From contig NZ_CP017674.1 in assembly GCF_001792815.1 (NCBI RefSeq), positions 2,480,001 to 2,544,000 of the forward strand: a stretch of 64,000 nucleotides of DNA, written 5' to 3'. Source of the stretch: Microbacterium sp. BH-3-3-3. Lineage in GTDB: Bacteria > Actinomycetota > Actinomycetes > Actinomycetales > Microbacteriaceae. A program made the translations under genes and the position numbers. Positions 1 to 64,000 of this stretch are shown here, piece by piece; the stretch's first letter is position 1, and each line of letters starts with the position of its first letter. Under the pieces are notes generated by a model that saw only the letters and a list, made by a program, of their open reading frames with translations, was not told the origin of the DNA and made no database searches.

Positions 1-507
1 ATCCTCAGCACCGAGATCATGCTGATCGCGCTGTCGAGCCTCGACCCCGGCTTCGGCATCTGGATGACGCTGGGCGCCCTGCTCGTGATCGGCCTGGCCA
101 TGACGGTGGTCGTCTACGGCGCGGTCGCCCTGCTGGTGAAGGTCGACGACATCGGCCTGCGGTTGATGAAGAGCGCATCACGCGGGGTGCGTCGCTTCGG
201 CGTGCGGATCGTGGCATCCATGCCCGCGGTGTTCCGCGTGATCAGCGTCATCGGCACGGTCGCGATGCTGTGGGTCGGTGGGCACCTGGTGCTGCAGAAC
301 CTCTCCGAGACGCTGTGGGCCGGACCGTACGAGGTCGTGCACCTCGTGACCCACGCGATCGAGGCCGCCGGCCCCGTGATCGTCTGGATCGTCGAGACCG
401 CGATGTCGGCGGTGTTCGGCCTGATCCTGGGGCTCATCATCGTCGGCATCATGACCGGGGTCACGCGCCTGGTGAAGCGCGACGCCCCCGCCGACGCCGC
501 CCACTGA
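1..507 (+). CDS. DUF808 family membrane protein, C-terminal part
   Basis: The reading frame is open from the first base of the window, so the gene starts upstream and only about 168 C-terminal residues are present. The opening residues ILSTEIMLIALSSL match what I remember of the middle of DUF808 (YedI-like) integral membrane proteins, whose function is unknown. Three hydrophobic stretches are visible, around residues 24-46, 77-98 and 122-150 of the visible part, the last being Gly/Ile-rich. The tail is short and charged (KRDAPADAAH). The gene converges on the hydrolase at 567-1409, with a strong hairpin between them. The family call rests on the local motif and the membrane topology. Confidence 0.75.
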   Translation: MLSTEIMLIALSSLDPGFGIWMTLGALLVIGLAMTVVVYGAVALLVKVDDIGLRLMKSASRGVRRFGVRIVASMPAVFRVISVIGTVAMLWVGGHLVLQNLSETLWAGPYEVVHLVTHAIEAAGPVIVWIVETAMSAVFGLILGLIIVGIMTGVTRLVKRDAPADAAH

Positions 508-522
508 CCCGCCCCGGCGGCC

Positions 523-552
523 GCACGCTTGCGCGGTTCGCCGCGCGCGTGC
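523..552. terminator. UUCG-capped hairpin between convergent genes
   Basis: GCACGC (523-528), a TT bulge, GCGCGG (531-536), loop TTCG (537-540), CCGCGC (541-546) and GCGTGC (547-552) form a 12-bp stem capped by a cUUCGg tetraloop. It lies between two convergent stop codons and has no clear T-tract, so it probably acts as a bidirectional terminator. Confidence 0.75.
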
Positions 553-566
553 CGCGGCAGCGACGG

Positions 567-1409
567 CTACGCGCGGGACTCGCCGGCGGTGACGGCGCGG
601 ACGATCCCGCCGATCAGCTCGGGCCAGAGCTCGGGGGCGATGAAGTGCCCCATGCCGGGGTGCACCTGCAGCTCGGCGCCGCGAAGCGCCGCGGCCATGT
701 CGACCGCTGCGTTCCAGTGCAGCACGTCGTCGTCGCGGCCGTGGAAGACCAGGGCGGGAACGTCGAGGGCGCGGAGGGCCTCGAGCCGCTCGGGCGCGCG
801 CAGCAACGCCGACCACTGCCGCGAGAAGCCCTCGGGGAAGTACCCGCGGTCGAACGCCTCGCCCGCCGCCCACGCGTTCCATTCGACGTCGAGCGGGTAG
901 CGCTCGCCCGCGGTCGCGGAGGCGAAGGCGGCGGCCCCGGCGGTGATCTCGGCGCGCGAGTATCGCAGCGGAGCCCGCATGAGCTCGGGCCTCTCGTCGT
1001 GGAGCACGTAGCGGGCATCGCGCCCCGGGATGGTCGACAGCAGACCCAGGCTCCGGACCCTCTCGGGATGCCGGATCGCGGCCATCTGCGCCATCATCCC
1101 GCCCATCGAGTGCCCGACGAGGTGCGCCGCGTCGAGGCCGAGGTCGTCGAGCACGCGCACGACGTCGTCGCCCATCTCTTCGAGGCCGTACCCGCCGTCG
1201 ATGTCGTCGGGTCCGCCGAAACGGGCCGAGAGCCCCACGTCGCGGTTGTCCATGCGCACGACGTGCAGACCCCGCTCGACCAGTCGGGCGACCAGGTCGA
1301 CGTGCCAGGCGATGAGCTGCGCGCCGCCGCCGGCGATCAACACCACCGTCGGGTCGTCGGCGTCACCGGCGGTGTCGTAGAAGATCGCGGGGTCGGGGGT
1401 GAACGGCAT
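567..1409 (-). CDS. alpha/beta hydrolase
   Basis: A 280-residue soluble alpha/beta-hydrolase-fold protein. The oxyanion-hole region is GGGAQ near residues 27-31, the nucleophile elbow is GHSMGG with Ser101, the likely acid is in the FHGRDDD segment (about residues 226-228) and the base is His255 in GMGH. The overall pattern resembles small hydrolases such as the RdmC/aclacinomycin methylesterase-like or 3-oxoadipate enol-lactonase-like groups; the substrate cannot be read from the sequence. I chose the ATG at 1409 because GAAGGA lies just upstream; a longer frame to 1475 would lack a good ribosome-binding site. It lies downstream of the IclR-type gene on the same strand and may be co-transcribed with it. 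Confidence 0.85.
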   Translation of the reverse strand: MPFTPDPAIFYDTAGDADDPTVVLIAGGGAQLIAWHVDLVARLVERGLHVVRMDNRDVGLSARFGGPDDIDGGYGLEEMGDDVVRVLDDLGLDAAHLVGHSMGGMMAQMAAIRHPERVRSLGLLSTIPGRDARYVLHDERPELMRAPLRYSRAEITAGAAAFASATAGERYPLDVEWNAWAAGEAFDRGYFPEGFSRQWSALLRAPERLEALRALDVPALVFHGRDDDVLHWNAAVDMAAALRGAELQVHPGMGHFIAPELWPELIGGIVRAVTAGESRA

Positions 1410-1449
1410 CCGGGGTCCTTCGTTCGGGGTGCGAGCGACGATAGCCGCG

Positions 1450-2895
1450 TCAGCGACGCGGCGGTATGGGCGCAACGCCCATCGGGGCGAGGGTGGGAAT
1501 GGATGCCGAGCCCGGGGCGTGCAGGTCGGCGGAGAGCTCCGCGGCGAGGGCGCGGGCCGCGGCCTCGAGGCCGGTGAGGCGCGGTTTGACGTTCTCGGTC
1601 GCCCCGACGATGCAGGCGGCGGCGGCGACCTGGCCCGCGGCGTCGCGCACGGGGGCGGAGATCGAGGTGATGCCGAACTCGTCGATGGACTCCATGGTCA
1701 GCACCCCGTCGGCGCGCACGCGCTCGACGCGTCCGGTGAACTGGGCGTACTCGGCGGCCCCGTGCCGGCGGGGGAAGAGCGCGCCCAGCTGATCGAGGGT
1801 GAAGTCCATCGCGAGGGTGGGTCCTCCGTCGGAGCCGACGAGCGGATGCGGGCGGCCCAGCCAGGGCGCCATGATCAGGCCCTCGGCGAGGGGTTCGATG
1901 TGCTCGACCAGGGTGAAGCTGCGCATGCCCTTGAGCGCGGTGACGAAGACGCAGGCCTCGGCGCGGGCCGCGGTCGCGGCGGCACGGGCGGGGCCGGTGC
2001 GCGCGAGGAGGGGCTCGGTCGCTGCGCGATGCCAGGCGTGCAGGGCGAGGTCGAGATGCAGGCGGTCGGACTCGGCGTCGTGCGCGACCGTTCCCGCGCG
2101 GACGAGGGCGTCGACCACTCGACGCGCGCGGTCGGGGCGGAGTCGCGCGGCGGCCGCGATGCCCGCCACCGAGTCGGGGCCGTCGGCGAGGTGTTCGAGC
2201 ACGCGCGTCGCCGCCTCGAGGGCGCGGGTCGGCTCGACGGCGGCGGCGTCCCCGCGGACGGGCCCGACGTGCGCCTCGGCCAGGGCCTGCTCGAACGCGC
2301 GCCGCGCATCGCCGAGGACGCGGCGCACGCGGGGGCGGGCGCGGGCGGCGCGATAGACCGGGAGGCTCACCGCGAGGGCGGCCACCGTGCGCCCGTCGGG
2401 TGTCGTGAGCCGGACGGCGATCTCGACCGCTCGGCCGAGCTGCGACTCGACGAGGCCGTCGCCGCCGCGCGTGGCCCGCACGAGGGCGCGACGCTCGTCG
2501 GTGACGAGTTCGCCGAGGGTCACGGGCACGTGCAGGGTCCACCCCGAACCGACGGTCGCGAGCACGCGCGCCCCGCCCGTCTCGGGGGCCGCGAGGACGA
2601 CCGTCTCGGTCGTCTCCTGCGCGATGCGGTGCAGCTCGAACCGCACGACCGGGGCGAGCGCCGCGGACGCTCGACCCGACAGGGCGAGGGCGCGGGATCC
2701 GACGCGGTAGCTGCCGTAGTCGTCGGCCCGGGCGAGTAGGCCGAGGTCGGCGAGCTCGGCGCACAGCCTCGACACGGTGCTGAGGCTCGCGCGTGCGCCG
2801 CGGGCGATCGACGACAGCGGAAGCGGCCGGGTGGGGTCGGGGCGTGCCGCGACCGCGCGCAGGGCGGCGATCGCGTGCTCGATCCTCGCGCTCAT
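1450..2895 (-). CDS. double-length IclR-type transcriptional regulator
   Basis: A 481-residue protein, nearly twice the usual IclR length of about 250. Residues 1-65 form an IclR-like winged helix (SLSTVSRLCAELADLGLL) followed by a degenerate effector-like segment (about 75-225). A second HTH-like segment lies near 235-300 (SVAGIAAAARL, RRVVDALVRAGTV), followed by a better preserved effector domain ending in the IclR hallmark SIDEFGITSISAPVRD. This looks like a tandem duplication or fusion of two IclR units in one chain. It is divergent from the amine-oxidase operon at 3034, with a short inverted repeat between them, and is the obvious candidate regulator. The ATG at 2895 has GGGAGGG just upstream. 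Confidence 0.8.
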   Translation of the reverse strand: MSARIEHAIAALRAVAARPDPTRPLPLSSIARGARASLSTVSRLCAELADLGLLARADDYGSYRVGSRALALSGRASAALAPVVRFELHRIAQETTETVVLAAPETGGARVLATVGSGWTLHVPVTLGELVTDERRALVRATRGGDGLVESQLGRAVEIAVRLTTPDGRTVAALAVSLPVYRAARARPRVRRVLGDARRAFEQALAEAHVGPVRGDAAAVEPTRALEAATRVLEHLADGPDSVAGIAAAARLRPDRARRVVDALVRAGTVAHDAESDRLHLDLALHAWHRAATEPLLARTGPARAAATAARAEACVFVTALKGMRSFTLVEHIEPLAEGLIMAPWLGRPHPLVGSDGGPTLAMDFTLDQLGALFPRRHGAAEYAQFTGRVERVRADGVLTMESIDEFGITSISAPVRDAAGQVAAAACIVGATENVKPRLTGLEAAARALAAELSADLHAPGSASIPTLAPMGVAPIPPRR

Positions 2896-2943
2896 GGCAT
2901 CCCTCCCGCCAGGATCGCAATCTCGACCGTGGCGTTTTGCATC

Positions 2944-2957
2944 TCACGGTGACCGTA
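2944..2957. promoter_or_regulatory. candidate operator in the IclR/oxidase divergent region
   Basis: ACGGT (2946-2950), g, ACCGT (2952-2956) is a compact inverted repeat in the 138-bp gap between the IclR-type gene and the operon starting at 3034. It is the only clear dyad I see there. Assigning it to the IclR protein is inference. Confidence 0.35.
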
Positions 2958-3033
2958 ACAGCCCCGCCGCGCGGGGTTCGAATAATGGCTGACATTCGCC
3001 GGGCGCCCGACCGGCCCCTCGAAAGGACCCGCC

Positions 3034-4167
3034 ATGGAGCAGTTCGACGCCGCCGTCGTCGGTCTCGGAGCCCTCGGCAGCGCCGCCGCGTACCACCTGG
3101 CCGGTCGGGGCGCGCGCACGGTCGCCTTCGAGCAGTTCGAGCTCGGGCACGTGCGCGGCGCCTCGCACGACACCTCGCGCATCGTGCGCACCTCGTACGG
3201 CTCGGCCGCGTACGTGCGCTTCGCGCAGGCGGCGTACCGCGAGTGGGCGGCGCTCGAGGCGGCCACGGGGGAGCGACTGCTGAGCATCACCGGCGGCGTC
3301 GTGTTCATCCCCGACGGCGGCCCGTACGACGCCGCCGACTTCGCGCGGAGCCTGACCGACAACGACGTGCCGTTCGACCTGCTCGGCCCCGACGAGGTGC
3401 ACGAGCGGTGGCCGCAGTTCTCGCTGCCCGCCGGCGTCACCACCGTCTACACGCCCGACTCGGGAATCGCCCACGCCGCCCGCACGGTCGCGACGCTGCA
3501 GATGCACGCCCGGGTGCGGGGCGCCGACCTGCGGGACCGCACGCGGGTCGACCGCCTCATCCCCGACGGCGACGGCGTGATCGTCTCGACCTCGTCCGGC
3601 GAGGTGCGCGCTCGCCGCGTCGTCGTGGCCGCCGACGCGTGGACGAACACGCTGCTCGAGCCGCTCGGCATCCGGATCCCGCTCGAGGTCATGCAGGAGC
3701 AGGTGAGCTACTTCGCGCCATCCGAGCCCGAGGCGTTCGAGCGCGACCGGTTCCCCGTCTGGATCTGGGAGGACGAGCAGTGCTTCTACGGTTTCCCGAC
3801 CTACGGCGAGCCCACCATCAAGGCGGCGCGCGACGTCTCGGAGGTGCACATGTCACCGGCGGAGCGCACGTTCGTCCCGTCGGAGGAGCGCACGGCCGAG
3901 CTGGCGGCGTTCCTCTCGGCGACGATCCCCGCGAGCGGCCCGGTGCTGCGCACCGTCACGTGCCAGTACGCGCTGACCCCCGACCGCCGCTTCGTCATCG
4001 GCCCCCTCGTCGAGCAGCCCGACATCATCGTGGCGCTGGGCGCCGGCCACGCGTTCAAGTTCACCCCGGCGATCGGTCTGGCGCTGGCCGAGCTCGCGAT
4101 GGGCGGCGACACCACCGACGACCTGTCGGCGTTCGCGGTCGACGCGACCGTCGCCCCGGCGATGTGA
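3034..4167 (+). CDS. FAD-dependent amine oxidase, sarcosine/N-methyltryptophan oxidase type
   Basis: A 377-residue protein of the monomeric sarcosine oxidase/N-methyltryptophan oxidase family. It would oxidise a secondary amine or N-methyl amino acid, releasing an aldehyde, amine and H2O2. The N-terminal Rossmann motif is VVGLGALGSAAAYHLA (residues 8-23); GASHDTSRIVRTSY (43-56) matches the family's flavin-contact loop; Cys310 in TVTCQYALTPDRRF corresponds to the cysteine that binds FAD covalently in this family; GAGHAFKFTPAIG is the C-terminal FAD loop. GAAAGGA precedes the ATG. It is the first gene of a five-gene operon, so substrate entry by amine oxidation is likely. The exact substrate is unknown. 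Confidence 0.88.
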   Translation: MEQFDAAVVGLGALGSAAAYHLAGRGARTVAFEQFELGHVRGASHDTSRIVRTSYGSAAYVRFAQAAYREWAALEAATGERLLSITGGVVFIPDGGPYDAADFARSLTDNDVPFDLLGPDEVHERWPQFSLPAGVTTVYTPDSGIAHAARTVATLQMHARVRGADLRDRTRVDRLIPDGDGVIVSTSSGEVRARRVVVAADAWTNTLLEPLGIRIPLEVMQEQVSYFAPSEPEAFERDRFPVWIWEDEQCFYGFPTYGEPTIKAARDVSEVHMSPAERTFVPSEERTAELAAFLSATIPASGPVLRTVTCQYALTPDRRFVIGPLVEQPDIIVALGAGHAFKFTPAIGLALAELAMGGDTTDDLSAFAVDATVAPAM

Positions 4168-4175
4168 GGACCCCC

Positions 4176-4613
4176 GTGCAGATTCAGCGCCGCGGAGACG
4201 GCCACCACGATTGGACCCTCTACGAGGGGGAGGGGCGCGTGGGCATCGAGTGGTACTTCCCGGATGCCACGGCCCTCGGCGCCCAGGTGATGCTCTACCA
4301 CCTGGCCCCCGGTGCCTCGGAGGGCGAGCACCGCCACCTCACCGGCGCCGCCGACAGCTGCTCGGCCGACAGCAGCGACGAGATGTACGTCGTCACCGCG
4401 GGCGAGATCGTCTTCACCGCCGACGGGGTCGACCGGGTGCTCAGGGCGGGAGACGGCGCGTACGCCCCGGCGGGCATGGTGCACGGCGTGCGCAATGCCT
4501 CGGACGCCCCGGCCGAGCTCGTGCTGATCTTCGGCCCGCCGACGACCGCCGCGCCCACCACCACCACGCCGCCCGCCGCCCCGCCGCCCACCGCCCCGGA
4601 GGAGACGCCGTGA
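4176..4613 (+). CDS. cupin-domain protein
   Basis: A 145-residue single-cupin protein. The metal-binding cupin motifs are visible: GEHRHL followed by DEMYVVTAGEIVF, and GDGAYAPAGMVHGVRN. Residues from about 122 on form a low-complexity Thr/Pro/Ala tail that may be disordered. It begins with GTG 8 bases after the preceding stop, and its TGA overlaps the next GTG start, so it is translationally coupled. Such small cupins in catabolic operons are usually sensors, isomerases or accessory enzymes; I cannot assign a reaction. The cysteine and acidic cluster CSADSSDE just before the second motif strand is unusual. Confidence 0.8.
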   Translation: MQIQRRGDGHHDWTLYEGEGRVGIEWYFPDATALGAQVMLYHLAPGASEGEHRHLTGAADSCSADSSDEMYVVTAGEIVFTADGVDRVLRAGDGAYAPAGMVHGVRNASDAPAELVLIFGPPTTAAPTTTTPPAAPPPTAPEETP

Positions 4614-5254
4614 GACACGCCCCCGACTACGCCCTGACCGACCTCGACGCGGTGCGCGAGCTGGTGCGCGAGAACCCCTGGGCCACGCTGGTGAGTCATG
4701 TGCCCGGGCGGGGGCTCGTGGCATCCCACTATCCGGTGCTCGTCGACGACGCGGGCGACGGGTTCTCGATCGTGAGCCACGTGGGGCGCCCCGACGAGGC
4801 GCTGCACGAGCTCGGCGCGCACGAGGTGATGGTCGTGGTGTCGGGACCGAGCGGGTACGTCTCGCCCGGCTGGTACGACGTGTCGCCGGCCGTGCCGACC
4901 TGGAACTTCGTCGTCGCGCACCTGTACGGCACGCCCGAGCTGCTGAGCGACGACGAGAACCTCGCGGTGCTCGACCGGCTCGTCACGCACTTCGAGGCAC
5001 CGTTGCCGAACCCCTTCCTGATGCACCGGAGCCTCGAGAACACCGCGTACGCCGAGCGGATCGTGCACGGGACGGTCGGGTTCCGCCTGCCCGTCGCACG
5101 GTTCGAGGCGAAGCAGAAGCTCAGCCAGGACAAGCCCGCCGCGGTCGTCGACCGCATCGTCGCGGCGCTGTGCGCTCCCGGCCCCTATGAGAACCCGGCC
5201 CTGGCCGGTCGGATGGACACCATCCGCCAACGAGAGGAACGAGAAGAACGATGA
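4610..5254 (+). CDS. PaiB-like FMN-binding split-barrel protein
   Basis: A 214-residue protein of the PaiB/FMN-binding negative regulator family. Matching segments are the N-terminal NPWATLVSHVPG, the central GPSGYVSPGWYD and VPTWNFVVAHLYG, and the C-terminal FEAKQKLSQDKP, all typical of this family. PaiB was described in Bacillus as affecting sporulation and protease genes; many actinobacterial members probably act as flavin- or heme-handling proteins. The GTG start overlaps the cupin stop by 4 bases and GGAGGAG lies upstream. Its place in an amine-oxidation operon suggests a flavin-linked or regulatory role, but that is inference. Confidence 0.85.
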   Translation: MRHAPDYALTDLDAVRELVRENPWATLVSHVPGRGLVASHYPVLVDDAGDGFSIVSHVGRPDEALHELGAHEVMVVVSGPSGYVSPGWYDVSPAVPTWNFVVAHLYGTPELLSDDENLAVLDRLVTHFEAPLPNPFLMHRSLENTAYAERIVHGTVGFRLPVARFEAKQKLSQDKPAAVVDRIVAALCAPGPYENPALAGRMDTIRQREEREER

Positions 5255-6279
5255 CCGGATTCGTAGGCGTGGATGCCATGGTGCGCTGGGTCGCGACGAA
5301 CGGAGCCGAGCGGCTCATGACCGACATGGTCGCGTACCTCGAGGCCGACTACCGTCGCTGGTCGTCGTTCGACAAGGTCGAGCGCATGGCCAGCCACACC
5401 CCGTTCGGGGTGATCGAGCTCATGCCCATCAGCGATCCCGACACGTACGCCTTCAAGTACGTGAACGGGCATCCCTTCAACCCCGGCCGCGGATACCAGA
5501 CCGTCACCGCGTTCGGCGTGCTCGCCGACGTGCACAACGGCTACCCGGTGTTCCTGTCGGAGATGACGCTGCTCACGGCGTTGCGCACCGCCGCGACCTC
5601 GGCCATGGTGGCGCGCCGACTGGCCCGCCCCGACCCGCGCACGATGGCGATGATCGGCGCGGGGAGTCAGGCGGAGTTCCAGGCCCTCGCGTTCCGCGGT
5701 GTGCTGGGCGTGGATCGTCTGCGCGTGTTCGACGTCGACCCCGCGGCAACCGCCAAGCTCGTGCGCAACCTCACCCCGCTCGGCTTCGACATCGAGGTGT
5801 GCGACTCGGCGGCCGAGGCCGCTCGCGGCGCCGACATCGTCACGACCTGCACCGCCGACAAGGCGGCGGCGACGGTGCTCAGCGATGCCGACGTGACAGC
5901 GGGAATGCACATCAACGCCATCGGCGGCGACTGCCCCGGTAAGACCGAGCTCGACCCCGCGATCCTGTCGCGCGGACCGGTGTTCGTGGAGTACGCCCCG
6001 CAGACCCGGATCGAGGGCGAGATCCAGCGGGTCGCCGCCGACTTCCCGGTGACGGAGTTCTGGGAGGTGCTCACCGACCGCGCGCCGGGGCGCACCTCCG
6101 ACGACCAGGTGACCGTCTTCGACTCGGTCGGCTTCGCAATCGAGGACTTCTCGGCGCTGCGGTTCCTGCGCGACAGCGTCGCGGGCACCGAACTGGCGCT
6201 CGAGATCGACCTCGTGGCCGCCCCCGACGATCCGAAGGACCTCTTCGGCCTCGTCGGCGCCCCGGTGCCCGCTCTGTGA
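5251..6279 (+). CDS. ornithine cyclodeaminase/mu-crystallin family enzyme
   Basis: A 342-residue NAD(P)-dependent enzyme of the ornithine cyclodeaminase family. The N-terminal substrate half contains KVERMASH and DTYAFKYVNGHPFNP. The Rossmann motif is MAMIGAGSQAEFQALAF near residues 131-147, followed by RVFDVDP, the acidic residue contacting the cofactor. ADIVTTCTADK and HINAIGGDCPGKTEL are family hallmarks. True cyclodeaminases turn ornithine into proline plus ammonia; relatives act as alanine or opine dehydrogenases or ketimine reductases. ATGA overlaps the preceding stop. With an amine oxidase upstream and an amidohydrolase downstream, a role in breaking down an N-substituted amino acid is plausible. 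Confidence 0.88.
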   Translation: MTGFVGVDAMVRWVATNGAERLMTDMVAYLEADYRRWSSFDKVERMASHTPFGVIELMPISDPDTYAFKYVNGHPFNPGRGYQTVTAFGVLADVHNGYPVFLSEMTLLTALRTAATSAMVARRLARPDPRTMAMIGAGSQAEFQALAFRGVLGVDRLRVFDVDPAATAKLVRNLTPLGFDIEVCDSAAEAARGADIVTTCTADKAAATVLSDADVTAGMHINAIGGDCPGKTELDPAILSRGPVFVEYAPQTRIEGEIQRVAADFPVTEFWEVLTDRAPGRTSDDQVTVFDSVGFAIEDFSALRFLRDSVAGTELALEIDLVAAPDDPKDLFGLVGAPVPAL

Positions 6280-7739
6280 GCGCGCTCACCCTGCGCTCGG
6301 GCCGGCCGTACGGCGGCGAGCCCGTCGACGTCGTCGTGCGCGACGGCCTCATCGCCTCGATCGTCCCGGCCGGTTCCGCGCCGGCCGAGGGCGAGGTCGT
6401 CGAGCTCGACGGCCGCGCGATCGGTCCCGGCCTCTGGGACGCCCACGTGCACTTCTCGCAGTGGGTCATCTCGAGCCGCCGCGTCGACGTCGCCGGCACG
6501 CACAGCCCCGATGAGGTCGTGGATGCCGTGCGTCGGGCGCTCGTCGCCGGGGCGCCGCGAACCGACGGGGTGCTCGTCGGCTACGGCTACCGCGACGGGT
6601 TGTGGACCACTCCGACCACACTCCGACTCCTCGACGACGCGTTCCCCGACGTTCCGGTGGTGCTCGTCAGCGGCGACCTGCACGCCGGGTGGATGAACTC
6701 CCGCGGGGCCGAACGCCTCGGCCTCCGCCCCGACGCCAGCGGCGTCGTCGCCGAGCTCGAGTGGATCGCCGCCCTGCAGCGGTTCCAGCAGGCGGCATTC
6801 ATTCCGGTCGAGGCATATGGCGAGGTCGCCGACGCCGCTGCCCGGCGCGGTGTGGTCGGCATCGTCGACTACGAGAACGTCCCGAACTTCCTCGAGTGGC
6901 CCGAGCGGGTCGCCGCGGGCGTGCGTGCGCTGCGGGTCGACGCCTCGGTGTGGCCCGACCGACTCGAGCAGGCCATCGCCGCGGGCCTGCGGACGGGCGA
7001 CCCGCTCGACGCCGACGGACTCGTCACCATGGGCCGGCTGAAGGTCGTCGTCGACGGCTCCCTCAACACGCGCACGGCGTGGTGCTGGGACCCGTACCCC
7101 GGTGCCGACCCCCTGCACGCCCACGCGTGCGGCGTGCAGAGCGTCTCGGTCGACGAGCTGCACCGACTGCTCCGACGCGCGAAGCAGGGCGGCATCCTCC
7201 CCGCCGTGCATGCCATCGGCGACCGCGCGAACGCCGAGGTGATCGGTGTGCTCGAGACCCTCGGCATGCCCGGCATCATCGAGCACGCGCAACTCGTGAG
7301 CGACGGCGATTTCGCCCGATTCCGCCGGGTGGGCCTCATCGCCAGCGTGCAGCCCGAGCACGCGATGGACGACCGCGACATCGCCGACCTGCACTGGTCG
7401 GGACGCACCGACCGGGCCTTCGCGTTCGGCTCTCTGCATCGGTCGGGCGCGGCCCTGCGCCTCGGCTCCGACGCCCCCGTCGCCCCGCTCGACCCGTGGC
7501 ACGCGATCGCGTCGGCGACCTCGCGCAGCCGCGGCGACCGCGAGGCCTGGCATCCGGAACAACGCCTTCCGCTCGACGTCGCGCTGGCGGCGAGCAGCCG
7601 CAGCACCCTCGCCGTCGGGCAGCCGGCCGACCTCGTGGTGCTCGAACGCGACCCCTTCGCGTGCGACCGCGACGACCTGCGCGAGATGACCGTGGCGGCG
7701 ACCCTTCTCGGCGGGCGGTTCACGCACCGGGCGGTGTGA
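6276..7739 (+). CDS. YtcJ-like metal-dependent amidohydrolase
   Basis: A 487-residue amidohydrolase-superfamily protein of the 'amidohydrolase 3'/YtcJ group. It has the metal-binding motif GLWDAHVHFSQW near residue 50, a central VHAIGDRANAEV near residue 310 and the C-terminal GSDAPVAPLDPW with the catalytic aspartate. An N-terminal beta-strand layer and a C-terminal ADLVVLERDPF strand frame the barrel, as in the family. It begins with GTG overlapping the preceding TGA. It would hydrolyse an amide, carbamate or cyclic amide. As the last gene of the operon it may open or deacylate the compound that the other enzymes process. Confidence 0.88.
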   Translation: MSALTLRSGRPYGGEPVDVVVRDGLIASIVPAGSAPAEGEVVELDGRAIGPGLWDAHVHFSQWVISSRRVDVAGTHSPDEVVDAVRRALVAGAPRTDGVLVGYGYRDGLWTTPTTLRLLDDAFPDVPVVLVSGDLHAGWMNSRGAERLGLRPDASGVVAELEWIAALQRFQQAAFIPVEAYGEVADAAARRGVVGIVDYENVPNFLEWPERVAAGVRALRVDASVWPDRLEQAIAAGLRTGDPLDADGLVTMGRLKVVVDGSLNTRTAWCWDPYPGADPLHAHACGVQSVSVDELHRLLRRAKQGGILPAVHAIGDRANAEVIGVLETLGMPGIIEHAQLVSDGDFARFRRVGLIASVQPEHAMDDRDIADLHWSGRTDRAFAFGSLHRSGAALRLGSDAPVAPLDPWHAIASATSRSRGDREAWHPEQRLPLDVALAASSRSTLAVGQPADLVVLERDPFACDRDDLREMTVAATLLGGRFTHRAV

Positions 7740-7747
7740 CCGGGCTC

Positions 7748-7773
7748 GTCGGGGGCGGCGGGCCGCCCCCGAC
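7748..7773. terminator. GC-rich palindrome ending the catabolic operon
   Basis: GTCGGGGGCGGC (748-759) and GCCGCCCCCGAC (762-773) form a perfect 12-bp inverted repeat 8 bases after the amidohydrolase stop codon. In RNA the inner pairs would open to make a usable loop. It lies between convergent genes, so it probably terminates transcription. Confidence 0.7.
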
Positions 7774-7895
7774 AGGCCAGCCGTCGCGCGGGGCCGTCGC
7801 GTGCGGACGCTCGACGATCCGGTGCGTCGCGCCTCGGCGCGTGCACGAACGCGATTCCCGCGCCCGGTCGACGCGTTCCCGCCCGCGCGGAGCGT

Positions 7896-8822
7896 TCAGG
7901 CGTTCAGGACGAGCGTCTCTCCCGCACGAGCGCGCGAGACGCAGGGGTAGATGATGCGGGAGTCGTCGTCCACCGTCAGCGAATCGCGGTGGTCCACCGC
8001 CCCATCCAGCACGGGCACGGCGCACGAGCCGCAGACCCCGCGCAGGCAGGAGCCGTTCATCGGCACCCCGGCGCCCTGGAGCGACTCGAGCAGCGACCGG
8101 GTCGCGGGCACCTCGACGGTCACACCGGACCGGGCGGCGGTGGCGGTGAAGGCCTCGTTCGGCCCGAACTCCCGCTTCCGGGGCTCGAAACGCTCGAGAT
8201 GGATGCCGGACCCCTCGGGCAGTGTCGGGGTCAGCGCCCAGAGCGCGTCGACGAACGACGCCGGCCCGCACGCGTAGACGTCGGTGCCGGGGGCGATCCC
8301 GCCGACGACCGCGTCGAGGTCGAGACGCCCCTGCTCGCGGCTGACGTGGGTGGTGGCGCGATCGCCGAGGGCGGCGATCTCGTCGGCGAAGGCGACGCCG
8401 TCGCGCTCCCGGGCGACGACGATCATTCTCCAGTCGGCGTCGACGGCGGCGAGGTGACGGGCCATCGACAGGATCGGCGTGACCCCGATCCCGGCGGCCA
8501 GCAGCAGGTACGCGGGGGCCTCGCCGAGCTCGAACAGATTGCGGGGCGGGCGGACCCAGACGGTGCTGCCCTCGCGCAGGAACGCGTGGATGTAGTGCGA
8601 GCCGCCGCGCGACAGTTCTTCGCGGCGCACGGCGATACGGTACGACGCGGTGTCGGCGGGGTCGCCGCACAGCGAGTACTGCCGCTCGTGGCGCGTGATC
8701 AGCTGCAGGTCGATATGGGCGCCGGGGTTCCAGGCGGGGAGGGGGGATCCATCGACGTTCTGCAGGCGGATGCTCACGATGTCGGGCGTCTGGCGGATGA
8801 TCTCGCGGACCACCAGGGGCAT
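7896..8822 (-). CDS. PDR/VanB-type oxidoreductase (flavin, NAD, plant-type 2Fe-2S)
   Basis: A 308-residue reductase resembling phthalate dioxygenase reductase and vanillate demethylase VanB. Order of domains: flavin-binding barrel with RQYSLCGDP (RxYS motif), NAD-binding part with LLAAGIGVTPILSMAR and VYACGPASFVDAL, and a C-terminal ferredoxin domain with the cysteine pattern CLRGVCGSCAV followed by a distant IIYPC. It would pass electrons from NAD(P)H to an oxygenase. No Rieske oxygenase gene is visible nearby, so its partner lies outside the window. I chose the ATG at 8822 with AGGGA upstream; a GTG at about 8844 would also be possible. Confidence 0.9.
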   Translation of the reverse strand: MPLVVREIIRQTPDIVSIRLQNVDGSPLPAWNPGAHIDLQLITRHERQYSLCGDPADTASYRIAVRREELSRGGSHYIHAFLREGSTVWVRPPRNLFELGEAPAYLLLAAGIGVTPILSMARHLAAVDADWRMIVVARERDGVAFADEIAALGDRATTHVSREQGRLDLDAVVGGIAPGTDVYACGPASFVDALWALTPTLPEGSGIHLERFEPRKREFGPNEAFTATAARSGVTVEVPATRSLLESLQGAGVPMNGSCLRGVCGSCAVPVLDGAVDHRDSLTVDDDSRIIYPCVSRARAGETLVLNA

Positions 8823-8844
8823 CAGTCCCTCGCGGCTGCGCACC

Positions 8845-9471
8845 TCAGTACAGCGCCCGGTAGGCGCCGGACATGGCCTCGTCGATGACGTCGCCGACCG
8901 CGGCATCCCATCCCGAGGTGCTCGCCCAGATCTGGCCCGAGGTCGGCACCTGCGTGGCCAGGTCCTGCATGTCGGCGTCCCAGATCCCGCCGCGTAGCAG
9001 AGCGCGCCCGCAGTGCAGGTACACCTGCTCGACGCGCAGCACGATCGCGAGGTCGGGCACGGTGTGGTCCTGCTCGAGGGAGCGCAGCAGGGTGGGGTCG
9101 TCGGTGACGAACGCGGTGCCGTTGATGCGCAGCGTCTCGCTCATTCCCGGCACGAAGCACAGCAGGGCGGCGTGGCCGTTGTCGACGATGTTGCGCATCG
9201 AGTCGGCGATCTTATTGCCGAGGCGGTCGGGAAGCACGACGGTGCGGTCATCGATCGCCCGCACGAAACCGGGGTAGTCGCCGCGCGGCGAGCAGTCGCA
9301 CGTTCCGTCGCGATCGGCGGTGGCGAGGGTGGCGAACGGCGAGTGGGCCAGGAAGCGCAGGCAGTTCTCATCGAGGTGGTCGGTGATCTTCTGCAGCGAG
9401 GGGCCCTCCGGCTCGCCCAGCGTGCCGAGGATGTCCTCGAGCCCGAGCGCGCGGAAATCGGTGGAGAGCAT
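8845..9471 (-). CDS. pyridoxamine 5'-phosphate oxidase-like FMN protein
   Basis: A 208-residue split-barrel flavoprotein of the PNPOx-like class, similar to the MSMEG_1061-type subfamily. The segments FLAHSPFATLATADRDGTCDCSPRGDYPGFV and LPDRLGNKIADSMRNIVDNGHAALLCFVPG are hallmarks of this group. Members bind FMN or F420-like cofactors; the substrate is unknown. I chose the ATG at 9471 because TAGCGT, a good -10 box, lies 7 bases upstream and there is no ribosome-binding site, which suggests a leaderless message. An ATG at 9507 in the same frame is the alternative. The next gene starts about 20 bases after its stop, so the two are probably co-transcribed. Confidence 0.82.
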   Translation of the reverse strand: MLSTDFRALGLEDILGTLGEPEGPSLQKITDHLDENCLRFLAHSPFATLATADRDGTCDCSPRGDYPGFVRAIDDRTVVLPDRLGNKIADSMRNIVDNGHAALLCFVPGMSETLRINGTAFVTDDPTLLRSLEQDHTVPDLAIVLRVEQVYLHCGRALLRGGIWDADMQDLATQVPTSGQIWASTSGWDAAVGDVIDEAMSGAYRALY

Positions 9472-9621
9472 GTCATCGACGCTACCCCGGGGTCCCTCGA
9501 ACCTCATCGTCGCCCGGGCACAGGATCACCGGGTCGAAGTGTGCCGTCGGCACAGCGGGCGCCGGGGTGATGGACGGCCACCGCCCCACGCCGGCGCCGA
9601 GATCAGGCCCCGACGCCCTCC

Positions 9622-11106
9622 TCAGCGCCCCGAGCCCAGCAGGCGCACGCGGCACGCCAGCTCGACCGCGAAGCGGGTGTCGGGGTCGTCGAGGTCGACC
9701 CCGAGCAGCTCGCGCGCGCGTCGGATGCGGTAGCCGACCGCATTGGGGTGCAGGTTCAGCTCGCGCCCGGCCCGCGCGAGCGAATGACGGTGGCCGAGGT
9801 ACGACAGCAGCGTGCGCACGGCCGTCGTCGCCTTCTCGGGGCCCAGCACGTCGAGCGGGTGGAGGATGTCGTCGAGCAGATTGCGGCTCACCGGCGAGGC
9901 GTAGAAGTCGAGCAGCAGACGTCGGAGCCCGGTCACGTCGGTGAGCTCGATGGCATCCAGTCGACCGCCGGCGATGGCGGAGTCGGCGGCGACGCGCGCC
10001 TCGGCAGCCGACTGCCGCAGGCCCGCGGCTCCGGTCTGCGGGGTGCCGAGACCGACCGTGTACGTCCAGTCGTCACCGATGAGACGGCGGGCCTGGGCCT
10101 GCACGCGCGACACGACGTCGCGCAGGCGCCGCTGATGGTCGCCCGCGCCGTGGTCCTCGCTGCTGACGACGAGGACGTCGTCCTGCAGGAAGGCGATGTG
10201 CCACAGCTCGGGGCGGTCCTCGATGAGCTGCAGGGTGAACAGCTCGAGCGCGGCCTCGACGAAGCGCGGGGCGCGCAGCCCCGGGTCGGTGCGGTGCTGC
10301 GGACGCATCCACGCCACGGCGTGCGAGAGCTGCAGCGGCAGACCGAGGCGTGCGGCCGGAGCGACGAACCCGTCGACGCGACCGGCCTCGGCGAGGATCA
10401 GCTCGACGATGAGGTCGGCGCGCGACTGATTCGGGGCGAAGCGGTCCTGCAGGTGCCGCTGCATGGCCCGCGACACGAGCGAGGCCACGACCGGCAGCGC
10501 GACGGTGGCGGCCGGATCCGAGGTCTCGGCGACCAGCCTGCCGATGGGCACCTCGCCCGCGAACACCGCGTCGGCGTCGGTCCACGAGGTCGCCAGGTCT
10601 TCGCGCACGCTCACCCGCACGCCCAGGGCGGTGCCCGCGGCGTCGAGGATCGCCGCCACCGCGTCTCCCTCGCCCGCAGCCGCGGCCTGCGTCGCCTTCT
10701 CGACCGCGAAGGCCGCGCGGGTCATCGACTCGGCCGCGCCCCCGCTGATCACCCGGTCGATCGCCACGGCGAGGTCGGGAGCGGGCGCCGCGAGCGACAC
10801 GAGCACGGGAACGCCGCCGCGCAGCGCCAGCACGGTCGCGGTCTCGGTCGCCGTGAAGCCCGCGGGCATGACGAGGCCCGCCAGCCCGCGCGCGCTGGCC
10901 TGGCGCAGGGCCACGTCGACGAGGTACGGCGCGGGCGGGTCGTCGCCGGCCACGACGGCCAGGGTGCCCGCGGTCAGGCCGGGCAGATCGGCGAGGGTCG
11001 ACACGTCGACGCGTTCGATCGTCGCTCCGCCCTCGGGGCCGGCGGCGTGCGCGATGCCCAGGCGTTCGGTCTGAGCGAGAAGGTCGGAAGTGGTGAGCTG
11101 TGCCAC
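9622..11106 (-). CDS. PucR-family transcriptional regulator
   Basis: A 494-residue activator-type regulator. The N-terminal part (about 1-130) fits the purine-catabolism PucR sensory domain, beginning AQLTTSDLLAQTERLGI. The C-terminal HTH reads LGHRHSLARAGRELNLHPNAVGYRIRRARELLGVDL, typical of PucR/CdaR proteins that control purine, allantoin or hydantoin use. It is divergent from the DUF917 and HyuA-like genes, which it most likely controls. I placed the start at the GTG at 11106 because TACATT lies 6 bases upstream (leaderless pattern); TTG 11124 and GTG 11112 are alternatives. The frame ends at TCA 9622-9624. Confidence 0.88.
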   Translation of the reverse strand: MAQLTTSDLLAQTERLGIAHAAGPEGGATIERVDVSTLADLPGLTAGTLAVVAGDDPPAPYLVDVALRQASARGLAGLVMPAGFTATETATVLALRGGVPVLVSLAAPAPDLAVAIDRVISGGAAESMTRAAFAVEKATQAAAAGEGDAVAAILDAAGTALGVRVSVREDLATSWTDADAVFAGEVPIGRLVAETSDPAATVALPVVASLVSRAMQRHLQDRFAPNQSRADLIVELILAEAGRVDGFVAPAARLGLPLQLSHAVAWMRPQHRTDPGLRAPRFVEAALELFTLQLIEDRPELWHIAFLQDDVLVVSSEDHGAGDHQRRLRDVVSRVQAQARRLIGDDWTYTVGLGTPQTGAAGLRQSAAEARVAADSAIAGGRLDAIELTDVTGLRRLLLDFYASPVSRNLLDDILHPLDVLGPEKATTAVRTLLSYLGHRHSLARAGRELNLHPNAVGYRIRRARELLGVDLDDPDTRFAVELACRVRLLGSGR

Positions 11107-11112
11107 CAGCAC

Positions 11113-11118
11113 AATGTA
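11113..11118 (-). promoter_or_regulatory. -10 box of a probable leaderless pucR message
   Basis: TACATT on the minus strand lies 6 bases before the GTG at 11106. The -35 match is weak. No ribosome-binding site lies at a usable distance from that GTG. Confidence 0.4.
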
Positions 11119-11144
11119 CGCCAATTCCCTGTCTGCTCACCACA

Positions 11145-11173
11145 TTGTCGCTCGCGGAGACGGTGCTTAGTGT
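11145..11173 (+). promoter_or_regulatory. promoter of the DUF917 gene (leaderless)
   Basis: TTGTCG (11145-11150), a 17-base spacer and TAGTGT (11168-11173) lie 6 bases before the ATG at 11180. There is no ribosome-binding site, so transcription probably starts at or next to the A of the ATG. The short gap to the divergent PucR gene makes this the likely target of that regulator. Confidence 0.6.
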
Positions 11174-11179
11174 CGTGTC

Positions 11180-12292
11180 ATGGCACTTCCGTCTCCCGTC
11201 ACGCCGACCGCGGCCCGCGCCCCCGAGCACGTCACGGCCGACGACATCGCCGCGCTCGCCGCGGGCGCGGCGATCTTCGGCACGGGCGGCGGCGGCGCCG
11301 TCTACACCTCGCAGCTGACGACCGAGCGCGCGATCCGCGAGCACGGGCCGGTGCGGCTGCTGAGCCTCGACGACCTCGGACCCGACGACGCCGTCATCAT
11401 GATGAGCGGCATCGGCGCACCGACCGTCGGCATCGAGATGCTCTCGTCGGTGCAGCAGGTCGAGACCCTGCTGCGCGAGGCCGAACGCGTCGCCGGGCGC
11501 ACGATCACCGCGATCATGCCCGCCGAGATCGGCGGCAGCAACGGCGTCTCGCCCGCCGGATGGGCCGCTCGCCTGGGCGTCGCCCTGCTGGATGCCGACG
11601 GCATGGGCCGCGCGTTCCCGGAGGCGACCATGATCTCCACCAACGTCGCCGGCGTCCCGTGCGAGTTCGCGGTGCTGAGCGACGTCGTCGGCAACGTCGT
11701 GACCCTGCGCACGGTCGACCTCGGCTGGCTCGAGCGGCACGCCCGCGCCGTCACGGTGGCCGCCGGGGGAATCTGCCTCGGCGCCCATTACCTGCTCACC
11801 GCCGAGACGGCTCGCGGAGCGGTCATCCCGGGCACGATCAGCACGGCCATCCGCGTCGGACGCGCGCTGCTCTCGGCCGCCGAGCCGGTGGCCGCCATCG
11901 CCGACGAGCTCGACGCCGACGTGCTCATCTCGGGCAAGATCGTCGACGTCTCGCGCCGCACCGAGGGCGGGTTCGTGCGCGGCTCGATCACGATCGCCGG
12001 GATCGGCGACGACCGCGGGCGCCTGCAGCGCGTCGAGCTGCGCAACGAGAACCTCGTGGTGCTCGAAGACGGCGAGGTGCTGGCGACCGTGCCCGACCTC
12101 ATCACCGTCGTCGATCTCGAGACCGGTCACGCCATCTCGACCGAGATGCTGCGCTACGGCCAGCGCGTGTCGGTGCTGGCCTGGGCGTGCGACCCCCTGT
12201 GGCGCACCGAGCGCGGCCTCGAGATCGCCGGCCCCCGCGCCTTCGGCTACGACCTGCCCTACGTCCCCTTCGAGCGGAAGGACGCGCGATGA
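11180..12292 (+). CDS. DUF917 (S-methyl-thiohydantoin desulfurase-like) protein
   Basis: A 370-residue DUF917 protein. Hallmarks are the N-terminal GAAIFGTGGGGAVYTSQL, MMSGIGAPTVGIEML, EIGGSNGVSPAGWAARLGVALLDADGMGRAFPEA and the C-terminal YGQRVSVLAWACDPLWRTERGLE. DUF917 proteins are usually encoded next to hydantoinase/oxoprolinase (HyuA-like) genes and a family member has been linked to sulfur-containing hydantoin breakdown; here the next gene, overlapping by 4 bases, is HyuA-like, which fits. The two probably work as a pair on a hydantoin-like ring. Function beyond this is inference. Confidence 0.88.
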   Translation: MALPSPVTPTAARAPEHVTADDIAALAAGAAIFGTGGGGAVYTSQLTTERAIREHGPVRLLSLDDLGPDDAVIMMSGIGAPTVGIEMLSSVQQVETLLREAERVAGRTITAIMPAEIGGSNGVSPAGWAARLGVALLDADGMGRAFPEATMISTNVAGVPCEFAVLSDVVGNVVTLRTVDLGWLERHARAVTVAAGGICLGAHYLLTAETARGAVIPGTISTAIRVGRALLSAAEPVAAIADELDADVLISGKIVDVSRRTEGGFVRGSITIAGIGDDRGRLQRVELRNENLVVLEDGEVLATVPDLITVVDLETGHAISTEMLRYGQRVSVLAWACDPLWRTERGLEIAGPRAFGYDLPYVPFERKDAR

Positions 12293-13868
12293 TCGCCGTT
12301 CGCGACCTGTCCATCGGCGTCGACGTCGGCGGCACCAACACCGACGCGGTCGTCGTGGATGCCACGGGGTCGGTGATCGCCTGGACGAAGCAGCCGACCA
12401 CGGCCGACGTCATCGGCGGCATCCGTGCCGGTATCGCCGCCGTGCTCGCGCAGCTCGCCGAGGACCGCGACCGGGTGTCGCGCGTCATGCTCGGCACCAC
12501 CCACGCGACCAACGCGATCGTCGCCCGCCGGGGCCTGGACCGCGTCGCGCTAGTGCGGCTCGGGGCTCCCGCGGCCACCGAGTGGCCGCCGCTGACGGGC
12601 TGGCCGACCGACCTCAGCACCCAGGTGCTGGCGGGGGCGGCCATGCTCGGCGGCGGGCACATGGTCGACGGCACGCCCATCTCGCCGCTCGATCGCGACG
12701 GCATCCGGCGGTTCCTCGACGGCCTCGACGGACGGTTCGACAGCGTGGCGGTGTGCGGGATCTTCGCCCCCTCGTCTCCCGAGCAGGAGCGCGACGTCGA
12801 GCAGCTCGTGCACGACCACATCGGCGAGAACGTGCCGGTGTTCCTCAGCCAGGACATCGGTCCCGACGGACTGCTCGAGCGCGAGAACGCCACGGTTCTC
12901 AACGCGGCCCTGCGCGGCGTCGCGAGCGAGGTGACCCGCGCCCTCGTCGACGTCGTCGCCGAGGAGGGTCTCGACGTCTCGACCTTCTTCGCGCAGAACG
13001 ACGGCACCCTGATGTCGCTCGACTACGCCGTGCGCTACCCGGTGCTGACCATCGGGTCGGGGCCGGCGAACTCCCTCCGCGGAGCCGCCTTCCTCTCGGG
13101 CGCCCAGAACGCCATCGTCGTCGACGTCGGCGGCACCACGAGCGACCTCGGCGTGCTCGTCGACGGATTCCCCCGCGAATCGACCCTGCCCCGCGACATC
13201 GGCGGCGTGCGCACCAACTTCCGCATGCCCGACATCCTCAGCCTCGGCATCGGCGGGGGCACGATCATCGACCCCCGCACCGGCGCCGTCGGCCCGGGAT
13301 CGGTGGGGTACCGCATCGCCGAAGAGGGACTGCTGTTCGGCGGTTCCACCCCGACGCTCACCGATGCCGCCGCGGCCGCGGGGCACGGCATCCGGGGTCG
13401 TTCGCTCCCCCGCTCTCGGCGGGTCACCGCGACATGCTGGCCCGCGCCCTCGCCCACGCGCACGAACGCATCGAGGAGGCCGTCGAACGGCTGTCGCTCG
13501 GCCGCGTCGACCTGCCGCTGATCGTCGTCGGCGGCGGCGCCCAACTCGTTCCCGACGATCTGCCGGGGGCCGGTGACGTGCTCCGCCCCGACCGGGCCGA
13601 CGTCGCCAACGCCGTCGGAGCGGCCATCTCGCTCGCCGGGGGCCGCGCCGACCAGATCTCCGACGCCGAAGACCGGGATGCCGCGATCGCGGCCGCCTCG
13701 GAAGCGGCGATCGCGAAGGCCATCCAGGCGGGGGCCGATCCCCTCGCGGTCGAGATCGTCGACGTCCTCGAGACGTCGCTGTCGTACACGACCCGCCCCA
13801 CCCTCAAGGTCTCGGTCAAAGCCGCCGGCCCCCTGAGCCATCTCGCCGCACCCATCCCCGCGCGCTGA
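12289..13868 (+). pseudogene. hydantoinase/oxoprolinase (HyuA-like) subunit, frameshifted
   Basis: The first part, in one frame from ATG 12289 (overlapping the DUF917 stop), shows the ATP-binding motifs GVDVGGTNTDAVVVD and IVVDVGGTTSDLG and the family segment FAQNDGTLMSLDYA. After about 13,395 the protein continues in the -1 frame as GSFAPPLSAGHRDMLARAL, LIVVGGGAQLVPDDLPGA and a normal C-terminus to the TGA at 13,868. Adding one G to the GGGG run at 13394-13397 restores a continuous chain of about 526 residues, close to the usual 500-530 for this subfamily. So either a one-base deletion inactivated the gene or the base was lost in sequencing. Intact, it would be an ATP-dependent ring-opening enzyme or its homologue. 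Confidence 0.82.
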
Positions 13869-13922
13869 CACCTGCACCACCCCTGCACCACCGTCGCTTC
13901 CCCCGAATCAAGGAGCATGGCA

Positions 13923-15509
13923 ATGAAACGCAGCACTCTCGCCCCGGCCGCGGCCGGGGTCGTCCTTCTCGCATTGACACTGGCGTCGTGCGCGGCGCCC
14001 TCCGACGGCAGCGGGGGAGGGGGCTCGGTCGTCTCGGGCGGCACGTTCGTCAAGGCGATCAGCGACGACCCGGGCGACCTCGACCCGATGAAGGCCGTCT
14101 CGCCCGACACCTTCGACGTCGTCACCATCGCGTACGAGTCGCTCATCTACGTCACCCCCGACGGCGAGTACGAACCCTGGCTCGCCGAGAGCTGGACCGA
14201 CGAGGGCACCTCGGCCACCTTCACGCTGAAGGACGGCATCACCTGCGCCGACGGCTCGGAGTTCACCGCGCAGACCGTCGCCGACAACCTCAACTACAAC
14301 GCCGACCCCGCCAACGCGACCTTCTCGTACGGCACCGTCATCACCGAGGCCGTGTCGGCCACGGCCGAGGGCAACGTCGTCACCGTGACCAGCACGGTCA
14401 ACGACCCGTTCCTGGCCGTCAACCTCGGCACGATCATGATGGTGTGCGACGCCGGTCTGGCCGACGTCGCCTCGCTGTCGGACACCACGAACGGCACGGG
14501 CATGTTCCAGCTGAGCGAGGCGCGCGCCGGCGACGCGTACGTCTTCACCCAGCGCGACGGCTACACATGGGGCCCCTACGGCGTCACCAACGAGACCGAG
14601 GGGCTGCCCGAGACCATCGAGGCGCGCATCGTGTCCGACCAGAGCACCGTGACCAACCTGCTGCTCTCGGGCGAGCTGAACTCCGGCGTGGTCACCGGCC
14701 CCGACCAGGACCGCCTCGAGGGCGCCGGCATCACCTACGCGGGCGTGCGCAACCCGGTCGGTCAGATCCTGTTCAACGAGCGCGAGGGCCGGCCCTTCTC
14801 CGACCCGCTCGTGCGCGAGGCCCTCTCGACCGCGATCAACCGCGACGAGGTCGGCCCGGTCATCGCCGGCGCCACGGGTCTGCCCTCCAGCGGTCTCGTC
14901 ATGAAGACGCCGCTGCTGTGCGTGCAGGACCCGCCCAGCTGGAGCCTGCCGGCCACCGACCTCGATCGCGCCGGCGAACTGCTCGACGAAGCCGGCTGGA
15001 CCCTCGGCAGCGACGGCATCCGTCAGAAGAACGGACAGCCGCTGAACGTGAAGTTCATCTACGACGCCCCCACCGCCTCGCACGCTCCGGCCGCCGAACT
15101 GGTCAAAGAGACGTGGGACTCACTCGGCGTGGTCACCGAGCTGTCGGCCAACGACGCCGCGGCCTGGTCCGACCAGCTCTACACGAGCTTCGACTGGGAC
15201 ACCGGGTGGGTGCAGATCGGGCCGGGAAGCCCCGTCGTGCTCGACCTCTTCTTCGGGGGAGCGACTCCCGACCAGGGTGGCTTGAACTTCATGTTCGTCG
15301 ACAACCCCGAGTACAACGCCCTGGCCACCCAGGCCAAGACCGCCACCCCCGACGCCGCGTGCGGACTGTGGCAGCAGGCCGAGAAGGAGCTCATCGAGCG
15401 CTTCGACACCTTCCCGGTGATCGACAACATCCTGCCGAACTACATGAGCGGCGCGACGTTCGAGCAGCCGAACTTCCTCAACCCCACCTCGATCCGGATG
15501 CAGGGCTGA
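13923..15509 (+). CDS. peptide/nickel-type ABC transporter substrate-binding lipoprotein
   Basis: A 528-residue family 5 solute-binding protein. It has a lipoprotein signal peptide with lipobox LASC around residues 20-24, a Gly/Ser linker, then the mature domain starting GGTFVKAISDDPGDLDPMKAV. AGGAG lies 8 bases before ATG 13923, which I prefer over the ATG at 13917. It is anchored outside the membrane and captures oligopeptides or similar solutes for the permeases that follow. Because it lies between the HyuA-like gene and the transporter genes, hydantoin-like or amino-acid-conjugate substrates are possible. Five cysteines in the mature part (for example TCADG and MVCDAG) are unusual for this family and may form disulfides. 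Confidence 0.92.
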   Translation: MKRSTLAPAAAGVVLLALTLASCAAPSDGSGGGGSVVSGGTFVKAISDDPGDLDPMKAVSPDTFDVVTIAYESLIYVTPDGEYEPWLAESWTDEGTSATFTLKDGITCADGSEFTAQTVADNLNYNADPANATFSYGTVITEAVSATAEGNVVTVTSTVNDPFLAVNLGTIMMVCDAGLADVASLSDTTNGTGMFQLSEARAGDAYVFTQRDGYTWGPYGVTNETEGLPETIEARIVSDQSTVTNLLLSGELNSGVVTGPDQDRLEGAGITYAGVRNPVGQILFNEREGRPFSDPLVREALSTAINRDEVGPVIAGATGLPSSGLVMKTPLLCVQDPPSWSLPATDLDRAGELLDEAGWTLGSDGIRQKNGQPLNVKFIYDAPTASHAPAAELVKETWDSLGVVTELSANDAAAWSDQLYTSFDWDTGWVQIGPGSPVVLDLFFGGATPDQGGLNFMFVDNPEYNALATQAKTATPDAACGLWQQAEKELIERFDTFPVIDNILPNYMSGATFEQPNFLNPTSIRMQG

Positions 15510-15513
15510 TCCC

Positions 15514-16557
15514 ATGACCGCCACCCCTCCGCCCGTCGTCGCCGACCTGGCCGGCGCCCCCACCGCCGCCCTGGCGGTGCGGGCGGAGGGGCGCGGCCGC
15601 GGTCCGCGGCTCTCTCCTCGCGCGGCGTTCCTCGTGCGACGGCTGGGGCGACTGCTCGTCTCGCTCGCCGTCGTCGTCGTCGCCTCGTTCTTCCTCATCC
15701 ACCTCGTTCCGGGCGATCCCGTGCGGGCTGCCCTCGGCATCCAGGCTTCGCCCGAACTGGTTGCGGCCACCCGCGCCGAGCTCGGTCTCGACAAGCCGCT
15801 GCCGCAGCAGTTCTTCGACTACGTCGCGCACCTGCTGCGCGGCGACTTCGGGGAGTCGATCCGCACCGGCCGGTCGGTCTCCGAGACCATCGGTCAACGT
15901 TTCCCGGCGACCGTCACGCTGGGGGTGCTGAGCTTCCTGCTCGCCCTGGTCGCCGCGGTCCCGATCGGCATCGGCGCCGCCGTCGCCCTGCAGCGTCCGG
16001 GTCGCAAGGTCGCGGACGCGCTCATCTCGGGCGTGCTGGGCATGCTCATCGCGGTGCCCGGCTTCCTGCTCGCCGTCGGGCTCATCGCCCTCTTCGCCGT
16101 GCAGCTCAAATGGCTCCCCGCAGCCGGATGGGGAAAGCCCGAGGATGCCGTGCTGCCGGTGCTCGCGCTCGCCCTCGGGCCCCTCGCCTACCTCGCCCGC
16201 ATCGTGCAGGTCGAGATGTCGGGTGTGCTGGGAGCGACCTACATGACCACCGCGCGGGCGAAGCGTCTTCCGGGGCGGCTCGTCTACCTGCGCCACGCGC
16301 TGCCGAACATCATCACCGCCTCGCTCACGGTGAGCGGGCTGCTGCTGAGCGGCATGATCGCCGGCACCGTGCTGATCGAGACGGTGTTCGCGATCCCCGG
16401 AATGGGCGGGGTCATGGTCCCGGCGGTCGGAGCGAAGGACTACCCGATCGTGCAGGGGCTCGTCGTGGTCTACGCGCTCATCATCCTCGGCGTGAACCTC
16501 GTCGTCGATCTCATCCTGGTGACCGTCGACCCGCGGTCCTCGATCACGGAGGGCTGA
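15514..16557 (+). CDS. ABC transporter permease, DppB type
   Basis: A 347-residue inner-membrane permease. A 30-residue cytoplasmic N-terminal extension precedes the DppB core, which begins RRLGRLLVSLAVVVVASFFLIHLVPGDP. Family segments visible are ELGLDKPLPQQFFDYVAHLLRGDFGES, the cytoplasmic coupling loop YMTTARAKRLPGRLVYLRHALPN and the C-terminal IETVFAIPGMGG. About six transmembrane segments are expected. It starts 4 bases after the binding-protein stop and pairs with the permease half of the next gene. Confidence 0.93.
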   Translation: MTATPPPVVADLAGAPTAALAVRAEGRGRGPRLSPRAAFLVRRLGRLLVSLAVVVVASFFLIHLVPGDPVRAALGIQASPELVAATRAELGLDKPLPQQFFDYVAHLLRGDFGESIRTGRSVSETIGQRFPATVTLGVLSFLLALVAAVPIGIGAAVALQRPGRKVADALISGVLGMLIAVPGFLLAVGLIALFAVQLKWLPAAGWGKPEDAVLPVLALALGPLAYLARIVQVEMSGVLGATYMTTARAKRLPGRLVYLRHALPNIITASLTVSGLLLSGMIAGTVLIETVFAIPGMGGVMVPAVGAKDYPIVQGLVVVYALIILGVNLVVDLILVTVDPRSSITEG

Positions 16558-16560
16558 CCC

Positions 16561-18333
16561 ATGACCTGGCGCTCACGACTGCTGTCTCCGGCCGGCATCG
16601 CCGCTCTCGTCGGCGTGCTGCTGTTCCTGTTCCTCGCGACCGCGGGACCCACGCTCTTCCTCGCCGCGGCCGAGACCTCGAACGTCCCCGCGCGGTTGCT
16701 GCCGCCGAGCCTCGCGCACCCGTTCGGCACCGACGACCTCGGCCGCAACATCTTCGCGCGCGTGCTCGTCGCCGCCCGCATCTCGCTGCTGTTGACCCTG
16801 GGCGCCACGGTGGTCTCCACGGTCGGCGGCATCGCCTACGGCCTCATCGCCGTGATCCTGCCGCGGCACGCACGTCGACTGGCCACCGGCCTGCTCGACG
16901 TTCTCCTCGCCTTCCCCTGGCTGCTGATGGTGCTGTTCTTCACCGTCATCTGGGGCGCGAGCGCCGTGACGGCGATGCTCGCGATCGGCATCTCGGGCAT
17001 CCCCTTCATGGCGCGTCTGGTCTACAACCTGGCGTCGTCGGTCTCGGGCCGCGACTACGTGCGGGCCGCCCGCGTCGTCGGCGTCGGACCGTTCGGCATC
17101 CTGGTGCGCCACATCCTGCCCAACATCGCCAACCCGCTGTTCGTCAACGCCGCGGCCACCGCCAGCGTGACGCTGCTGTCGTTCGCGGGACTGTCGTTCC
17201 TGGGTCTCGGTGTGCAGGCGCCCGAGTACGACTGGGGGCGACTGCTGCAGGACGGCATCACCCGCATCTACGTCAACCCGCTCGCCGCGATCGGTCCCGG
17301 CATCGCCGTGGTGCTCGCGGGCCTGGTGTTCACCTTCGTGAGCGAGGCGCTCGGCGACGCGCGCGGCGGGGGCCGAGCGGCCGTGGCCCGACGTGCCCTC
17401 GGCGCGGTGGCCCCGCTGCGTCGCTCCGGGGTCGGCGCCGCCCCCGCACGACCGGCGGCGACGGCGGGTGAACCCGTCGCCGAGATCGCCGACCTGCGCA
17501 TCGCGTTCGCCACCCCCGACGGCGGCGAGGTCGAGCGCGTCCGCGGCGTCGGGCTGCGCATCCTCCCGGGCGAGGTCGTGGGCATCGTGGGCGAGTCGGG
17601 CTCGGGCAAGTCGCTCACGGCCATGGCCCTCGCGGGTCTGCTCGGCACCGATGCGCGCATCACGACGAGCGCTCATACCTTCGACGGCATCGACATGACG
17701 CGCCCGCTCACCGCGGCCGATCGTTCCACGCTCGGTGTGGAGCTCGGCATGGTGTTCCAGGACCCGCTCACCTCGTTGAACCCCGCGCTGACGATCGGCC
17801 GCCAACTCACCGAGGTTCCCGAGGTGCACCTCAAGATGTCGCGCGCCGATGCCCGCGCGCACGCCGCCGCCGCGCTCGAGGCCGTCGGCATCGCCGACGC
17901 GAAGCGGCGCCTGTCGCAGTACCCGCACCAGTTCAGCGGCGGGATGCGCCAGCGCGCGATGATCGGTCAGGCCCTCACCGGCCGACCGAAGCTCATCATC
18001 GCCGACGAGCCCACCACCGCCCTCGACGTCACCGTGCAGCGACAGGTGATGGGCGTGCTCCGCCGGGCGCAGCGCGACACGGGCGCGGCGATCGTCTTCA
18101 TCTCGCACGACATCGCGCTCGTCTCGGCGTTCTGCGATCGCGTCCTCGTCATGAAGGACGGCCTGATCGTCGAGGAGCTCGACGCCCAGCGCATCCGCGA
18201 CGACGCCACCCACCCGTACTCGCGCGCGCTGATCGCGTGCCTGCCCGATATGACGTCCGACCGCACGCGCCCTCTTCCGGTCATCCCGCCGGAACTGGCC
18301 GCCGCTGCCCTCGCCGAGGAGGTGGGGGTGTGA
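16561..18333 (+). CDS. fused ABC permease (DppC type) and ATPase (DppD type)
   Basis: A 590-residue fusion. Residues 1-270 are a DppC-type permease: membrane segments, HPFGTDDLGRNIFARVL and the coupling loop YVRAARVVGVGPFGILVRHILPN. A Gly/Ala/Arg-rich linker (about 270-305) leads to an ABC ATPase with Walker A GESGSGKS near residue 342, the Q-loop FQDPLTSLNP, signature FSGGMRQR near 460 and Walker B LIIADEPTTALD near 478, ending with the oligopeptide-binding-type C-terminus HPYSRALIACLPD. The ATG is 3 bases after the preceding stop. Fusing the two halves fixes their stoichiometry; it recurs in some actinobacterial peptide importers. Confidence 0.92.
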   Translation: MTWRSRLLSPAGIAALVGVLLFLFLATAGPTLFLAAAETSNVPARLLPPSLAHPFGTDDLGRNIFARVLVAARISLLLTLGATVVSTVGGIAYGLIAVILPRHARRLATGLLDVLLAFPWLLMVLFFTVIWGASAVTAMLAIGISGIPFMARLVYNLASSVSGRDYVRAARVVGVGPFGILVRHILPNIANPLFVNAAATASVTLLSFAGLSFLGLGVQAPEYDWGRLLQDGITRIYVNPLAAIGPGIAVVLAGLVFTFVSEALGDARGGGRAAVARRALGAVAPLRRSGVGAAPARPAATAGEPVAEIADLRIAFATPDGGEVERVRGVGLRILPGEVVGIVGESGSGKSLTAMALAGLLGTDARITTSAHTFDGIDMTRPLTAADRSTLGVELGMVFQDPLTSLNPALTIGRQLTEVPEVHLKMSRADARAHAAAALEAVGIADAKRRLSQYPHQFSGGMRQRAMIGQALTGRPKLIIADEPTTALDVTVQRQVMGVLRRAQRDTGAAIVFISHDIALVSAFCDRVLVMKDGLIVEELDAQRIRDDATHPYSRALIACLPDMTSDRTRPLPVIPPELAAAALAEEVGV

Positions 18334-19100
18334 ACGCCCTCGAGATCGACCGCCTGTCCGTCCGATACGGCCGGGCCACCGTCGTCGACGACGTCTCGCT
18401 CGTCGTCCCCGCGGGACGGACGCTGGGCCTCGTGGGCGAATCGGGGTCGGGCAAGAGCACGATCGCCGCGGCCGCGGTGGGCCTCGTGCCGCCCGCCGCC
18501 GGAGAGGTGCGGGTCGGCGGGGTCGTGGCATCCGGTCGGGGAAAAGACGCACGCGAGGCGCGTCGCCGTCTGCAGCTGGTGTTCCAGGACCCGTTCTCGG
18601 CGCTGGATCCGCGCATGAGCATCGGCGAGTCGATCGCCGAGGCCCTCCGCGCGAGCGGGAAGTCCTTCTCTCGCGATGCCCGCGTCGCGCGGGTGCGGGA
18701 GCTGCTCGGGCTCGTGCACCTCGATCCCGACCGCGCCGGCGACCTGCCCGCCGCGTTCTCGGGCGGCCAGCGGCAGCGCGTCACGATCGCCCGCGCTCTC
18801 GCGGGCGAGCCGAGCGTGCTCATCGCCGACGAGGTGACCAGCGCCCTCGACGTGTCGGTGCAGGGCTCGGTGCTCAACCTGCTGCGCGAGCTGCAGGAGC
18901 GCTTCGGCCTGTCGATGCTCTTCATCTCGCACAACCTGGCCGTCGTCCGCTACGTCAGCGACGAGATCGCCGTCATGCGTCACGGGCGCATCGTCGAGTC
19001 GGGCCCCACCGAGCAGCTGCTGGCCGCGCCCACCGAGAGGTACACCCTCGACCTGCTCGACGCGGTGCCGGTGCTCGGCGTGCGGATGACGACGGACTGA
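18330..19100 (+). CDS. ABC transporter ATPase, DppF type
   Basis: A 256-residue ATPase, the partner of the ATPase half of the preceding fusion protein. Motifs: Walker A GESGSGKST near residue 35, Q-loop FQDPFSALDPRMSIGES, signature FSGGQRQRVTIARAL and Walker B VLIADEVTSALD, with the H-loop FISHNLAVVRY. It starts with GTG overlapping the preceding stop by 4 bases (GTGA). The C-terminal substrate-related extension is short (PTERYTLDLLDAVP). It completes a binding protein, two permeases and two ATPases in three and a half genes. Confidence 0.93.
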   Translation: MNALEIDRLSVRYGRATVVDDVSLVVPAGRTLGLVGESGSGKSTIAAAAVGLVPPAAGEVRVGGVVASGRGKDAREARRRLQLVFQDPFSALDPRMSIGESIAEALRASGKSFSRDARVARVRELLGLVHLDPDRAGDLPAAFSGGQRQRVTIARALAGEPSVLIADEVTSALDVSVQGSVLNLLRELQERFGLSMLFISHNLAVVRYVSDEIAVMRHGRIVESGPTEQLLAAPTERYTLDLLDAVPVLGVRMTTD

Positions 19101-19108
19101 GCGATCCC

Positions 19109-20872
19109 GTGATCCACCCCGACCGGTCCGCGGACGCCGTCGGCAGCGAGGTCGAGGGACTGCGTCGCCGGGCCGGCGAGCTCGCGGCCCTCTACGCCAG
19201 CGCGCGCGAGCTGGCCGCGATGCGCGACGCCGACGCCGTTCTCGAGCGTCTCGTCGAGCGGGCGCAGGAGCTGCTCGCCGCCGACGTCGCCTACCTGTCG
19301 GAGTTCGACGGCGTCGACGGGGCGCTGCGCGTGCGCGCGACCCGCGGGGCGGTGACGGGCGCACTGCGCGACCTCGAGGTCCCCCCCGGGCGCGGCCTGG
19401 TGAGCGCGATCGCCGAGACACGGCTGCCCCGGGCGGTGCGGCGGTACGACGCCGTCGCCCCCGAGCGGCACGCCTCGGGCATCGACGCCGCGGTCGAGGC
19501 CGAGGGGATCGTGTCGCTGCTGGGCGTTCCCCTGCTCTCGGACTCCGCCGTGCTGGGGGTGCTCTTCGTCGCCGAACGGCACGAGCGCGCCTACACCCCC
19601 GACGACATCGCGCTGCTGGCCGCCCTCGCCGCCCACGCGTCGGTGGTGCTGCAGACGGCGGCGGCGCTGGCCGATGCCCGCACGCAGGCGCTCCGCGCCG
19701 AGGCGGCGGTGGCCGAGCTGACCGCGCACGTCGCCGCGCGCGACCGCGCCAACCGCGTGCATCGCGAGCTCGTCGACGCGGTGCTGGCCGGCGGCGGACT
19801 GGCGCCCGTGGCCGCCACGCTGTCGACGGCGTTGCAGGCGGCCGTGACGATCGTCGACGCCGCGGGGGGCGTGCGCGCCGGCGGCGGCGACGCGGCGACC
19901 CCGACGGCGGCGGTGCAGCGCGCGCTCGACCACAGCCGTGCCGAGGGGAGACCCATCCGGCTCCCGGATGCCGGGATCGTCAGCGCCGTCGTCGCCGGCG
20001 GACGGGTGTTCGGGGCGATCGTCGTGGGGCCTCCGGCACGATCGCTCGACGAGGTCGACCTGCGCACCGTCGAACGGGCGGGGCAGGTGGCGGCGCTGCT
20101 CGCCCTGTCGGAGGAGGCCGTCGCCGAGGCCGGGCACCGGCAGCGCTCCGACCTGCTGCTCGATCTGGTCACGGCCTCGCCGCAGCGTCGTGCCGACGTC
20201 GCGGCGGCCGCGCGGCGCGCGGGGATCGACGAGACGGCCGTGGGGGCGGTGACGGCGTTCGCCGTGCCGGCGGAGCGTCGTCCCGAGATCGCCCGCGTGG
20301 TTGCCCGCCGGCTGGGGCCCGCCGCCCTCGTCGGTGAGCTCGACGGCCTGGTGCTGGCCGCCCACGGTGATCCCCTCGACCCCGTCTCGTACGAGGCGGT
20401 GCGCTCCCTCGTCGACACCGAGGTGCTGGCCGTGACCGTGCGCGTCGAGGCGGGAGCCCTCGTGCGGGCGGCCGCCGACGTGCGTTCCGCCCTCTCCCTC
20501 GCCCAGGCCCTGGGCATCGACGACGCGCGGGTCCCCGCCGACGACCTCCTGCCGTACGCGGCCACCATCGGTGCCGACCGGCGGGTGCTCGACGCCTTCC
20601 TCGACACGATGCTCGGCGCCGTCCGGCGGCACGACGCGTCCCGCGGCAGCGATCTGCTCGCGACCCTGCGGGCCTTCGTGCGCCACGGCGCCAGCCCCAC
20701 GCGCACGGCGCGGGCCCTCACCTTCCACACGAACACGATCCTCCAGCGCCTCGAGAAGCTCGACGCGCTGCTGGGCGAGGGGTGGCGCGACGACGAGCGC
20801 TTCTTCCGCCTGTCGACGGCGGTCCGCCTCGACGAACTGCGCGAGCGGCTGGGGTCGCGCGGCGATGGGTGA
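19109..20872 (+). CDS. GAF-domain transcriptional regulator with PucR/CdaR-type HTH
   Basis: A 587-residue regulator. Residues about 35-195 form a GAF sensory domain (AADVAYLSEFDGVDGALRVRATRG, LGVPLLSDSAVLGVLFVAERHERAYTPDD). A coiled-coil-like stretch follows (DARTQALRAEAAVAELTAHVA, about 190-215). The C-terminus carries a PucR-type HTH: LLATLRAFVRHGASPTRTARAL followed by HTNTILQRLEKLDALLG. It begins with GTG 8 bases after the ATPase stop. It precedes the HMG-CoA reductase operon by 121 bases on the same strand, so it probably senses a metabolite of that pathway or of the importer and controls one or both. Confidence 0.86.
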   Translation: MIHPDRSADAVGSEVEGLRRRAGELAALYASARELAAMRDADAVLERLVERAQELLAADVAYLSEFDGVDGALRVRATRGAVTGALRDLEVPPGRGLVSAIAETRLPRAVRRYDAVAPERHASGIDAAVEAEGIVSLLGVPLLSDSAVLGVLFVAERHERAYTPDDIALLAALAAHASVVLQTAAALADARTQALRAEAAVAELTAHVAARDRANRVHRELVDAVLAGGGLAPVAATLSTALQAAVTIVDAAGGVRAGGGDAATPTAAVQRALDHSRAEGRPIRLPDAGIVSAVVAGGRVFGAIVVGPPARSLDEVDLRTVERAGQVAALLALSEEAVAEAGHRQRSDLLLDLVTASPQRRADVAAAARRAGIDETAVGAVTAFAVPAERRPEIARVVARRLGPAALVGELDGLVLAAHGDPLDPVSYEAVRSLVDTEVLAVTVRVEAGALVRAAADVRSALSLAQALGIDDARVPADDLLPYAATIGADRRVLDAFLDTMLGAVRRHDASRGSDLLATLRAFVRHGASPTRTARALTFHTNTILQRLEKLDALLGEGWRDDERFFRLSTAVRLDELRERLGSRGDG

Positions 20873-20893
20873 TCGACGCAGTGGGGGAGTCAT

Positions 20894-20941
20894 CCGGTGT
20901 GTCGGCGGTCCATATGCCGCCACCGGGTCTCGTCTTAGCGT
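20894..20941 (+). promoter_or_regulatory. promoter and nested dyads before the HMG-CoA reductase gene
   Basis: CCGGTG (20894-20899) and CACCGG (20921-20926) enclose GGCGG (20904-20908) and CCGCC (20917-20921), with CATATG near the centre. A -10 box TAGCGT lies at 20936-20941, so the dyads cover the -35 region and look like a regulator site. The GAF/PucR regulator upstream is the natural candidate. Confidence 0.45.
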
Positions 20942-20993
20942 CGAACAGACGCCGCGGTCGACGCGGCGGCATCCCGCCCGCGAAGGAGCCCCC

Positions 20994-22268
20994 GTGACCA
21001 CGAACAGCCGCCTCCCGGGCCTCCGCGACCACGAGCCGCTCGATCGACGCGCGCGCGTCGCCGAGGCCGCCGGTCTGTCGGCCGACGACCTTGCGGCCCT
21101 CGACCCCCGCGACGGCCTGTCGCTGTCGCAGGCCGACCACCTCGTCGAGAACGTGGTGGGACTCATCGGCATCCCGGTCGGAGTCGCCACGAACTTCCGC
21201 GTCGACGGCGTCGACCGGCTCGTGCCGATGGCCACCGAAGAACCCTCGGTCGTGGCGGCCGCCTCGAACGCCGCACGCATCGCCCGCGAGACGGGCGGCT
21301 TCTTCACCTCGTCCACCGGCGACGTGATGATCGCCCAGGTGCAGGTGCTCGACGCCGTCGATCCCGAGGGGGCGTGCCTGCGCCTGCTCGAGGCGCGCGA
21401 CGAGCTGCTCGCCCTGGCCGACGCGCAGGACCCGATGCTCGTGTCGCTCGGCGGGGGAGCGGTCGACGTGTCGGTGCGCACCCTCGCCACCCGCGCCGGG
21501 GTGCAGGTCATCCTGCACCTGCACGTCGACGTGCGCGACGCCATGGGCGCCAACGCGGTGAACACGATGGCCGAGGCCCTCGCCCCCCGGATCGCCGAGA
21601 TCGCCGGAGCCCGCACACTGCTGCGCATCCTCACCAACAAGGCCGAGCTGCGCCTCACGCGCGCTCGCGCGGTCTTCCCGGCCGACCTGCTCGGCGGGCC
21701 GCGCGTCGTGGCCGACATCGTCGCGGCGAGCGCCTTCGCCGAGGCCGACGCCTATCGCGCCGCCACGCACAACAAGGGCATCATGAACGGCATCTCGGCG
21801 GTCGTGCTCGCCACCGGCAACGACACCCGGGCGGTCGAGGCCGGATGCCATTCGCACGCCGCTCGCACCGGCGCGTACCGCGCCCTCTCGCGGTTCGAGC
21901 AGAACGCCGACGGCGACCTGGTGGGCACCCTCGAGGTGCCGCTCGCGGTGGGGCTCGTCGGGGGAGCGACGCGCGCGCACCCCGCCGCCCGTGCGGCCGT
22001 GCAGCTGCTGGGCGTCGGCTCGGCGCGCGAGCTCGCCGCCGCCATCGCGGCGGTGGGGCTCGCCCAGAACCTCGCCGCGTGCCGCGCGCTCGCTGCCGAG
22101 GGCATCCAGCGCGGTCATATGACGCTGCACGCCCGCACGATCGCCGCCAGCGCGGGGGCGGCGGTCGACGAGGTCGCGGCCGTCGCCGCCCGCATCGTCG
22201 CCGAGGGCCGCATCCGCGTCGAGGACGCGCGCGAGGTGCTCGCCGAGCTGCGCGGAGCTTCGTCGTGA
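20994..22268 (+). CDS. mvaA: class II (degradative) HMG-CoA reductase
   Basis: A 424-residue class II HMG-CoA reductase, the type that in Pseudomonas mevalonii oxidises mevalonate to HMG-CoA with NAD. The catalytic Glu83 is in TEEPSVVAAAS; DAMGANAVNTMAEA, THNKGIMNGI (catalytic Lys), GNDTRAVEAGCHSHA (catalytic Asp) and RGHMTLHAR (catalytic His) are all present. Length and spacing match the family. It starts with GTG preceded by GAAGGAG. The lyase gene overlaps its stop, reproducing the mvaAB arrangement for mevalonate catabolism. There is no mevalonate-pathway biosynthesis gene here, which supports a degradative role. Confidence 0.94.
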   Translation: MTTNSRLPGLRDHEPLDRRARVAEAAGLSADDLAALDPRDGLSLSQADHLVENVVGLIGIPVGVATNFRVDGVDRLVPMATEEPSVVAAASNAARIARETGGFFTSSTGDVMIAQVQVLDAVDPEGACLRLLEARDELLALADAQDPMLVSLGGGAVDVSVRTLATRAGVQVILHLHVDVRDAMGANAVNTMAEALAPRIAEIAGARTLLRILTNKAELRLTRARAVFPADLLGGPRVVADIVAASAFAEADAYRAATHNKGIMNGISAVVLATGNDTRAVEAGCHSHAARTGAYRALSRFEQNADGDLVGTLEVPLAVGLVGGATRAHPAARAAVQLLGVGSARELAAAIAAVGLAQNLAACRALAAEGIQRGHMTLHARTIAASAGAAVDEVAAVAARIVAEGRIRVEDAREVLAELRGASS

Positions 22269-23242
22269 CGGGCCTCGCGCCCCGCTCGTTCCCCCGCGTC
22301 GTCGCCCGTGCGGGAATGCCGGCCGAGGTCACCGTCTACGAGGTGGGTCCCCGCGACGGTCTTCAGGCCGAGACCGACGTCGTTCCCACGGCGGTCAAGG
22401 CGGAGCTCTGCCGACGCCTGTACGCCGCGGGCGTCACGGCGCTGGAGCTGACCAGCTTCGTCCCGCCCGCGTGGATCCCGCAGCTCGCCGACGCGCGCCC
22501 CCTCGTGGCGTCGGTCGCCGTCCCCGCCGCGAGCCGCGCGGTGGCCCTCGTACCCAATCGCCGCGGCCTCGACGACGCCCTCGCCGCCGGGATCCGCGAG
22601 GTCGCCGTCGTCGTGAGCGCCACCGAGTCCTTCGCCCGCGCCAACCTCAACACCGACCGCGCCGGGGCGGTGTCCCGGGCGACCGACGTCGTCGCGGCCG
22701 CCCGGGCCGAGGGGGTCCCGGTGCGCGGCTACGTCTCCATGGCGTTCGGCGACCCGTGGGAGGGCGACGTCGACCTCGCCGCCGTGGTCGACGCGGCCTC
22801 CGCGTTGCACGATTCCGGATGCCGCACCCTCGCCCTGGGCGACACGATCGGGGTCGCCACGGCGGGACACGTCGAGGCGGTCATCGAGGCGGTGGCGGGT
22901 ACCGGCATCCCGCGCTCCGCCCTGGCCCTGCACCTGCACGACACCTACGGTCAGGCCCTCGCGAACGTCCTCGCGGGGGTGGAGAACGGGGTGACCGAGT
23001 TCGACTCCTCGGTCGGCGGCCTCGGCCGCTGCCCCTACGCCCCCGGTGCCACCGGCAACCTCGCCACCGAAGACCTGGTGTGGATGCTCGAGGGTCTCGG
23101 CATCCGCACCGGTCTCGACCTCGTCGCCCTCGCCCGCACGAGCGCGTGGCTCGCGGGCGTCCGCGGGCGCCCGCACGTCTCCCGCGTCGCGGCCGCGCTC
23201 ACCCGCACCGCCCCCGTCCCCCTGGAGGAGACCCCCGCATGA
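22265..23242 (+). CDS. mvaB: hydroxymethylglutaryl-CoA lyase
   Basis: A 325-residue HMG-CoA lyase that would split HMG-CoA into acetoacetate and acetyl-CoA. Visible motifs: VTVYEVGPRDGLQAE (catalytic Arg-Asp), ELTSFVPPAWIPQLAD, YVSMAFGDPWEGDVD, LHLHDTYGQAL (metal-binding His-x-His) and the flexible cysteine loop GGLGRCPYAPGATGNLATED. An extra 20-25 residues at the N-terminus (TGLAPRSFPRVVARAGMPAE) come from starting at the GTG that overlaps the reductase stop; the internal ATG near residue 18 (MPAEVTVYEVG) is an alternative start. Confidence 0.94.
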   Translation: MTGLAPRSFPRVVARAGMPAEVTVYEVGPRDGLQAETDVVPTAVKAELCRRLYAAGVTALELTSFVPPAWIPQLADARPLVASVAVPAASRAVALVPNRRGLDDALAAGIREVAVVVSATESFARANLNTDRAGAVSRATDVVAAARAEGVPVRGYVSMAFGDPWEGDVDLAAVVDAASALHDSGCRTLALGDTIGVATAGHVEAVIEAVAGTGIPRSALALHLHDTYGQALANVLAGVENGVTEFDSSVGGLGRCPYAPGATGNLATEDLVWMLEGLGIRTGLDLVALARTSAWLAGVRGRPHVSRVAAALTRTAPVPLEETPA

Positions 23243-24468
23243 GCATTCCCCTGGCCCCCGGATCCGGCTCCCTCGCGGGCGTGGTCGTGCTCGACCTGTC
23301 GCGCGTGCTCGCCGGACCCTACGCCGCGCAGACGCTCGCCGACCTAGGCGCGACGGTCATCAAGATCGAGAACCCCCGCGATCCCGACGTGTCCCGCGGC
23401 TTCCCGCCGTACCTCACGCACGGCGACGACGAGTTCAGCGCCTATTACGCGCAGTACAACCGCGGCAAGCTCGGCGTCGGCCTCGACCTCGCCGCTCCGG
23501 GCGGCACCGAGACTCTCCTCGACCTCGTGCGACGGGCCGACATCCTGGTCGAGAACTTCCGGCCCGGCACGATGGACAAGCTCGGCGTCGGCTACGACGT
23601 GCTGCGCGCGGCCAACCCGCACCTCGTCTACGTCGCCGTCTCGGGCTACGGCCAGACCGGGTCGCGCAGCCGCCGCCCCGCCTTCGACAACACCGCGCAG
23701 GCGGCCGGCGGCATGTGGTCGATGAACGGCTACCCCGGGCAGCCGCCCGTGCGCGTGGGGGTGACGATCGGCGATCTCTCGGCGACGTTGTTCGCCGTCA
23801 TCGGCACGCTCGCCGCCCTCCGGCACGCGGAGCGCACGGGCGAGGGCCAGCTCGTCGACGTCGCCCAGGTCGACAGCATCCTGGCGCTCACCGAGACCGC
23901 CGTCGTGGACTACACCGTGCGCGGGGTCGAGGCCGAGCCCGCGGGGAACGAGCACGCGTGGGTGCGGCCGTACGAGCTGTTCGACTGCGCCGACGGTCAG
24001 GTGTTCTTCGGTGCCTACACCGACAAGCTGTGGCGCGCGAGCTGCGAGCTGTTCGGGTCGCCCGAGGTGGCCGACGATCCCGAGATCGACACGATGCGCA
24101 AGAGGTTCGACGCCGAGGTGTACGCGCGCCGGGTGAAGCCGGTGGTGGCGGGGTGGCTCCGGGACCGCACCAAGGCCGAGCTCGAAGCCCTCGCCGGCGA
24201 CGTCATCCCCCTCACCGCGATCAAGACGATCGGCGAGGTGGTCGACGACCCCGGCATTGCCGAGCGCGACATGATCGTCGAGGCCGACTACGGCGACCTG
24301 GGGGTGCTGCGCATGTTCGGGCAGCCCATCAAGCTCAGCGCCACCCCCGCCACGCCGGCGCGCGTCGCGAACCGCTTCGCCGAGCACTCCGATGCCGTGC
24401 TGACCGGTCTCGCCGGGTACGACGCCGACCGGATCGCGGCGCTGCGCGCCTCGGGCGCGCTGTCGTGA
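23239..24468 (+). CDS. type III CoA-transferase (CaiB/BaiF family)
   Basis: A 409-residue CaiB/BaiF-family CoA-transferase. It begins with the family segment LAGVVVLDLSRVLAGPYAAQTLADLGATVIKIENPRDPD, followed by YNRGKLGVGLDLA, LVRRADILVENFRPGTMDKLG, and VGVTIGDLSATLFAVIGTLAAL containing the probable catalytic aspartate. It overlaps the lyase stop by 4 bases. In this operon it may put CoA onto a branched-chain dicarboxylic acid, or recover CoA from HMG-CoA or acetoacetyl-CoA. Its family includes succinyl-CoA:itaconate and succinyl-CoA:citramalate transferases, so an itaconate-like substrate is also possible. Confidence 0.9.
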   Translation: MSIPLAPGSGSLAGVVVLDLSRVLAGPYAAQTLADLGATVIKIENPRDPDVSRGFPPYLTHGDDEFSAYYAQYNRGKLGVGLDLAAPGGTETLLDLVRRADILVENFRPGTMDKLGVGYDVLRAANPHLVYVAVSGYGQTGSRSRRPAFDNTAQAAGGMWSMNGYPGQPPVRVGVTIGDLSATLFAVIGTLAALRHAERTGEGQLVDVAQVDSILALTETAVVDYTVRGVEAEPAGNEHAWVRPYELFDCADGQVFFGAYTDKLWRASCELFGSPEVADDPEIDTMRKRFDAEVYARRVKPVVAGWLRDRTKAELEALAGDVIPLTAIKTIGEVVDDPGIAERDMIVEADYGDLGVLRMFGQPIKLSATPATPARVANRFAEHSDAVLTGLAGYDADRIAALRASGALS

Positions 24469-25271
24469 GCACCACCCGCACGCAGGTCCTGGATGCCGTG
24501 CCGGTCGAGGCCTTCCGCGGCACGTTCGCCCCCGCCGACCCGGTGCGTGCCGAGGGCGCGACGCTCCCGCCCGGGTGGGAGGGCGTCTTCTTCCCCTTCG
24601 CCGTCGCGCTCGACGACCTGCGCCCCGATGGGACGCCCGCGCGCGATGGCATCCTGCCCGAGATCGATCTGCCCCGGCGGATGTACGCGGGCGAGGACAC
24701 GGTGTTCCCCGGCGTCCTGCGTGTGGGCGACGTCGCGGCGCAGACGGCGACGGCGGGCTCGCTCGTCGAGAAGACGGGAGCGAGCGGCCGACTGGTCTTC
24801 GCCGACATCGAGCGCGCGATCGCCGTGGGAGGCGAGGTCGTGGTGCGCAGCACCTGGCACGACGTCTTCCTCGGAGCGGCCTCGGGCCCCGCCCGCCCGC
24901 CCCGGACCGACCCCGCGGCCGCCGCCGAGGCCGCGTGGATCGACGAGGTCACCCTCGACGCCCGCCAGCTCTTCCGCTTCTCGGCGCTGACGTTCAACAC
25001 CCACCTCGTGCACTACGACCGCCGCTGGGCGCGCGACGAGGAGGGGCTCGACGACTTGCTCGTGCACGGTCCGCTGCTGCGCATCCTGCTCGTCGACGCC
25101 GCTCGCCGTCATGCCCCCGATCGACGCATCACGGCGCTGCGCGTGCGCATGACCGCGCCGGCCTTCGTCGACACCGCGATCCGCCTGTGCGGCACCGCCG
25201 ACGCCTCCCGCGTGGTGGCACTCGGCCCCGGCGAGGTCGTGCTCGCGACGGCCGAGGTGGCCTGGGCCTGA
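24465..25271 (+). CDS. hot-dog-fold acyl-CoA hydratase (mesaconyl-C4-CoA hydratase/HTD2-like)
   Basis: A 268-residue protein with two hot-dog halves as in mesaconyl-C4-CoA hydratase and FAS1-like dehydratase proteins. The N-terminal half contains PEIDLPRRMYAGEDTVFPG and SLVEKTGASGRLVF; the C-terminal half contains the hydratase signature FRFSALTFNTHLVHYDRRWA and LLVHGPLLRILL. It begins with GTG overlapping the CoA-transferase stop and is the last gene of the operon. It would add water to a double bond of a dicarboxylic or branched acyl-CoA. With HMG-CoA lyase in the same operon, making HMG-CoA or a related hydroxyacyl-CoA from an unsaturated precursor is a reasonable guess. Confidence 0.8.
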   Translation: MSTTRTQVLDAVPVEAFRGTFAPADPVRAEGATLPPGWEGVFFPFAVALDDLRPDGTPARDGILPEIDLPRRMYAGEDTVFPGVLRVGDVAAQTATAGSLVEKTGASGRLVFADIERAIAVGGEVVVRSTWHDVFLGAASGPARPPRTDPAAAAEAAWIDEVTLDARQLFRFSALTFNTHLVHYDRRWARDEEGLDDLLVHGPLLRILLVDAARRHAPDRRITALRVRMTAPAFVDTAIRLCGTADASRVVALGPGEVVLATAEVAWA

Positions 25272-25283
25272 CGCGGGTCGTCG

Positions 25284-25353
25284 CCGCGCGGTCGCGCCGC
25301 CCGCTGGCCGCCAGACCGCGCCGCCCGCCGGCCGCGCGACCGCGCCGCCCGCC
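25284..25353. repeat. short GC-only imperfect tandem repeats
   Basis: Three imperfect copies of a roughly 25-base unit built around CGCGCGACCGCGCCGCCCGC follow the hydratase stop. It is low-complexity and non-coding on both strands as far as I can see. Confidence 0.5.
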
Positions 25354-25358
25354 GCACT

Positions 25359-25430
25359 CGCGAGGTCACACGCTCTGCACGAGCGCACACGTGACGGCGT
25401 GTGCGCTCGGCGACAACGTGTGTTCTCGCG
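25359..25430. terminator. nested palindrome between convergent genes
   Basis: The outer arms are CGCGAG (25359-25364) and CTCGCG (25425-25430), then CACACG (25367-25372) and CGTGTG (25417-25422). The inner perfect 11-bp stem is GAGCGCACACG (25381-25391) and CGTGTGCGCTC (25398-25408) with loop TGACGG. It lies between the hydratase operon and the flavin-reductase gene and probably stops transcription from both sides. No T-tract is present. Confidence 0.6.
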
Positions 25431-25463
25431 GCTGACGGCGCGCCGCGCGACCGTCGCCCCGGC

Positions 25464-26027
25464 TCAGTCGTCCAGGCGGGAGTGGTCGCCGAGGCGGTGC
25501 CAGGCGCGGTTGTGGTAGACCAGCGCGGCGCCGGACTCGCCGGGTTCGAGGTCGCGTTCGACGTCGACCTGCAGGGCTTGAGCGGCGATGACCGTCGAGC
25601 CGCCGGCATCCATGCGGCTCACGATCCGGCACCGCAGCCACGCGCGCACCCCGTGGTACACGGGCTCGCCCGTGGCCAGCCGCGACCAGGTGGAGGTGTC
25701 GGCGAAGCGGTCGAGACCGCTCGTGGCGGCCGTTCGCGCGAGCCCGATGTCTTCGGCGTCGAGCAGGTGCACCACGATCGTGTCGGCCGCGATGATCGTC
25801 GGCGTCGCGGATGACAGCGCCGAGACCGAGAAGATCAGCAGCGGCGGGTCGGCGCTGACCGATGACACCGACGAAGCGGTCAGTGCGACGGGGCCGTTCT
25901 CGCCGTACGCCGTGATGACCGCGATGCCGCCCGGGTGGCCCCGGAACGCGCGCTTGAAGTCGTCCGCCGAGACGGTGGTGCCGATCGCGGGGGTGCTCTC
26001 GTGGTCCCCGTGCGGAAGCGAAGTCAT
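25464..26027 (-). CDS. flavin reductase family protein
   Basis: A 187-residue flavin reductase of the HpaC-like/flavin_Reduct family. Motifs: FKRAFRGHPGGIAVITAYGENGPVALTASSVSSVSADPPLLIFSV, the standard N-terminal FMN-binding region, and a central HLLDAEDIGLARTAA. The C-terminus ends with the family-typical ALVYHNRAWHRLG. Proteins of this type supply reduced flavin to a separate monooxygenase, but no flavin-dependent monooxygenase is seen nearby. It is divergent from the sugar-importer operon at 26266, separated by about 240 bases that hold that operon's promoter. Confidence 0.88.
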   Translation of the reverse strand: MTSLPHGDHESTPAIGTTVSADDFKRAFRGHPGGIAVITAYGENGPVALTASSVSSVSADPPLLIFSVSALSSATPTIIAADTIVVHLLDAEDIGLARTAATSGLDRFADTSTWSRLATGEPVYHGVRAWLRCRIVSRMDAGGSTVIAAQALQVDVERDLEPGESGAALVYHNRAWHRLGDHSRLDD

Positions 26028-26161
26028 GACTACGACGGTAGGCGCTTACGCGGGGGTCGGCATCGTCGGCGCAACACGGCGAAACCGTCGACACCCCGCC
26101 GGGCGGCTCAGTGTGAGGCTTCACATTTATCAATCCGTGACTTTTCGCGGCAGGAAATCGC

Positions 26162-26191
26162 TTGACACTCCTGGTTGTGTGAGCGCTAACA
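26162..26191 (+). promoter_or_regulatory. promoter and LacI-type operator of the sugar importer
   Basis: A -35 box TTGACA (26162-26167) and a -10-like GCTAAC (26185-26190) are 17 bases apart. TGTGAGCGCTAACA (26178-26191) overlaps the -10 and is close to the LacI-family consensus palindrome around a central CG. The LacI-type gene at 32585 closes the same cluster, so repression of ytfQ by it is likely. Confidence 0.65.
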
Positions 26192-26265
26192 TTCAGCAAC
26201 GGCTCACCCGAGGGGCTGCATCACATGAACCGGCATCGCAGCCGGCGAAACGAGGAGGTTTCATC

Positions 26266-27252
26266 ATGAAGGCGAACAAGATCATTGCGGGCGTGGCCCT
26301 GGTCGGCGCCATCGCATTCACCGCGACCGGCTGTGCCGGCGGCGGGGGCGCGGCGGGCGGTGCCGGTGGCGGCAGCGGCGACACCATCACGGTCGGCTTC
26401 GCGCAGACTGGCTCCGAGAGCGGATGGCGCAGCGCCAACACCGAGTCGATGAAAGAGGCGTTCAGCGAGGCCAACGGCTTCAACCTCATCTTCAACGCGG
26501 CCGACAACAAGCCCGAGGCGCAGATCGCCGCGGTCCGCAGCTTCATCAACCAGGGCGTCGACGCGATCGTGCTCGCGCCGATCGTCACCGACGGCTGGGA
26601 CGACGTGCTGCAGGAGGCGAAGGATGCCAACATCCCCGTCGTCCTCGAAGACCGCACCGTCTCGGCATCCGAAGACCTCTACGCCAGCTGGATCGGCCTC
26701 GACTTCAAGAAGGAAGGCGAGACGGCCGGCAAGTGGGCCGCCGACAACTTCGGGGACAAGCCCACCAACCTCGTCGTGCTCGAGGGCACCACGGGCTCGT
26801 CGGCCGCCACCGACCGCGCCGAAGGCTTCGACTCCGCGATCGCCGGCACCGACATCAAGGTGCTCGACTCGCAGACGGGCAACTTCACCCGCGCCGACGG
26901 CAAGACGGTCATGGAGGGCTTCCTGCAGAAGTACGGCTCCGAGATCAACCTGCTCTTCGCCCACAACGACGACATGGGTCTCGGCGCGCTCGAGGCCATC
27001 AAGGCCGCCGGCATGACGCCCGGCAAGGACATCCAGATCGTGACGATCGACGCGGTGAAGGACGGCATGACCGCTCTGGCCGCGGGCGAGTTCAACTACA
27101 TCGTCGAGTGCAACCCGCTCCTGGGTGAGAAGACCGCCGAGGTCGTCAAGAAGGTCGTCGCCGGCGAGTCCGTCGACAAGAGCTACGTCGTCGAGGACCA
27201 GGCGTTCGACCAGGAGCAGGCCAAGAAGGTCCTGGACAGCCGCCCCTACTGA
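26266..27252 (+). CDS. ytfQ: sugar ABC transporter substrate-binding lipoprotein (YtfQ-like)
   Basis: A 328-residue periplasmic-binding-type lipoprotein of the ribose/galactofuranose family. A lipobox TGCAG lies near residue 24, followed by a Gly-rich linker. The mature start TITVGFAQTGSESGWRSANTESMKEAF is characteristic of YtfQ, the galactofuranose-binding protein of Escherichia coli. GGAGG lies upstream of the ATG. It would bind a pentose or hexose outside the membrane for the permeases downstream. A hairpin in the gap to the ATPase gene probably lets this gene be expressed above the rest of the operon, as is usual for binding proteins. Confidence 0.93.
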   Translation: MKANKIIAGVALVGAIAFTATGCAGGGGAAGGAGGGSGDTITVGFAQTGSESGWRSANTESMKEAFSEANGFNLIFNAADNKPEAQIAAVRSFINQGVDAIVLAPIVTDGWDDVLQEAKDANIPVVLEDRTVSASEDLYASWIGLDFKKEGETAGKWAADNFGDKPTNLVVLEGTTGSSAATDRAEGFDSAIAGTDIKVLDSQTGNFTRADGKTVMEGFLQKYGSEINLLFAHNDDMGLGALEAIKAAGMTPGKDIQIVTIDAVKDGMTALAAGEFNYIVECNPLLGEKTAEVVKKVVAGESVDKSYVVEDQAFDQEQAKKVLDSRPY

Positions 27253-27331
27253 TCCGTTCGGATCCCGTCGCCGAGCTCCCCCTCGGCGGCACCCCGTCCG
27301 ATCGCCCCGGCATCGACGGAACATCCTCCCC

Positions 27332-27366
27332 GGCGTGCGGGGTCGGCGAGTCCGACCCCGCACGCC
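27332..27366 (+). terminator. intra-operon hairpin after ytfQ
   Basis: GGCGTGCGGGGTCGG (27332-27346), loop CGAGT and CCGACCCCGCACGCC (27352-27366) form a perfect 15-bp stem, 80 bases after the ytfQ stop and 25 bases before the next ATG. It can act as a partial terminator or as a 3'-end stabiliser of the ytfQ message. Confidence 0.65.
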
Positions 27367-27391
27367 TCACGATCCGAGAAAGCGATCGAGC

Positions 27392-28966
27392 ATGACAACC
27401 GAACGTGCGCCCGTCGTCGCGATGCGCGGGATCAGCATCCAGTTCCCCGGGGTGAAGGCGCTCGACGGCGTCGACTTCACCCTCCACGCGGGCGAAGTCC
27501 ACTCCCTCATGGGAGAGAACGGCGCCGGCAAGTCCACTCTCATCAAGGCCCTGACCGGGGTCTACGGCATCGACGAGGGCACCATCCTCGTCGACGGCCA
27601 GGAGCGGCAGTTCCGCTCCACGGCCGATGCGCAGTCCGCCGGCATCGCCACCGTCTACCAAGAGGTCAACCTCTGCCAGAACCTCACGGTCGGCGAGAAC
27701 GTGATGCTCGGCGGCGAGATCCGCCGCGCCGGCATGGTCGACTGGAAGGCGACGCACGCCGCCGCGGCCACGCACCTGGCGGGCCTGGGGGTGCACATCG
27801 ACACCCGCTCGATCCTCGCCAGCCACTCGATCGCCGTGCAGCAGCTCGTCGCGATCAGCCGGGCGATGGTGGTCGACACCAAGGTGCTCGTTCTCGACGA
27901 ACCCACCTCGAGCCTCGACCGCGGCGAAGTCGAGCAGCTCTTCGGCGTCGTCCGCGACCTGCGCGACCGCGGTGTCGCGATCCTCTTCGTCTCGCACTTC
28001 CTCGACCAGATCTACGAGATCTCCGACCGCCTCACGGTGCTGCGCAACGGAGCGCTCGTGGGTGAATACCCCATCGCTGAACTCGGTCGCGAACAGCTCG
28101 TGGCCAAGATGATCGGCCGCGAACTGGGCGAGTTGGATGCCATCTCGGCCAGCGCCGAACGCCCGATCGACCGGTCGGGCACCCCGGTGCTGCGCGCCCT
28201 GTCGCTCGGGCGCAAGAACGCCCTCGAGCCCGTCGATCTCGAGGTCTTCGGGGGCGAGATCGTCGGGCTCGCGGGCCTGCTCGGCTCGGGGCGCACGGAG
28301 CTCGCGCGCCTCATCGCCGGCGCCGACCGGCCCGACGGCGGCTCCATCGAGGTCGGTGGCACCGCCACCCGCACCGGGTCTCCGCGACACGCGCTCGACC
28401 GCGGCATCGCCTTCTCGTCCGAGGACCGCCGCGCCGAGGGCATCGTCGGCGACCTCACCGTCGCCGAGAACATCGTCCTGGGCATCCAGGCGCGTCGAGG
28501 TGCGCTGCGCAAGGTCGGCGCCGCCGAGACCGCGGCCATCGTCGACGAGTACATCACCGCCCTCGGGGTGCGCCCGGCCAACCCCCACGCGCTGATCCGC
28601 AACCTCTCCGGCGGCAACCAGCAGAAGGTGCTCCTGGCACGATGGCTGGCCACCGCGCCCGAGCTCCTCCTGCTCGACGAGCCGACCCGAGGCATCGACG
28701 TCGGCGCCAAGGCCGACATCCAGCGCAAGGTCGCCGAGCTCGCCGCGAAGGGCCTCGCGGTCGTCTTCATCTCGTCGGAACTCGAAGAGGTCCTGCGTCT
28801 CGCTCAGCGCGTGGCGGTCCTTCGCGACCGTCGTAAGATCGGCGAACTGGCCACCCGAGACGTCGATCTCGATGCGCTGGTGTCCTACATCGCCGAGGGC
28901 CAGCCCACCGCCGCATCCCCCACCGCCCCCGAGACACCGTCGTCCGATCGGGAGAAGATCGCATGA
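27392..28966 (+). CDS. ytfR: sugar ABC transporter ATPase, two domains (YtfR-like)
   Basis: A 524-residue double ABC ATPase of the ribose/xylose type. First domain: Walker A GENGAGKST, Q-loop YQEVNL, Walker B VLVLDEPTSSLD and H-loop VSHFLDQIYEI. Second domain: a degenerate Walker A GLLGSGRTELAR, signature LSGGNQQKVLLARWL and Walker B LLLLDEPTRGID. This is the normal arrangement for this class. It couples ATP hydrolysis to sugar import through the two permeases that follow. The stop overlaps the start of ytfT (ATGA). Confidence 0.94.
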   Translation: MTTERAPVVAMRGISIQFPGVKALDGVDFTLHAGEVHSLMGENGAGKSTLIKALTGVYGIDEGTILVDGQERQFRSTADAQSAGIATVYQEVNLCQNLTVGENVMLGGEIRRAGMVDWKATHAAAATHLAGLGVHIDTRSILASHSIAVQQLVAISRAMVVDTKVLVLDEPTSSLDRGEVEQLFGVVRDLRDRGVAILFVSHFLDQIYEISDRLTVLRNGALVGEYPIAELGREQLVAKMIGRELGELDAISASAERPIDRSGTPVLRALSLGRKNALEPVDLEVFGGEIVGLAGLLGSGRTELARLIAGADRPDGGSIEVGGTATRTGSPRHALDRGIAFSSEDRRAEGIVGDLTVAENIVLGIQARRGALRKVGAAETAAIVDEYITALGVRPANPHALIRNLSGGNQQKVLLARWLATAPELLLLDEPTRGIDVGAKADIQRKVAELAAKGLAVVFISSELEEVLRLAQRVAVLRDRRKIGELATRDVDLDALVSYIAEGQPTAASPTAPETPSSDREKIA

Positions 28967-29988
28967 AGAAATTCTTTTCGCACCGCCTCGTGTGGCCGAT
29001 CGCGGCTCTCGTCGCGCTCATCGCCGTCAACACCATCTCGCGGCCGTCGTTCCTCAGCATCACCATGCAGAACGGTCAGTTCTACGGCTCGCTGATCGAC
29101 ATCCTGCGCAACAGCGCGCCGCTCATGCTCGTCGCGCTCGGCATGACCCTCGTCATCGCCACCCGCGGCATCGACCTGTCGGTCGGAGCGATCATGGCGG
29201 TGTCGGGGGCCGTCGCGCTGACCGTCATCGAGGCCTCGCCCGAACCGGGCAACCTCGGCGTGGTGTTCACCGCGATCGCCGCCGCGGTGGGCGTCGCTCT
29301 GCTGCTGGGGGTGTGGAACGGCTTCCTGGTCTCGGTCCTCGGCATCCAGCCGATCATCGCCACCCTGGTGCTCATGCTCGCCGGTCGCGGTGTGGCCCTG
29401 CTCATCACGGGCGGGTTCATCACCACGATCAACAGCGACCCCTACAAGTTCATCGCCGGCGGGTACGTGCTGGGCCTCCCCTTCGCCTTCTACGTCTCGA
29501 TCGTCGCGGTGATCCTCATCGGCGTGATCGAGCGCCGCACGGCCCTCGGCATGCTGACCGAGGCGGTGGGCATCAATCCCGAGGCCAGCCGCCTGGCCGG
29601 CGTCCGCTCCCGCGGCATCATCTGGGGGGCCTACATCGCCAGCGGCGCGCTCGCGGGCATGGCCGGCATCCTCTACAGCTCGAACATCATGGCGGCCGAC
29701 GCCAACGCGGCCGGTCTGTACATCGAACTCGACGCCATCCTCGCGGTCGTCCTCGGCGGCACCTCCCTCGCCGGCGGCAAATTCAGTCTCGCCGGAACCG
29801 TGGTGGGCGTGTTCACCATCCAGACGCTGAAGAGCACGATCACCTTCCTCGGCGTCCCGCCGGCGGTCAGCCCGGTGTTCATGGCCGCGGCCGTGCTCAT
29901 CGTGGTGCTGCTGCAGTCGAGCCGCTTCCGCGCCTACTTCCAGATCCGCTCCCTGACCCGACGTCCCGACGCAAAGGTGCTGTCCTGA
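28963..29988 (+). CDS. ytfT: sugar ABC transporter permease (YtfT-like)
   Basis: A 341-residue membrane permease of the branched-chain/ribose class. Characteristic segments are LMLVALGMTLVIATRGIDLSVGAIMAVSGA and the coupling loop AVGINPEASRLAGVRSRG, followed by the C-terminal AILAVVLGGTSLAGGKFSLAGT. About ten hydrophobic segments are expected. It overlaps the ATPase stop by 4 bases and its own stop overlaps the ATG of the next permease, indicating tight coupling within the operon. Confidence 0.93.
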   Translation: MKKFFSHRLVWPIAALVALIAVNTISRPSFLSITMQNGQFYGSLIDILRNSAPLMLVALGMTLVIATRGIDLSVGAIMAVSGAVALTVIEASPEPGNLGVVFTAIAAAVGVALLLGVWNGFLVSVLGIQPIIATLVLMLAGRGVALLITGGFITTINSDPYKFIAGGYVLGLPFAFYVSIVAVILIGVIERRTALGMLTEAVGINPEASRLAGVRSRGIIWGAYIASGALAGMAGILYSSNIMAADANAAGLYIELDAILAVVLGGTSLAGGKFSLAGTVVGVFTIQTLKSTITFLGVPPAVSPVFMAAAVLIVVLLQSSRFRAYFQIRSLTRRPDAKVLS

Positions 29989-31007
29989 TGGCCACTCTCA
30001 CCGAAGAACGACACGGCTCGGCGGCACCGGCGAGCACGTACCGCCGCTTCCTCAGCCGTCACATCTCGTGGGTGCCGGTGTTCGCCGCGGTGATCATCCT
30101 CGTTCTGATGATCGCCGGGTCGATGTGGTACTTCCCGAACTTCCAGCTGAACCGCATCATGTCGTCGATCCTGCTCGACAACGCCTATCTGCTGGTGCTC
30201 GCGGTGGGCATGACCTTCGTCATCCTCACCGGCGGCATCGACCTGTCGGTCGGCGCGGTGATGGCCTTCACCGGCATCCTCTGCGCCAAGATGCTCGGCG
30301 ACGGCGTACCCGTCGCCGTCGCGCTGCCGGCGATGGTGCTCATCGGCGCGGCGATCGGCCTGCTCATCGGCATCCTCGTGCAGTTCTTCGACGTGCAGCC
30401 GTTCATCGCCTCGCTCGTGGGGATGTTCCTCGCCCGTGGCCTCGCCTTCGTGGTGAGCCTCGAGTCGATCAAGGTCGAGAACGAAGGACTGCTCTGGCTG
30501 CAGTCCACGCGCTTCTCGTTCGCGGGCTGGTACATCACCCCCACGGGGATCATTGCCCTGCTCACGGTCGCGCTCGCCGCGTTCGTACTGCGCTACACCC
30601 GCTTCGGCCGCACGGTGTACGCCGTGGGCGGCAACGAGCAGTCGGCGCGGCTCATGGGTCTGCCGGTGGTGCGGGCGAAGCTCTCGGTCTACGTCATCAG
30701 CGGCGTGTGCGCGGGACTCGCGGGGATCGTGCTGACGGCCTACTCGGGCGCCGGCTACCCCCTCAACGGCGTCGGCACCGAGCTCGACACGATCGCCGCG
30801 GTCGTCATCGGCGGCACTCTCCTCACCGGCGGCAGCGGGTTCGTCGTCGGCTCGATGATCGGCGTCTTCGTGTACGGCCTGATCCGCACCATCATCTCGT
30901 TCTCGGGAGCCGAACAGTCGTGGACGCGCATCACCGTCGGAGCCCTTCTGCTGCTGTTCGTGGTGGTGCAGCGCGTGATCGTCTCGCGCTCCGCGCTCAG
31001 CCGCTGA
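29988..31007 (+). CDS. yjfF: sugar ABC transporter permease (YjfF-like)
   Basis: A 339-residue permease, the second membrane subunit of the ytfQRT-yjfF system. Hallmarks: LLVLAVGMTFVILTGGIDLSVGAVMAFTG, YTRFGRTVYAVGGNEQSARLMGLPV (coupling loop) and LDTIAAVVIGGTLLTGGSGFVVGSM. The ATG overlaps the previous stop. It forms a heterodimer with the preceding permease in the model system. The operon appears to end here, because the next gene has its own promoter. Confidence 0.92.
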   Translation: MATLTEERHGSAAPASTYRRFLSRHISWVPVFAAVIILVLMIAGSMWYFPNFQLNRIMSSILLDNAYLLVLAVGMTFVILTGGIDLSVGAVMAFTGILCAKMLGDGVPVAVALPAMVLIGAAIGLLIGILVQFFDVQPFIASLVGMFLARGLAFVVSLESIKVENEGLLWLQSTRFSFAGWYITPTGIIALLTVALAAFVLRYTRFGRTVYAVGGNEQSARLMGLPVVRAKLSVYVISGVCAGLAGIVLTAYSGAGYPLNGVGTELDTIAAVVIGGTLLTGGSGFVVGSMIGVFVYGLIRTIISFSGAEQSWTRITVGALLLLFVVVQRVIVSRSALSR

Positions 31008-31022
31008 ATCAGCCGGGTCGTG

Positions 31023-31052
31023 TTCGCACTCCCGCGTCGGCGCGGGCATGAT
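31023..31052 (+). promoter_or_regulatory. probable leaderless promoter of the second ATPase gene
   Basis: TTCGCA (31023-31028), an 18-base spacer and CATGAT (31047-31052) lie 7 bases before the ATG at 31060. No ribosome-binding site is present. This suggests a separate transcript for the ATPase-LacI pair. Confidence 0.45.
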
Positions 31053-31059
31053 TGAGCCC

Positions 31060-32592
31060 ATGTCCGCCGTCGCCCCGCCCCTCCTCGAGGTGCGCGGGGC
31101 GACGGTGCGTTTCGGCGTCGAATCCGCGCTCGCCGACGTCGACTTCCGCCTCCTCCCCGGCGAAGTGCACTCGCTCATGGGCGAGAACGGCGCGGGCAAA
31201 TCCACGCTGATCAAGGCCCTCACGGGCGCGATGCGTCTCGACGCCGGCTCCATCCTGCTCGAGGGGCACGAGATGCGCTTCGCGTCTCCGGCCGACGCGC
31301 AGGCGGTGGGTATCTCGACGGTCTACCAAGAGATCGACCTGCTCCCCAACCTCACCGTCGCCGAGAACATCTCGCTCGGGCGCGAACCCCGCCGCTGGGG
31401 AGTGATCGATCACCGCGAGATGCGCGCGCGGGCCGAGTCGGCGCTCGCCGCTCTCGGGGTCGACGTCGACCCGGCCTCGGTGCTCTCGTCGCACCCGCTC
31501 GCCGTGCAGCAGTTGGTGGCCATCGCCCGCGCGGTGTCGACCGAGGTGAAGGTGCTCGTTCTCGACGAGCCCACCTCGAGCCTGGATGCCGACGAGGTCG
31601 CCGAACTGTTCCGCGTCATCCGCGACCTGAAGTCGCAGGGCATCGCGATCGTGTTCGTGTCGCACTTCCTCGACCAGGTGTACGAGATCTGCGACCGCGT
31701 CACCGTGCTGCGCGGCGGTCGCCTGGTCGGCGAGTACGGCACGCGCGAGCTGCTGCGCATCGACCTGGTCGAGAAGATGCTCGGCGCGACCGTCGAGACC
31801 CTCGCCCCGCTCGGGCAGCGCGAGGTCGAGGCCGCCGACGGGCCGAGCCTGCTCAGCGCCCGCGGTCTGGCATCCGGAAGCCGTCTGCGCGCCGCCGACC
31901 TCGACATCGCCGAGGGCGAGGTCATCGGGGTGGCGGGACTGCTCGGCTCGGGCCGCAGCGAGCTGGCTCGGGCCCTCACCGGCGTCGACCGCCCCGACGC
32001 CGGCGACCTGCGCATCGACGGCGAGACCGCTCAGCTCGGCAACCCGCGCGAGGCGATCCGTCGCCGGGTGGCGTACTCGTCCGAGAACCGGCGCACCGAG
32101 GGCGTCATCGGCGATCTCAGCGTGCTCGACAACATCACGCTCGCACTGCAGGCGCAGCGCGGAGTGCTGCACCGCCTCAGCACCGCGCGTCGACGCGAGC
32201 TCGCGATGAGCTGGGTCGAGGCGCTGCACATCCGCCCCACCGACATCGATCGGCGGGTGTCGACGCTGTCGGGCGGCAATCAGCAGAAGGTGCTGCTCGC
32301 GCGGCTGCTGGCCCTGTCCCCCCGCCTCATCGTGCTCGACGAACCGACCCGCGGCATCGACGTCGGAGCCAAGGCCGAGATCCAGCGGCTGGTGGGAGAG
32401 CTCAGCGACAACGGTCTGTCGATCGTCTACATCTCGGCCGAGCTCGACGAAGTGCTGCGCGTCGCGCACCTGGTGGCGGTCATGCGCGACGGCGTGCTCG
32501 CGCAGATCGTGCCGGCCGCCGATCTCACCTCCGACGCGCTGCTGGCCCTGGTCGCGGGGCACACGAGCGGGGACGAGGACCTGGGTGGCTGA
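31060..32592 (+). CDS. second sugar ABC transporter ATPase, two domains
   Basis: A 510-residue double ABC ATPase, a paralogue of the one at 27392. First domain: GENGAGKST, YQEIDLLPN and VLVLDEPTSSLDADE. Second domain: GLLGSGRSELAR, LSGGNQQKVLLARLL and LIVLDEPTRGIDVGAKAE. There is no second permease or binding protein near it, so it either serves the same YtfT-YjfF permeases under other conditions or energises another transporter. I prefer the ATG at 31060 to that at 31048 because a -10 box lies 7 bases upstream of it. It overlaps the LacI-type gene at its 3' end. Confidence 0.9.
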   Translation: MSAVAPPLLEVRGATVRFGVESALADVDFRLLPGEVHSLMGENGAGKSTLIKALTGAMRLDAGSILLEGHEMRFASPADAQAVGISTVYQEIDLLPNLTVAENISLGREPRRWGVIDHREMRARAESALAALGVDVDPASVLSSHPLAVQQLVAIARAVSTEVKVLVLDEPTSSLDADEVAELFRVIRDLKSQGIAIVFVSHFLDQVYEICDRVTVLRGGRLVGEYGTRELLRIDLVEKMLGATVETLAPLGQREVEAADGPSLLSARGLASGSRLRAADLDIAEGEVIGVAGLLGSGRSELARALTGVDRPDAGDLRIDGETAQLGNPREAIRRRVAYSSENRRTEGVIGDLSVLDNITLALQAQRGVLHRLSTARRRELAMSWVEALHIRPTDIDRRVSTLSGGNQQKVLLARLLALSPRLIVLDEPTRGIDVGAKAEIQRLVGELSDNGLSIVYISAELDEVLRVAHLVAVMRDGVLAQIVPAADLTSDALLALVAGHTSGDEDLGG

Positions 32593-33598
32593 CGACAAGG
32601 CCTCGCGCACCGCCAACATCTTCGACGTCGCCCGTCTGGCCGGGGTGTCGCATCAGACGGTGTCGCGCGTACTGAACAACATGCCCAACGTGCGACCGGC
32701 GACCCGCGCGCGCGTCGAGCAGGCCATCGCCCAGCTGCGGTACAGCCCCTCGCCCGCGGCGCGCGCGCTCGTCACGCGGCGTACCCGCACGATCGGGCTG
32801 GTCACCCCCGGCACGGTCGACTACGGCCCCTCGTCGATCGCGACGAACTTCAACTTCGCCGCCCGCGCCGCGCGGTACAACGTCGACGCGATCAGCTCGC
32901 CCCAGAGCGACGTCGCCCCGGTGCGGGCCGCGATCGACGGGCTCCTCAAGCAGCGCGTCGACGCCATCGTGCTCGTCGTCGTCGACACCGAGGTGCTCGC
33001 CGCCGTGCAGGCCCTCGACCTCGACATCCCCATCGTCGCCGCGGCCGCCAGCGCCCGCCCCCACCCGCGCCTGGTCGCGATCGACCAGTACCGGGGCGCG
33101 CGCGGGGCGGTGCGCCACCTGCTCGAGGCCGGGTACGAGACGGTTCGCCACATCGCGGGTCCGGCCCGCAACCCCGACGCCGTCGAGCGCATCCGCGGAT
33201 GGCGCGAAGAGATCGCCGCCGCGCGCGCGCAGTCGACGCCGGCGGTGCACGGCGACTGGTCGGCGGCGAGCGGGTACCGCATCGCGTCCGAGGCCGACTT
33301 GTCTCCCGGTGAGGGCATCTTCGTCGCCAACGACCACATGGCGATCGGCGTGCTCTCGGCCCTGCGCGAGCGCGGGCTGCGCGTGCCCGAAGACATCGGG
33401 GTGGTCGGATTCGACGACGTGCCCGAGGCCGCGTTCGTGTACCCCTCGCTGACGACCGTGCGGCAGGACTTCGCCGCCCTCGGCGAGATCCTCATGCAGA
33501 AGGTCCTGCTGCTGGTCGAGGAGCCCGACACCGCGACCGAGAGCACCCCCCTGCCGACCCGTCTCGTCGTGCGGTCGTCGGCGCCTCTCGCGCGCTGA
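32585..33598 (+). CDS. LacI-family transcriptional regulator
   Basis: A 337-residue LacI/GalR-type repressor. The N-terminal HTH reads NIFDVARLAGVSHQTVSRVLNNMPNVRPATRARV, with the hinge helix SPSPAARALVT. The core is a periplasmic-binding-like sugar sensor with VDAIVLVVVDTEV, IPIVAAAAS and the C-terminal GVVGFDDVPEAAFVYPSLTTVRQDF. It starts with GTG 8 bases inside the end of the ATPase frame. It probably represses the importer through the LacI-type operator at 26178-26191 and releases it when the sugar or a derivative binds. Confidence 0.93.
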   Translation: MADDKASRTANIFDVARLAGVSHQTVSRVLNNMPNVRPATRARVEQAIAQLRYSPSPAARALVTRRTRTIGLVTPGTVDYGPSSIATNFNFAARAARYNVDAISSPQSDVAPVRAAIDGLLKQRVDAIVLVVVDTEVLAAVQALDLDIPIVAAAASARPHPRLVAIDQYRGARGAVRHLLEAGYETVRHIAGPARNPDAVERIRGWREEIAAARAQSTPAVHGDWSAASGYRIASEADLSPGEGIFVANDHMAIGVLSALRERGLRVPEDIGVVGFDDVPEAAFVYPSLTTVRQDFAALGEILMQKVLLLVEEPDTATESTPLPTRLVVRSSAPLAR

Positions 33599-33611
33599 CG
33601 CCGTCAACCGA

Positions 33612-33645
33612 GAAGACCCCGGATGCCGAGGCATCCGGGGTCTTC
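33612..33645. terminator. bidirectional terminator with inverted GGATGCC/GGCATCC pair
   Basis: GAAGACCCCGGATGC (33612-33626), loop CGAG and GCATCCGGGGTCTTC (33631-33645) form a perfect 15-bp stem between the convergent lacI and citrate-transporter genes. Each arm contains the heptamer that is over-represented in this window, so the stem is an inverted pair of it. Confidence 0.85.
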
Positions 33646-33661
33646 GTTCGAGCACGCGGTC

Positions 33662-35188
33662 TCAGCCCAGCAGCGGCACCGCGCCCACCAGCACGCCGAC
33701 GCCGAGCATGACGAGCGAGACGATCGTCGCGCGCCACAGCACCTTCTTGTGGTGGTCGCCGAGGTTGACGCCGGCGAGCGAGACGAGCAGCAGGATGGCG
33801 GGAACCAGCGGGCTCTGCAGGTGCACGGGCTGGCCGGTGATCGAGGCGCGCGCCATCTCGACCGGGGCGATGCCGTAGTTCGCGGCGCTCTCGGCGAGCA
33901 CGGGCAGAATGCCGAAGTAGAACGCGTCGTTCGACATGAAGAACGTGAACGGGATCGACAGCACCCCGGTGATGACGGCGAGGAACGGGCCCATCGACGT
34001 CGGGATCACCTCGGTGATCCACGATGCCATCGCGGTGACCATGCCCGTGCCGTTGAGCACGCCGACGAGCACGCCGGCGGCGAGCACCATCGACACGACG
34101 CCGACGATGCTGGGCGCGTGGGCGACGATCTCGTCGGCCTGCGAGCGGAGCTTAGGGAAGTTGACGATCAGGGCGACCGCGGCTCCGACCATGAAGACGA
34201 ACGCGAGCGGGAACAGGTCCATCACCAGCAGCACCATGACGGCGGCCGTCAGCGCGAGGTTGAACCAGATGAGCTTCGGGCGCAGGGTCGCGCGGTTCGG
34301 ATCGAGCATGGTGTCGGCCATCGCGGTGTCGGCGGTGTCGACGAGCTGGGTCGCGGCGACGGCGTCGCGCCCGCCGCGGACGGTGACGATGTTGCCGGTG
34401 CGCAGCGACGCGACCGCGCCGGGCTTGTGCTCCGCGCCGCGGAAGATCTTCGGGGCGCCGAGGCGACCGAATCCACCGGGGGCGTCGAGCTTCGAGGTGT
34501 CGACCGAGCCCGCGAGACGCTTGCGCTCGGACAGACCGAGGAACCACGCGAAGGCGAGCGCGACGACCAGGCCCGCGATCAACGAGGGGATCATGGGCAC
34601 GAACACGTCGGTGGGCTGCAGGCCCAGGGCGGTCGCGGCGCGCACGGTCGGGCCACCCCACGGCACGATGTTCATCGTGCCGTTCATGAGTCCCGCGACG
34701 CAGGTGAGCACGACGGGGCTCATGCCCAGCCGCAGGTACAGCGGCAGCATCGCCGAGGTGGTGATGATGAAGGTGGTCGACCCGTCGCCGTCGAGCGACA
34801 CGGCGGCGGCGAGGATCGCGGTGCCGAGCACGATCTTGGCCGGATCGTCGCCCAGCACGCGCGTGATCACGCGGATCAGCGGGTCGAAGAGCCCCACGTC
34901 GATCATGATGCCGAAGTACATGATCGCGAACATCAGCAGGGCCGCGGTGGGCGCCATCGTGCTGATCGCGTCGATGACCATGTCGCCGAGGCCCAGGCCC
35001 GCGCCGGCGATGAGGCCGAAGACCGTGGGAACCACGATGAGGGCGACCATGGGGGTCAGGCGCCGCGTCATGATCAGCGCCATGAACGACAGGACCATGA
35101 GGAAGCCGAGGGCCACGAGCACCCCGTCGGCGGGCGTATAGGCCACCGGGTACTCGGCCGCTTCGGCCGCAAGGATCAGGGGGGTCAT
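33662..35188 (-). CDS. CitMHS-type divalent-metal citrate/H+ symporter
   Basis: A 508-residue membrane protein of the citrate-Mg2+/Ca2+:H+ symporter family. Family segments visible: MVLSFMALIMTRRLTPMVALIVVPTVFGL, ALLMFAIMYFGIMIDVGLFDPLIR, AAAVSLDGDGSTTFIITTSAMLPLYLRLGM, GTMNIVPWGGPTVRAA and the C-terminal FFMSNDAFYFGILPVLAES. A hydrophilic loop of about 90 residues (230-320) separates two sets of about six membrane helices. AAGGAG precedes the ATG. It is divergent from the two-component system at 35346, which in relatives such as Bacillus CitST activates citM. The metal partner cannot be read from sequence. Confidence 0.92.
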   Translation of the reverse strand: MTPLILAAEAAEYPVAYTPADGVLVALGFLMVLSFMALIMTRRLTPMVALIVVPTVFGLIAGAGLGLGDMVIDAISTMAPTAALLMFAIMYFGIMIDVGLFDPLIRVITRVLGDDPAKIVLGTAILAAAVSLDGDGSTTFIITTSAMLPLYLRLGMSPVVLTCVAGLMNGTMNIVPWGGPTVRAATALGLQPTDVFVPMIPSLIAGLVVALAFAWFLGLSERKRLAGSVDTSKLDAPGGFGRLGAPKIFRGAEHKPGAVASLRTGNIVTVRGGRDAVAATQLVDTADTAMADTMLDPNRATLRPKLIWFNLALTAAVMVLLVMDLFPLAFVFMVGAAVALIVNFPKLRSQADEIVAHAPSIVGVVSMVLAAGVLVGVLNGTGMVTAMASWITEVIPTSMGPFLAVITGVLSIPFTFFMSNDAFYFGILPVLAESAANYGIAPVEMARASITGQPVHLQSPLVPAILLLVSLAGVNLGDHHKKVLWRATIVSLVMLGVGVLVGAVPLLG

Positions 35189-35345
35189 CGCGACTCCTTC
35201 GTCGTGACGGGCGCGGCTCTCGCGCTCTCGATCCGGCGACACTACGGATGCCGTGCCCCCGGGCGCGCGCTTGCTCGCATTGCGGCGGGTTATGCGCGTA
35301 CCGTGTGTTCTGCGCATTTCGCGCAGCACGAGCCCGGAGGTGCGT

Positions 35346-36959
35346 ATGCGATTCGCCACCCGGATGCTCGTCGTGCAGGTCGCCACGCAGGTCGCCGTGG
35401 TCGCGGTGTGCACCGCGGTGTTCGCGTGGCTCGGCGTGCAGCAGCTGAGAGCCGAGGCCGACTCCTCGGCGCTGAACATCGCGCGCTCGGTCGCCGAGTC
35501 GCCCCAGGTGCGCGACCTCGTCGCCGAGTACTCCGCCGACCCCGGCACGCCGGTCGCCGCGACCCTCCGCGACGGTGTCCTCCAGCGGTACGCCGCCGAC
35601 GTCACCGCCCGCACCGAAGGCCTGTTCGTCGTGATCACCGACGATCACGGCATCCGTCTGGCCCACCCCGATCCGGACCGCCTCGGCGAGGTGGTGAGCA
35701 CGAGCTTCACCGACGCGCTCGCGGGCCGCGAGGTCGTGACGTGGGAGGTCGGCACCCTGGGGGAGTCCGCCCGCGCCAAGGTCCCCGTCTATCCGCCCGC
35801 CGGCGGTGCCCCGGTCGGCGAGGTGAGCGTCGGGTTCGAGCGGGCGAGCGTCTTCGACGATCTCCCCGCCCTCCTCGTCGGCATCGCGGTCGCGGTGCTG
35901 CTGGCCGTCGCCATCGGCGCGGCCGTCGCGCTGCTCATGCGCCGCCGGCTCGAGCGACTGACGCTCGGGGTGCAGCCCGAGGAGCTCGTCGCCCTCGTGC
36001 AGACCCAGACCGCCGTGCTCGAGGGCGCCGACGAGGGAGTGCTCGCGCTCGACGACGCGGGGGTCGTGCGGGTCTGCACCGCCGCGGCCGAACGCCTGCT
36101 CGGGATCACGGATGCCGTCGGCCGCCCCCTCTCCGCCCTCGCCCTCGCGCCCGCCGTCGCCACCGCCCTGGCCGGCACCGGCGCGAGCACGGGGCTGCCC
36201 GTCGGCGGCCGGGTCGTCTTCATCGACGTGCGCCCTGTCCGCCGCGGTGCGCGCACGCTCGGGCGCGTCGCGGTTCTGCGTGACCGTACCGACGTCGCCG
36301 CGCTGTCGGGGCGTCTCGACAGCGTCCGGGCGATGGGCGACGCCCTGCGCGTGCAGCGGCACGAGAACGCCAACCGTCTGCACGCGGCGGTGGGCCTGCT
36401 GGATGCGGAGCGTACGGCCGAGGCCCGCGCCTTCCTCGCCGACCTCGTCGACCGCGGTTCGGTCGACTGGGCGGTGCCGGGGATCGACCTCGTCGGCGAC
36501 GCGATGCTGCAGTCCTTCCTCGGGGCGAAGGCGCTCGCCGCGCGCGAACGCGGGGTGACGTTGAGGGTCTCCGACGACACGTTCCTGCGGGGCACCGTCG
36601 ACGACGTCGAAGACGTCGTGGCCGTGCTCGGCAACCTCGTCGACAACGCGGTGACCGCCGCGGCCTCGGCCCCCGCGCCGCGCGGAGTCGAGGTCGCCGT
36701 GCTGGGCGACGGCGACGCCATCGTGATGACCGTGGCCGACACGGGTGGGGGCATCGCCGACGTCGATGCCGTCTTCGCCCCCCGCGAGCGCGACGACGAC
36801 CCGACCGCGGTGCACGGCCTCGGGATCGGGCTGCCGCTCTCGCGCGAGTTCGCCCGCCGTCGCGAGGGCGAGGTGTGGGTGGTCGACCCGGGTGGTGACG
36901 GCCACGGTGCCGTCGTGGCCGCCCGCTTGCCGGGAGTCCTGCGAGGAGAGAACGAATGA
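35346..36959 (+). CDS. CitA/DcuS-type sensor histidine kinase
   Basis: A 537-residue sensor kinase. Membrane segments lie near residues 7-30 and 174-198, with an extracytoplasmic PAS-like sensor between them (ARTEGLFVVITDDHGIRLAHPDPDRLGEVVSTSF). A cytoplasmic PAS-like region follows. The phosphoacceptor box RHENANRLHAAVGLL is the RHExxN-type dimerisation motif of the citrate/dicarboxylate family, and the ATPase motifs are NLVDNAVTAA (N box), ADTGGGIADVD (G1) and GLGIGLPLSREFARR (G2). GGAGG precedes the ATG at 35346; upstream ATGs in frame lack a site. It should sense external citrate and phosphorylate the regulator it overlaps. Confidence 0.92.
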   Translation: MRFATRMLVVQVATQVAVVAVCTAVFAWLGVQQLRAEADSSALNIARSVAESPQVRDLVAEYSADPGTPVAATLRDGVLQRYAADVTARTEGLFVVITDDHGIRLAHPDPDRLGEVVSTSFTDALAGREVVTWEVGTLGESARAKVPVYPPAGGAPVGEVSVGFERASVFDDLPALLVGIAVAVLLAVAIGAAVALLMRRRLERLTLGVQPEELVALVQTQTAVLEGADEGVLALDDAGVVRVCTAAAERLLGITDAVGRPLSALALAPAVATALAGTGASTGLPVGGRVVFIDVRPVRRGARTLGRVAVLRDRTDVAALSGRLDSVRAMGDALRVQRHENANRLHAAVGLLDAERTAEARAFLADLVDRGSVDWAVPGIDLVGDAMLQSFLGAKALAARERGVTLRVSDDTFLRGTVDDVEDVVAVLGNLVDNAVTAAASAPAPRGVEVAVLGDGDAIVMTVADTGGGIADVDAVFAPRERDDDPTAVHGLGIGLPLSREFARRREGEVWVVDPGGDGHGAVVAARLPGVLRGENE

Positions 36960-37606
36960 CCGACATCCGCGTCCTGGTCGTCGACGACGACTTCCGTGTG
37001 GCGGGGTTGCACCGCGACGCCGTCGCGGCCCGCCCGGGCTTCGTCGCCCTGGAGCCGGCGCGGACGGTCGGCGAGGCCCGCGCCGCGGTCGCCTCGCACC
37101 AGCCCGACCTGCTGCTGGCCGACGTGTACCTGCCCGACGGCGACGGTGTCGACCTCGTGCGCTCGGTCGGCGTCGACGCGTTCGTGCTGTCCGCGGCGAC
37201 CGATGCCGCGACCGTCCGCCGCGCGTTCACCGCCGGGGCGCTGGCCTTCCTCGTCAAACCCTTCGACACGCGCGTGCTGGCCGAGCGTCTCGACCGCTAC
37301 GCCCGGTACCGCAACCTGCTCTCCAACTCGCGGCCGCTGTCGCAGGACGACATCGACCGCGCGGCATCCGTGATGCGCGGGGAGCGCGAGGGGCCGTCGC
37401 TCGCCCGCTCGGCGACCGAGCAGACCGTGCTGGCGGCTCTGGGCGCCGACGAGGCCTCGGCGAGCGAGGTGGCCGAGCGCATCGGCGTCTCGCGTGCGAC
37501 CGCGCAGCGGCACCTGACGGCCCTGGCCGAGCGCGGCCTGGTGCAGGTGAGCCTCCGGTACGGCTCGACGGGCCGCCCCGAGCACCGCTTCCGCGTCGGC
37601 GCCTGA
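36956..37606 (+). CDS. CitB/DpiA-type response regulator
   Basis: A 216-residue response regulator. The receiver domain has the acidic pocket VVDDDF (residues 8-13), the phosphoacceptor Asp56 in LLLADVYLPDGDGV and the conserved Lys in FLVKPFD. The output domain is a winged HTH with ASEVAERIGVSRATAQRHLTALAERGLV, as in the CitT/DpiA group. It overlaps the kinase stop by 4 bases (ATGA). Its likely target is the citM-like gene on the other side of the divergent region, 35189-35345. Confidence 0.93.
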   Translation: MTDIRVLVVDDDFRVAGLHRDAVAARPGFVALEPARTVGEARAAVASHQPDLLLADVYLPDGDGVDLVRSVGVDAFVLSAATDAATVRRAFTAGALAFLVKPFDTRVLAERLDRYARYRNLLSNSRPLSQDDIDRAASVMRGEREGPSLARSATEQTVLAALGADEASASEVAERIGVSRATAQRHLTALAERGLVQVSLRYGSTGRPEHRFRVGA

Positions 37607-37676
37607 GCGGCGCCGTCGCCGCTGCGTCGTCGTTGCCACGTCGCCGCCGCTGCTGCTGCGTCGCCGTCGCCACCTC

Positions 37677-37732
37677 GCATGTCCCACTTCGTGCAGCTCC
37701 AGCCCGCCGAACTCGCACATTTCGGGACATGC
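37677..37732. repeat. 56-bp imperfect palindrome between convergent genes
   Basis: GCATGTCCC (37677-37685) and GGGACATGC (37724-37732) are perfect 9-bp arms. Inside them GTGC (691-694) and GCAC (715-718) can pair. It is in the gap between the convergent response-regulator and GH13 genes and follows a GC-rich simple-sequence run of GTCGC/GCTGCT type from 37607 to 37675. Confidence 0.6.
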
Positions 37733-37761
37733 CCGGCGGAAACGAGGTGGATGCCGCCGAC

Positions 37762-39051
37762 TCAGGCCTCCAGCACCGCCCACCCGCGCGGGCCCAGCTC
37801 GAGCCGCCCGTCGGCCGGGGTGCCCTCGCCGGCGACCACCGTCCGCCCGTCGGCGACCGGCAGGGTCACCGGCTCGTCGCCGATGTTCAGCGCCACCACC
37901 ACGGCGTCGTCGTCCACGGCCGTCCGCAGTGCGACGGCGGTGTTCGTCACCTCGATGACGTCGGTGTGGGCGCGCCAGAGCCACGGCTTCCGCCGCCGCA
38001 GGGCGATGAGCTCCTGGTGCGCCTGCAGGATCCGCACGTCGGCGTCGACCTCGCCCGGATCGGCGGGGAACTCGGGCCGCACCGCATCGTCGCCCCCGAG
38101 GCGTTGCTCTTTCACCCCGGTCCATCCGAACTCGTCGCCGGCGTAGACCGACGGCGTGCCGGCGACGGTGAACAGCACCGCGAGGGCGTGGGGCACGAGG
38201 TCGGGGCCCACCGCCGAGGCGATGCGCGTGACGTCGTGGTTGCCGACGAAGGTCTGGGGCACGAAGGTCGCCAGCAGCTCGTCGTGACGCTCGATCGCGT
38301 GGCTCAGTTCGAACAGGTTGCGGTCCGAGATCCCGTGCCAGACGCCCTGCCACAACTCGTACTGGGTGAGCGCGTCCATGCTCGAGGCGCGAACGATTTC
38401 GGCGCCGTCGCCGTGGATGACCTCGCCGACCACCCACACCTCGGGGAACCGCTCGCGCACGCGAGGGAGCACCCGGGCCCAGAACTCCGGGGGTACCGCG
38501 TAGGCGGCATCCAATCGCCAGCCGTCGATGCCCCGCTCCAGCCAATGGCACATGACCTCCACGACGAGATCGGCCACGGCCTCCGAGGAGTGGTCCAGCG
38601 CCACGAGCGCGTCGTGCCCCTCGAAGACGTCGGCCTCGACCCGGCCGTCGACGCGACGAGCGCGGAACAGCCCCGGGTCGTCGCCGCCGTCGGCGAAGGC
38701 GCGGAACGCCGGGTGCCCGCGGCCGACGTGATTGAAGACGCCGTCGAGCAGGATCCGGATGCCGCGCTCCCGCGCCGCCGACACGAGACGGTCGAAGTCC
38801 TCGTCGTCGCCGAGGCGGGGATCGATGCGGAAGTGATCGACGGTGTCGTAGCCGTGCGTCTCCGACGCGAACACCGGGCCGAGCAGCAAGCCGTTCAGCC
38901 CCAGCTCGATGACGTGGTCGAGCCACGGCTCGAAGCGGTCGAGGCGGTGTGCGGGTTCGGCATCCGGGTCGACGTCGTCGCGGATGGGAGCGCCGACGAA
39001 TCCCAGCGGGTAGACGTGCCACCAGAAGACGTGCTCGGGCCACGCGGGCAT
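37762..39051 (-). CDS. GH13 alpha-amylase-family glycoside hydrolase
   Basis: A 429-residue GH13 enzyme, short for the family. It has a (beta/alpha)8 barrel with the catalytic nucleophile in DGWRLDAAYAV near residue 178, the acid/base in VWVVGEVIH near 207 and the transition-state Asp in TFVGNHDVTRI near 271; LDGVFNHVGRGHPAF is conserved region I. A small C-terminal beta domain ends the chain. There is no signal peptide, so it acts in the cytoplasm on imported maltodextrin- or trehalose-like sugars. The ATG has AGAGGAAA upstream. It lies beside the ROK repressor and the maltose-type importer. Confidence 0.92.
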   Translation of the reverse strand: MPAWPEHVFWWHVYPLGFVGAPIRDDVDPDAEPAHRLDRFEPWLDHVIELGLNGLLLGPVFASETHGYDTVDHFRIDPRLGDDEDFDRLVSAARERGIRILLDGVFNHVGRGHPAFRAFADGGDDPGLFRARRVDGRVEADVFEGHDALVALDHSSEAVADLVVEVMCHWLERGIDGWRLDAAYAVPPEFWARVLPRVRERFPEVWVVGEVIHGDGAEIVRASSMDALTQYELWQGVWHGISDRNLFELSHAIERHDELLATFVPQTFVGNHDVTRIASAVGPDLVPHALAVLFTVAGTPSVYAGDEFGWTGVKEQRLGGDDAVRPEFPADPGEVDADVRILQAHQELIALRRRKPWLWRAHTDVIEVTNTAVALRTAVDDDAVVVALNIGDEPVTLPVADGRTVVAGEGTPADGRLELGPRGWAVLEA

Positions 39052-39208
39052 CCGGTTTCCTCTCGATCGGGAATGAGACGGTCCCGACGCTATCCGCAGC
39101 GTCGGATCCGGCGAGGGGGCTTGCCGCCGCCCGACCTCTCGTCGTGCGGTCGGCGTCGGCTTCGGATGCCGCGGCCCGCCACCCTCTCTTCCCCCGAGGG
39201 TCTCCCCG

Positions 39209-40441
39209 TCACGCCCGCGCGCGATCGGCGGGCAGGGCGAAGGCGTCGAGGTCGAGCGCGTGCGCGCGGGCCGTCTCCACGGCCGCGGCCACGGCCCCGA
39301 TCGACACGATGTCCGCCCCGAGGGTCGAGGCGACGATGCGCGGGGCCGGCAGGTGCAGCGACGCGGGCAGGGCGCCGATGGCCGCGTCGATGATGGGTCC
39401 GGCTCCGGCGGCGATCGCGCCCGAGACCACCACGCGCTCCACGTCGAACAGGCTGCCGAACACCGCCGCCACCCCGGCGAGCGCCGGGCCCACCGCCCGC
39501 GCGACGCCGAGGGCACCCGCGTCGCCGGCGGCGGCGAGGTCGAGCACGGTCTTGGCGTCGAGGGTGTCGGGGTCGATGTCGCGCAGCGCGCTGTCGCGGG
39601 GGAGGGATCCCGAGGCCAGGGCCTCGCGCGCCGCGTCGACGCACCGCGGTGCGAGGCCCCAGGCGCTGCCGACCCCGTCCACGCGATCGAACGCCACGGT
39701 CTCGCCCGCTCCGCCGTGCGCGCCGCGCAGCAGGCGTCCGTCGACGCTGATGCCGGCGCCGAAACGCTCGCCGGCGAGAAGGGCGACGAAGTCGTCGCTG
39801 CCGATCGCGGCTCCGTGCGTGCGCTCGGCGACGGCAGCGAGGGTGGCGTCGTTCTCGACGCGCACCACGGGCGCCCACGCGGCGAAGCTGTCGATGAAGT
39901 CGGGGTTCATGCGCGCCCAGAAGCCGTCGTGGTGCACGGGCGAGCGCCCCGAGCGGGCGACGGGGGCGGGCACACCGACGCACAGTCCGATGATCTCGGT
40001 GCGCGCGCGTCGTGCGCGGGTGAGGGCGGCGTCCACCGTCGCCTCGGCCGCGCGCCGGCGTCGCTCGGGCGAATCGAGCTCGGGGTCGACGGTCAGCCGC
40101 GAGGTGGCGAGCGCTCGTCCGCGCAGGTCGGCCACGGTGGCGGTGAGGTGGCCCCGGCCGGCGTCGACGCCGACGACCAGGCCCGCGCCGGGGTCGAAGG
40201 CGAAGCGTCGGGCCGGTCGGCCCTTGGAGTATTCGCCCACCGCTCGGGCGTTCGGCATCTCGGTGAGCAGGCCGCGGGCGGTCAGTTCGTCGAGCACGTC
40301 GATGGCGGTGGAGCGCGTCACGCCCACGGCCTGAATGACGTCGCTCGCGGTGAAGGCGTCGGCGTCCCAGACGTAGCCCAGGACCGCATCGAGGTTGTGG
40401 CGACGCAGCGACGGCGTCGTCGTGATGGCATCCATCGACAC
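39209..40441 (-). CDS. ROK-family transcriptional regulator
   Basis: A 410-residue ROK (NagC/XylR-type) repressor. N-terminal winged helix: TASDVIQAVGVTRSTAIDVLDELTARGLL. The ROK sugar-binding domain shows GLVVGVDAGRGHLTATVADLRG, GVPAPVARSGR and ALLAGERFGAGISVDGRLLRGAHGGAGE. The CxCGxxGC zinc cluster of NagC-type proteins is absent, which is common in actinobacterial members. The GTG at 40441 has AAAGGGGG upstream at good spacing; ATG 40435 is the alternative. It is divergent from the importer, and the CGAGTA/TACTCG palindrome between them is its likely operator. Confidence 0.9.
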   Translation of the reverse strand: MSMDAITTTPSLRRHNLDAVLGYVWDADAFTASDVIQAVGVTRSTAIDVLDELTARGLLTEMPNARAVGEYSKGRPARRFAFDPGAGLVVGVDAGRGHLTATVADLRGRALATSRLTVDPELDSPERRRRAAEATVDAALTRARRARTEIIGLCVGVPAPVARSGRSPVHHDGFWARMNPDFIDSFAAWAPVVRVENDATLAAVAERTHGAAIGSDDFVALLAGERFGAGISVDGRLLRGAHGGAGETVAFDRVDGVGSAWGLAPRCVDAAREALASGSLPRDSALRDIDPDTLDAKTVLDLAAAGDAGALGVARAVGPALAGVAAVFGSLFDVERVVVSGAIAAGAGPIIDAAIGALPASLHLPAPRIVASTLGADIVSIGAVAAAVETARAHALDLDAFALPADRARA

Positions 40442-40489
40442 TCTTGACCCCCTTTCGTTCTGCTGCAATACTGCCTGCACGACATTGAT

Positions 40490-40509
40490 TTGACGAGTAG
40501 ATTTACTCG
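40490..40509 (+). promoter_or_regulatory. promoter -35 and ROK-type operator
   Basis: CGAGTA (40494-40499), GATT and TACTCG (40504-40509) form a palindrome in the 107-bp divergent region between the ROK gene and the importer gene. TTGACG at 40490-40495 is a fair -35 box that it overlaps. The -10 is unclear. Confidence 0.5.
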
Positions 40510-40548
40510 ACGGGACAACATATTCGCAGTGCAGCGAAGGAGGAACAC

Positions 40549-41862
40549 GTGTCGACGAAGACCAGAGCGGGCCGACGATGGGTCGCCGCGGCGACGGTGG
40601 GGGTGCTCGGGATGGCGATGCTGGCCGGCTGCTCCTCCGACGGCCGCGAGACCATTCGATTCACCTTCAGCAAGCGCGAGGCGCTGTCGTTCATGAACGA
40701 CGTGGTCGCCGAGTACAACGCCTCGCAGGATCGCGTGCGCGTCGAGATGGACAGCTCGGGTGTCGACGTCGTGTCGGCGAGCTTCGTACGCGGCAACCCG
40801 CCCGACATCATGCTGGCCAACTACAACTACGAGGTCGCCCGCTTCGTGCAGCGCTGCGCGCTGAGCGATCTCGGCGGTACCGAGGCGGCGGCCAGCGTGC
40901 GCGACGACCTGCAGCCGCTGCTCGACCAGTACGGCTCCTGCGCGGGGCGCACCAGCGCGCTCCCGTACTCGGTGATGGCGGCATCCGTCATCTACAACAC
41001 GCAGATGTTCGAGCAGCTGGGTCTGTCGGTCCCCACCACCTACGACGAGCTCCTCGCGGTCGCCGACACCCTGAAAGCCAACGGCATCACGCCGTTCTAC
41101 GGCACCTTCAAAGACGACTGGACCGTGGCGCAGGGCTGGTACGACTACTCCGTCGGCGGCTCGCTCGACGTCCTCGACTTCTTCGACGGCCTCGCCGCGG
41201 AGGGCGCCGAGGTGGGGCCCGAGTCGCAGGTCTCGTTCGCCAAGGACTTCACCGAGCCGATGGACCGCATGATGCAGCTCGCCCAGAACTACACGAATCC
41301 GGATGCCGAGAGCCGGGCCTACGGCGACGGCAACCTCGCGTTCGCCCAGGGTGAGGCCGCGATGTACCTGCAGGGCCCGTGGGCGCTGGGTGAGATCGCG
41401 AAGACCGCGCCCGACCTGGCGGTCGGCACGTTCCCCCTGCCGATGACCGACGACCCCGACGACCTCGCCGTCCGCGTCAACATGGACCTCGCGGCGATCA
41501 TCCCCGAGGCCTCCCGACACCAGGATGCCGCGCGCGACTTCCTCGAGTACCTGTACCAGCCCGAGATCATCGAGGCCTACAACGAGTCGCAGCTCGGCTT
41601 CGCGCCGACGAAGGACGCCCCGTCGCCGAGCGACCCCCGCGTCGCGGGGATGATCCCGTACTACGACGAGGGCCGCATCTACCAGGGCGCCTCGGTGCTC
41701 GTGCCCAAGACCATCCCCACCTTCAACTACGCCCAGGCGATGATCTTCGGCGCCTCGCCCGAGGCCACGCTTCGCACCATGGACGAGGACTGGTCGCGCC
41801 TCGCGTTCCGTCAGCCGCCCGCGTCCACGACCGACGCAGCCGTCGAGGAGGACGCGCGATGA
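40549..41862 (+). CDS. sugar ABC transporter substrate-binding lipoprotein (maltose-type family)
   Basis: A 437-residue family 1 solute-binding lipoprotein. Signal peptide with lipobox LAGC near residue 24-27, then the binding domain (IRFTFSKREALSFMNDVVAEYN, AASVIYNTQMFEQLGLSVPTTYDELLAVADTLKANGITPFYGTF, GEAAMYLQGPWALGEI). GGAGG lies upstream of the GTG. The two permease genes follow with 4-base overlaps, and there is no ATPase gene in the cluster, so the importer must borrow a shared MsiK-type ATPase, as is normal for actinobacteria. The two GH13 enzymes around it point to an alpha-glucan oligosaccharide as substrate. Confidence 0.9.
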   Translation: MSTKTRAGRRWVAAATVGVLGMAMLAGCSSDGRETIRFTFSKREALSFMNDVVAEYNASQDRVRVEMDSSGVDVVSASFVRGNPPDIMLANYNYEVARFVQRCALSDLGGTEAAASVRDDLQPLLDQYGSCAGRTSALPYSVMAASVIYNTQMFEQLGLSVPTTYDELLAVADTLKANGITPFYGTFKDDWTVAQGWYDYSVGGSLDVLDFFDGLAAEGAEVGPESQVSFAKDFTEPMDRMMQLAQNYTNPDAESRAYGDGNLAFAQGEAAMYLQGPWALGEIAKTAPDLAVGTFPLPMTDDPDDLAVRVNMDLAAIIPEASRHQDAARDFLEYLYQPEIIEAYNESQLGFAPTKDAPSPSDPRVAGMIPYYDEGRIYQGASVLVPKTIPTFNYAQAMIFGASPEATLRTMDEDWSRLAFRQPPASTTDAAVEEDAR

Positions 41863-42773
41863 CCACCACCACCACGATCGTGACCGGCGGGAAGACGACC
41901 GCTCGGCGCAGCAGCCGCCGCGTCGAACCGATCTACTACCTGTTCCTGCTGCCGACCCTCGTGCTGTTCACCCTCGCCATCACGGTGCCGGGCGTCATCG
42001 GGATCTTCTTCAGTTTCACCGACTCGATCGGCCTCGGCGAGTGGAACTTCACCGGGCTGACGAACTACATCGCGATCTTCAGCGACCCGGCCATCCTGCA
42101 GAGCTACCTGTTCACCTTCGGTTTCTCGGTCGCGACGGTGATCGTCGTCAACATCGCGGCGTTCCTGCTGGCGGTGGGACTGACCTCGCAGATCCGCTTC
42201 AAGAAGGCGCTGCGCACGGTCTTCGTCATCCCGATGGTGATCTCGGGCATCATCATCGCCTACGTCTTCAACTTCCTCTTCAGCAACTCGGTGCCCGAGG
42301 CCGGAGCCTCGCTCGGCATCCCGTGGCTCGAGACCTCGCTCCTGGCGAACCCCGACCTCGCGTGGGTCGCGATCGTCATCGTCACCGCGTGGCAGGCGAT
42401 CCCCGGAACGCTGCTGATCTACATCGCGGGCCTGCTGTCCGTGCCCGGCGACGTCTACGAGGCCGCGGGCCTCGACGGGGCGAGCAAGACCCAGCAGCTG
42501 CTGCGCATCACGCTCCCGCTGGTGGCGGGGTACGTCGTCATCAACATCATCCTGGGCTTCAAGGGCTTCCTGAACGCCTACGACATCATCGTCGGCCTCA
42601 CCGGTGGCGGTCCCGGCACCGCGACCCGCAGCGTCGCGATGTCGATCATCCTCGGCTTCAACGGCGGGGACTACGCGTACCAGATGGCGAACGCGGCGCT
42701 CTTCTTCGTCGTGGCCATCGTCATCTCGCTCCTGCAGCTCTCGCTGACCCGGGGAAGGAACACCCTGTCATGA
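41859..42773 (+). CDS. sugar ABC transporter permease (MalF/LacF-type)
   Basis: A 304-residue permease with about six membrane helices. Segments: YLFLLPTLVLFTLAITVPGVIGIFFSFTDS, the coupling loop YEAAGLDGASKTQQLLRITLPLV (EAA motif) and ILGFKGFLNAYDIIVGLTGGGPGTATRS, a signature of the MalF-like group. It overlaps the binding-protein stop (ATGA) and its own stop overlaps the next ATG, giving a tightly coupled trio. It forms a heterodimer with the next protein in the model systems. Confidence 0.92.
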   Translation: MTTTTTIVTGGKTTARRSSRRVEPIYYLFLLPTLVLFTLAITVPGVIGIFFSFTDSIGLGEWNFTGLTNYIAIFSDPAILQSYLFTFGFSVATVIVVNIAAFLLAVGLTSQIRFKKALRTVFVIPMVISGIIIAYVFNFLFSNSVPEAGASLGIPWLETSLLANPDLAWVAIVIVTAWQAIPGTLLIYIAGLLSVPGDVYEAAGLDGASKTQQLLRITLPLVAGYVVINIILGFKGFLNAYDIIVGLTGGGPGTATRSVAMSIILGFNGGDYAYQMANAALFFVVAIVISLLQLSLTRGRNTLS

Positions 42774-43687
42774 CCGCTCTCAACCAGCCCGCGCTCGCGT
42801 TCGAGCAGGCCGAACTCGCCGTCCCCGCCGACCGGCCTCAGAAGCGCCGCATCCGTCGCGTCGGCATGGAGCGCATCAACTGGTCGACGACGACCATCCT
42901 GGTGCTCTGCTCCCTCACCGTCCTGCTGCCGCTGTACGTCACCGTCTCGATGGCGCTGAAGAGCGGCACGCAGATCGTCGACGGCAACGCGTTCTCGTTC
43001 CCCTCGCCGATCAGCTTCGACGGCTTCGTGCAGGCGTGGACGCTGACGAAGTTCCCCGTGGGCCTCGCGATCTCGCTCCTCGTCACGGCCGGCACGGTGG
43101 TGGCGACCATCGTCCTCGCCGCCTTCGCCTCGTACGCGATCGCCCGCAACTGGGAGCGCAAGCTCTTCCGCTACTCGTTCTTCTACCTGCTCGCGGCGAT
43201 GTTCATCCCGTTCCCGGTCGTCGCCCTGCCGCAGATCCAGCTCACCGGCCGGGTGGGCCTCGACAACCCGTTCGGCGTGATCATCCTCGCCACGATGTTC
43301 CAACTGAGTTTCAGCGTGCTGCTGTTCACCGCGTTCCTGCGTTCCATCCCGCTCGAACTCGAAGAGAGCGCGCGGATCGATGGCGCGACGACCTGGCAGA
43401 CCTTCTGGCAGCTCATCTTCCCGCTGCTGGCTCCCATGAGCGCCACGGTCGGCATCTTCGCCTTCCTCTACGCGTGGAACGACTTCATGATGCCCTCGCT
43501 CATCATCAGCGACCCGACGCTGCAGACCCTTCCGGTGCGGCAGAACCTCTTCCAGACGCAGTTCAGCAACAACTACAACGTCGCCTTCGCGTCCTACCTC
43601 ATGGCCATGGCCCCCGCGATCGTCGCCTATCTCTTCACCCAGCGCTGGGTGATGGCGGGCGTGACCCAGGGCGCCGTCAAGGGCTGA
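42770..43687 (+). CDS. sugar ABC transporter permease (MalG/LacG-type)
   Basis: A 305-residue MalG-type permease. A 35-residue basic cytoplasmic N-terminus precedes TTTILVLCSLTVLLPLYVTVSMALK. The EAA coupling motif is ELEESARIDGATTWQTFWQLIFPLL, followed by FAFLYAWNDFMMPSLIISDPTLQTLPV and a C-terminal ending MAGVTQGAVKG typical of the group. It overlaps the preceding stop by 4 bases. The GH13 gene starts 39 bases later behind a GAAAGGA site. Confidence 0.92.
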   Translation: MTALNQPALAFEQAELAVPADRPQKRRIRRVGMERINWSTTTILVLCSLTVLLPLYVTVSMALKSGTQIVDGNAFSFPSPISFDGFVQAWTLTKFPVGLAISLLVTAGTVVATIVLAAFASYAIARNWERKLFRYSFFYLLAAMFIPFPVVALPQIQLTGRVGLDNPFGVIILATMFQLSFSVLLFTAFLRSIPLELEESARIDGATTWQTFWQLIFPLLAPMSATVGIFAFLYAWNDFMMPSLIISDPTLQTLPVRQNLFQTQFSNNYNVAFASYLMAMAPAIVAYLFTQRWVMAGVTQGAVKG

Positions 43688-43726
43688 CACCCTCCCCCTC
43701 CCCTCCCCTCGAAAGGAACCCTCCCC

Positions 43727-45409
43727 GTGACGACCGCATCCCCCTCCGCCCGTACCCGCGAGCTGTCCGACGCCCCCGACTGGTGGCGTCAGGCGGTGGT
43801 GTACCAGGTGTACCCCCGCAGCTTCGCCGACAGCGACGGCGACGGCCTCGGCGACATCCGCGGCATCACCTCGCGCGTGCCGTACCTCGCCGAGCTGGGG
43901 GTGGATGCCGTCTGGCTGAGCCCCTTCTACCCCTCCGACCTCGCCGATGGCGGGTACGACGTCGCCGACTACCGCGACGTGGACCCGCGACTGGGCACCC
44001 TGGCCGACATGGACGAGCTCATCGGGCAGCTGCACGCCCACGGCATCCGGGTGGTCGTCGACATCGTCCCCAACCACACCTCCGACAAACACGTCTGGTT
44101 CCAGGAGGCGCTGGCGGCGGGCCGGGGCTCGGCGGCGCGCGAGCGCTACGTCTTCCGCGAGGGGTCGGGCGTCGACGGCGCCGAGCCGCCCACCGACTGG
44201 GTGTCGCTCTTCGGCGGGTCGGCGTGGGAGCGGGTCGCCGACGGGCAGTGGTACCTGCACAACTTCGACGTCTCGCAGCCCGACCTGAACTGGGCGAACC
44301 CCGAGGTGCGCGCCGACTTCGTCACGACGCTGCGCTTCTGGAGCGACCGCGGGGTCGACGGGTTCCGCATCGACGTGGCGCACATGCTCACGAAGGACCT
44401 CAGCGAGCCCCTGCGCTCGCGCGCCGAGCTCGAGGCACTGCCGCACGACGGCACCCACCCGATGATCGACCGCGACGACGTGCACGAGGTCTACGCCGAG
44501 TGGCGCGCGGTCTTCAACTCCTACGACCCGCCGCGCACCGCCGTCGCCGAGGCGTGGGTGCACCCCTCGCGCGTGCCGCTGTACGCCAGCGCCGACAGCC
44601 TCGGCCAGGCGTTCAACTTCGACCTTCTCGAGGCCGACTTCGACCCCGCGCAGTTCCGGCGCATCGTCGCCGACAACCTCGCGCTGGCCGCGGAGTCGGG
44701 GTCGTCCACCACGTGGGTGCTGTCGAACCACGACGTCGTCCGCCACGCCACGCGGTACGGACTCCCCGACGCCGAGCGCGCCGCCGACGGGCGTCCGACC
44801 CTCAAGCACGGCAACGAGTGGTTGCTCTCCGGCGGGCAGTCGCCGGCTCTCGACTCGCGCCGCGGGGAGCGCCGCGCCCGCGCCGCCGCAGCCTTCGTGC
44901 TGGGCCTTCCCGGCTCGGCGTACCTGTACCAGGGCGAGGAGCTGGGCTTGCACGAGGTCGCCGAGATCCCCGACGCCGACCGTCAGGATCCGACGTTCTT
45001 CCGCAGCCCCGGCGTCGATCAGGGCCGTGACGGATGCCGCGTGCCCCTGCCCTGGACCGAGCACGGCCCGGCGTTCGGGTTCGGTACGGCGGGCGCGCAC
45101 CTTCCGCAGCCGGAGTGGTTCGGCACGTACGCGGTCGACCTGCAGGACGGCGACCCGGCCTCGACGCTGTCGCTCTACCGCCGCGCGCTCGACCTGCGGC
45201 ACGAGCTGCAGACCGACGAGCAGATGGAGTGGATCGAGACGGGTCGCGACGACGTGGTGGCGTTCGCCCGCCCGAACGGCTGGACGGTCGTGACGAACTT
45301 CGGCACCGAGCCCGCGGCGCTGCCCGCGGGCGAGGTGCTGCTCGCCAGCGTCGCGCTCGACGGCGAAACGCTGCCCGGCGAGACCACGGCCTGGCTCCGC
45401 GGCGCCTGA
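43727..45409 (+). CDS. GH13 alpha-glucosidase (oligo-1,6-/alpha-1,4-glucosidase type)
   Basis: A 560-residue GH13 enzyme with the exo-alpha-glucosidase start WWRQAVVYQVYPRSFADSDGDGLGDIRGI. Conserved region I is VVVDIVPNHTSDKH; the catalytic nucleophile is in DGFRIDVAHML near residue 215, the acid/base in TAVAEAWVHP near 273 and the third Asp in VLSNHDVVRHATRYG near 335. A C-terminal beta domain ends at about residue 555. No signal peptide is present, so it acts in the cytoplasm on sugars brought in by the preceding importer, releasing glucose. Start is a GTG with GAAAGGA upstream; a hairpin terminator follows the stop. Confidence 0.93.
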   Translation: MTTASPSARTRELSDAPDWWRQAVVYQVYPRSFADSDGDGLGDIRGITSRVPYLAELGVDAVWLSPFYPSDLADGGYDVADYRDVDPRLGTLADMDELIGQLHAHGIRVVVDIVPNHTSDKHVWFQEALAAGRGSAARERYVFREGSGVDGAEPPTDWVSLFGGSAWERVADGQWYLHNFDVSQPDLNWANPEVRADFVTTLRFWSDRGVDGFRIDVAHMLTKDLSEPLRSRAELEALPHDGTHPMIDRDDVHEVYAEWRAVFNSYDPPRTAVAEAWVHPSRVPLYASADSLGQAFNFDLLEADFDPAQFRRIVADNLALAAESGSSTTWVLSNHDVVRHATRYGLPDAERAADGRPTLKHGNEWLLSGGQSPALDSRRGERRARAAAAFVLGLPGSAYLYQGEELGLHEVAEIPDADRQDPTFFRSPGVDQGRDGCRVPLPWTEHGPAFGFGTAGAHLPQPEWFGTYAVDLQDGDPASTLSLYRRALDLRHELQTDEQMEWIETGRDDVVAFARPNGWTVVTNFGTEPAALPAGEVLLASVALDGETLPGETTAWLRGA

Positions 45410-45417
45410 CCCGCCCC

Positions 45418-45447
45418 GAAAGCCCCGGCGTCCGCGCCGGGGCTTTC
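45418..45447 (+). terminator. terminator of the alpha-glucan operon
   Basis: GAAAGCCCCGGCG (45418-45430), loop TCCG and CGCCGGGGCTTTC (45435-45447) form a perfect 13-bp stem 8 bases after the glucosidase stop. The arms end in A and T runs, as in a classic intrinsic terminator. Confidence 0.88.
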
Positions 45448-45477
45448 CCGCGCCCTCCGCCCCGCGCCACGGATACC

Positions 45478-45541
45478 CGTTGAGTGTCCAGAACACGCCG
45501 TCATGCGCCGCACGAGGGCGGCGTGTCCCGGACACTCAACG
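45478..45541. repeat. 64-bp palindromic repeat, copy 1
   Basis: Outer 12-bp arms CGTTGAGTGTCC (45478-45489) and GGACACTCAACG (45530-45541), inner arms ACACGCCG (45493-45500) and CGGCGTGT (45519-45526). A near-identical element lies about 100 bases downstream. The 309-bp gap 45410-45718 between convergent genes holds only the terminator and these two elements. Confidence 0.75.
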
Positions 45542-45639
45542 GCTCAGCGCACGCTCACGTCCCGCGTCGGCCACACGCCCTCCGCCCCGCGACGGCCGCA
45601 CGCCCGTCGTCCGCCCGCCCCCCGCGTCGACGAAACACC

Positions 45640-45703
45640 CGTCGAGTGTCCATAACACGCCGTAGCGCGCCGCGCGAGGGCGGCGTGTCCCGGACACTCA
45701 ACG
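45640..45703. repeat. 64-bp palindromic repeat, copy 2
   Basis: Arms GTCGAGTGTCC (45641-45651) and GGACACTCAAC (45692-45702), with one mismatch between them, plus the same inner ACACGCCG...CGGCGTGT pair. It shares its length, arms and core with copy 1. The 98 bases between the copies (45542-45639) are GC-rich and non-coding. Confidence 0.75.
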
Positions 45704-45718
45704 CCGTCACGCCCCGGC

Positions 45719-46531
45719 TCAGCGCACGCGCACCCAGCCGTCGCCGCGGCGCTCGATGGCCCCGGCGGCGGCGAAGGCGTCGAGCCATCCCCCCATCGGC
45801 CACGCTCCCCACCGCTCGAAGAACGTGCCCCCGTTGCGCAGGATGTCGTCGAGGTGCTGCCACGGGGGAGAAGAGACCGGATGCCACTGGTGGTACGCGT
45901 CCGCCCCGCCGACCCACTGCATCTCGACGCCCGCAGCGCGAGCCGACCAGGCGAGGTCGGTGTCTTCGGCCCCGTACCCCTCGTACCCGGGGTGGAAGCC
46001 GCCGATGCGGTCCCACGTCGCCGGGGTCACGGCGAACGACAGCGACCAGAACAGGTCGTACTCCCGGTCGGTGGCCCGCCGCGTCTCGCCGGGTCCGAGC
46101 GCCGGGCGGGCGCGGTGCGGGCGGGTGAGAAAGGGCAGGTCGTCGAGGTTCTCCGGCCGTTGCACGCTCGACAGGTAGGTCACCGCTCCGCAGAGCACCG
46201 CGTCGGGGTGCGCGCGGGTGGCGGCGCGGTAGGCGGGCAGCAGGTCGGGCCCGGGCAGGCAGTCCACGTCGAGGAACACCAGCAGTTCGGCGCCGGCGGC
46301 GATCGCCGCGTCCGCCGCGCGGTTCCGCCCCTCGCCCACCCGCAGTCCGTGCGGCCCCGGGGGCACGAGCACGGTGAGCGTCCCCGCCTCCGCGACACCG
46401 TCCGGCGGCGTCTCGTCCAGCCACGCCTCGACGCGCACGATGTCGTCGGCGAGTTCGGCGATCACGCGGCGCTGGCGCTCGAGGTGTTCGCGCCGCGCCG
46501 CTGAGGCGACCGTGATGAGCGCCGTCCTCAC
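45719..46531 (-). CDS. glycosyltransferase family 2-like protein
   Basis: A 270-residue GT-A-fold glycosyltransferase, close to the galactosyltransferase-type members with an N-terminal and a C-terminal half. The metal-binding motif is VFLDVDCLPGPDLL (DxD) and the acceptor/base region is YEGYGAEDTDLAWSARAAGVEMQWV. It starts with GTG overlapping the upstream stop by 4 bases and is the last gene of a four-gene minus-strand operon. No membrane segment is visible, so it is a cytoplasmic or peripheral enzyme using a nucleotide sugar. The substrate is not evident. Confidence 0.86.
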   Translation of the reverse strand: MRTALITVASAARREHLERQRRVIAELADDIVRVEAWLDETPPDGVAEAGTLTVLVPPGPHGLRVGEGRNRAADAAIAAGAELLVFLDVDCLPGPDLLPAYRAATRAHPDAVLCGAVTYLSSVQRPENLDDLPFLTRPHRARPALGPGETRRATDREYDLFWSLSFAVTPATWDRIGGFHPGYEGYGAEDTDLAWSARAAGVEMQWVGGADAYHQWHPVSSPPWQHLDDILRNGGTFFERWGAWPMGGWLDAFAAAGAIERRGDGWVRVR

Positions 46532-47532
46532 GGCCGCACCGCCTCGAGGGCGGCGGCCATGCGGTGGGCCGCGCCCGCGACCTGCCAGCGCGACCAGTCC
46601 GGTTCGGTCGAAGCGGCCCGCTCGACCAGATCGACCAGGTCGGAGGCCGAAACGGTGTCGTCCGCCCGCTGCGCGAGGCCCCAGCGGGCGAGGGCGTCGG
46701 CGGTCGCACGCTGCTCGTCGAAGGGGCGGTCCTGCGCGATGACGACGGCGCGGGCTCCGGATGCCGCGAGGTCGGCGACGCTGTTCTGGCCCGCGGCGCT
46801 CACGACCACCGTGCTGCCGGCCAGCAACGGCCAGGGGTCGTCGACGCGGGAGGCCTCGTCGTGCCCGATCGCGGTGACCCGCCAGCCGCGGGCGGAAAGA
46901 CGTGCGGTGGCCTCGTCGCGGACCTCCGGCTCGAGCACACGGCCGAGCAGCAGCACTGACCGCTCGGTCGCGGACTCGGGCGGGGTGCGTCCGTCGTAGC
47001 GTGAGATGCCCCCGGTCCACACCACGCGGTCGCCGTGCTCGGCGAGGGCGGGGGTGGGCACCGCGCCGTGCGCCCAGGGGGCCACGATGCGATCGGCCAG
47101 GGCGTAGGCGAGGGCGTGGGGCGCGTCGGTGCGCGCGCCGGGTTGGGTCACCGCGACGGTGCGGAGCCCCAGAAGTCGCGCGAGGGCCACGACCTCCGCG
47201 CTGACGTCGACGACGAAGACGTCGAGATCGAGGTCGACCGCCGCGGAGGCGATCATGGCCAGTCGTGCGCGGTGTCCCGGGTGCCCGTGGGGTGCCCAGT
47301 GCAGCTTCCCCCGGGCGGTCGGTTCCGCCTCGCGCGGGTCGAGCACCGTGCCGTCGGCGGCCTCGACCACATCGGCGTCCGGCGGGAGCACGACCCACTG
47401 GGTCTCGGGGGCGAGTCCGGCGGGACGGGCGAGCGACGAGAACGCCACGACGGGGGTGCGCAGGTGCGGGTGCACGGCGAGGAAACGCGCGACGTGGCCG
47501 AAGCCGTGGTGGTGGACGTACCAGCCGATCAC
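46528..47532 (-). CDS. GT-B glycosyltransferase (MurG/UGT-like)
   Basis: A 334-residue protein with the GT-B-like start IGWYVHHHGFGHVARFLAVHP, a glycine/histidine-rich loop resembling MurG and UDP-glycosyltransferases, and a C-terminal nucleotide-sugar region GSTVVVSAAGQNSVADLAASGARAVVI followed by AQDRPFDEQRATADAL. It overlaps the upstream gene by 4 bases. Its donor and acceptor are unknown; the family also includes proteins annotated as putative glycosyltransferases of secondary metabolism and cell-wall assembly. The start is a GTG at 47532; there is no clear Shine-Dalgarno, so coupling to the upstream gene probably matters. Confidence 0.78.
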   Translation of the reverse strand: MIGWYVHHHGFGHVARFLAVHPHLRTPVVAFSSLARPAGLAPETQWVVLPPDADVVEAADGTVLDPREAEPTARGKLHWAPHGHPGHRARLAMIASAAVDLDLDVFVVDVSAEVVALARLLGLRTVAVTQPGARTDAPHALAYALADRIVAPWAHGAVPTPALAEHGDRVVWTGGISRYDGRTPPESATERSVLLLGRVLEPEVRDEATARLSARGWRVTAIGHDEASRVDDPWPLLAGSTVVVSAAGQNSVADLAASGARAVVIAQDRPFDEQRATADALARWGLAQRADDTVSASDLVDLVERAASTEPDWSRWQVAGAAHRMAAALEAVRP

Positions 47533-48665
47533 CGCGACACCGCCGGCACGCGTCGCGCGGCGACGGGCTGAGCGGTGTGGGTGAGCACCCGCTCCACTTC
47601 GCGGTAGCGCTCCGTGAGCGAGTGCTGTCGCACGGCCGCCCGGCGGGTCCAGACGCGGGTGAGGGGTTCGCGCGCGCCCTGCGCGGCGAGCTCGGCCGCG
47701 GCCTTGCCCAACGCGACGACGTCGCCGGGCATGACCGTCGCCGATCCGGGCATGCCCGCGAGCACCTCGGAGACCCCGCCGATGTCGAAGGCCGCGACGG
47801 GGGTGCCGGTGGCGAGCGCTTCGGCGATGACGAGGCCGAAGGGCTCCTCCCACATGGGCGTGACCAGGGCGACGGCCGACGATCCGACGAGGCGGCAGAG
47901 GTCGGGCTGATGCAGCGGGCCCACGTAGCGCGCGTGCACGCCGAGCCGGGGCACGACTTCCTGCTCGAAGTAGTCGACGTCCCCGATCCGGCCGGCGAGC
48001 ACGATGTGGGCGTTCGCCGAGCGGGCGGCCTCGATGGCCAGGTGCGGTGCCTTCTCGGGCACGACGCGCCCCGACCAGACCCACGACGGTCCGCCGGCGC
48101 CGCGCGTCCACTGGTCGGTGTCGATGCCGTTGGGGAAGACGAAGGCGTCGACCCCCTCGACCGACCACGCGCGCGCGGTCGCCTGGCTCACGGCGATGAA
48201 ACGGTGCGGGCTGTCGCGCACGTCGGCCGCGGCCTCCAGCATGTGTTCCAGGGGCGGCGTGTGCAGGGTCGTGACGACCGGGATCTCCGCCTCTCGACTC
48301 CACCGGATGGGCGCGGGATGCAGGCTGTGATTGTCCACGACGTCGTACAGGTGGCGGTCGGCGATGAGGCGGTCGCGGGCCGCATCGAAGGCGGTGTCGA
48401 CGGCCGCCGCGTACCCGGCCGGGTACTCGGTGTCGGATGCCGCCTCCGGCCGCGTCCAGGCGGGAGCGGGCAGCGAGAACTCCGGCGTGTCACCGAGGAA
48501 GTCCGAGCCCTCGGCGGCGCACAGGGTCACCTCGTGCCCGCGCGCGCGCAGCCAGCGCACGCGGTCCCAGACGCACGCCTCCAGTCCGCCGGCGTGCGGC
48601 TGACGCAGGGGGTAGCGCGACGGGGCGACGACGAGCACCCGCAGTGACCGTGCGCCGCGGATCAT
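47529..48665 (-). CDS. glycosyltransferase family 4 (group 1)
   Basis: A 378-residue GT4 enzyme. N-terminal domain: VLVVAPSRYPLRQPHAGGLEACVWDRVRWLRARGHEVTL. Linker and C-terminal domain: FVFPNGIDTDQW, WVWSGRVVPEKAPHLAIEAA and the EX7E-type donor-binding motif MWEEPFGLVIAEALATGTPVAAF. This is the standard layout of retaining GT-B glycosyltransferases that build surface polysaccharides or glycolipids. Its ATG overlaps the stop of the upstream gene (ATGA). It belongs to the four-gene operon that runs leftwards from about 49,753. Confidence 0.92.
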   Translation of the reverse strand: MIRGARSLRVLVVAPSRYPLRQPHAGGLEACVWDRVRWLRARGHEVTLCAAEGSDFLGDTPEFSLPAPAWTRPEAASDTEYPAGYAAAVDTAFDAARDRLIADRHLYDVVDNHSLHPAPIRWSREAEIPVVTTLHTPPLEHMLEAAADVRDSPHRFIAVSQATARAWSVEGVDAFVFPNGIDTDQWTRGAGGPSWVWSGRVVPEKAPHLAIEAARSANAHIVLAGRIGDVDYFEQEVVPRLGVHARYVGPLHQPDLCRLVGSSAVALVTPMWEEPFGLVIAEALATGTPVAAFDIGGVSEVLAGMPGSATVMPGDVVALGKAAAELAAQGAREPLTRVWTRRAAVRQHSLTERYREVERVLTHTAQPVAARRVPAVSR

Positions 48666-49753
48666 GCGGCCACCTCCGTGTCGAGTGCGCGGCGGTACAC
48701 GGCGACGTGCGCGGCACGCACCTCGCTCCGTTCCGCGAGACGTTCGGCCCGTCGCCGGTCCACCTCGGCCGCGCGCGACGTCGATCCCGGCGTCGACCAG
48801 GCCGGAGCCGTGGCCTCCACCATCGCGCGTGCGAGCGAGAGCGGGTCGCCGACGTCGAAGGCGTGGAAGTCGCCGGGATGCTGGGCGGCGATGTGGCCGA
48901 TGCGGGTGCCGACGACCGGAACGGCGAGGTCGTAGCAGAGCTCCGCCCAGCCCGACTGGGTGCCGTGTCGATACGGCAGTACGCACGCGTCGAGGTCGGC
49001 AAGCCACTCGGCGAGGGCGTCGTCGTCGAGACGGGCTCCGCGCTCGACGCTGACACCGTCGGCATCACGGACGAGGAGGTCGATGGATGCCGCCGCCTCG
49101 GCGTCGCGCACCCGCTCGTTCATCCGCACGACGGCTTCGATCCGCGCGCCCTCCGCGCGCAGGGCGGCGACGGCGCGGACGAGGGTCGCGGTGGTCCCCA
49201 CCCCATCGATGTTGGGGCGGAGGTCGCGCAGGTGCACGCCGATGCGGGCGACGTCGTGGACGTGACCGGTGGGGCGTGGTGCGTCGCCGAGCAGCGTGGG
49301 GTGGGCGATCACCGTCGTCGGTCGGTGGACGATCCCGCGCACCTCGGCGTCGGCCGTGTCGGTGAGGGTGACGAGGGCGTCGGCGCCCGCGGCGAGGACG
49401 GCGAGCGACGCCCGGTGCGCGTCCTGCTCGCTCAGCTGCGGGTTCTCGAGGTCGTGCACCGTGTAGACGAGGGGTCGCCCGATCCGACGGAGCGTCTCGA
49501 CCGTCGCGCGCAGTTCGTCCGGGCTGTACGACTCGATGCCGAAGTGCACGTGCACCAGGTCGAAGTCGTCGGCGTGCGCTTCGAGCCACGAGGGCAGCAG
49601 CACCTGCGGCGGCCACCATTGGCCGGCGGGGGCTCCCGGCGGCGGCGGGTCCGACAGCAGCGTCACGTGGTCGCGGTCGGTGATGGCGGCGACATAGGGG
49701 TGGGCCGAGGGGACGGCCGCGACCCGGACCGGGGGGACGGTGGTGACGACGAT
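48662..49753 (-). CDS. glycosyltransferase (GT4-like), probable AUC start
   Basis: A 363-residue GT-B-type protein. N-terminal part: VVTTVPPVRVAAVPSAHPYVAAITDRDHV, DLVHVHFGIESYSPDELRATVETL and YTVHDLENPQLSEQD; C-terminal part: CVLPYRHGTQSGWAELCYDLAVPVVGTRIG. The best ribosome-binding site, AGGAG at 49762-49766, lies 8 bases before an ATC at 49753, exactly where homologues of this type would start. No ATG or TTG lies near; a GTG at about 49,813 would add 20 residues rich in Arg and lacks a good site. If AUC is used, initiation may be weak or regulated. It is the first gene of the leftward operon. Confidence 0.82.
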   Translation of the reverse strand: MVVTTVPPVRVAAVPSAHPYVAAITDRDHVTLLSDPPPPGAPAGQWWPPQVLLPSWLEAHADDFDLVHVHFGIESYSPDELRATVETLRRIGRPLVYTVHDLENPQLSEQDAHRASLAVLAAGADALVTLTDTADAEVRGIVHRPTTVIAHPTLLGDAPRPTGHVHDVARIGVHLRDLRPNIDGVGTTATLVRAVAALRAEGARIEAVVRMNERVRDAEAAASIDLLVRDADGVSVERGARLDDDALAEWLADLDACVLPYRHGTQSGWAELCYDLAVPVVGTRIGHIAAQHPGDFHAFDVGDPLSLARAMVEATAPAWSTPGSTSRAAEVDRRRAERLAERSEVRAAHVAVYRRALDTEVAA

Positions 49754-49830
49754 CTCGTGTTCTCCTCGTGCTTGCGTGCGTGACGGTGCGCGTACCGCAT
49801 CGCCAGGCACATCGCAATGCAACGGGGCGG

Positions 49831-49861
49831 TTGGGACGACGATGACACCGACGGATACCTT
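49831..49861 (+). promoter_or_regulatory. probable leaderless promoter of the WcbI-like gene
   Basis: TTGGGA (49831-49836) and TACCTT (49856-49861) lie before the ATG at 49868, with 6 bases between the -10 box and the ATG. The spacer is 19 bases, longer than ideal. No ribosome-binding site is seen. Confidence 0.4.
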
Positions 49862-49867
49862 CACATC

Positions 49868-50809
49868 ATGGGTGGTGAGAGGGCGCGACTGCGAAGCCTT
49901 GCGGACCACGGCGACGCGGTGATAGCGCGCCGTCGCCACTACGCCGAGTTCTACGGCGAGAAGGCCCCGGCCGACGGTTTCGGCCTGGTGGTGGGCAATT
50001 GCCAGGCGGAGTCACTGCGGCTGGTGATCTCGTCCGAGGTTCTTCCCGCCGTGCGCGTCCCCGCGGTGCACGAGCTCACCGCCGACGATGCCCGGCGCCT
50101 GCACGTCCTCCTCGCCGATGCCGCGTTCCTGGTCGCGCAGCCGATCCGCGACGACTACCGCGGCCTTCCGCTGGGTACCGCCCAGTTGCGCGCCGCTCTT
50201 CCCGCCGCAGCCCGCACCGTCACGGTCCCGGCCGTGCGCTTCGCCGGACTGCACCCGTTCCAGGCTGTTCTGCGCCTCCCCGACTTCCCCGAGGATCCGC
50301 CGCTCGTCGCGTACCACGACGTCCGGATCGTCGCCGAGGCCTTGGGTACTCCGGTCGCGTCGAGCGTGCCGGCCGCCACGGTCCGCGCGATCGCCGACGC
50401 CTCGATCGCGGAACTGCGGCGCCGCGAGGCCCGGGGGCTCGACGTCGCGGCATCCGATCTCTTCGCTCCGGTGGTCGACGACCTCGCCCGCACGGTGAAT
50501 CATCCCGGGAACGCGCTCTTCCTCCCCCTGGGGGAGCGCATCGTCGCCGCACTCGGGGCGCCCGGCCGGGTGGTCGACCCGGGCCGCTCGATCCTCGCCG
50601 CCGTCCGTGCGCCGCTCGAGAGCTGGGTCGTCGACGCGTGGGATCTCGACACCGCCCCGCGGCCCGATTGGATCGTCGACGGCGAGACGGTGCCGGCCGC
50701 CCTCGTGCGCGAGGCGCATCTCGCGTACTACGCCGAGCGCCCCGCGCTGCTCGCCGCCGTCGCGGAACGTCTGGCTCCGCTGCTGCGCACGTGGGCGGAG
50801 GCTGCATGA
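49868..50809 (+). CDS. WcbI-like polysaccharide biosynthesis protein (putative acetyltransferase)
   Basis: A 313-residue protein resembling WcbI, a capsule biosynthesis protein described as a CoA-binding, serine-dependent acetyltransferase-like enzyme. The N-terminal region FGLVVGNCQAESLRLVI contains the GNCQ motif typical of this family; the mid region has FLVAQPIRDDYRGLPLGTAQL and the C-terminal part HPGNALFLPLGERIVAALG. It is divergent from the glycosyltransferase operon and leads the rightward group of three. The start at 49868 removes an out-of-place Asp/Gly-rich extension from 49817. A role in modifying the sugar chain, by acetylation or similar, is inferred. Confidence 0.75.
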   Translation: MGGERARLRSLADHGDAVIARRRHYAEFYGEKAPADGFGLVVGNCQAESLRLVISSEVLPAVRVPAVHELTADDARRLHVLLADAAFLVAQPIRDDYRGLPLGTAQLRAALPAAARTVTVPAVRFAGLHPFQAVLRLPDFPEDPPLVAYHDVRIVAEALGTPVASSVPAATVRAIADASIAELRRREARGLDVAASDLFAPVVDDLARTVNHPGNALFLPLGERIVAALGAPGRVVDPGRSILAAVRAPLESWVVDAWDLDTAPRPDWIVDGETVPAALVREAHLAYYAERPALLAAVAERLAPLLRTWAEAA

Positions 50810-51798
50810 CGACGTCGATCCCGGATGCCACCCTCCCGGTGCTGCTCGCCCACCCGGGGCCGCACGGCGTCGCCGTGTACGCGCGCGAGATGGCCGCCGA
50901 AGTCGTGAGCGGTGCCCCCGGGGTGCGGGTTATCACGCCCGACGAGGCGGCTTCCCTTGCCCCGGGCACGCCGGTGCACGCGCACATCACCGACCGGCTC
51001 TGGGGGGCTTCGCCCGAAGAGGCGACGCGCACCGTCGAGGCTCTGGCCCGGCGGCATCCGCTGACCGCGACCCTGCACGATGTGCCGCAGGCCTCCGACG
51101 GGGAGCGCAACCGTCCCCGGCGTCGGGCGTTCTACCGATCCGTGAGCGAGGCGGCGCGCGCCGTCGCCGTGAACAGTGCGCACGAGCGGGAGCTCCTGCG
51201 GGAAGAGGGGGTGTGGGACGGTCCGGTGACGGTCGTGCCGCTCCCCGTCGCGAGCGTTCCGCCCTCGGTCTCCGCTCCCTCCGACGACGCGGTCGGCGTC
51301 CTCGGCTACTTCTACCCCGGCAAGGGGCACGACGAGGCACTCGCCGCGACCGCCGCCTCGGGGTTGACGCGGTTGAGCGTGCTCGGGCGCGCGTCCGAGG
51401 GCCACGCGGCCGACCTCGACGCGTTCGTCCGCGCCGCGGCCGCCGCCGGTGTCACCGTCGAGGTGACCGGGTGGCTCGACGACGCCGACATGATCGCGCG
51501 GGCGCGGCGGGTCGCGGTCCCGGTGATCGCGCACCGTCACGTGTCGGCGTCGGGGTCTCTCGCCTCGTGGATCGGGTGGGGCCGCCGGCCGGTCGCCGTG
51601 CGCAACCGCTACGTCGACGAGATGGCCGCCCTCCGGCCCGGAACGCTCGACGTCGTCGAGCCCGAGCATCTCGCTTCGGCCGTCGCGGCCGCGCGCGCCG
51701 ATGCCGGCCGCACCTGGCACGGCGTCGACCCGGTCCCGTTCGGCCGCGCCGATGCCGCGCGGGCCTACCGCCGTTGGTGGGCGGACGTGTCGTGGTGA
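50806..51798 (+). CDS. putative GT-B glycosyltransferase
   Basis: A 330-residue protein with features of GT4 enzymes: HPGPHGVAVYAREMAAEVVSG near the N-terminus, SEAARAVAVNSAHERELLREEGVW in the linker and VGVLGYFYPGKGHDEALAATAASGLTRLSVLGRASEG in the C-terminal domain. The EX7E motif is not clear, so it may be a divergent or inactive member. It overlaps the WcbI-like gene by 4 bases (ATGA). There is no membrane segment. It is the middle gene of the rightward group, and its substrate is unknown. Confidence 0.72.
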   Translation: MTTSIPDATLPVLLAHPGPHGVAVYAREMAAEVVSGAPGVRVITPDEAASLAPGTPVHAHITDRLWGASPEEATRTVEALARRHPLTATLHDVPQASDGERNRPRRRAFYRSVSEAARAVAVNSAHERELLREEGVWDGPVTVVPLPVASVPPSVSAPSDDAVGVLGYFYPGKGHDEALAATAASGLTRLSVLGRASEGHAADLDAFVRAAAAAGVTVEVTGWLDDADMIARARRVAVPVIAHRHVSASGSLASWIGWGRRPVAVRNRYVDEMAALRPGTLDVVEPEHLASAVAAARADAGRTWHGVDPVPFGRADAARAYRRWWADVSW

Positions 51799-53132
51799 AC
51801 GCGGACGACGGCGGATGGAACGATCGGATGCCGTGGGTTCCGGGCAACCGGTGGGACCTGGTGTCGCATCGCGAGCCGGATCCGCCGCGGGTCAGCGTGA
51901 TCGTCACGCACTACGCGCAGCCGCAGGAGTTGGCCCGCACCCTCGCGGCGCTGCAGCAGCAGGACCACCCCGCCGACCGGCTCGAGATCATCGTGGCCGA
52001 CGACGGCTCGCCCGAGTCGCCCGTCGTCCCCCGCGGCGTTCGGCTCGTCCGCCAGGACGATCGGGGTTTCCGTGCCGCGGCCGCACGCAACCTGGGGGCC
52101 GCGGCCGCCACGGGTGAGGTCCTCTGCTTCCTCGACGCCGACACGACGCCCGAGCCCGAGTACATCCGACGGATGTCGCGCCTCCCGGCTCTGCTCCCCG
52201 ACGCGGTGACCGTCGGACGCCGTCGTCACGCCGACCTGTCCGAAGTGCCCGCCGGCCTCCCGATCGCCGAGGTCGCCCCGCCGCGGGAGCTGACCGAACC
52301 CGAGTGGCTCGTCGAGGCGTATGCGCGCACCGCGAACCTCCTCCACGCCGACGACCGTTCCTACCGGTATGTCATCAGCGCGGTGGCCGCGTGTTCCCGC
52401 GCGATCTTCGACGAGATCGGGGGATTCGACGAGTCGTTCTCCTCCTATGGCGGCGAGGACTGGGAGTGGGCGCATCGTGCTTGGCAGGCCGGCGCAGTGC
52501 TCGCACACATCCCGGATGCCGTGGCCTGGCACGACGGTCCCGACTGGGCCGCACGCGACGACCGCGACCGCGCGGCCGAGGGCAATCGCCAGACGCAGGT
52601 CCTCGCCGCGAAGATCCCGGTGCGGGGGTCACGGGGGAGGGGTCTTCTCCCCGCGGTGCCCGACCTCCTCGTCCGTCTGCCCGATGCGGTCACCCCGTCG
52701 GCGGCCTTCCTCTGCGTCGATTCCGTCCTCGCGGCGTTCCCGCAGGCGTCCGTGGCGGTGGATTCTTCCCTGCGCGAGCACGCATGGACGGCCGATCCCC
52801 GCGTGCTCTTCTCCGGTGACGCCTCCACCCCCGACGCGCGGATCACCCTGCACCTGACCCGGGCGGTGGTGATCCTGGATGCCACCACCCTCATCGACGC
52901 GGTGGCATCGCTCGATGACGGGGAGATCGGCTCGCTCGACCTGGTCACCGCGGAGGGCGTTCGATTCGGACTCGCGGAGTCGCGTCGGTCGCGTCGGCGC
53001 ACCCACCGATGGGGAACGTCGGCGGCCTTCCGCCGAGACACCCGGGTGGCTGACGGAGTGCATCCGACGAGGGACGAGCCCCACCTCGAGGCGTGGGTCG
53101 GCGGGTGGGGCGGCGTCGACCGCTTCGTCTGA
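51795..53132 (+). CDS. glycosyltransferase family 2 with C-terminal extension
   Basis: A 445-residue protein. The N-terminal 280 residues form a GT-A fold with VSVIVTHYAQPQELARTLAAL, EIIVADDGSPES, LCFLDADTTPEPEYIRRM (DxD) and GFDESFSSYGGEDWEWAHRAWQAGAVLAHIPDAVAWHDG (ED acceptor motif). The last 160 residues show no motif I recognise; they are rich in Asp, Ala and Val and could be a second substrate-binding or scaffold domain. It starts with GTG overlapping the preceding stop, or at 51792. Its stop is followed by a hairpin and then by the rRNA leader. Confidence 0.88.
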   Translation: MNADDGGWNDRMPWVPGNRWDLVSHREPDPPRVSVIVTHYAQPQELARTLAALQQQDHPADRLEIIVADDGSPESPVVPRGVRLVRQDDRGFRAAAARNLGAAAATGEVLCFLDADTTPEPEYIRRMSRLPALLPDAVTVGRRRHADLSEVPAGLPIAEVAPPRELTEPEWLVEAYARTANLLHADDRSYRYVISAVAACSRAIFDEIGGFDESFSSYGGEDWEWAHRAWQAGAVLAHIPDAVAWHDGPDWAARDDRDRAAEGNRQTQVLAAKIPVRGSRGRGLLPAVPDLLVRLPDAVTPSAAFLCVDSVLAAFPQASVAVDSSLREHAWTADPRVLFSGDASTPDARITLHLTRAVVILDATTLIDAVASLDDGEIGSLDLVTAEGVRFGLAESRRSRRRTHRWGTSAAFRRDTRVADGVHPTRDEPHLEAWVGGWGGVDRFV

Positions 53133-53136
53133 TCGG

Positions 53137-53166
53137 CCCACACCCGCGTGTTTCCGGGAGTGTGGG
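53137..53166 (+). terminator. hairpin after the rightward glycan genes
   Basis: CCCACAC (53137-53143) and GTGTGGG (53160-53166) with CCCG and CGGG inside (one bulged A) form a stem right after the glycosyltransferase stop, 28 bases before the first rRNA promoter candidate. It may stop glycan-gene transcription from entering the rRNA operon. Confidence 0.5.
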
Positions 53167-53194
53167 GGTGCGACACGCCCGGGATGTGGCTGGA

Positions 53195-53224
53195 TTGGCT
53201 GAGGGGGCGGGTGGCACGTAATCT
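53195..53224 (+). promoter_or_regulatory. candidate rRNA promoter P1
   Basis: TTGGCT (53195-53200), an 18-base spacer and TAATCT (53219-53224). The region around it is locally AT-richer than the genome. Moderate match. Confidence 0.45.
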
Positions 53225-53311
53225 TTTACTTGTTCGCCCCACAGGGGAGAGCGGAGCGGCCGAAAGGCCCCGCAGCCCCTCATGTAGCGAACCACTTCCT
53301 GATCTGTGGTC

Positions 53312-53340
53312 TTGAGAGTTTCGGTTCTCTGGTCTAAGGT
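53312..53340 (+). promoter_or_regulatory. rRNA promoter P2
   Basis: TTGAGA (53312-53317), a 17-base spacer and TAAGGT (53335-53340), upstream of about 330 bases of leader. This is the better of the two promoter candidates. Confidence 0.6.
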
Positions 53341-53471
53341 TGGGATCCTGCCACTCGGCGTGTACATCCTTCACTGGTCGTCTTCGGGCGTGGTGTTGTG
53401 GTTGTGTCGGTGGTGTTAGGCGTATTGCCTCACGGGTAGGTCGAGAGATTGTTTCTGTGGGTGCGTCCGTT

Positions 53472-53486
53472 CCTTGAGAACTCAAC
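53472..53486 (+). promoter_or_regulatory. boxA-like antitermination element in the rRNA leader
   Basis: CCTTGAGAACTCAAC is the leader element conserved before actinobacterial 16S genes and related to boxA antitermination sites. A similar TTTGAGAACTACAC occurs in the 16S-23S spacer at 55501-55515. The 534-bp gap 53133-53667 otherwise holds promoters and an AT-rich leader with no gene. Confidence 0.6.
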
Positions 53487-53667
53487 AGCGTGCACTTGTC
53501 AAATGCCAATTTATTCCTCGTTGGTCTTCGGATCGCGAGAATTCCTTTGGATCAAAGTCCAATCCTCTTTTTGGGGGTTGGCATCTGGATAGTCAGTTTT
53601 GACTTCCTGTTTGGTCAGATTGAACTCGCTTGCCTTGACCTTATTCCGGTTGGGTGGGCATTTTTCT

Positions 53668-58724
<5,057 letters not shown>

Positions 58725-58739
58725 ACACACCGTTTTTGG

Positions 58740-58767
58740 TGCTTGCGTCCACTGAGTGGTTCTCGAT
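58740..58767 (+). other. 3' strand of the pre-23S processing stem
   Basis: The reverse complement of this segment reads GAGAAC-C-AC-T-CAGTGGACGC-A-AGCA, almost matching GAGAACTACACAGTGGACGC in the spacer at 55505-55533. Together they enclose the 23S gene. Confidence 0.6.
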
Positions 58768-58826
58768 GTACGGTCGGGAACTCAACAATGATGATGTCGT
58801 TGTTGGTTTTTGAAACATCAATAGTG

Positions 58827-58943
58827 TTTCGGCGGCCATAGCGAGAGGGAAACGCCCGGTTACATTCCGAACCCGGAAGCTAAGCCTCTCAGCGCCGATG
58901 GTACTGCAGGGGGGACCCTGTGGGAGAGTAGGACACCGCCGGA
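58827..58943 (+). rRNA. rrf: 5S ribosomal RNA
   Basis: About 117 bases beginning TTTCGGCGGCCATAGCGAGAG and ending near GACACCGCCGGACTT; the two ends pair to form helix I. The conserved CCCGGTTACATTCCGAACCCGGAAG core is present. It follows the 23S gene by about 100 bases. Confidence 0.95.
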
Positions 58944-58957
58944 CTTCTTTTAGTCGG

Positions 58958-58985
58958 AATGGCCACCCAATGTTGGGTGGCCATT
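58958..58985 (+). terminator. rRNA operon terminator
   Basis: AATGGCCACCCAA (58958-58970), loop TG and TTGGGTGGCCATT (58973-58985) form a perfect 13-bp stem 15 bases after the 5S gene. It ends the rRNA operon only 37 bases before the next start codon. Confidence 0.85.
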
Positions 58986-59021
58986 TCGCATTTACGGGCA
59001 CATTTCCCGGGAAGGCCAGTC

Positions 59022-60836
59022 ATGTCGACGAATGACGCGAACGATCGCAAGAGCAACGAAGGACGCTCGGGCGACCGCGCGTCCGGTCGCGGGCAGTCTT
59101 CCGGAAGGGACGGGGCGTCGCCACGCGGTGACCGTCCATTCCGTCGTGAGGGCGATGCCCGTCCTCCGCGCGACAACGACCGCCCGTTCCGTCGGGACAA
59201 TGATTCGCGTCCTGCGCGTTCGGGGGATTCGCGTCCGCCGCGTGAGGGTGACTCTCGTCCATCGCGTGACGGTGATCGCCCGTTCCGTCGCGACAACGAC
59301 TCGCGTCCGCCGCGTGATGGCGACCGCCCGTTCCGTCGTGACAACGATTCGCGTCCGCCGCGTTCGGGTGACTCCCGTCCATCGCGTGACGGTGATCGCC
59401 CCTACCGTCGCGACAATGACTCGCGTCCGCCGCGTGATGGTGACCGTCTTTACCGTCGCGACAATGACTCGCGTCCGCCGCGTGATGGTGACCGCCCGTT
59501 CCGTCGCGACAACGATTCGCGTCCGCCCCGTTCGGGTGACTCCCGTCCATCGCGTGACGGTGATCGTCCTTACCGTCGCGACAATGATTCGCGTCCGCCG
59601 CGTGATGGTGACCGCCCGTTCCGTCGCGACAACGATTCACGTCCGCCCCGTTCGGGTGACTCCCGTCCATCGCGTGACGGCGACCGCCCCTACCGTCGCG
59701 ACAATGACTCGCGTCCGCCGCGTGATGGCGATCGCCCTTACCGTCGCGACAATGACTCGCGTCCGCCGCGTGACGGTGATCGTCCGTATCGTCGCGAGGG
59801 CGACAATCGCGGTTTCGCCGGCGGGAATGACCGTCGTCCCTCAGGTGACCGGCGTCCCGGTGCGGGCGCACCCCGCCGCTTCGATCGTGACGACGCACGT
59901 GCCACGCGTCCGCCGCAGGACCGGCGCGAGCGGGGTCCGGAGATCCCCGAAGAGATCACGGCCTGGGATCTGCCGGGCGCGGCACGCAACGAGTTGAAGA
60001 CGCTGAGCAAGGACAACGCCGAGAACGTCGCCCGCCATCTCGCGATGGCCGCGCGTCTCATCGACGAAGACCCCGCGCTCGCGCACGAGCACGCGTTGGC
60101 GGCCTCTCGGAGCGCCGGCCGTGTCGGCGTCGTCCGCGAGACGGTCGCCATCACCGCTTATGCGGTGGGGGACTTCGCCCTCGCCCTGCGAGAGCTGCGC
60201 ACCCACCGTCGCATCACGGGCTCCGACGATCAGGTGCCGCTCATCGTGGACAGCGAGCGAGGAGTCGGCAAACCCGATCGCGCGCTGGAAGAGGGCCGCG
60301 CGGTGGACCGCTCGAAGCTCTCGGTCCCGGTCCGTGTGCAGCTCGCGATCGCGATGTCCGGTGCTCGTCTGGACCTCGGAGAAACGGAACGGGCGCTCCA
60401 GGAACTCGACATCCCCGAGGCCGACCCCGACCGTGCGTTCGAGTGGAGCCCCGCGCTGTTCAGCGCTCGCGCCGCGGTGCTCGAGGAGCTCGGGCGTGAC
60501 GCCGAAGCGGCGGAGTGGGAACGCCGTGCACAGATCGCTGCCGACGCCCTCGACGCCGCAGCGGGCGTCGCCGACCGCGAAGTGATCGTCGTCGAGGAGA
60601 TCGAACTCATCGACGACGAGGGCGGTGTGGACGTGGCATCCGGGGTCATCCCGACAGAAGACCTCGGCGTCGACGACATCGAAGACCTTGGCGACACCTC
60701 CACCTCCGCTGACGACGCCGATGTCACTGATGCTGACGCCGATGCGGTTTTTGCTGGCGCAGTGGACGTCGACGAGGCTGACGCTGACTCTGACGCTTCG
60801 ACGGAGTCCTCCGCCCCCGACGAGGACGCGCGATGA
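59022..60836 (+). CDS. Arg/Asp-rich repeat protein with C-terminal TPR-like domain
   Basis: A 604-residue protein in two parts. Residues about 45-265 are a disordered, highly charged array built from a 16-residue unit such as DGDRPFRRDNDSRPPR, with an 8-residue insert SGDSRPSR recurring in a regular pattern. Residues about 305-510 form an alpha-helical, TPR-like domain (ITAWDLPGAARNELKTLSKDNAENVARHLAMAA, AAVLEELGRDAEAAEWERRAQ). The last 80 residues are acidic (Asp/Glu/Ala). GGGAAGG precedes the ATG at 59022. Relatives in this position in Microbacteriaceae are often labelled 'primosomal protein' without evidence. The Arg/Asp mix suggests RNA binding or phase separation. It follows the rRNA operon and precedes HAD, tlyA and nadK genes. 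Confidence 0.85.
   Translation: MSTNDANDRKSNEGRSGDRASGRGQSSGRDGASPRGDRPFRREGDARPPRDNDRPFRRDNDSRPARSGDSRPPREGDSRPSRDGDRPFRRDNDSRPPRDGDRPFRRDNDSRPPRSGDSRPSRDGDRPYRRDNDSRPPRDGDRLYRRDNDSRPPRDGDRPFRRDNDSRPPRSGDSRPSRDGDRPYRRDNDSRPPRDGDRPFRRDNDSRPPRSGDSRPSRDGDRPYRRDNDSRPPRDGDRPYRRDNDSRPPRDGDRPYRREGDNRGFAGGNDRRPSGDRRPGAGAPRRFDRDDARATRPPQDRRERGPEIPEEITAWDLPGAARNELKTLSKDNAENVARHLAMAARLIDEDPALAHEHALAASRSAGRVGVVRETVAITAYAVGDFALALRELRTHRRITGSDDQVPLIVDSERGVGKPDRALEEGRAVDRSKLSVPVRVQLAIAMSGARLDLGETERALQELDIPEADPDRAFEWSPALFSARAAVLEELGRDAEAAEWERRAQIAADALDAAAGVADREVIVVEEIELIDDEGGVDVASGVIPTEDLGVDDIEDLGDTSTSADDADVTDADADAVFAGAVDVDEADADSDASTESSAPDEDAR
59165..59802 (+). repeat. coding tandem repeat (48-bp unit with 24-bp inserts)
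   Basis: About nine to ten copies of a 48-bp unit around CGTCGCGACAATGACTCG, some separated by a 24-bp insert around GGTGACTCCCGTCCATCGC. The higher-order period is often 120 bp. Copies differ mostly at third codon positions (C/T, G/A), so the protein sequence is conserved while the DNA drifts. Confidence 0.85.
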
Positions 60837-61870
60837 TCTTCGGCCGCGGCAGGACGGCGTCGACTCCGCTCGACGGCATCGACGTCGTGCTCGCCGACCT
60901 CGACGGCGTCGTGTACGCGGGCCCCGGTGCGCTCCCGCACGCCGTCGACAGTCTCAACCGGGCCCAGGACGAGGGGCGCCGGCTCGGCTACATCACCAAC
61001 AACGCCTCGCGCACCGATGCATCGGTCGCGGAGCACCTCTCGTCGCTCGGACTCCGCGTCGCCGCCGAGGACGTCACGACGAGTCCGCAGGCGGCCATGC
61101 GGCTCATGCGCGACCTCGTGCCCGCGGGCTCCACCCTTCTCGTCATCGGCGGCGAGGGTCTCGTCGTCGAGGTCGAGAAGGCCGGCTTCGTCGTCACCCG
61201 CAGTGCCGACGACGCCCCCGCGGCCGTCGTGCAGGGCTTCGCCCCCGACGTGGGATGGGCGCACCTGGCGGAGGCGGCCTACGCGCTTGCCACCCCCGTC
61301 GAAGACGGCGGCATCCCGTGGGTCGCGACGAACACCGACTGGACCATTCCGCAGGCGCGTGGCATCGCCCCGGGAAACGGCACCCTCGTGTCGGCCGTGC
61401 ACACGGCGGTGGGACGCCTGGCGACGATCGCCGGTAAGCCCGAGCGTCCGATCTTCGACGAGGCGATCACCCGGACAGGGGCGAAGGCGCCGCTGTTCAT
61501 CGGAGACCGGCTCGACACCGACATCCAGGGAGCGCGGACCGCGGGCATGCCCTCGCTGCTCGTACTGACCGGGATCGACCGGCCGAAGCAGGTGCTCGCC
61601 GCCATTGCGTCGCAGCGTCCCGACTACATCGTCGAGGATCTGCGCCAACTCTTCGAACCGTATCCCGAGACCATCGTCAAGGGCGCACGCACCCGCGTGG
61701 GTGACGCGATCGTCGAGGTCGATGGTGTCGACCTGCGCATCGTCGCGGAGGGCGGTCGGCAGATCGACCTTCTGCGCGCCGGAGCCGCGGCGATCTGGAA
61801 CTCCGGACGCGCCATCTTCGGCTTCCGCGTACCCGAACAGCTGTACGCGGACCCGTTCCGCGTGCGCTGA
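60833..61870 (+). CDS. HAD-superfamily phosphatase (NagD-type)
   Basis: A 345-residue HAD hydrolase. Motif I is VVLADLDGVVYAGPGALPHAV with the nucleophile Asp; motif II is YITNNASRT; motif III lies near KPERPIFDEAI and motif IV is FIGDRLDTDIQGARTAGMPSLLVLTG. The cap is of the NagD/PGP type (C2). A C-terminal extension of about 70 residues ends in RIFGFRVPEQ-like sequence. It would dephosphorylate a small metabolite such as phosphoglycolate or a sugar phosphate. It overlaps the repeat-protein stop by 4 bases (ATGA). Confidence 0.9.
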   Translation: MIFGRGRTASTPLDGIDVVLADLDGVVYAGPGALPHAVDSLNRAQDEGRRLGYITNNASRTDASVAEHLSSLGLRVAAEDVTTSPQAAMRLMRDLVPAGSTLLVIGGEGLVVEVEKAGFVVTRSADDAPAAVVQGFAPDVGWAHLAEAAYALATPVEDGGIPWVATNTDWTIPQARGIAPGNGTLVSAVHTAVGRLATIAGKPERPIFDEAITRTGAKAPLFIGDRLDTDIQGARTAGMPSLLVLTGIDRPKQVLAAIASQRPDYIVEDLRQLFEPYPETIVKGARTRVGDAIVEVDGVDLRIVAEGGRQIDLLRAGAAAIWNSGRAIFGFRVPEQLYADPFRVR

Positions 61871-61876
61871 CGTCGG

Positions 61877-61882
61877 TAGCAT
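61877..61882 (+). promoter_or_regulatory. -10 box of a probable leaderless promoter
   Basis: TAGCAT, 7 bases before the ATG at 61890; -35-like GTTCCG at 61855-61860. It could give the small protein, tlyA, nadK and recN their own transcript. Confidence 0.4.
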
Positions 61883-61889
61883 GGCATCC

Positions 61890-62060
61890 ATGTCGGACAG
61901 CTCCGCCCCCGATGCCGTTCCCGAACTCGTCGATCGTCTGCGGATGATCGAGGAGCAGCCGCTGGGAGCGCGCGCGGAGGCCTACGCCGCCGTGCAGGAC
62001 GAGTTGGCGCGCCGCCTCGAATCGGCACCGACCGACACCCCGGCAGCGCGGCGGGCGTGA
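61890..62060 (+). CDS. small conserved-position protein upstream of tlyA
   Basis: A 56-residue acidic/charged protein (PELVDRLRMIEEQPLGARAEAYAAVQDELARRLE), probably two amphipathic helices. I do not recognise a family by name, but a short frame between the HAD and tlyA genes is a usual arrangement in relatives. TAGCAT at 61877-61882 lies 7 bases before the ATG at 61890 with no ribosome-binding site, so a leaderless start is likely; ATG 61881 is the alternative. Its stop overlaps the GTG of tlyA. Confidence 0.7.
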   Translation: MSDSSAPDAVPELVDRLRMIEEQPLGARAEAYAAVQDELARRLESAPTDTPAARRA

Positions 62061-62857
62061 CTCCCCGTCTCGATGCGGAGCTCGCCGCCCGAGGGCTCGC
62101 CCGCTCCCGCTCGCACGCCGCTCAGCTCGTCGTCGACGGGCTCGTGAGCGTCGACGGGCGTCCGGTCGTCAAGACGTCGGCGCAGGTCGGCGACGACAGC
62201 GTCATCGACGTGGCCGGATCCGACCATTACGTCAGTCGGGGAGCCCACAAGCTGCTCGCGGCGCTCGACGCTTTCGACATCGTCGTGGACGGTGTCGTCG
62301 CCGTAGACCTGGGCGCGTCGACGGGCGGCTTCAGCCAGGTTCTGCGCGAACGCGGCGCTCGCCCCGTCTTGGCCGTCGACGTGGGCCACGGGCAGTTGTC
62401 CACCGTCGTCGAGTCCGACCCGGACGTGGTGTCGGTCGAGGGGTATAACGTGCGGTTCATGACCGCCGCCTCTCTCGCCGCCGCGACGGGCGTCGACGAG
62501 CGGCCACGCATCGTCACCGGTGATCTCTCGTTCATCTCGCTCCACCACGTTCTTCCTGCGATCGTCGAGACGATGGATCCGACCGCCGACGTCGTGCTGC
62601 TCATCAAGCCCCAGTTCGAAGTCGGCCGCACCGCGGTCAAGGGTGGGCTCGTCACCGACCCGGCTCTGCGGTCCGACGCCGTGCACGGCGTGCTGTGGGC
62701 CGCGTGGGACGTGGGCCTGCGCACCGCGGGTCTCATCGCGTCGCCGATCGTCGGAACCCATGGCAACCAGGAGTACGTCGCGTGGTTCTCGGCCGTCCAC
62801 GGCACAGAGCCCTCACAATGGGAGAGCACCGTGACCCGACTGACCGGAAGCCGATGA
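62057..62857 (+). CDS. tlyA: TlyA rRNA 2'-O-methyltransferase
   Basis: A 266-residue TlyA-family protein. N-terminal S4 RNA-binding domain: TPRLDAELAARGLARSRSHAAQLVVDGLVSVDGRPV. FtsJ-like methyltransferase domain: YVSRGAHKLLAALDAFDIVVDGVVAVDLGASTGGFSQVL (SAM motif), GDLSFISLHHVLP and LLIKPQFEVGRTAVKGG (catalytic Lys). In mycobacteria TlyA methylates 16S and 23S rRNA at sites that affect capreomycin sensitivity. GTG start overlaps the upstream stop. Its gene order with nadK and recN is conserved in actinobacteria. Confidence 0.95.
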   Translation: MTPRLDAELAARGLARSRSHAAQLVVDGLVSVDGRPVVKTSAQVGDDSVIDVAGSDHYVSRGAHKLLAALDAFDIVVDGVVAVDLGASTGGFSQVLRERGARPVLAVDVGHGQLSTVVESDPDVVSVEGYNVRFMTAASLAAATGVDERPRIVTGDLSFISLHHVLPAIVETMDPTADVVLLIKPQFEVGRTAVKGGLVTDPALRSDAVHGVLWAAWDVGLRTAGLIASPIVGTHGNQEYVAWFSAVHGTEPSQWESTVTRLTGSR

Positions 62858-63774
62858 CCCCCAGCGATCGCCGAATCCTCCTCGTCGTCCACGCGCGCCG
62901 TGACGACACCGTCCATGCCGCCGAACGCATCATCACGGCCATCTGCGCGGCGGGGGCGACTCCCGTCGTCTCGGCCGAGGACCGCCCCGAACTCGCCGAG
63001 CGCCTCGGCCTCGAGGGCGTGGCGACCCTGGGTGTCGACGTGGGCATCGACGACGTCGAGCTCGCCATCGTCCTCGGCGGGGACGGCACCATCCTGCGCG
63101 CGGCCGAGATGGTGCGCGGAAGCACGGCCCCCATCCTCGGCGTCAACATGGGGCACGTGGGATTCCTCGCCGAGATCGAACGCGATGACATGGACGACGC
63201 GGTGCGTCGGGTGATCGACCGGGACTACACGGTCGAGGAGCGCCTCGCGCTCGCCGTCAAGATCGAAGACGCCGACGACCGTGTCATCTTCGAGACGTGG
63301 GCGCTCAACGAGGCCACCGTCGAGAAGGCCAGCCGCGAGCGCATGCTCGAGGTCGTCATGGCCGTCGACGGTCGCCCGCTGTCGTCGTTCGGCTGCGACG
63401 GCGTCGTCGTCGCCACCCCGACCGGCTCGACCGCCTACAACTTCTCGGCCGGGGGCCCCATCGTCTGGCCGACCGTCGAGGCGATCGCCGTCGTGCCGCT
63501 GTCGGCGCACGCGCTCTTCGCGCGCCCCCTGGTGGTGAGCCCCGAGGCCACTGTCGCGGTCGAGGTCTTGGAGCGCACGAGCGGCAGCGGCATCCTGTGG
63601 TGCGACGGTCGCCGTTCGCACGACCTGCCCCCGGGTGCGCGCGTCGTCGTGCGCCGGTCGTCCCGGCCCGTGCGGCTGGCACGGCTGCACCCGGCCGCCT
63701 TCACCGATCGCCTCGTGCGCAAGTTCCACCTCCCCGTGACGGGTTGGCGGGGAGTGGCGGGGGGACCGTCATGA
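62854..63774 (+). CDS. nadK: NAD kinase
   Basis: A 306-residue NAD(+)/NADH kinase. Motifs: LAIVLGGDGTILRAAEMVRG (GGDG), ILGVNMGHVGFLAEIE, ALNEATVEKASRERMLEVVM (NE-containing NAD site) and DGVVVATPTGSTAYNFSAGGPIVWP. The ATG overlaps the tlyA stop by 4 bases. It makes NADP(H) from NAD(H) and ATP or polyphosphate. Length and motifs are standard for actinobacterial NadK. Confidence 0.96.
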   Translation: MTPSDRRILLVVHARRDDTVHAAERIITAICAAGATPVVSAEDRPELAERLGLEGVATLGVDVGIDDVELAIVLGGDGTILRAAEMVRGSTAPILGVNMGHVGFLAEIERDDMDDAVRRVIDRDYTVEERLALAVKIEDADDRVIFETWALNEATVEKASRERMLEVVMAVDGRPLSSFGCDGVVVATPTGSTAYNFSAGGPIVWPTVEAIAVVPLSAHALFARPLVVSPEATVAVEVLERTSGSGILWCDGRRSHDLPPGARVVVRRSSRPVRLARLHPAAFTDRLVRKFHLPVTGWRGVAGGPS

Positions 63775-64000
63775 TCGAAGAGATGCGCCTGCGCGATCTC
63801 GGTGTGATCGCCGACGCCACCTTGCCCATGGGACGGGGATTCACCGCCATCACGGGCGAGACCGGCGCCGGCAAGACGATGGTCGTCACCGGTCTCGGAC
63901 TGCTGCTCGGCCAGCGCGCCGACTCGAGCGCCGTGCGCAAGGGCGCGGCGCAGGCGACGGTCGAGGGCGTCTGGCTCGTTCCCGAGGACGGCCCCGTGGC
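63771..64000 (+). CDS. recN: DNA repair protein RecN, N-terminal part
   Basis: The ATG at 63771 overlaps the nadK stop by 4 bases and the frame runs off the end of the window after about 76 residues. The start MIEEMRLRDLGVIADATLPMGRGFTAITGETGAGKTMVVTGLGLLLGQRADSSAVRKG matches the RecN/SMC-like ATPase, with Walker A GETGAGKT near residue 29. Full RecN would be about 550-570 residues and acts in double-strand-break repair. The rest lies outside the window. Confidence 0.95.
   Translation, partial: MIEEMRLRDLGVIADATLPMGRGFTAITGETGAGKTMVVTGLGLLLGQRADSSAVRKGAAQATVEGVWLVPEDGPV

Follow-up and report, generated by a model that had tools for sequence, protein, structure and literature searches.

The window examined here, a 64,000-nt stretch of Microbacterium sp. 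BH-3-3-3 (GCF_001792815.1, NZ_CP017674.1 positions 2,480,001 to 2,544,000), carries the word GGATGCC, or GGCATCC when read from the other strand, so frequently that one must ask whether the DNA itself is being marked and, if so, by what process. An exact string count yielded 83 copies, 35 as GGATGCC and 48 as GGCATCC on the + strand (Table 1); a sequence-only reading of the window had the latter number right and had put the former at 33. Its estimate that independent bases would give near 15 copies agrees with the order-0 Markov expectation of 15.2, and the expectations at orders 1 to 5 are 14.6, 14.1, 17.2, 40.3 and 60.0. Among the 8192 seven-mer classes of the window, GGATGCC ranks first at orders 1 to 4, 28th at order 0, where CG-periodic words stand on top, and 25th at order 5, because hexamers absorb the signal. 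Across the whole genome there are 4736 copies compared to 361 of the reversed word, and GGATGCC extends, without strand skew, to the fuller word yGGATGCCR. Thousands of copies, far more than genes need, make yGGATGCCR a genome-wide word, and the signal is both real and stronger than first claimed. One-mismatch neighbors of GGATGCC occur at 0.64–1.38 times their order-4 expectation (0.46 to 2.70 times at order 3).

Table 1. Copies of GGATGCC and associated features in the window (positions in the window; copies given by first base on the + strand)
Feature	Position	Strand	Basis	Details
GGATGCC copies, n=35	1066..52883	+	exact string count	1066, 1501, 4262, 5271, 6521, 8201, 11590, 12357, 13676, 16143, 19966, 21843, 22817, 24491, 26622, 28135, 31584, 33621, 35246, 36110, 37749, 38757, 39164, 41301, 41523, 43903, 45032, 45879, 46759, 48435, 49085, 50823, 51826, 52514, 52877
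GGATGCC copies, n=48 (GGCATCC on +)	213..63595	-	exact string count	213, 1405, 2896, 3667, 4720, 5468, 7191, 7549, 8902, 9952, 12418, 12700, 13387, 15015, 15736, 16996, 17095, 18527, 20968, 21168, 22101, 22904, 23099, 24648, 25605, 26664, 28481, 29341, 29665, 30273, 30369, 31869, 33630, 35649, 37363, 38506, 38959, 39047, 40427, 40980, 42315, 44042, 50449, 51053, 60635, 61310, 61883, 63589
Inverted pair in hairpin	33612..33645	.	folding and gene calls	GGATGCC 33621 / GGCATCC 33630 in a 15-bp stem
Copy-free stretch holding the rRNA operon	52884..60634	.	string count and rRNA gene positions	
16S rRNA gene	53668..55189			
23S rRNA gene	55615..58726			
5S rRNA gene	58828..58944			

Shuffling of synonymous codons did not reproduce the count; had it done so, the claim of a DNA-level signal would, on the terms of the sequence-only reading itself, have been refuted. 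The window genes hold 72 copies where the codon null gives 24.9 ± 3.7, and 430 called genes from a 464 kb sample hold 518 where it gives 164.7 ± 9.3. GGATGCC ranks first among all seven-mers under this null and, in 11 sampled genomes, the genome's own word does so. The copies had been described as lying in three reading frames. The excess indeed resides in the Asp-Ala frame (196 seen, 40.6 expected from codons in the 464 kb sample) and the Ala-Ser frame (127 and 3.8), while the Gly-Ile frame mostly reflects ordinary codon choice (147 and 104.8). Codon usage in the called genes is as had been stated, with GAC used for 86% of Asp residues and GCA for 4% of Ala residues. The eight GCA-TCC examples listed for the Ala-Ser frame are all real, with four positions to be corrected (18526 to 18527, 37354 to 37363, 40979 to 40980 and 60634 to 60635). 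Copies also occur outside genes, again as claimed, at an intergenic density of 1.60 per kb that is similar to the coding density of 1.26 per kb (464 kb sample), and the rRNA operon is, as noted before, free of the word. The codon null, the use of all reading frames, the similar density outside genes and the presence of the word in other genomes support a signal at the level of the DNA rather than a codon effect.

It is extremely improbable that codon usage, base composition or biased mutation produced the word as a side effect. Such an origin would be in line with the order-5 expectation, with the near-expected Gly-Ile frame and with codon-pair preferences, which synonymous shuffling ignores; in one genome (G016) other words also exceed codon shuffling, yet the Markov test does not single them out. 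Against it stand the first rank of each genome's own word in the 11 samples, the strongest enrichment in precisely those frames that require rare codons, and the density in 15 Microbacterium phages, which at 0.55 copies per kb is less than half that of the window's genome (the phages' own hosts not counted). A signal in RNA is rejected because the two orientations exceed the codon null by similar amounts within genes (225 - 53.9 and 293 - 110.7). An origin through mutation bias or deamination of methylated cytosine is likewise rejected, because its precursor, GGACGCC, shows no depletion (173 seen, 171.9 expected at order 3) and relatives show many different states at aligned sites.

Among the sampled genomes, strong GGATGCC enrichment is confined to Microbacteriaceae, and some members of the family have lost it. 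Lack of enrichment elsewhere in the genus, the other outcome named beforehand as refuting the signal, did not come about, although one of the three other Microbacterium genomes (G164) is not enriched. Several members that are not enriched for GGATGCC instead over-represent a different word whose core is similar: CGGATCC, which is the word of G164 and extends to the palindrome CGGATCCG, GCAGGATC, GCGGATC or CACCGAT. Genomes of the Intrasporangiaceae type over-represent GTATGCCG. The tetramer GGAT is common to GGATGCC, CGGATGC, CGGATCC, GCAGGATC and GCGGATC, all of which hold under the codon null (GCGGATC in one 20-kb sample), as do CACCGAT and GTATGCCG, which share only part of the core. GCGGATC was not counted as a word of G051 and G121, where it ranks first at Markov order 3, because it is only 1.8-fold above the codon null there (ranks 121 and 108). 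The 20-kb genome samples are mostly too small for finding unknown words. These dialects had not been foreseen by the sequence-only reading. At the two closest loci, sites are conserved better than control seven-mers, with 5 of 6 kept at one (control 43%) and 17 of 25 at the other (control 34%), and at nine more distant Microbacterium loci the G000 sites are retained less often than control in seven. Searches of open PMC papers listed none whose title or abstract describes the word; the text of one listed Clavibacter paper contains its letters once per orientation (PMC12089995).

The two orientations are balanced genome-wide (2330 and 2406) and in the 464 kb sample (292 and 313), where the largest imbalances among 20 stretches are 8/14 and 10/16, and the strong replichore skew of KOPS-type marks was found neither genome-wide nor in these stretches. 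Spacing is nearly random (CV 1.05). Adjacent copies mostly alternate in strand (369 opposite, 215 same) and, in the window's genome, same-strand pairs no more than 250 bp apart are depleted 2.5-fold (30 seen, 75.3 ± 9.8 expected), whereas opposite-strand pairs are not (95 and 76.2). Same-strand depletion is weaker in G057 (65 and 93.8 ± 11.4) and, when measured, was not clear in G106 and G215. Of 10 intergenic pairs separated by at most 45 bp in the 464 kb sample, 8 can form a hairpin. The inverted pair in Table 1 folds with an MFE of -39.6 kcal/mol (z -6.28; none of 200 shuffles as good) between the convergent called genes 32585-33595 (+) and 33665-35242 (-). It had been called a terminator; it has no T run and is thus terminator-like rather than canonical.

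What process might maintain such a word? One fairly unlikely answer is a Chi-like signal recognized by some translocating repair nuclease that is not RecBCD, such as AdnAB or AddAB; an enzyme of this sort would read the word on a single strand while moving in a single direction and would need copies on each strand. The depletion of same-strand but not opposite-strand neighbors in the window's genome, which is what one would expect were each orientation to serve one direction, the weak agreement of G057 and the non-palindromic 7–8 bp word fit this explanation. Chi would not normally be expected to change inside a genus, as the word does here; moreover, CGGATCC extends to a palindrome and hence has no direction, G106 and G215 lack clear depletion, and no skew of the kind that Chi shows on the leading strand was seen genome-wide or along the chromosome, in strand counts made without reference to a mapped replication origin. 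The alternation of neighboring copies also argues against it, as Chi is polarized and successive sites are expected on one strand (PMC8022716). RecC (PF04257) was found in none of the 33 Microbacteriaceae genomes searched, and this absence, together with the lack of polarity, disfavors RecBCD-Chi itself. Distinctly unlikely, in our view, is a binding site for an abundant chromosome-organizing or segregation protein of Micrococcales that requires sites to be regularly at hand on both strands. The density of the word in coding and intergenic DNA, the near balance of strands in each stretch and the restriction to family level in the sample would suit such a protein. However, strand symmetry excludes polar marks of the FtsK/KOPS type, the spacing is close to random, and a structural site should persist throughout a genus, yet G164 differs.

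A decidedly improbable alternative, by our estimate, is a HIP1-type word, created and kept through an orphan methyltransferase acting together with repair, with dialects that follow changes in methyltransferase specificity; HIP1 and its replacement words are described as following cognate methyltransferases (PMC4390886). Of 17 family genomes, 16 have one PF01555 methyltransferase with a strong E-value, and PF02384 at first appeared to track the word perfectly, being found in all 12 genomes then counted as word-bearing (G051 included) and in none of the 5 without. This link broke in 27 more genomes, as PF02384 occurs in 10 of 15 GGATGCC-rich genomes of a second set and in 6 of 12 further genomes from genera represented in the sample by a word-less member. 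PF00145 is present in 9 of 17 genomes and missing from GGATGCC-rich G215, and the PF01555 enzymes of G000 and G164 are 67% identical, most alike in their middle and C-terminal parts, despite the different words. Thus, none of the three methyltransferase families searched tracks the word. GGATGCC is also no palindrome, and its likely deamination precursor is, as stated above, not depleted. With a methyltransferase protein as phage query, no Microbacterium phage was among the 40 matches listed.

The function proposed at the outset that fits best is DNA uptake; RecBCD-Chi and a polar segregation mark fit badly, and methylation gains no support from the three families tested. We tentatively favor natural transformation in which DNA is taken up or used with a sequence bias as the likeliest driving process. 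A sequence-specific process acting on DNA, and not on RNA or protein, would keep yGGATGCCR as a recognition word at about 1.3 copies per kb; it would be lineage-specific, and the word that it reads would shift between relatives. A cell-surface or competence component may favor word-bearing DNA, and recombination of this DNA would then spread the word into every chromosomal position that tolerates it. The dialects, the lack of polarity, the occurrence of copies within genes as well as in hairpins between them, and the turnover of sites are what liken the word to the uptake words of Neisseriaceae and Pasteurellaceae; DUS dialects with a common core have been described in the former (PMC3630211), and two small-genome members of Microbacteriaceae are reported to be naturally transformable (PMC11577799). 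ComEC was found in all 34 Microbacteriaceae genomes tested but is equally present in genomes in which no word was found, and ComEA-like ORFs occur in most word-less genomes too, so these proteins do not discriminate, and the uptake function is inferred. In G096 and G208 (genus g15) the ComEC frame is shorter, 574 codons. Several observations count against uptake, though. A graded bias would enrich some one-mismatch neighbors, which lie near expectation at order 4; CACCGAT and GTATGCCG share only a partial core; and at most of the more distant loci sites are kept less often than control. In Haemophilus, word orientation has no effect on uptake (PMC1939737), and such uptake does not predict the same-strand depletion seen here.

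As with the DUS of Neisseriaceae, there are thousands of copies without strand bias, inside and outside genes, with inverted intergenic pairs and several core-sharing dialects among relatives; unlike the DUS, which are Gram-negative and 10–12 bp long, the word is 7–8 bp, its host is an actinobacterium, its uptake role is putative, there is no known ComP-like receptor and same-strand neighbors are depleted in one genome. The USS of Pasteurellaceae likewise lie on both strands, in genes and hairpins, at a density near 1 per kb, but have flanking A/T tracts, which are not strong in the GGATGCC logo, and again a Gram-negative host. Very high copy number and lineage-specific replacement recall cyanobacterial HIP1 and the alternate HIPs; these, however, are palindromic with cognate methyltransferases, whereas GGATGCC is neither a palindrome nor matched by an enzyme of the three families, although the CGGATCCG of G164 is palindromic, as HIP words are. 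Chi, whether of RecBCD or AddAB, is also a short, over-represented, oriented word, but GGATGCC has no polarity, no RecC and adjacent copies that alternate in strand.

It is possible, if still doubtful, that Micrococcales recognize their own DNA by genome-wide words whose dialect can change within a genus, in what would be the first Gram-positive system of the uptake type; in the window's genome, the word looks as though a copy were required on each strand separately, as might be the case if DNA were recognized when single-stranded or after directional processing. To our knowledge, uptake words are known only from two Gram-negative families. If this reading is correct, a comparable dialect system in an actinobacterial order that is large and common in nature could account for obstacles to gene exchange among closely related species, DNA bearing the right word could ease the transformation of laboratory strains that are hard to engineer, and the long-standing debate over whether uptake words are passwords under selection or a passive outcome of biased uptake would gain an independent example. 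Should the process be something other than uptake, thousands of sites in these genomes are still the work of some sequence-specific process.

GGATGCC and its reverse complement GGCATCC, counted together as the word, occur 83 times in the window (35 GGATGCC and 48 GGCATCC by exact string count), in agreement with the sequence-only reading of about 80 copies against some 15 expected. Markov models of orders 0, 1, 2, 3 and 4 predict 15.2, 14.6, 14.1, 17.2 and 40.3 copies, respectively. Among the 8192 seven-mer classes of the window the word ranks first at each order from 1 to 4. At order 0 it is 28th, and at order 5, with hexamers already carrying the signal, 25th. Its one-mismatch neighbours reach 0.64-1.38 of the order-4 expectation and 0.46-2.70 of that at order 3. 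Throughout the single-contig genome (G000; 3,508,491 bases, the window being positions 2480001-2544000) the word is present in 2330 + 2406 copies, versus 165 + 196 for the reversed word. Its best LepA matches, a Microbacterium MAG (97%) and M. enclense (96%), point to Microbacterium as the genus.

Codon usage, the explanation that the sequence-only reading set against a DNA-level signal, does not reproduce the count. Synonymous shuffling within genes (200 runs) yielded 164.7 ± 9.3 copies, at most 187, against 518 observed in 430 genes of our own calling, which cover 89% of a 464-kb sample (the window and 20 spaced 20-kb stretches of G000). The window genes contain 72 copies versus 24.9 ± 3.7 (highest of 500 shuffles, 37), and under this null GGATGCC ranks first among all seven-mers of G000. 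In the 464-kb sample the excess is greatest in the frames where the word demands rare codons, with 127 copies observed versus 3.8 expected as GCA-TCC and 196 versus 40.6 as GAT-GCC; the Asp-Ala and Ala-Ser excesses noticed earlier thus stand, whereas the Gly-Ile frame is almost ordinary (147 versus 104.8). Density in the sample is 1.60/kb between genes versus 1.26/kb within them.

In the flanks of 604 copies in G000 the next base is mostly G (71%) or A (24%) and the preceding one C (48%) or T (24%), and the unit there is therefore yGGATGCCR. The following base is G in 78% of copies in G106 and G215, which belong to the same genus, and is nearly free in the family genome G057. Nearest neighbours in the G000 sample lie on opposite strands in 369 cases and on the same strand in 215 (p 2e-10). 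Under a null that preserves both the amino acids and the share of usable sites, 75.3 ± 9.8 same-strand pairs within 250 bp would be expected and only 30 occur; opposite-strand pairs are slightly in excess (95 versus 76.2 ± 9.8). Same-strand depletion is weak in G057 (65 versus 93.8 ± 11.4) and was not seen in G215 (16 versus 19.2 ± 4.3) or G106 (40 versus 37.4 ± 6.3). Eight of ten intergenic pairs no more than 45 bp apart are arranged to form a hairpin and two are in the reverse arrangement. One inverted pair in the window, previously read as a terminator stem, indeed folds as a hairpin but is followed by no T run (Table).

Hairpin in the window and over-represented words in sampled genomes and, tentatively, at single lepA loci
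Feature or word	Location	Basis
Hairpin from inverted word pair	33612-33645	fold z -6.28, without T run
GGATGCC	G000, G106, G057	rank 1 under both nulls
CGGATGC	G008	rank 1 under both nulls
CGGATCC	G164, G034	rank 1 under both nulls
CAGGATC, fuller form GCAGGATC	G047	rank 1 under both nulls
GCGGATC	G005	rank 1 under both nulls, 20-kb sample, Markov order 2
CACCGAT	G010, G092	rank 1 under both nulls
CGGATCC	M. suaedae; Microbacterium sp. USTB-Y	lepA loci
AGCATCCG (CGGATGCT)	Microbacterium sp. AG1240	lepA locus
GATCCTGC	Frondihabitans sucicola	lepA locus
GCGCATCC	Gulosibacter macacae, Pseudoclavibacter	lepA loci
CGGCATAC	Tetrasphaera australiensis, two Terrabacter, Serinicoccus, Ornithinimicrobium	lepA loci

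Across 249 genomes from 85 genera of the Microbacteriaceae, copy number extends from about the control level (229 versus 245 in G051, 223 versus 248 in G121) up to that of G057, with 7364 copies in 3.9 Mb, and G227, with 7429 copies in 4.2 Mb. Within the genus, G164 has 812 copies versus 4736 in G000, 5599 in G106 and 4772 in G215. Among 396 genomes sampled from the phylum, none that lies outside the family exceeded about 0.55/kb, as read from a table with rounded sizes. Fifteen Microbacterium phages (716,480 bases) contain 395 copies, or 0.55/kb, against 93 for their control; they thus carry far less of the word than three Microbacterium chromosomes that are not their hosts (4242 to 6052 copies), yet more than their own control. 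The phage copies are strongly asymmetric on the record strand (135 GGATGCC versus 260 GGCATCC), perhaps because most phage genes share one strand and GGC-ATC is the usual spelling of Gly-Ile.

We consider a DNA-level signal established, and dialects too, that is, different over-represented words in relatives. We searched for words in samples of 60 to 464 kb per genome (20 kb for G005) under order-3 Markov (order 2 for G005) and codon-shuffling nulls, and in 10 of 18 family genomes one word ranked first of all seven-mers under both. In G215, GGATGCC was first under the Markov null and second, after the overlapping CGGATGC, under shuffling. GCGGATC ranked first in G051 and G121 by Markov; codon shuffling did not place it first, and these two were not counted. 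Four genomes (G014, G045, G017, G024) were judged to have no outstanding word, GGATGCC in G017 ranking 37th (74 versus 39.0). In G016, codon shuffling leaves words of the GCTGCTCG type in excess (GCTGCTCG 174 versus 44.1, GCAGCAGC 87 versus 15.5; L028, L087-L091); neither was singled out at Markov order 3, and a codon-pair effect seems likely.

Three genomes from other families of the Micrococcales were also searched. G333 has the word GTATGCCG (53 versus 2.8; within genes, 41 versus 2.9), and no word of this strength emerged from the Markov test of G256 or G310. All 53 GTATGCC copies in the 80-kb G333 sample (L161-L164) have G as the next base, making it a strict eight-base word. In a count over 129 genomes of the order, five of the eight from family f4 have more than 0.3/kb of GTATGCC, although one of these (G715) reaches only twice its control; by our table reading, the other 121 all stay at or below about 0.16/kb. 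The shared word suggests that f4 is the Intrasporangiaceae group, to which Terrabacter belongs.

Nine words were also scored, at Markov order 2 only, in 80 named loci of about 20 kb around lepA, where single-locus dialect calls are tentative (Table). Eight of the 11 Microbacterium loci are rich in GGATGCC, as are Herbiconiux, Agromyces and one Cryobacterium; two Curtobacterium loci and a Rathayibacter locus showed no marked excess of any of the nine. An Arthrobacter locus (L240) passed the GGATGCC cut (21 versus 9.1), which counts against strict family limits.

Individual sites turn over. In the comE-lepA region, a relative at 89% identity keeps 5/6 G000 sites versus 43% of control seven-mers, and M. 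enclense (83% identity) keeps 17/25 versus 34%. In nine more distant Microbacterium loci, of which two use CGGATCC and one CGGATGCT, between 0 and 40% of the sites are kept, and seven of these values fall below control. Of another 18 directed comparisons between relatives, based on small numbers, 12 gave more conservation than the control. Thus the nearest genomes hold copies better than average, and farther out positions have mostly turned over while density is still high.

Chi sites are expected to be polarised (PMC8022716); the most uneven strand splits among 20 stretches were 8/14 and 10/16, and RecC was absent from 33/33 family genomes. HIP words are palindromic, and each type goes with cognate methyltransferases (PMC4390886). 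PF00145 methyltransferases occur in 9/17 family genomes, PF01555 in 17/17 (strong E-values in 16) and PF02384 in 12/17, then 16/27 in a later set; none tracks the word across the genomes tested, and the PF01555 enzymes of G000 and G164 share 67% identity despite the different words of these genomes. The enzyme, of about 319 aa (L191, G000:C1:2392500-2393600; L192 in G164), is most similar in its middle and C-terminal parts and may represent an orphan common to the family. At G000:C1:3116373-3116936, inside an open frame of 1634 codons, lies a weak match to an N6 methyltransferase; weak matches also occur in frames of 1616 (G225), 1640 (G091) and 1662 (G129) codons, and these may all be large restriction or defence enzymes of one type.

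An uptake word would be of the type known from Neisseriaceae and Pasteurellaceae. ComEC (PF03772) is present in 34/34 family genomes; in G096 and G208 (genus g15) the match begins at model position 27-28 in a shorter, 574-codon frame, and the gene may be shortened. A simple motif found a ComEA-like ORF in 28/30 loci but not in G017 and G106. Like Neisseriaceae uptake words (PMC3630211), the word is genome-wide, lies on both strands, in genes and in hairpins, and is lost or replaced among close relatives, with a core common to most replacements; the same features match the Pasteurellaceae and Neisseriaceae words discussed in PMC1939737. Natural transformation is reported for two family members (PMC11577799) and, via Flp pili, for Micrococcus (PMC6370729). 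We hold back because genomes without the word have the machinery just as often, and because known uptake systems leave the same-strand depletion unexplained. That GGATGCC is an uptake-type signal in these bacteria is, by analogy, quite possible, if somewhat short of probable.
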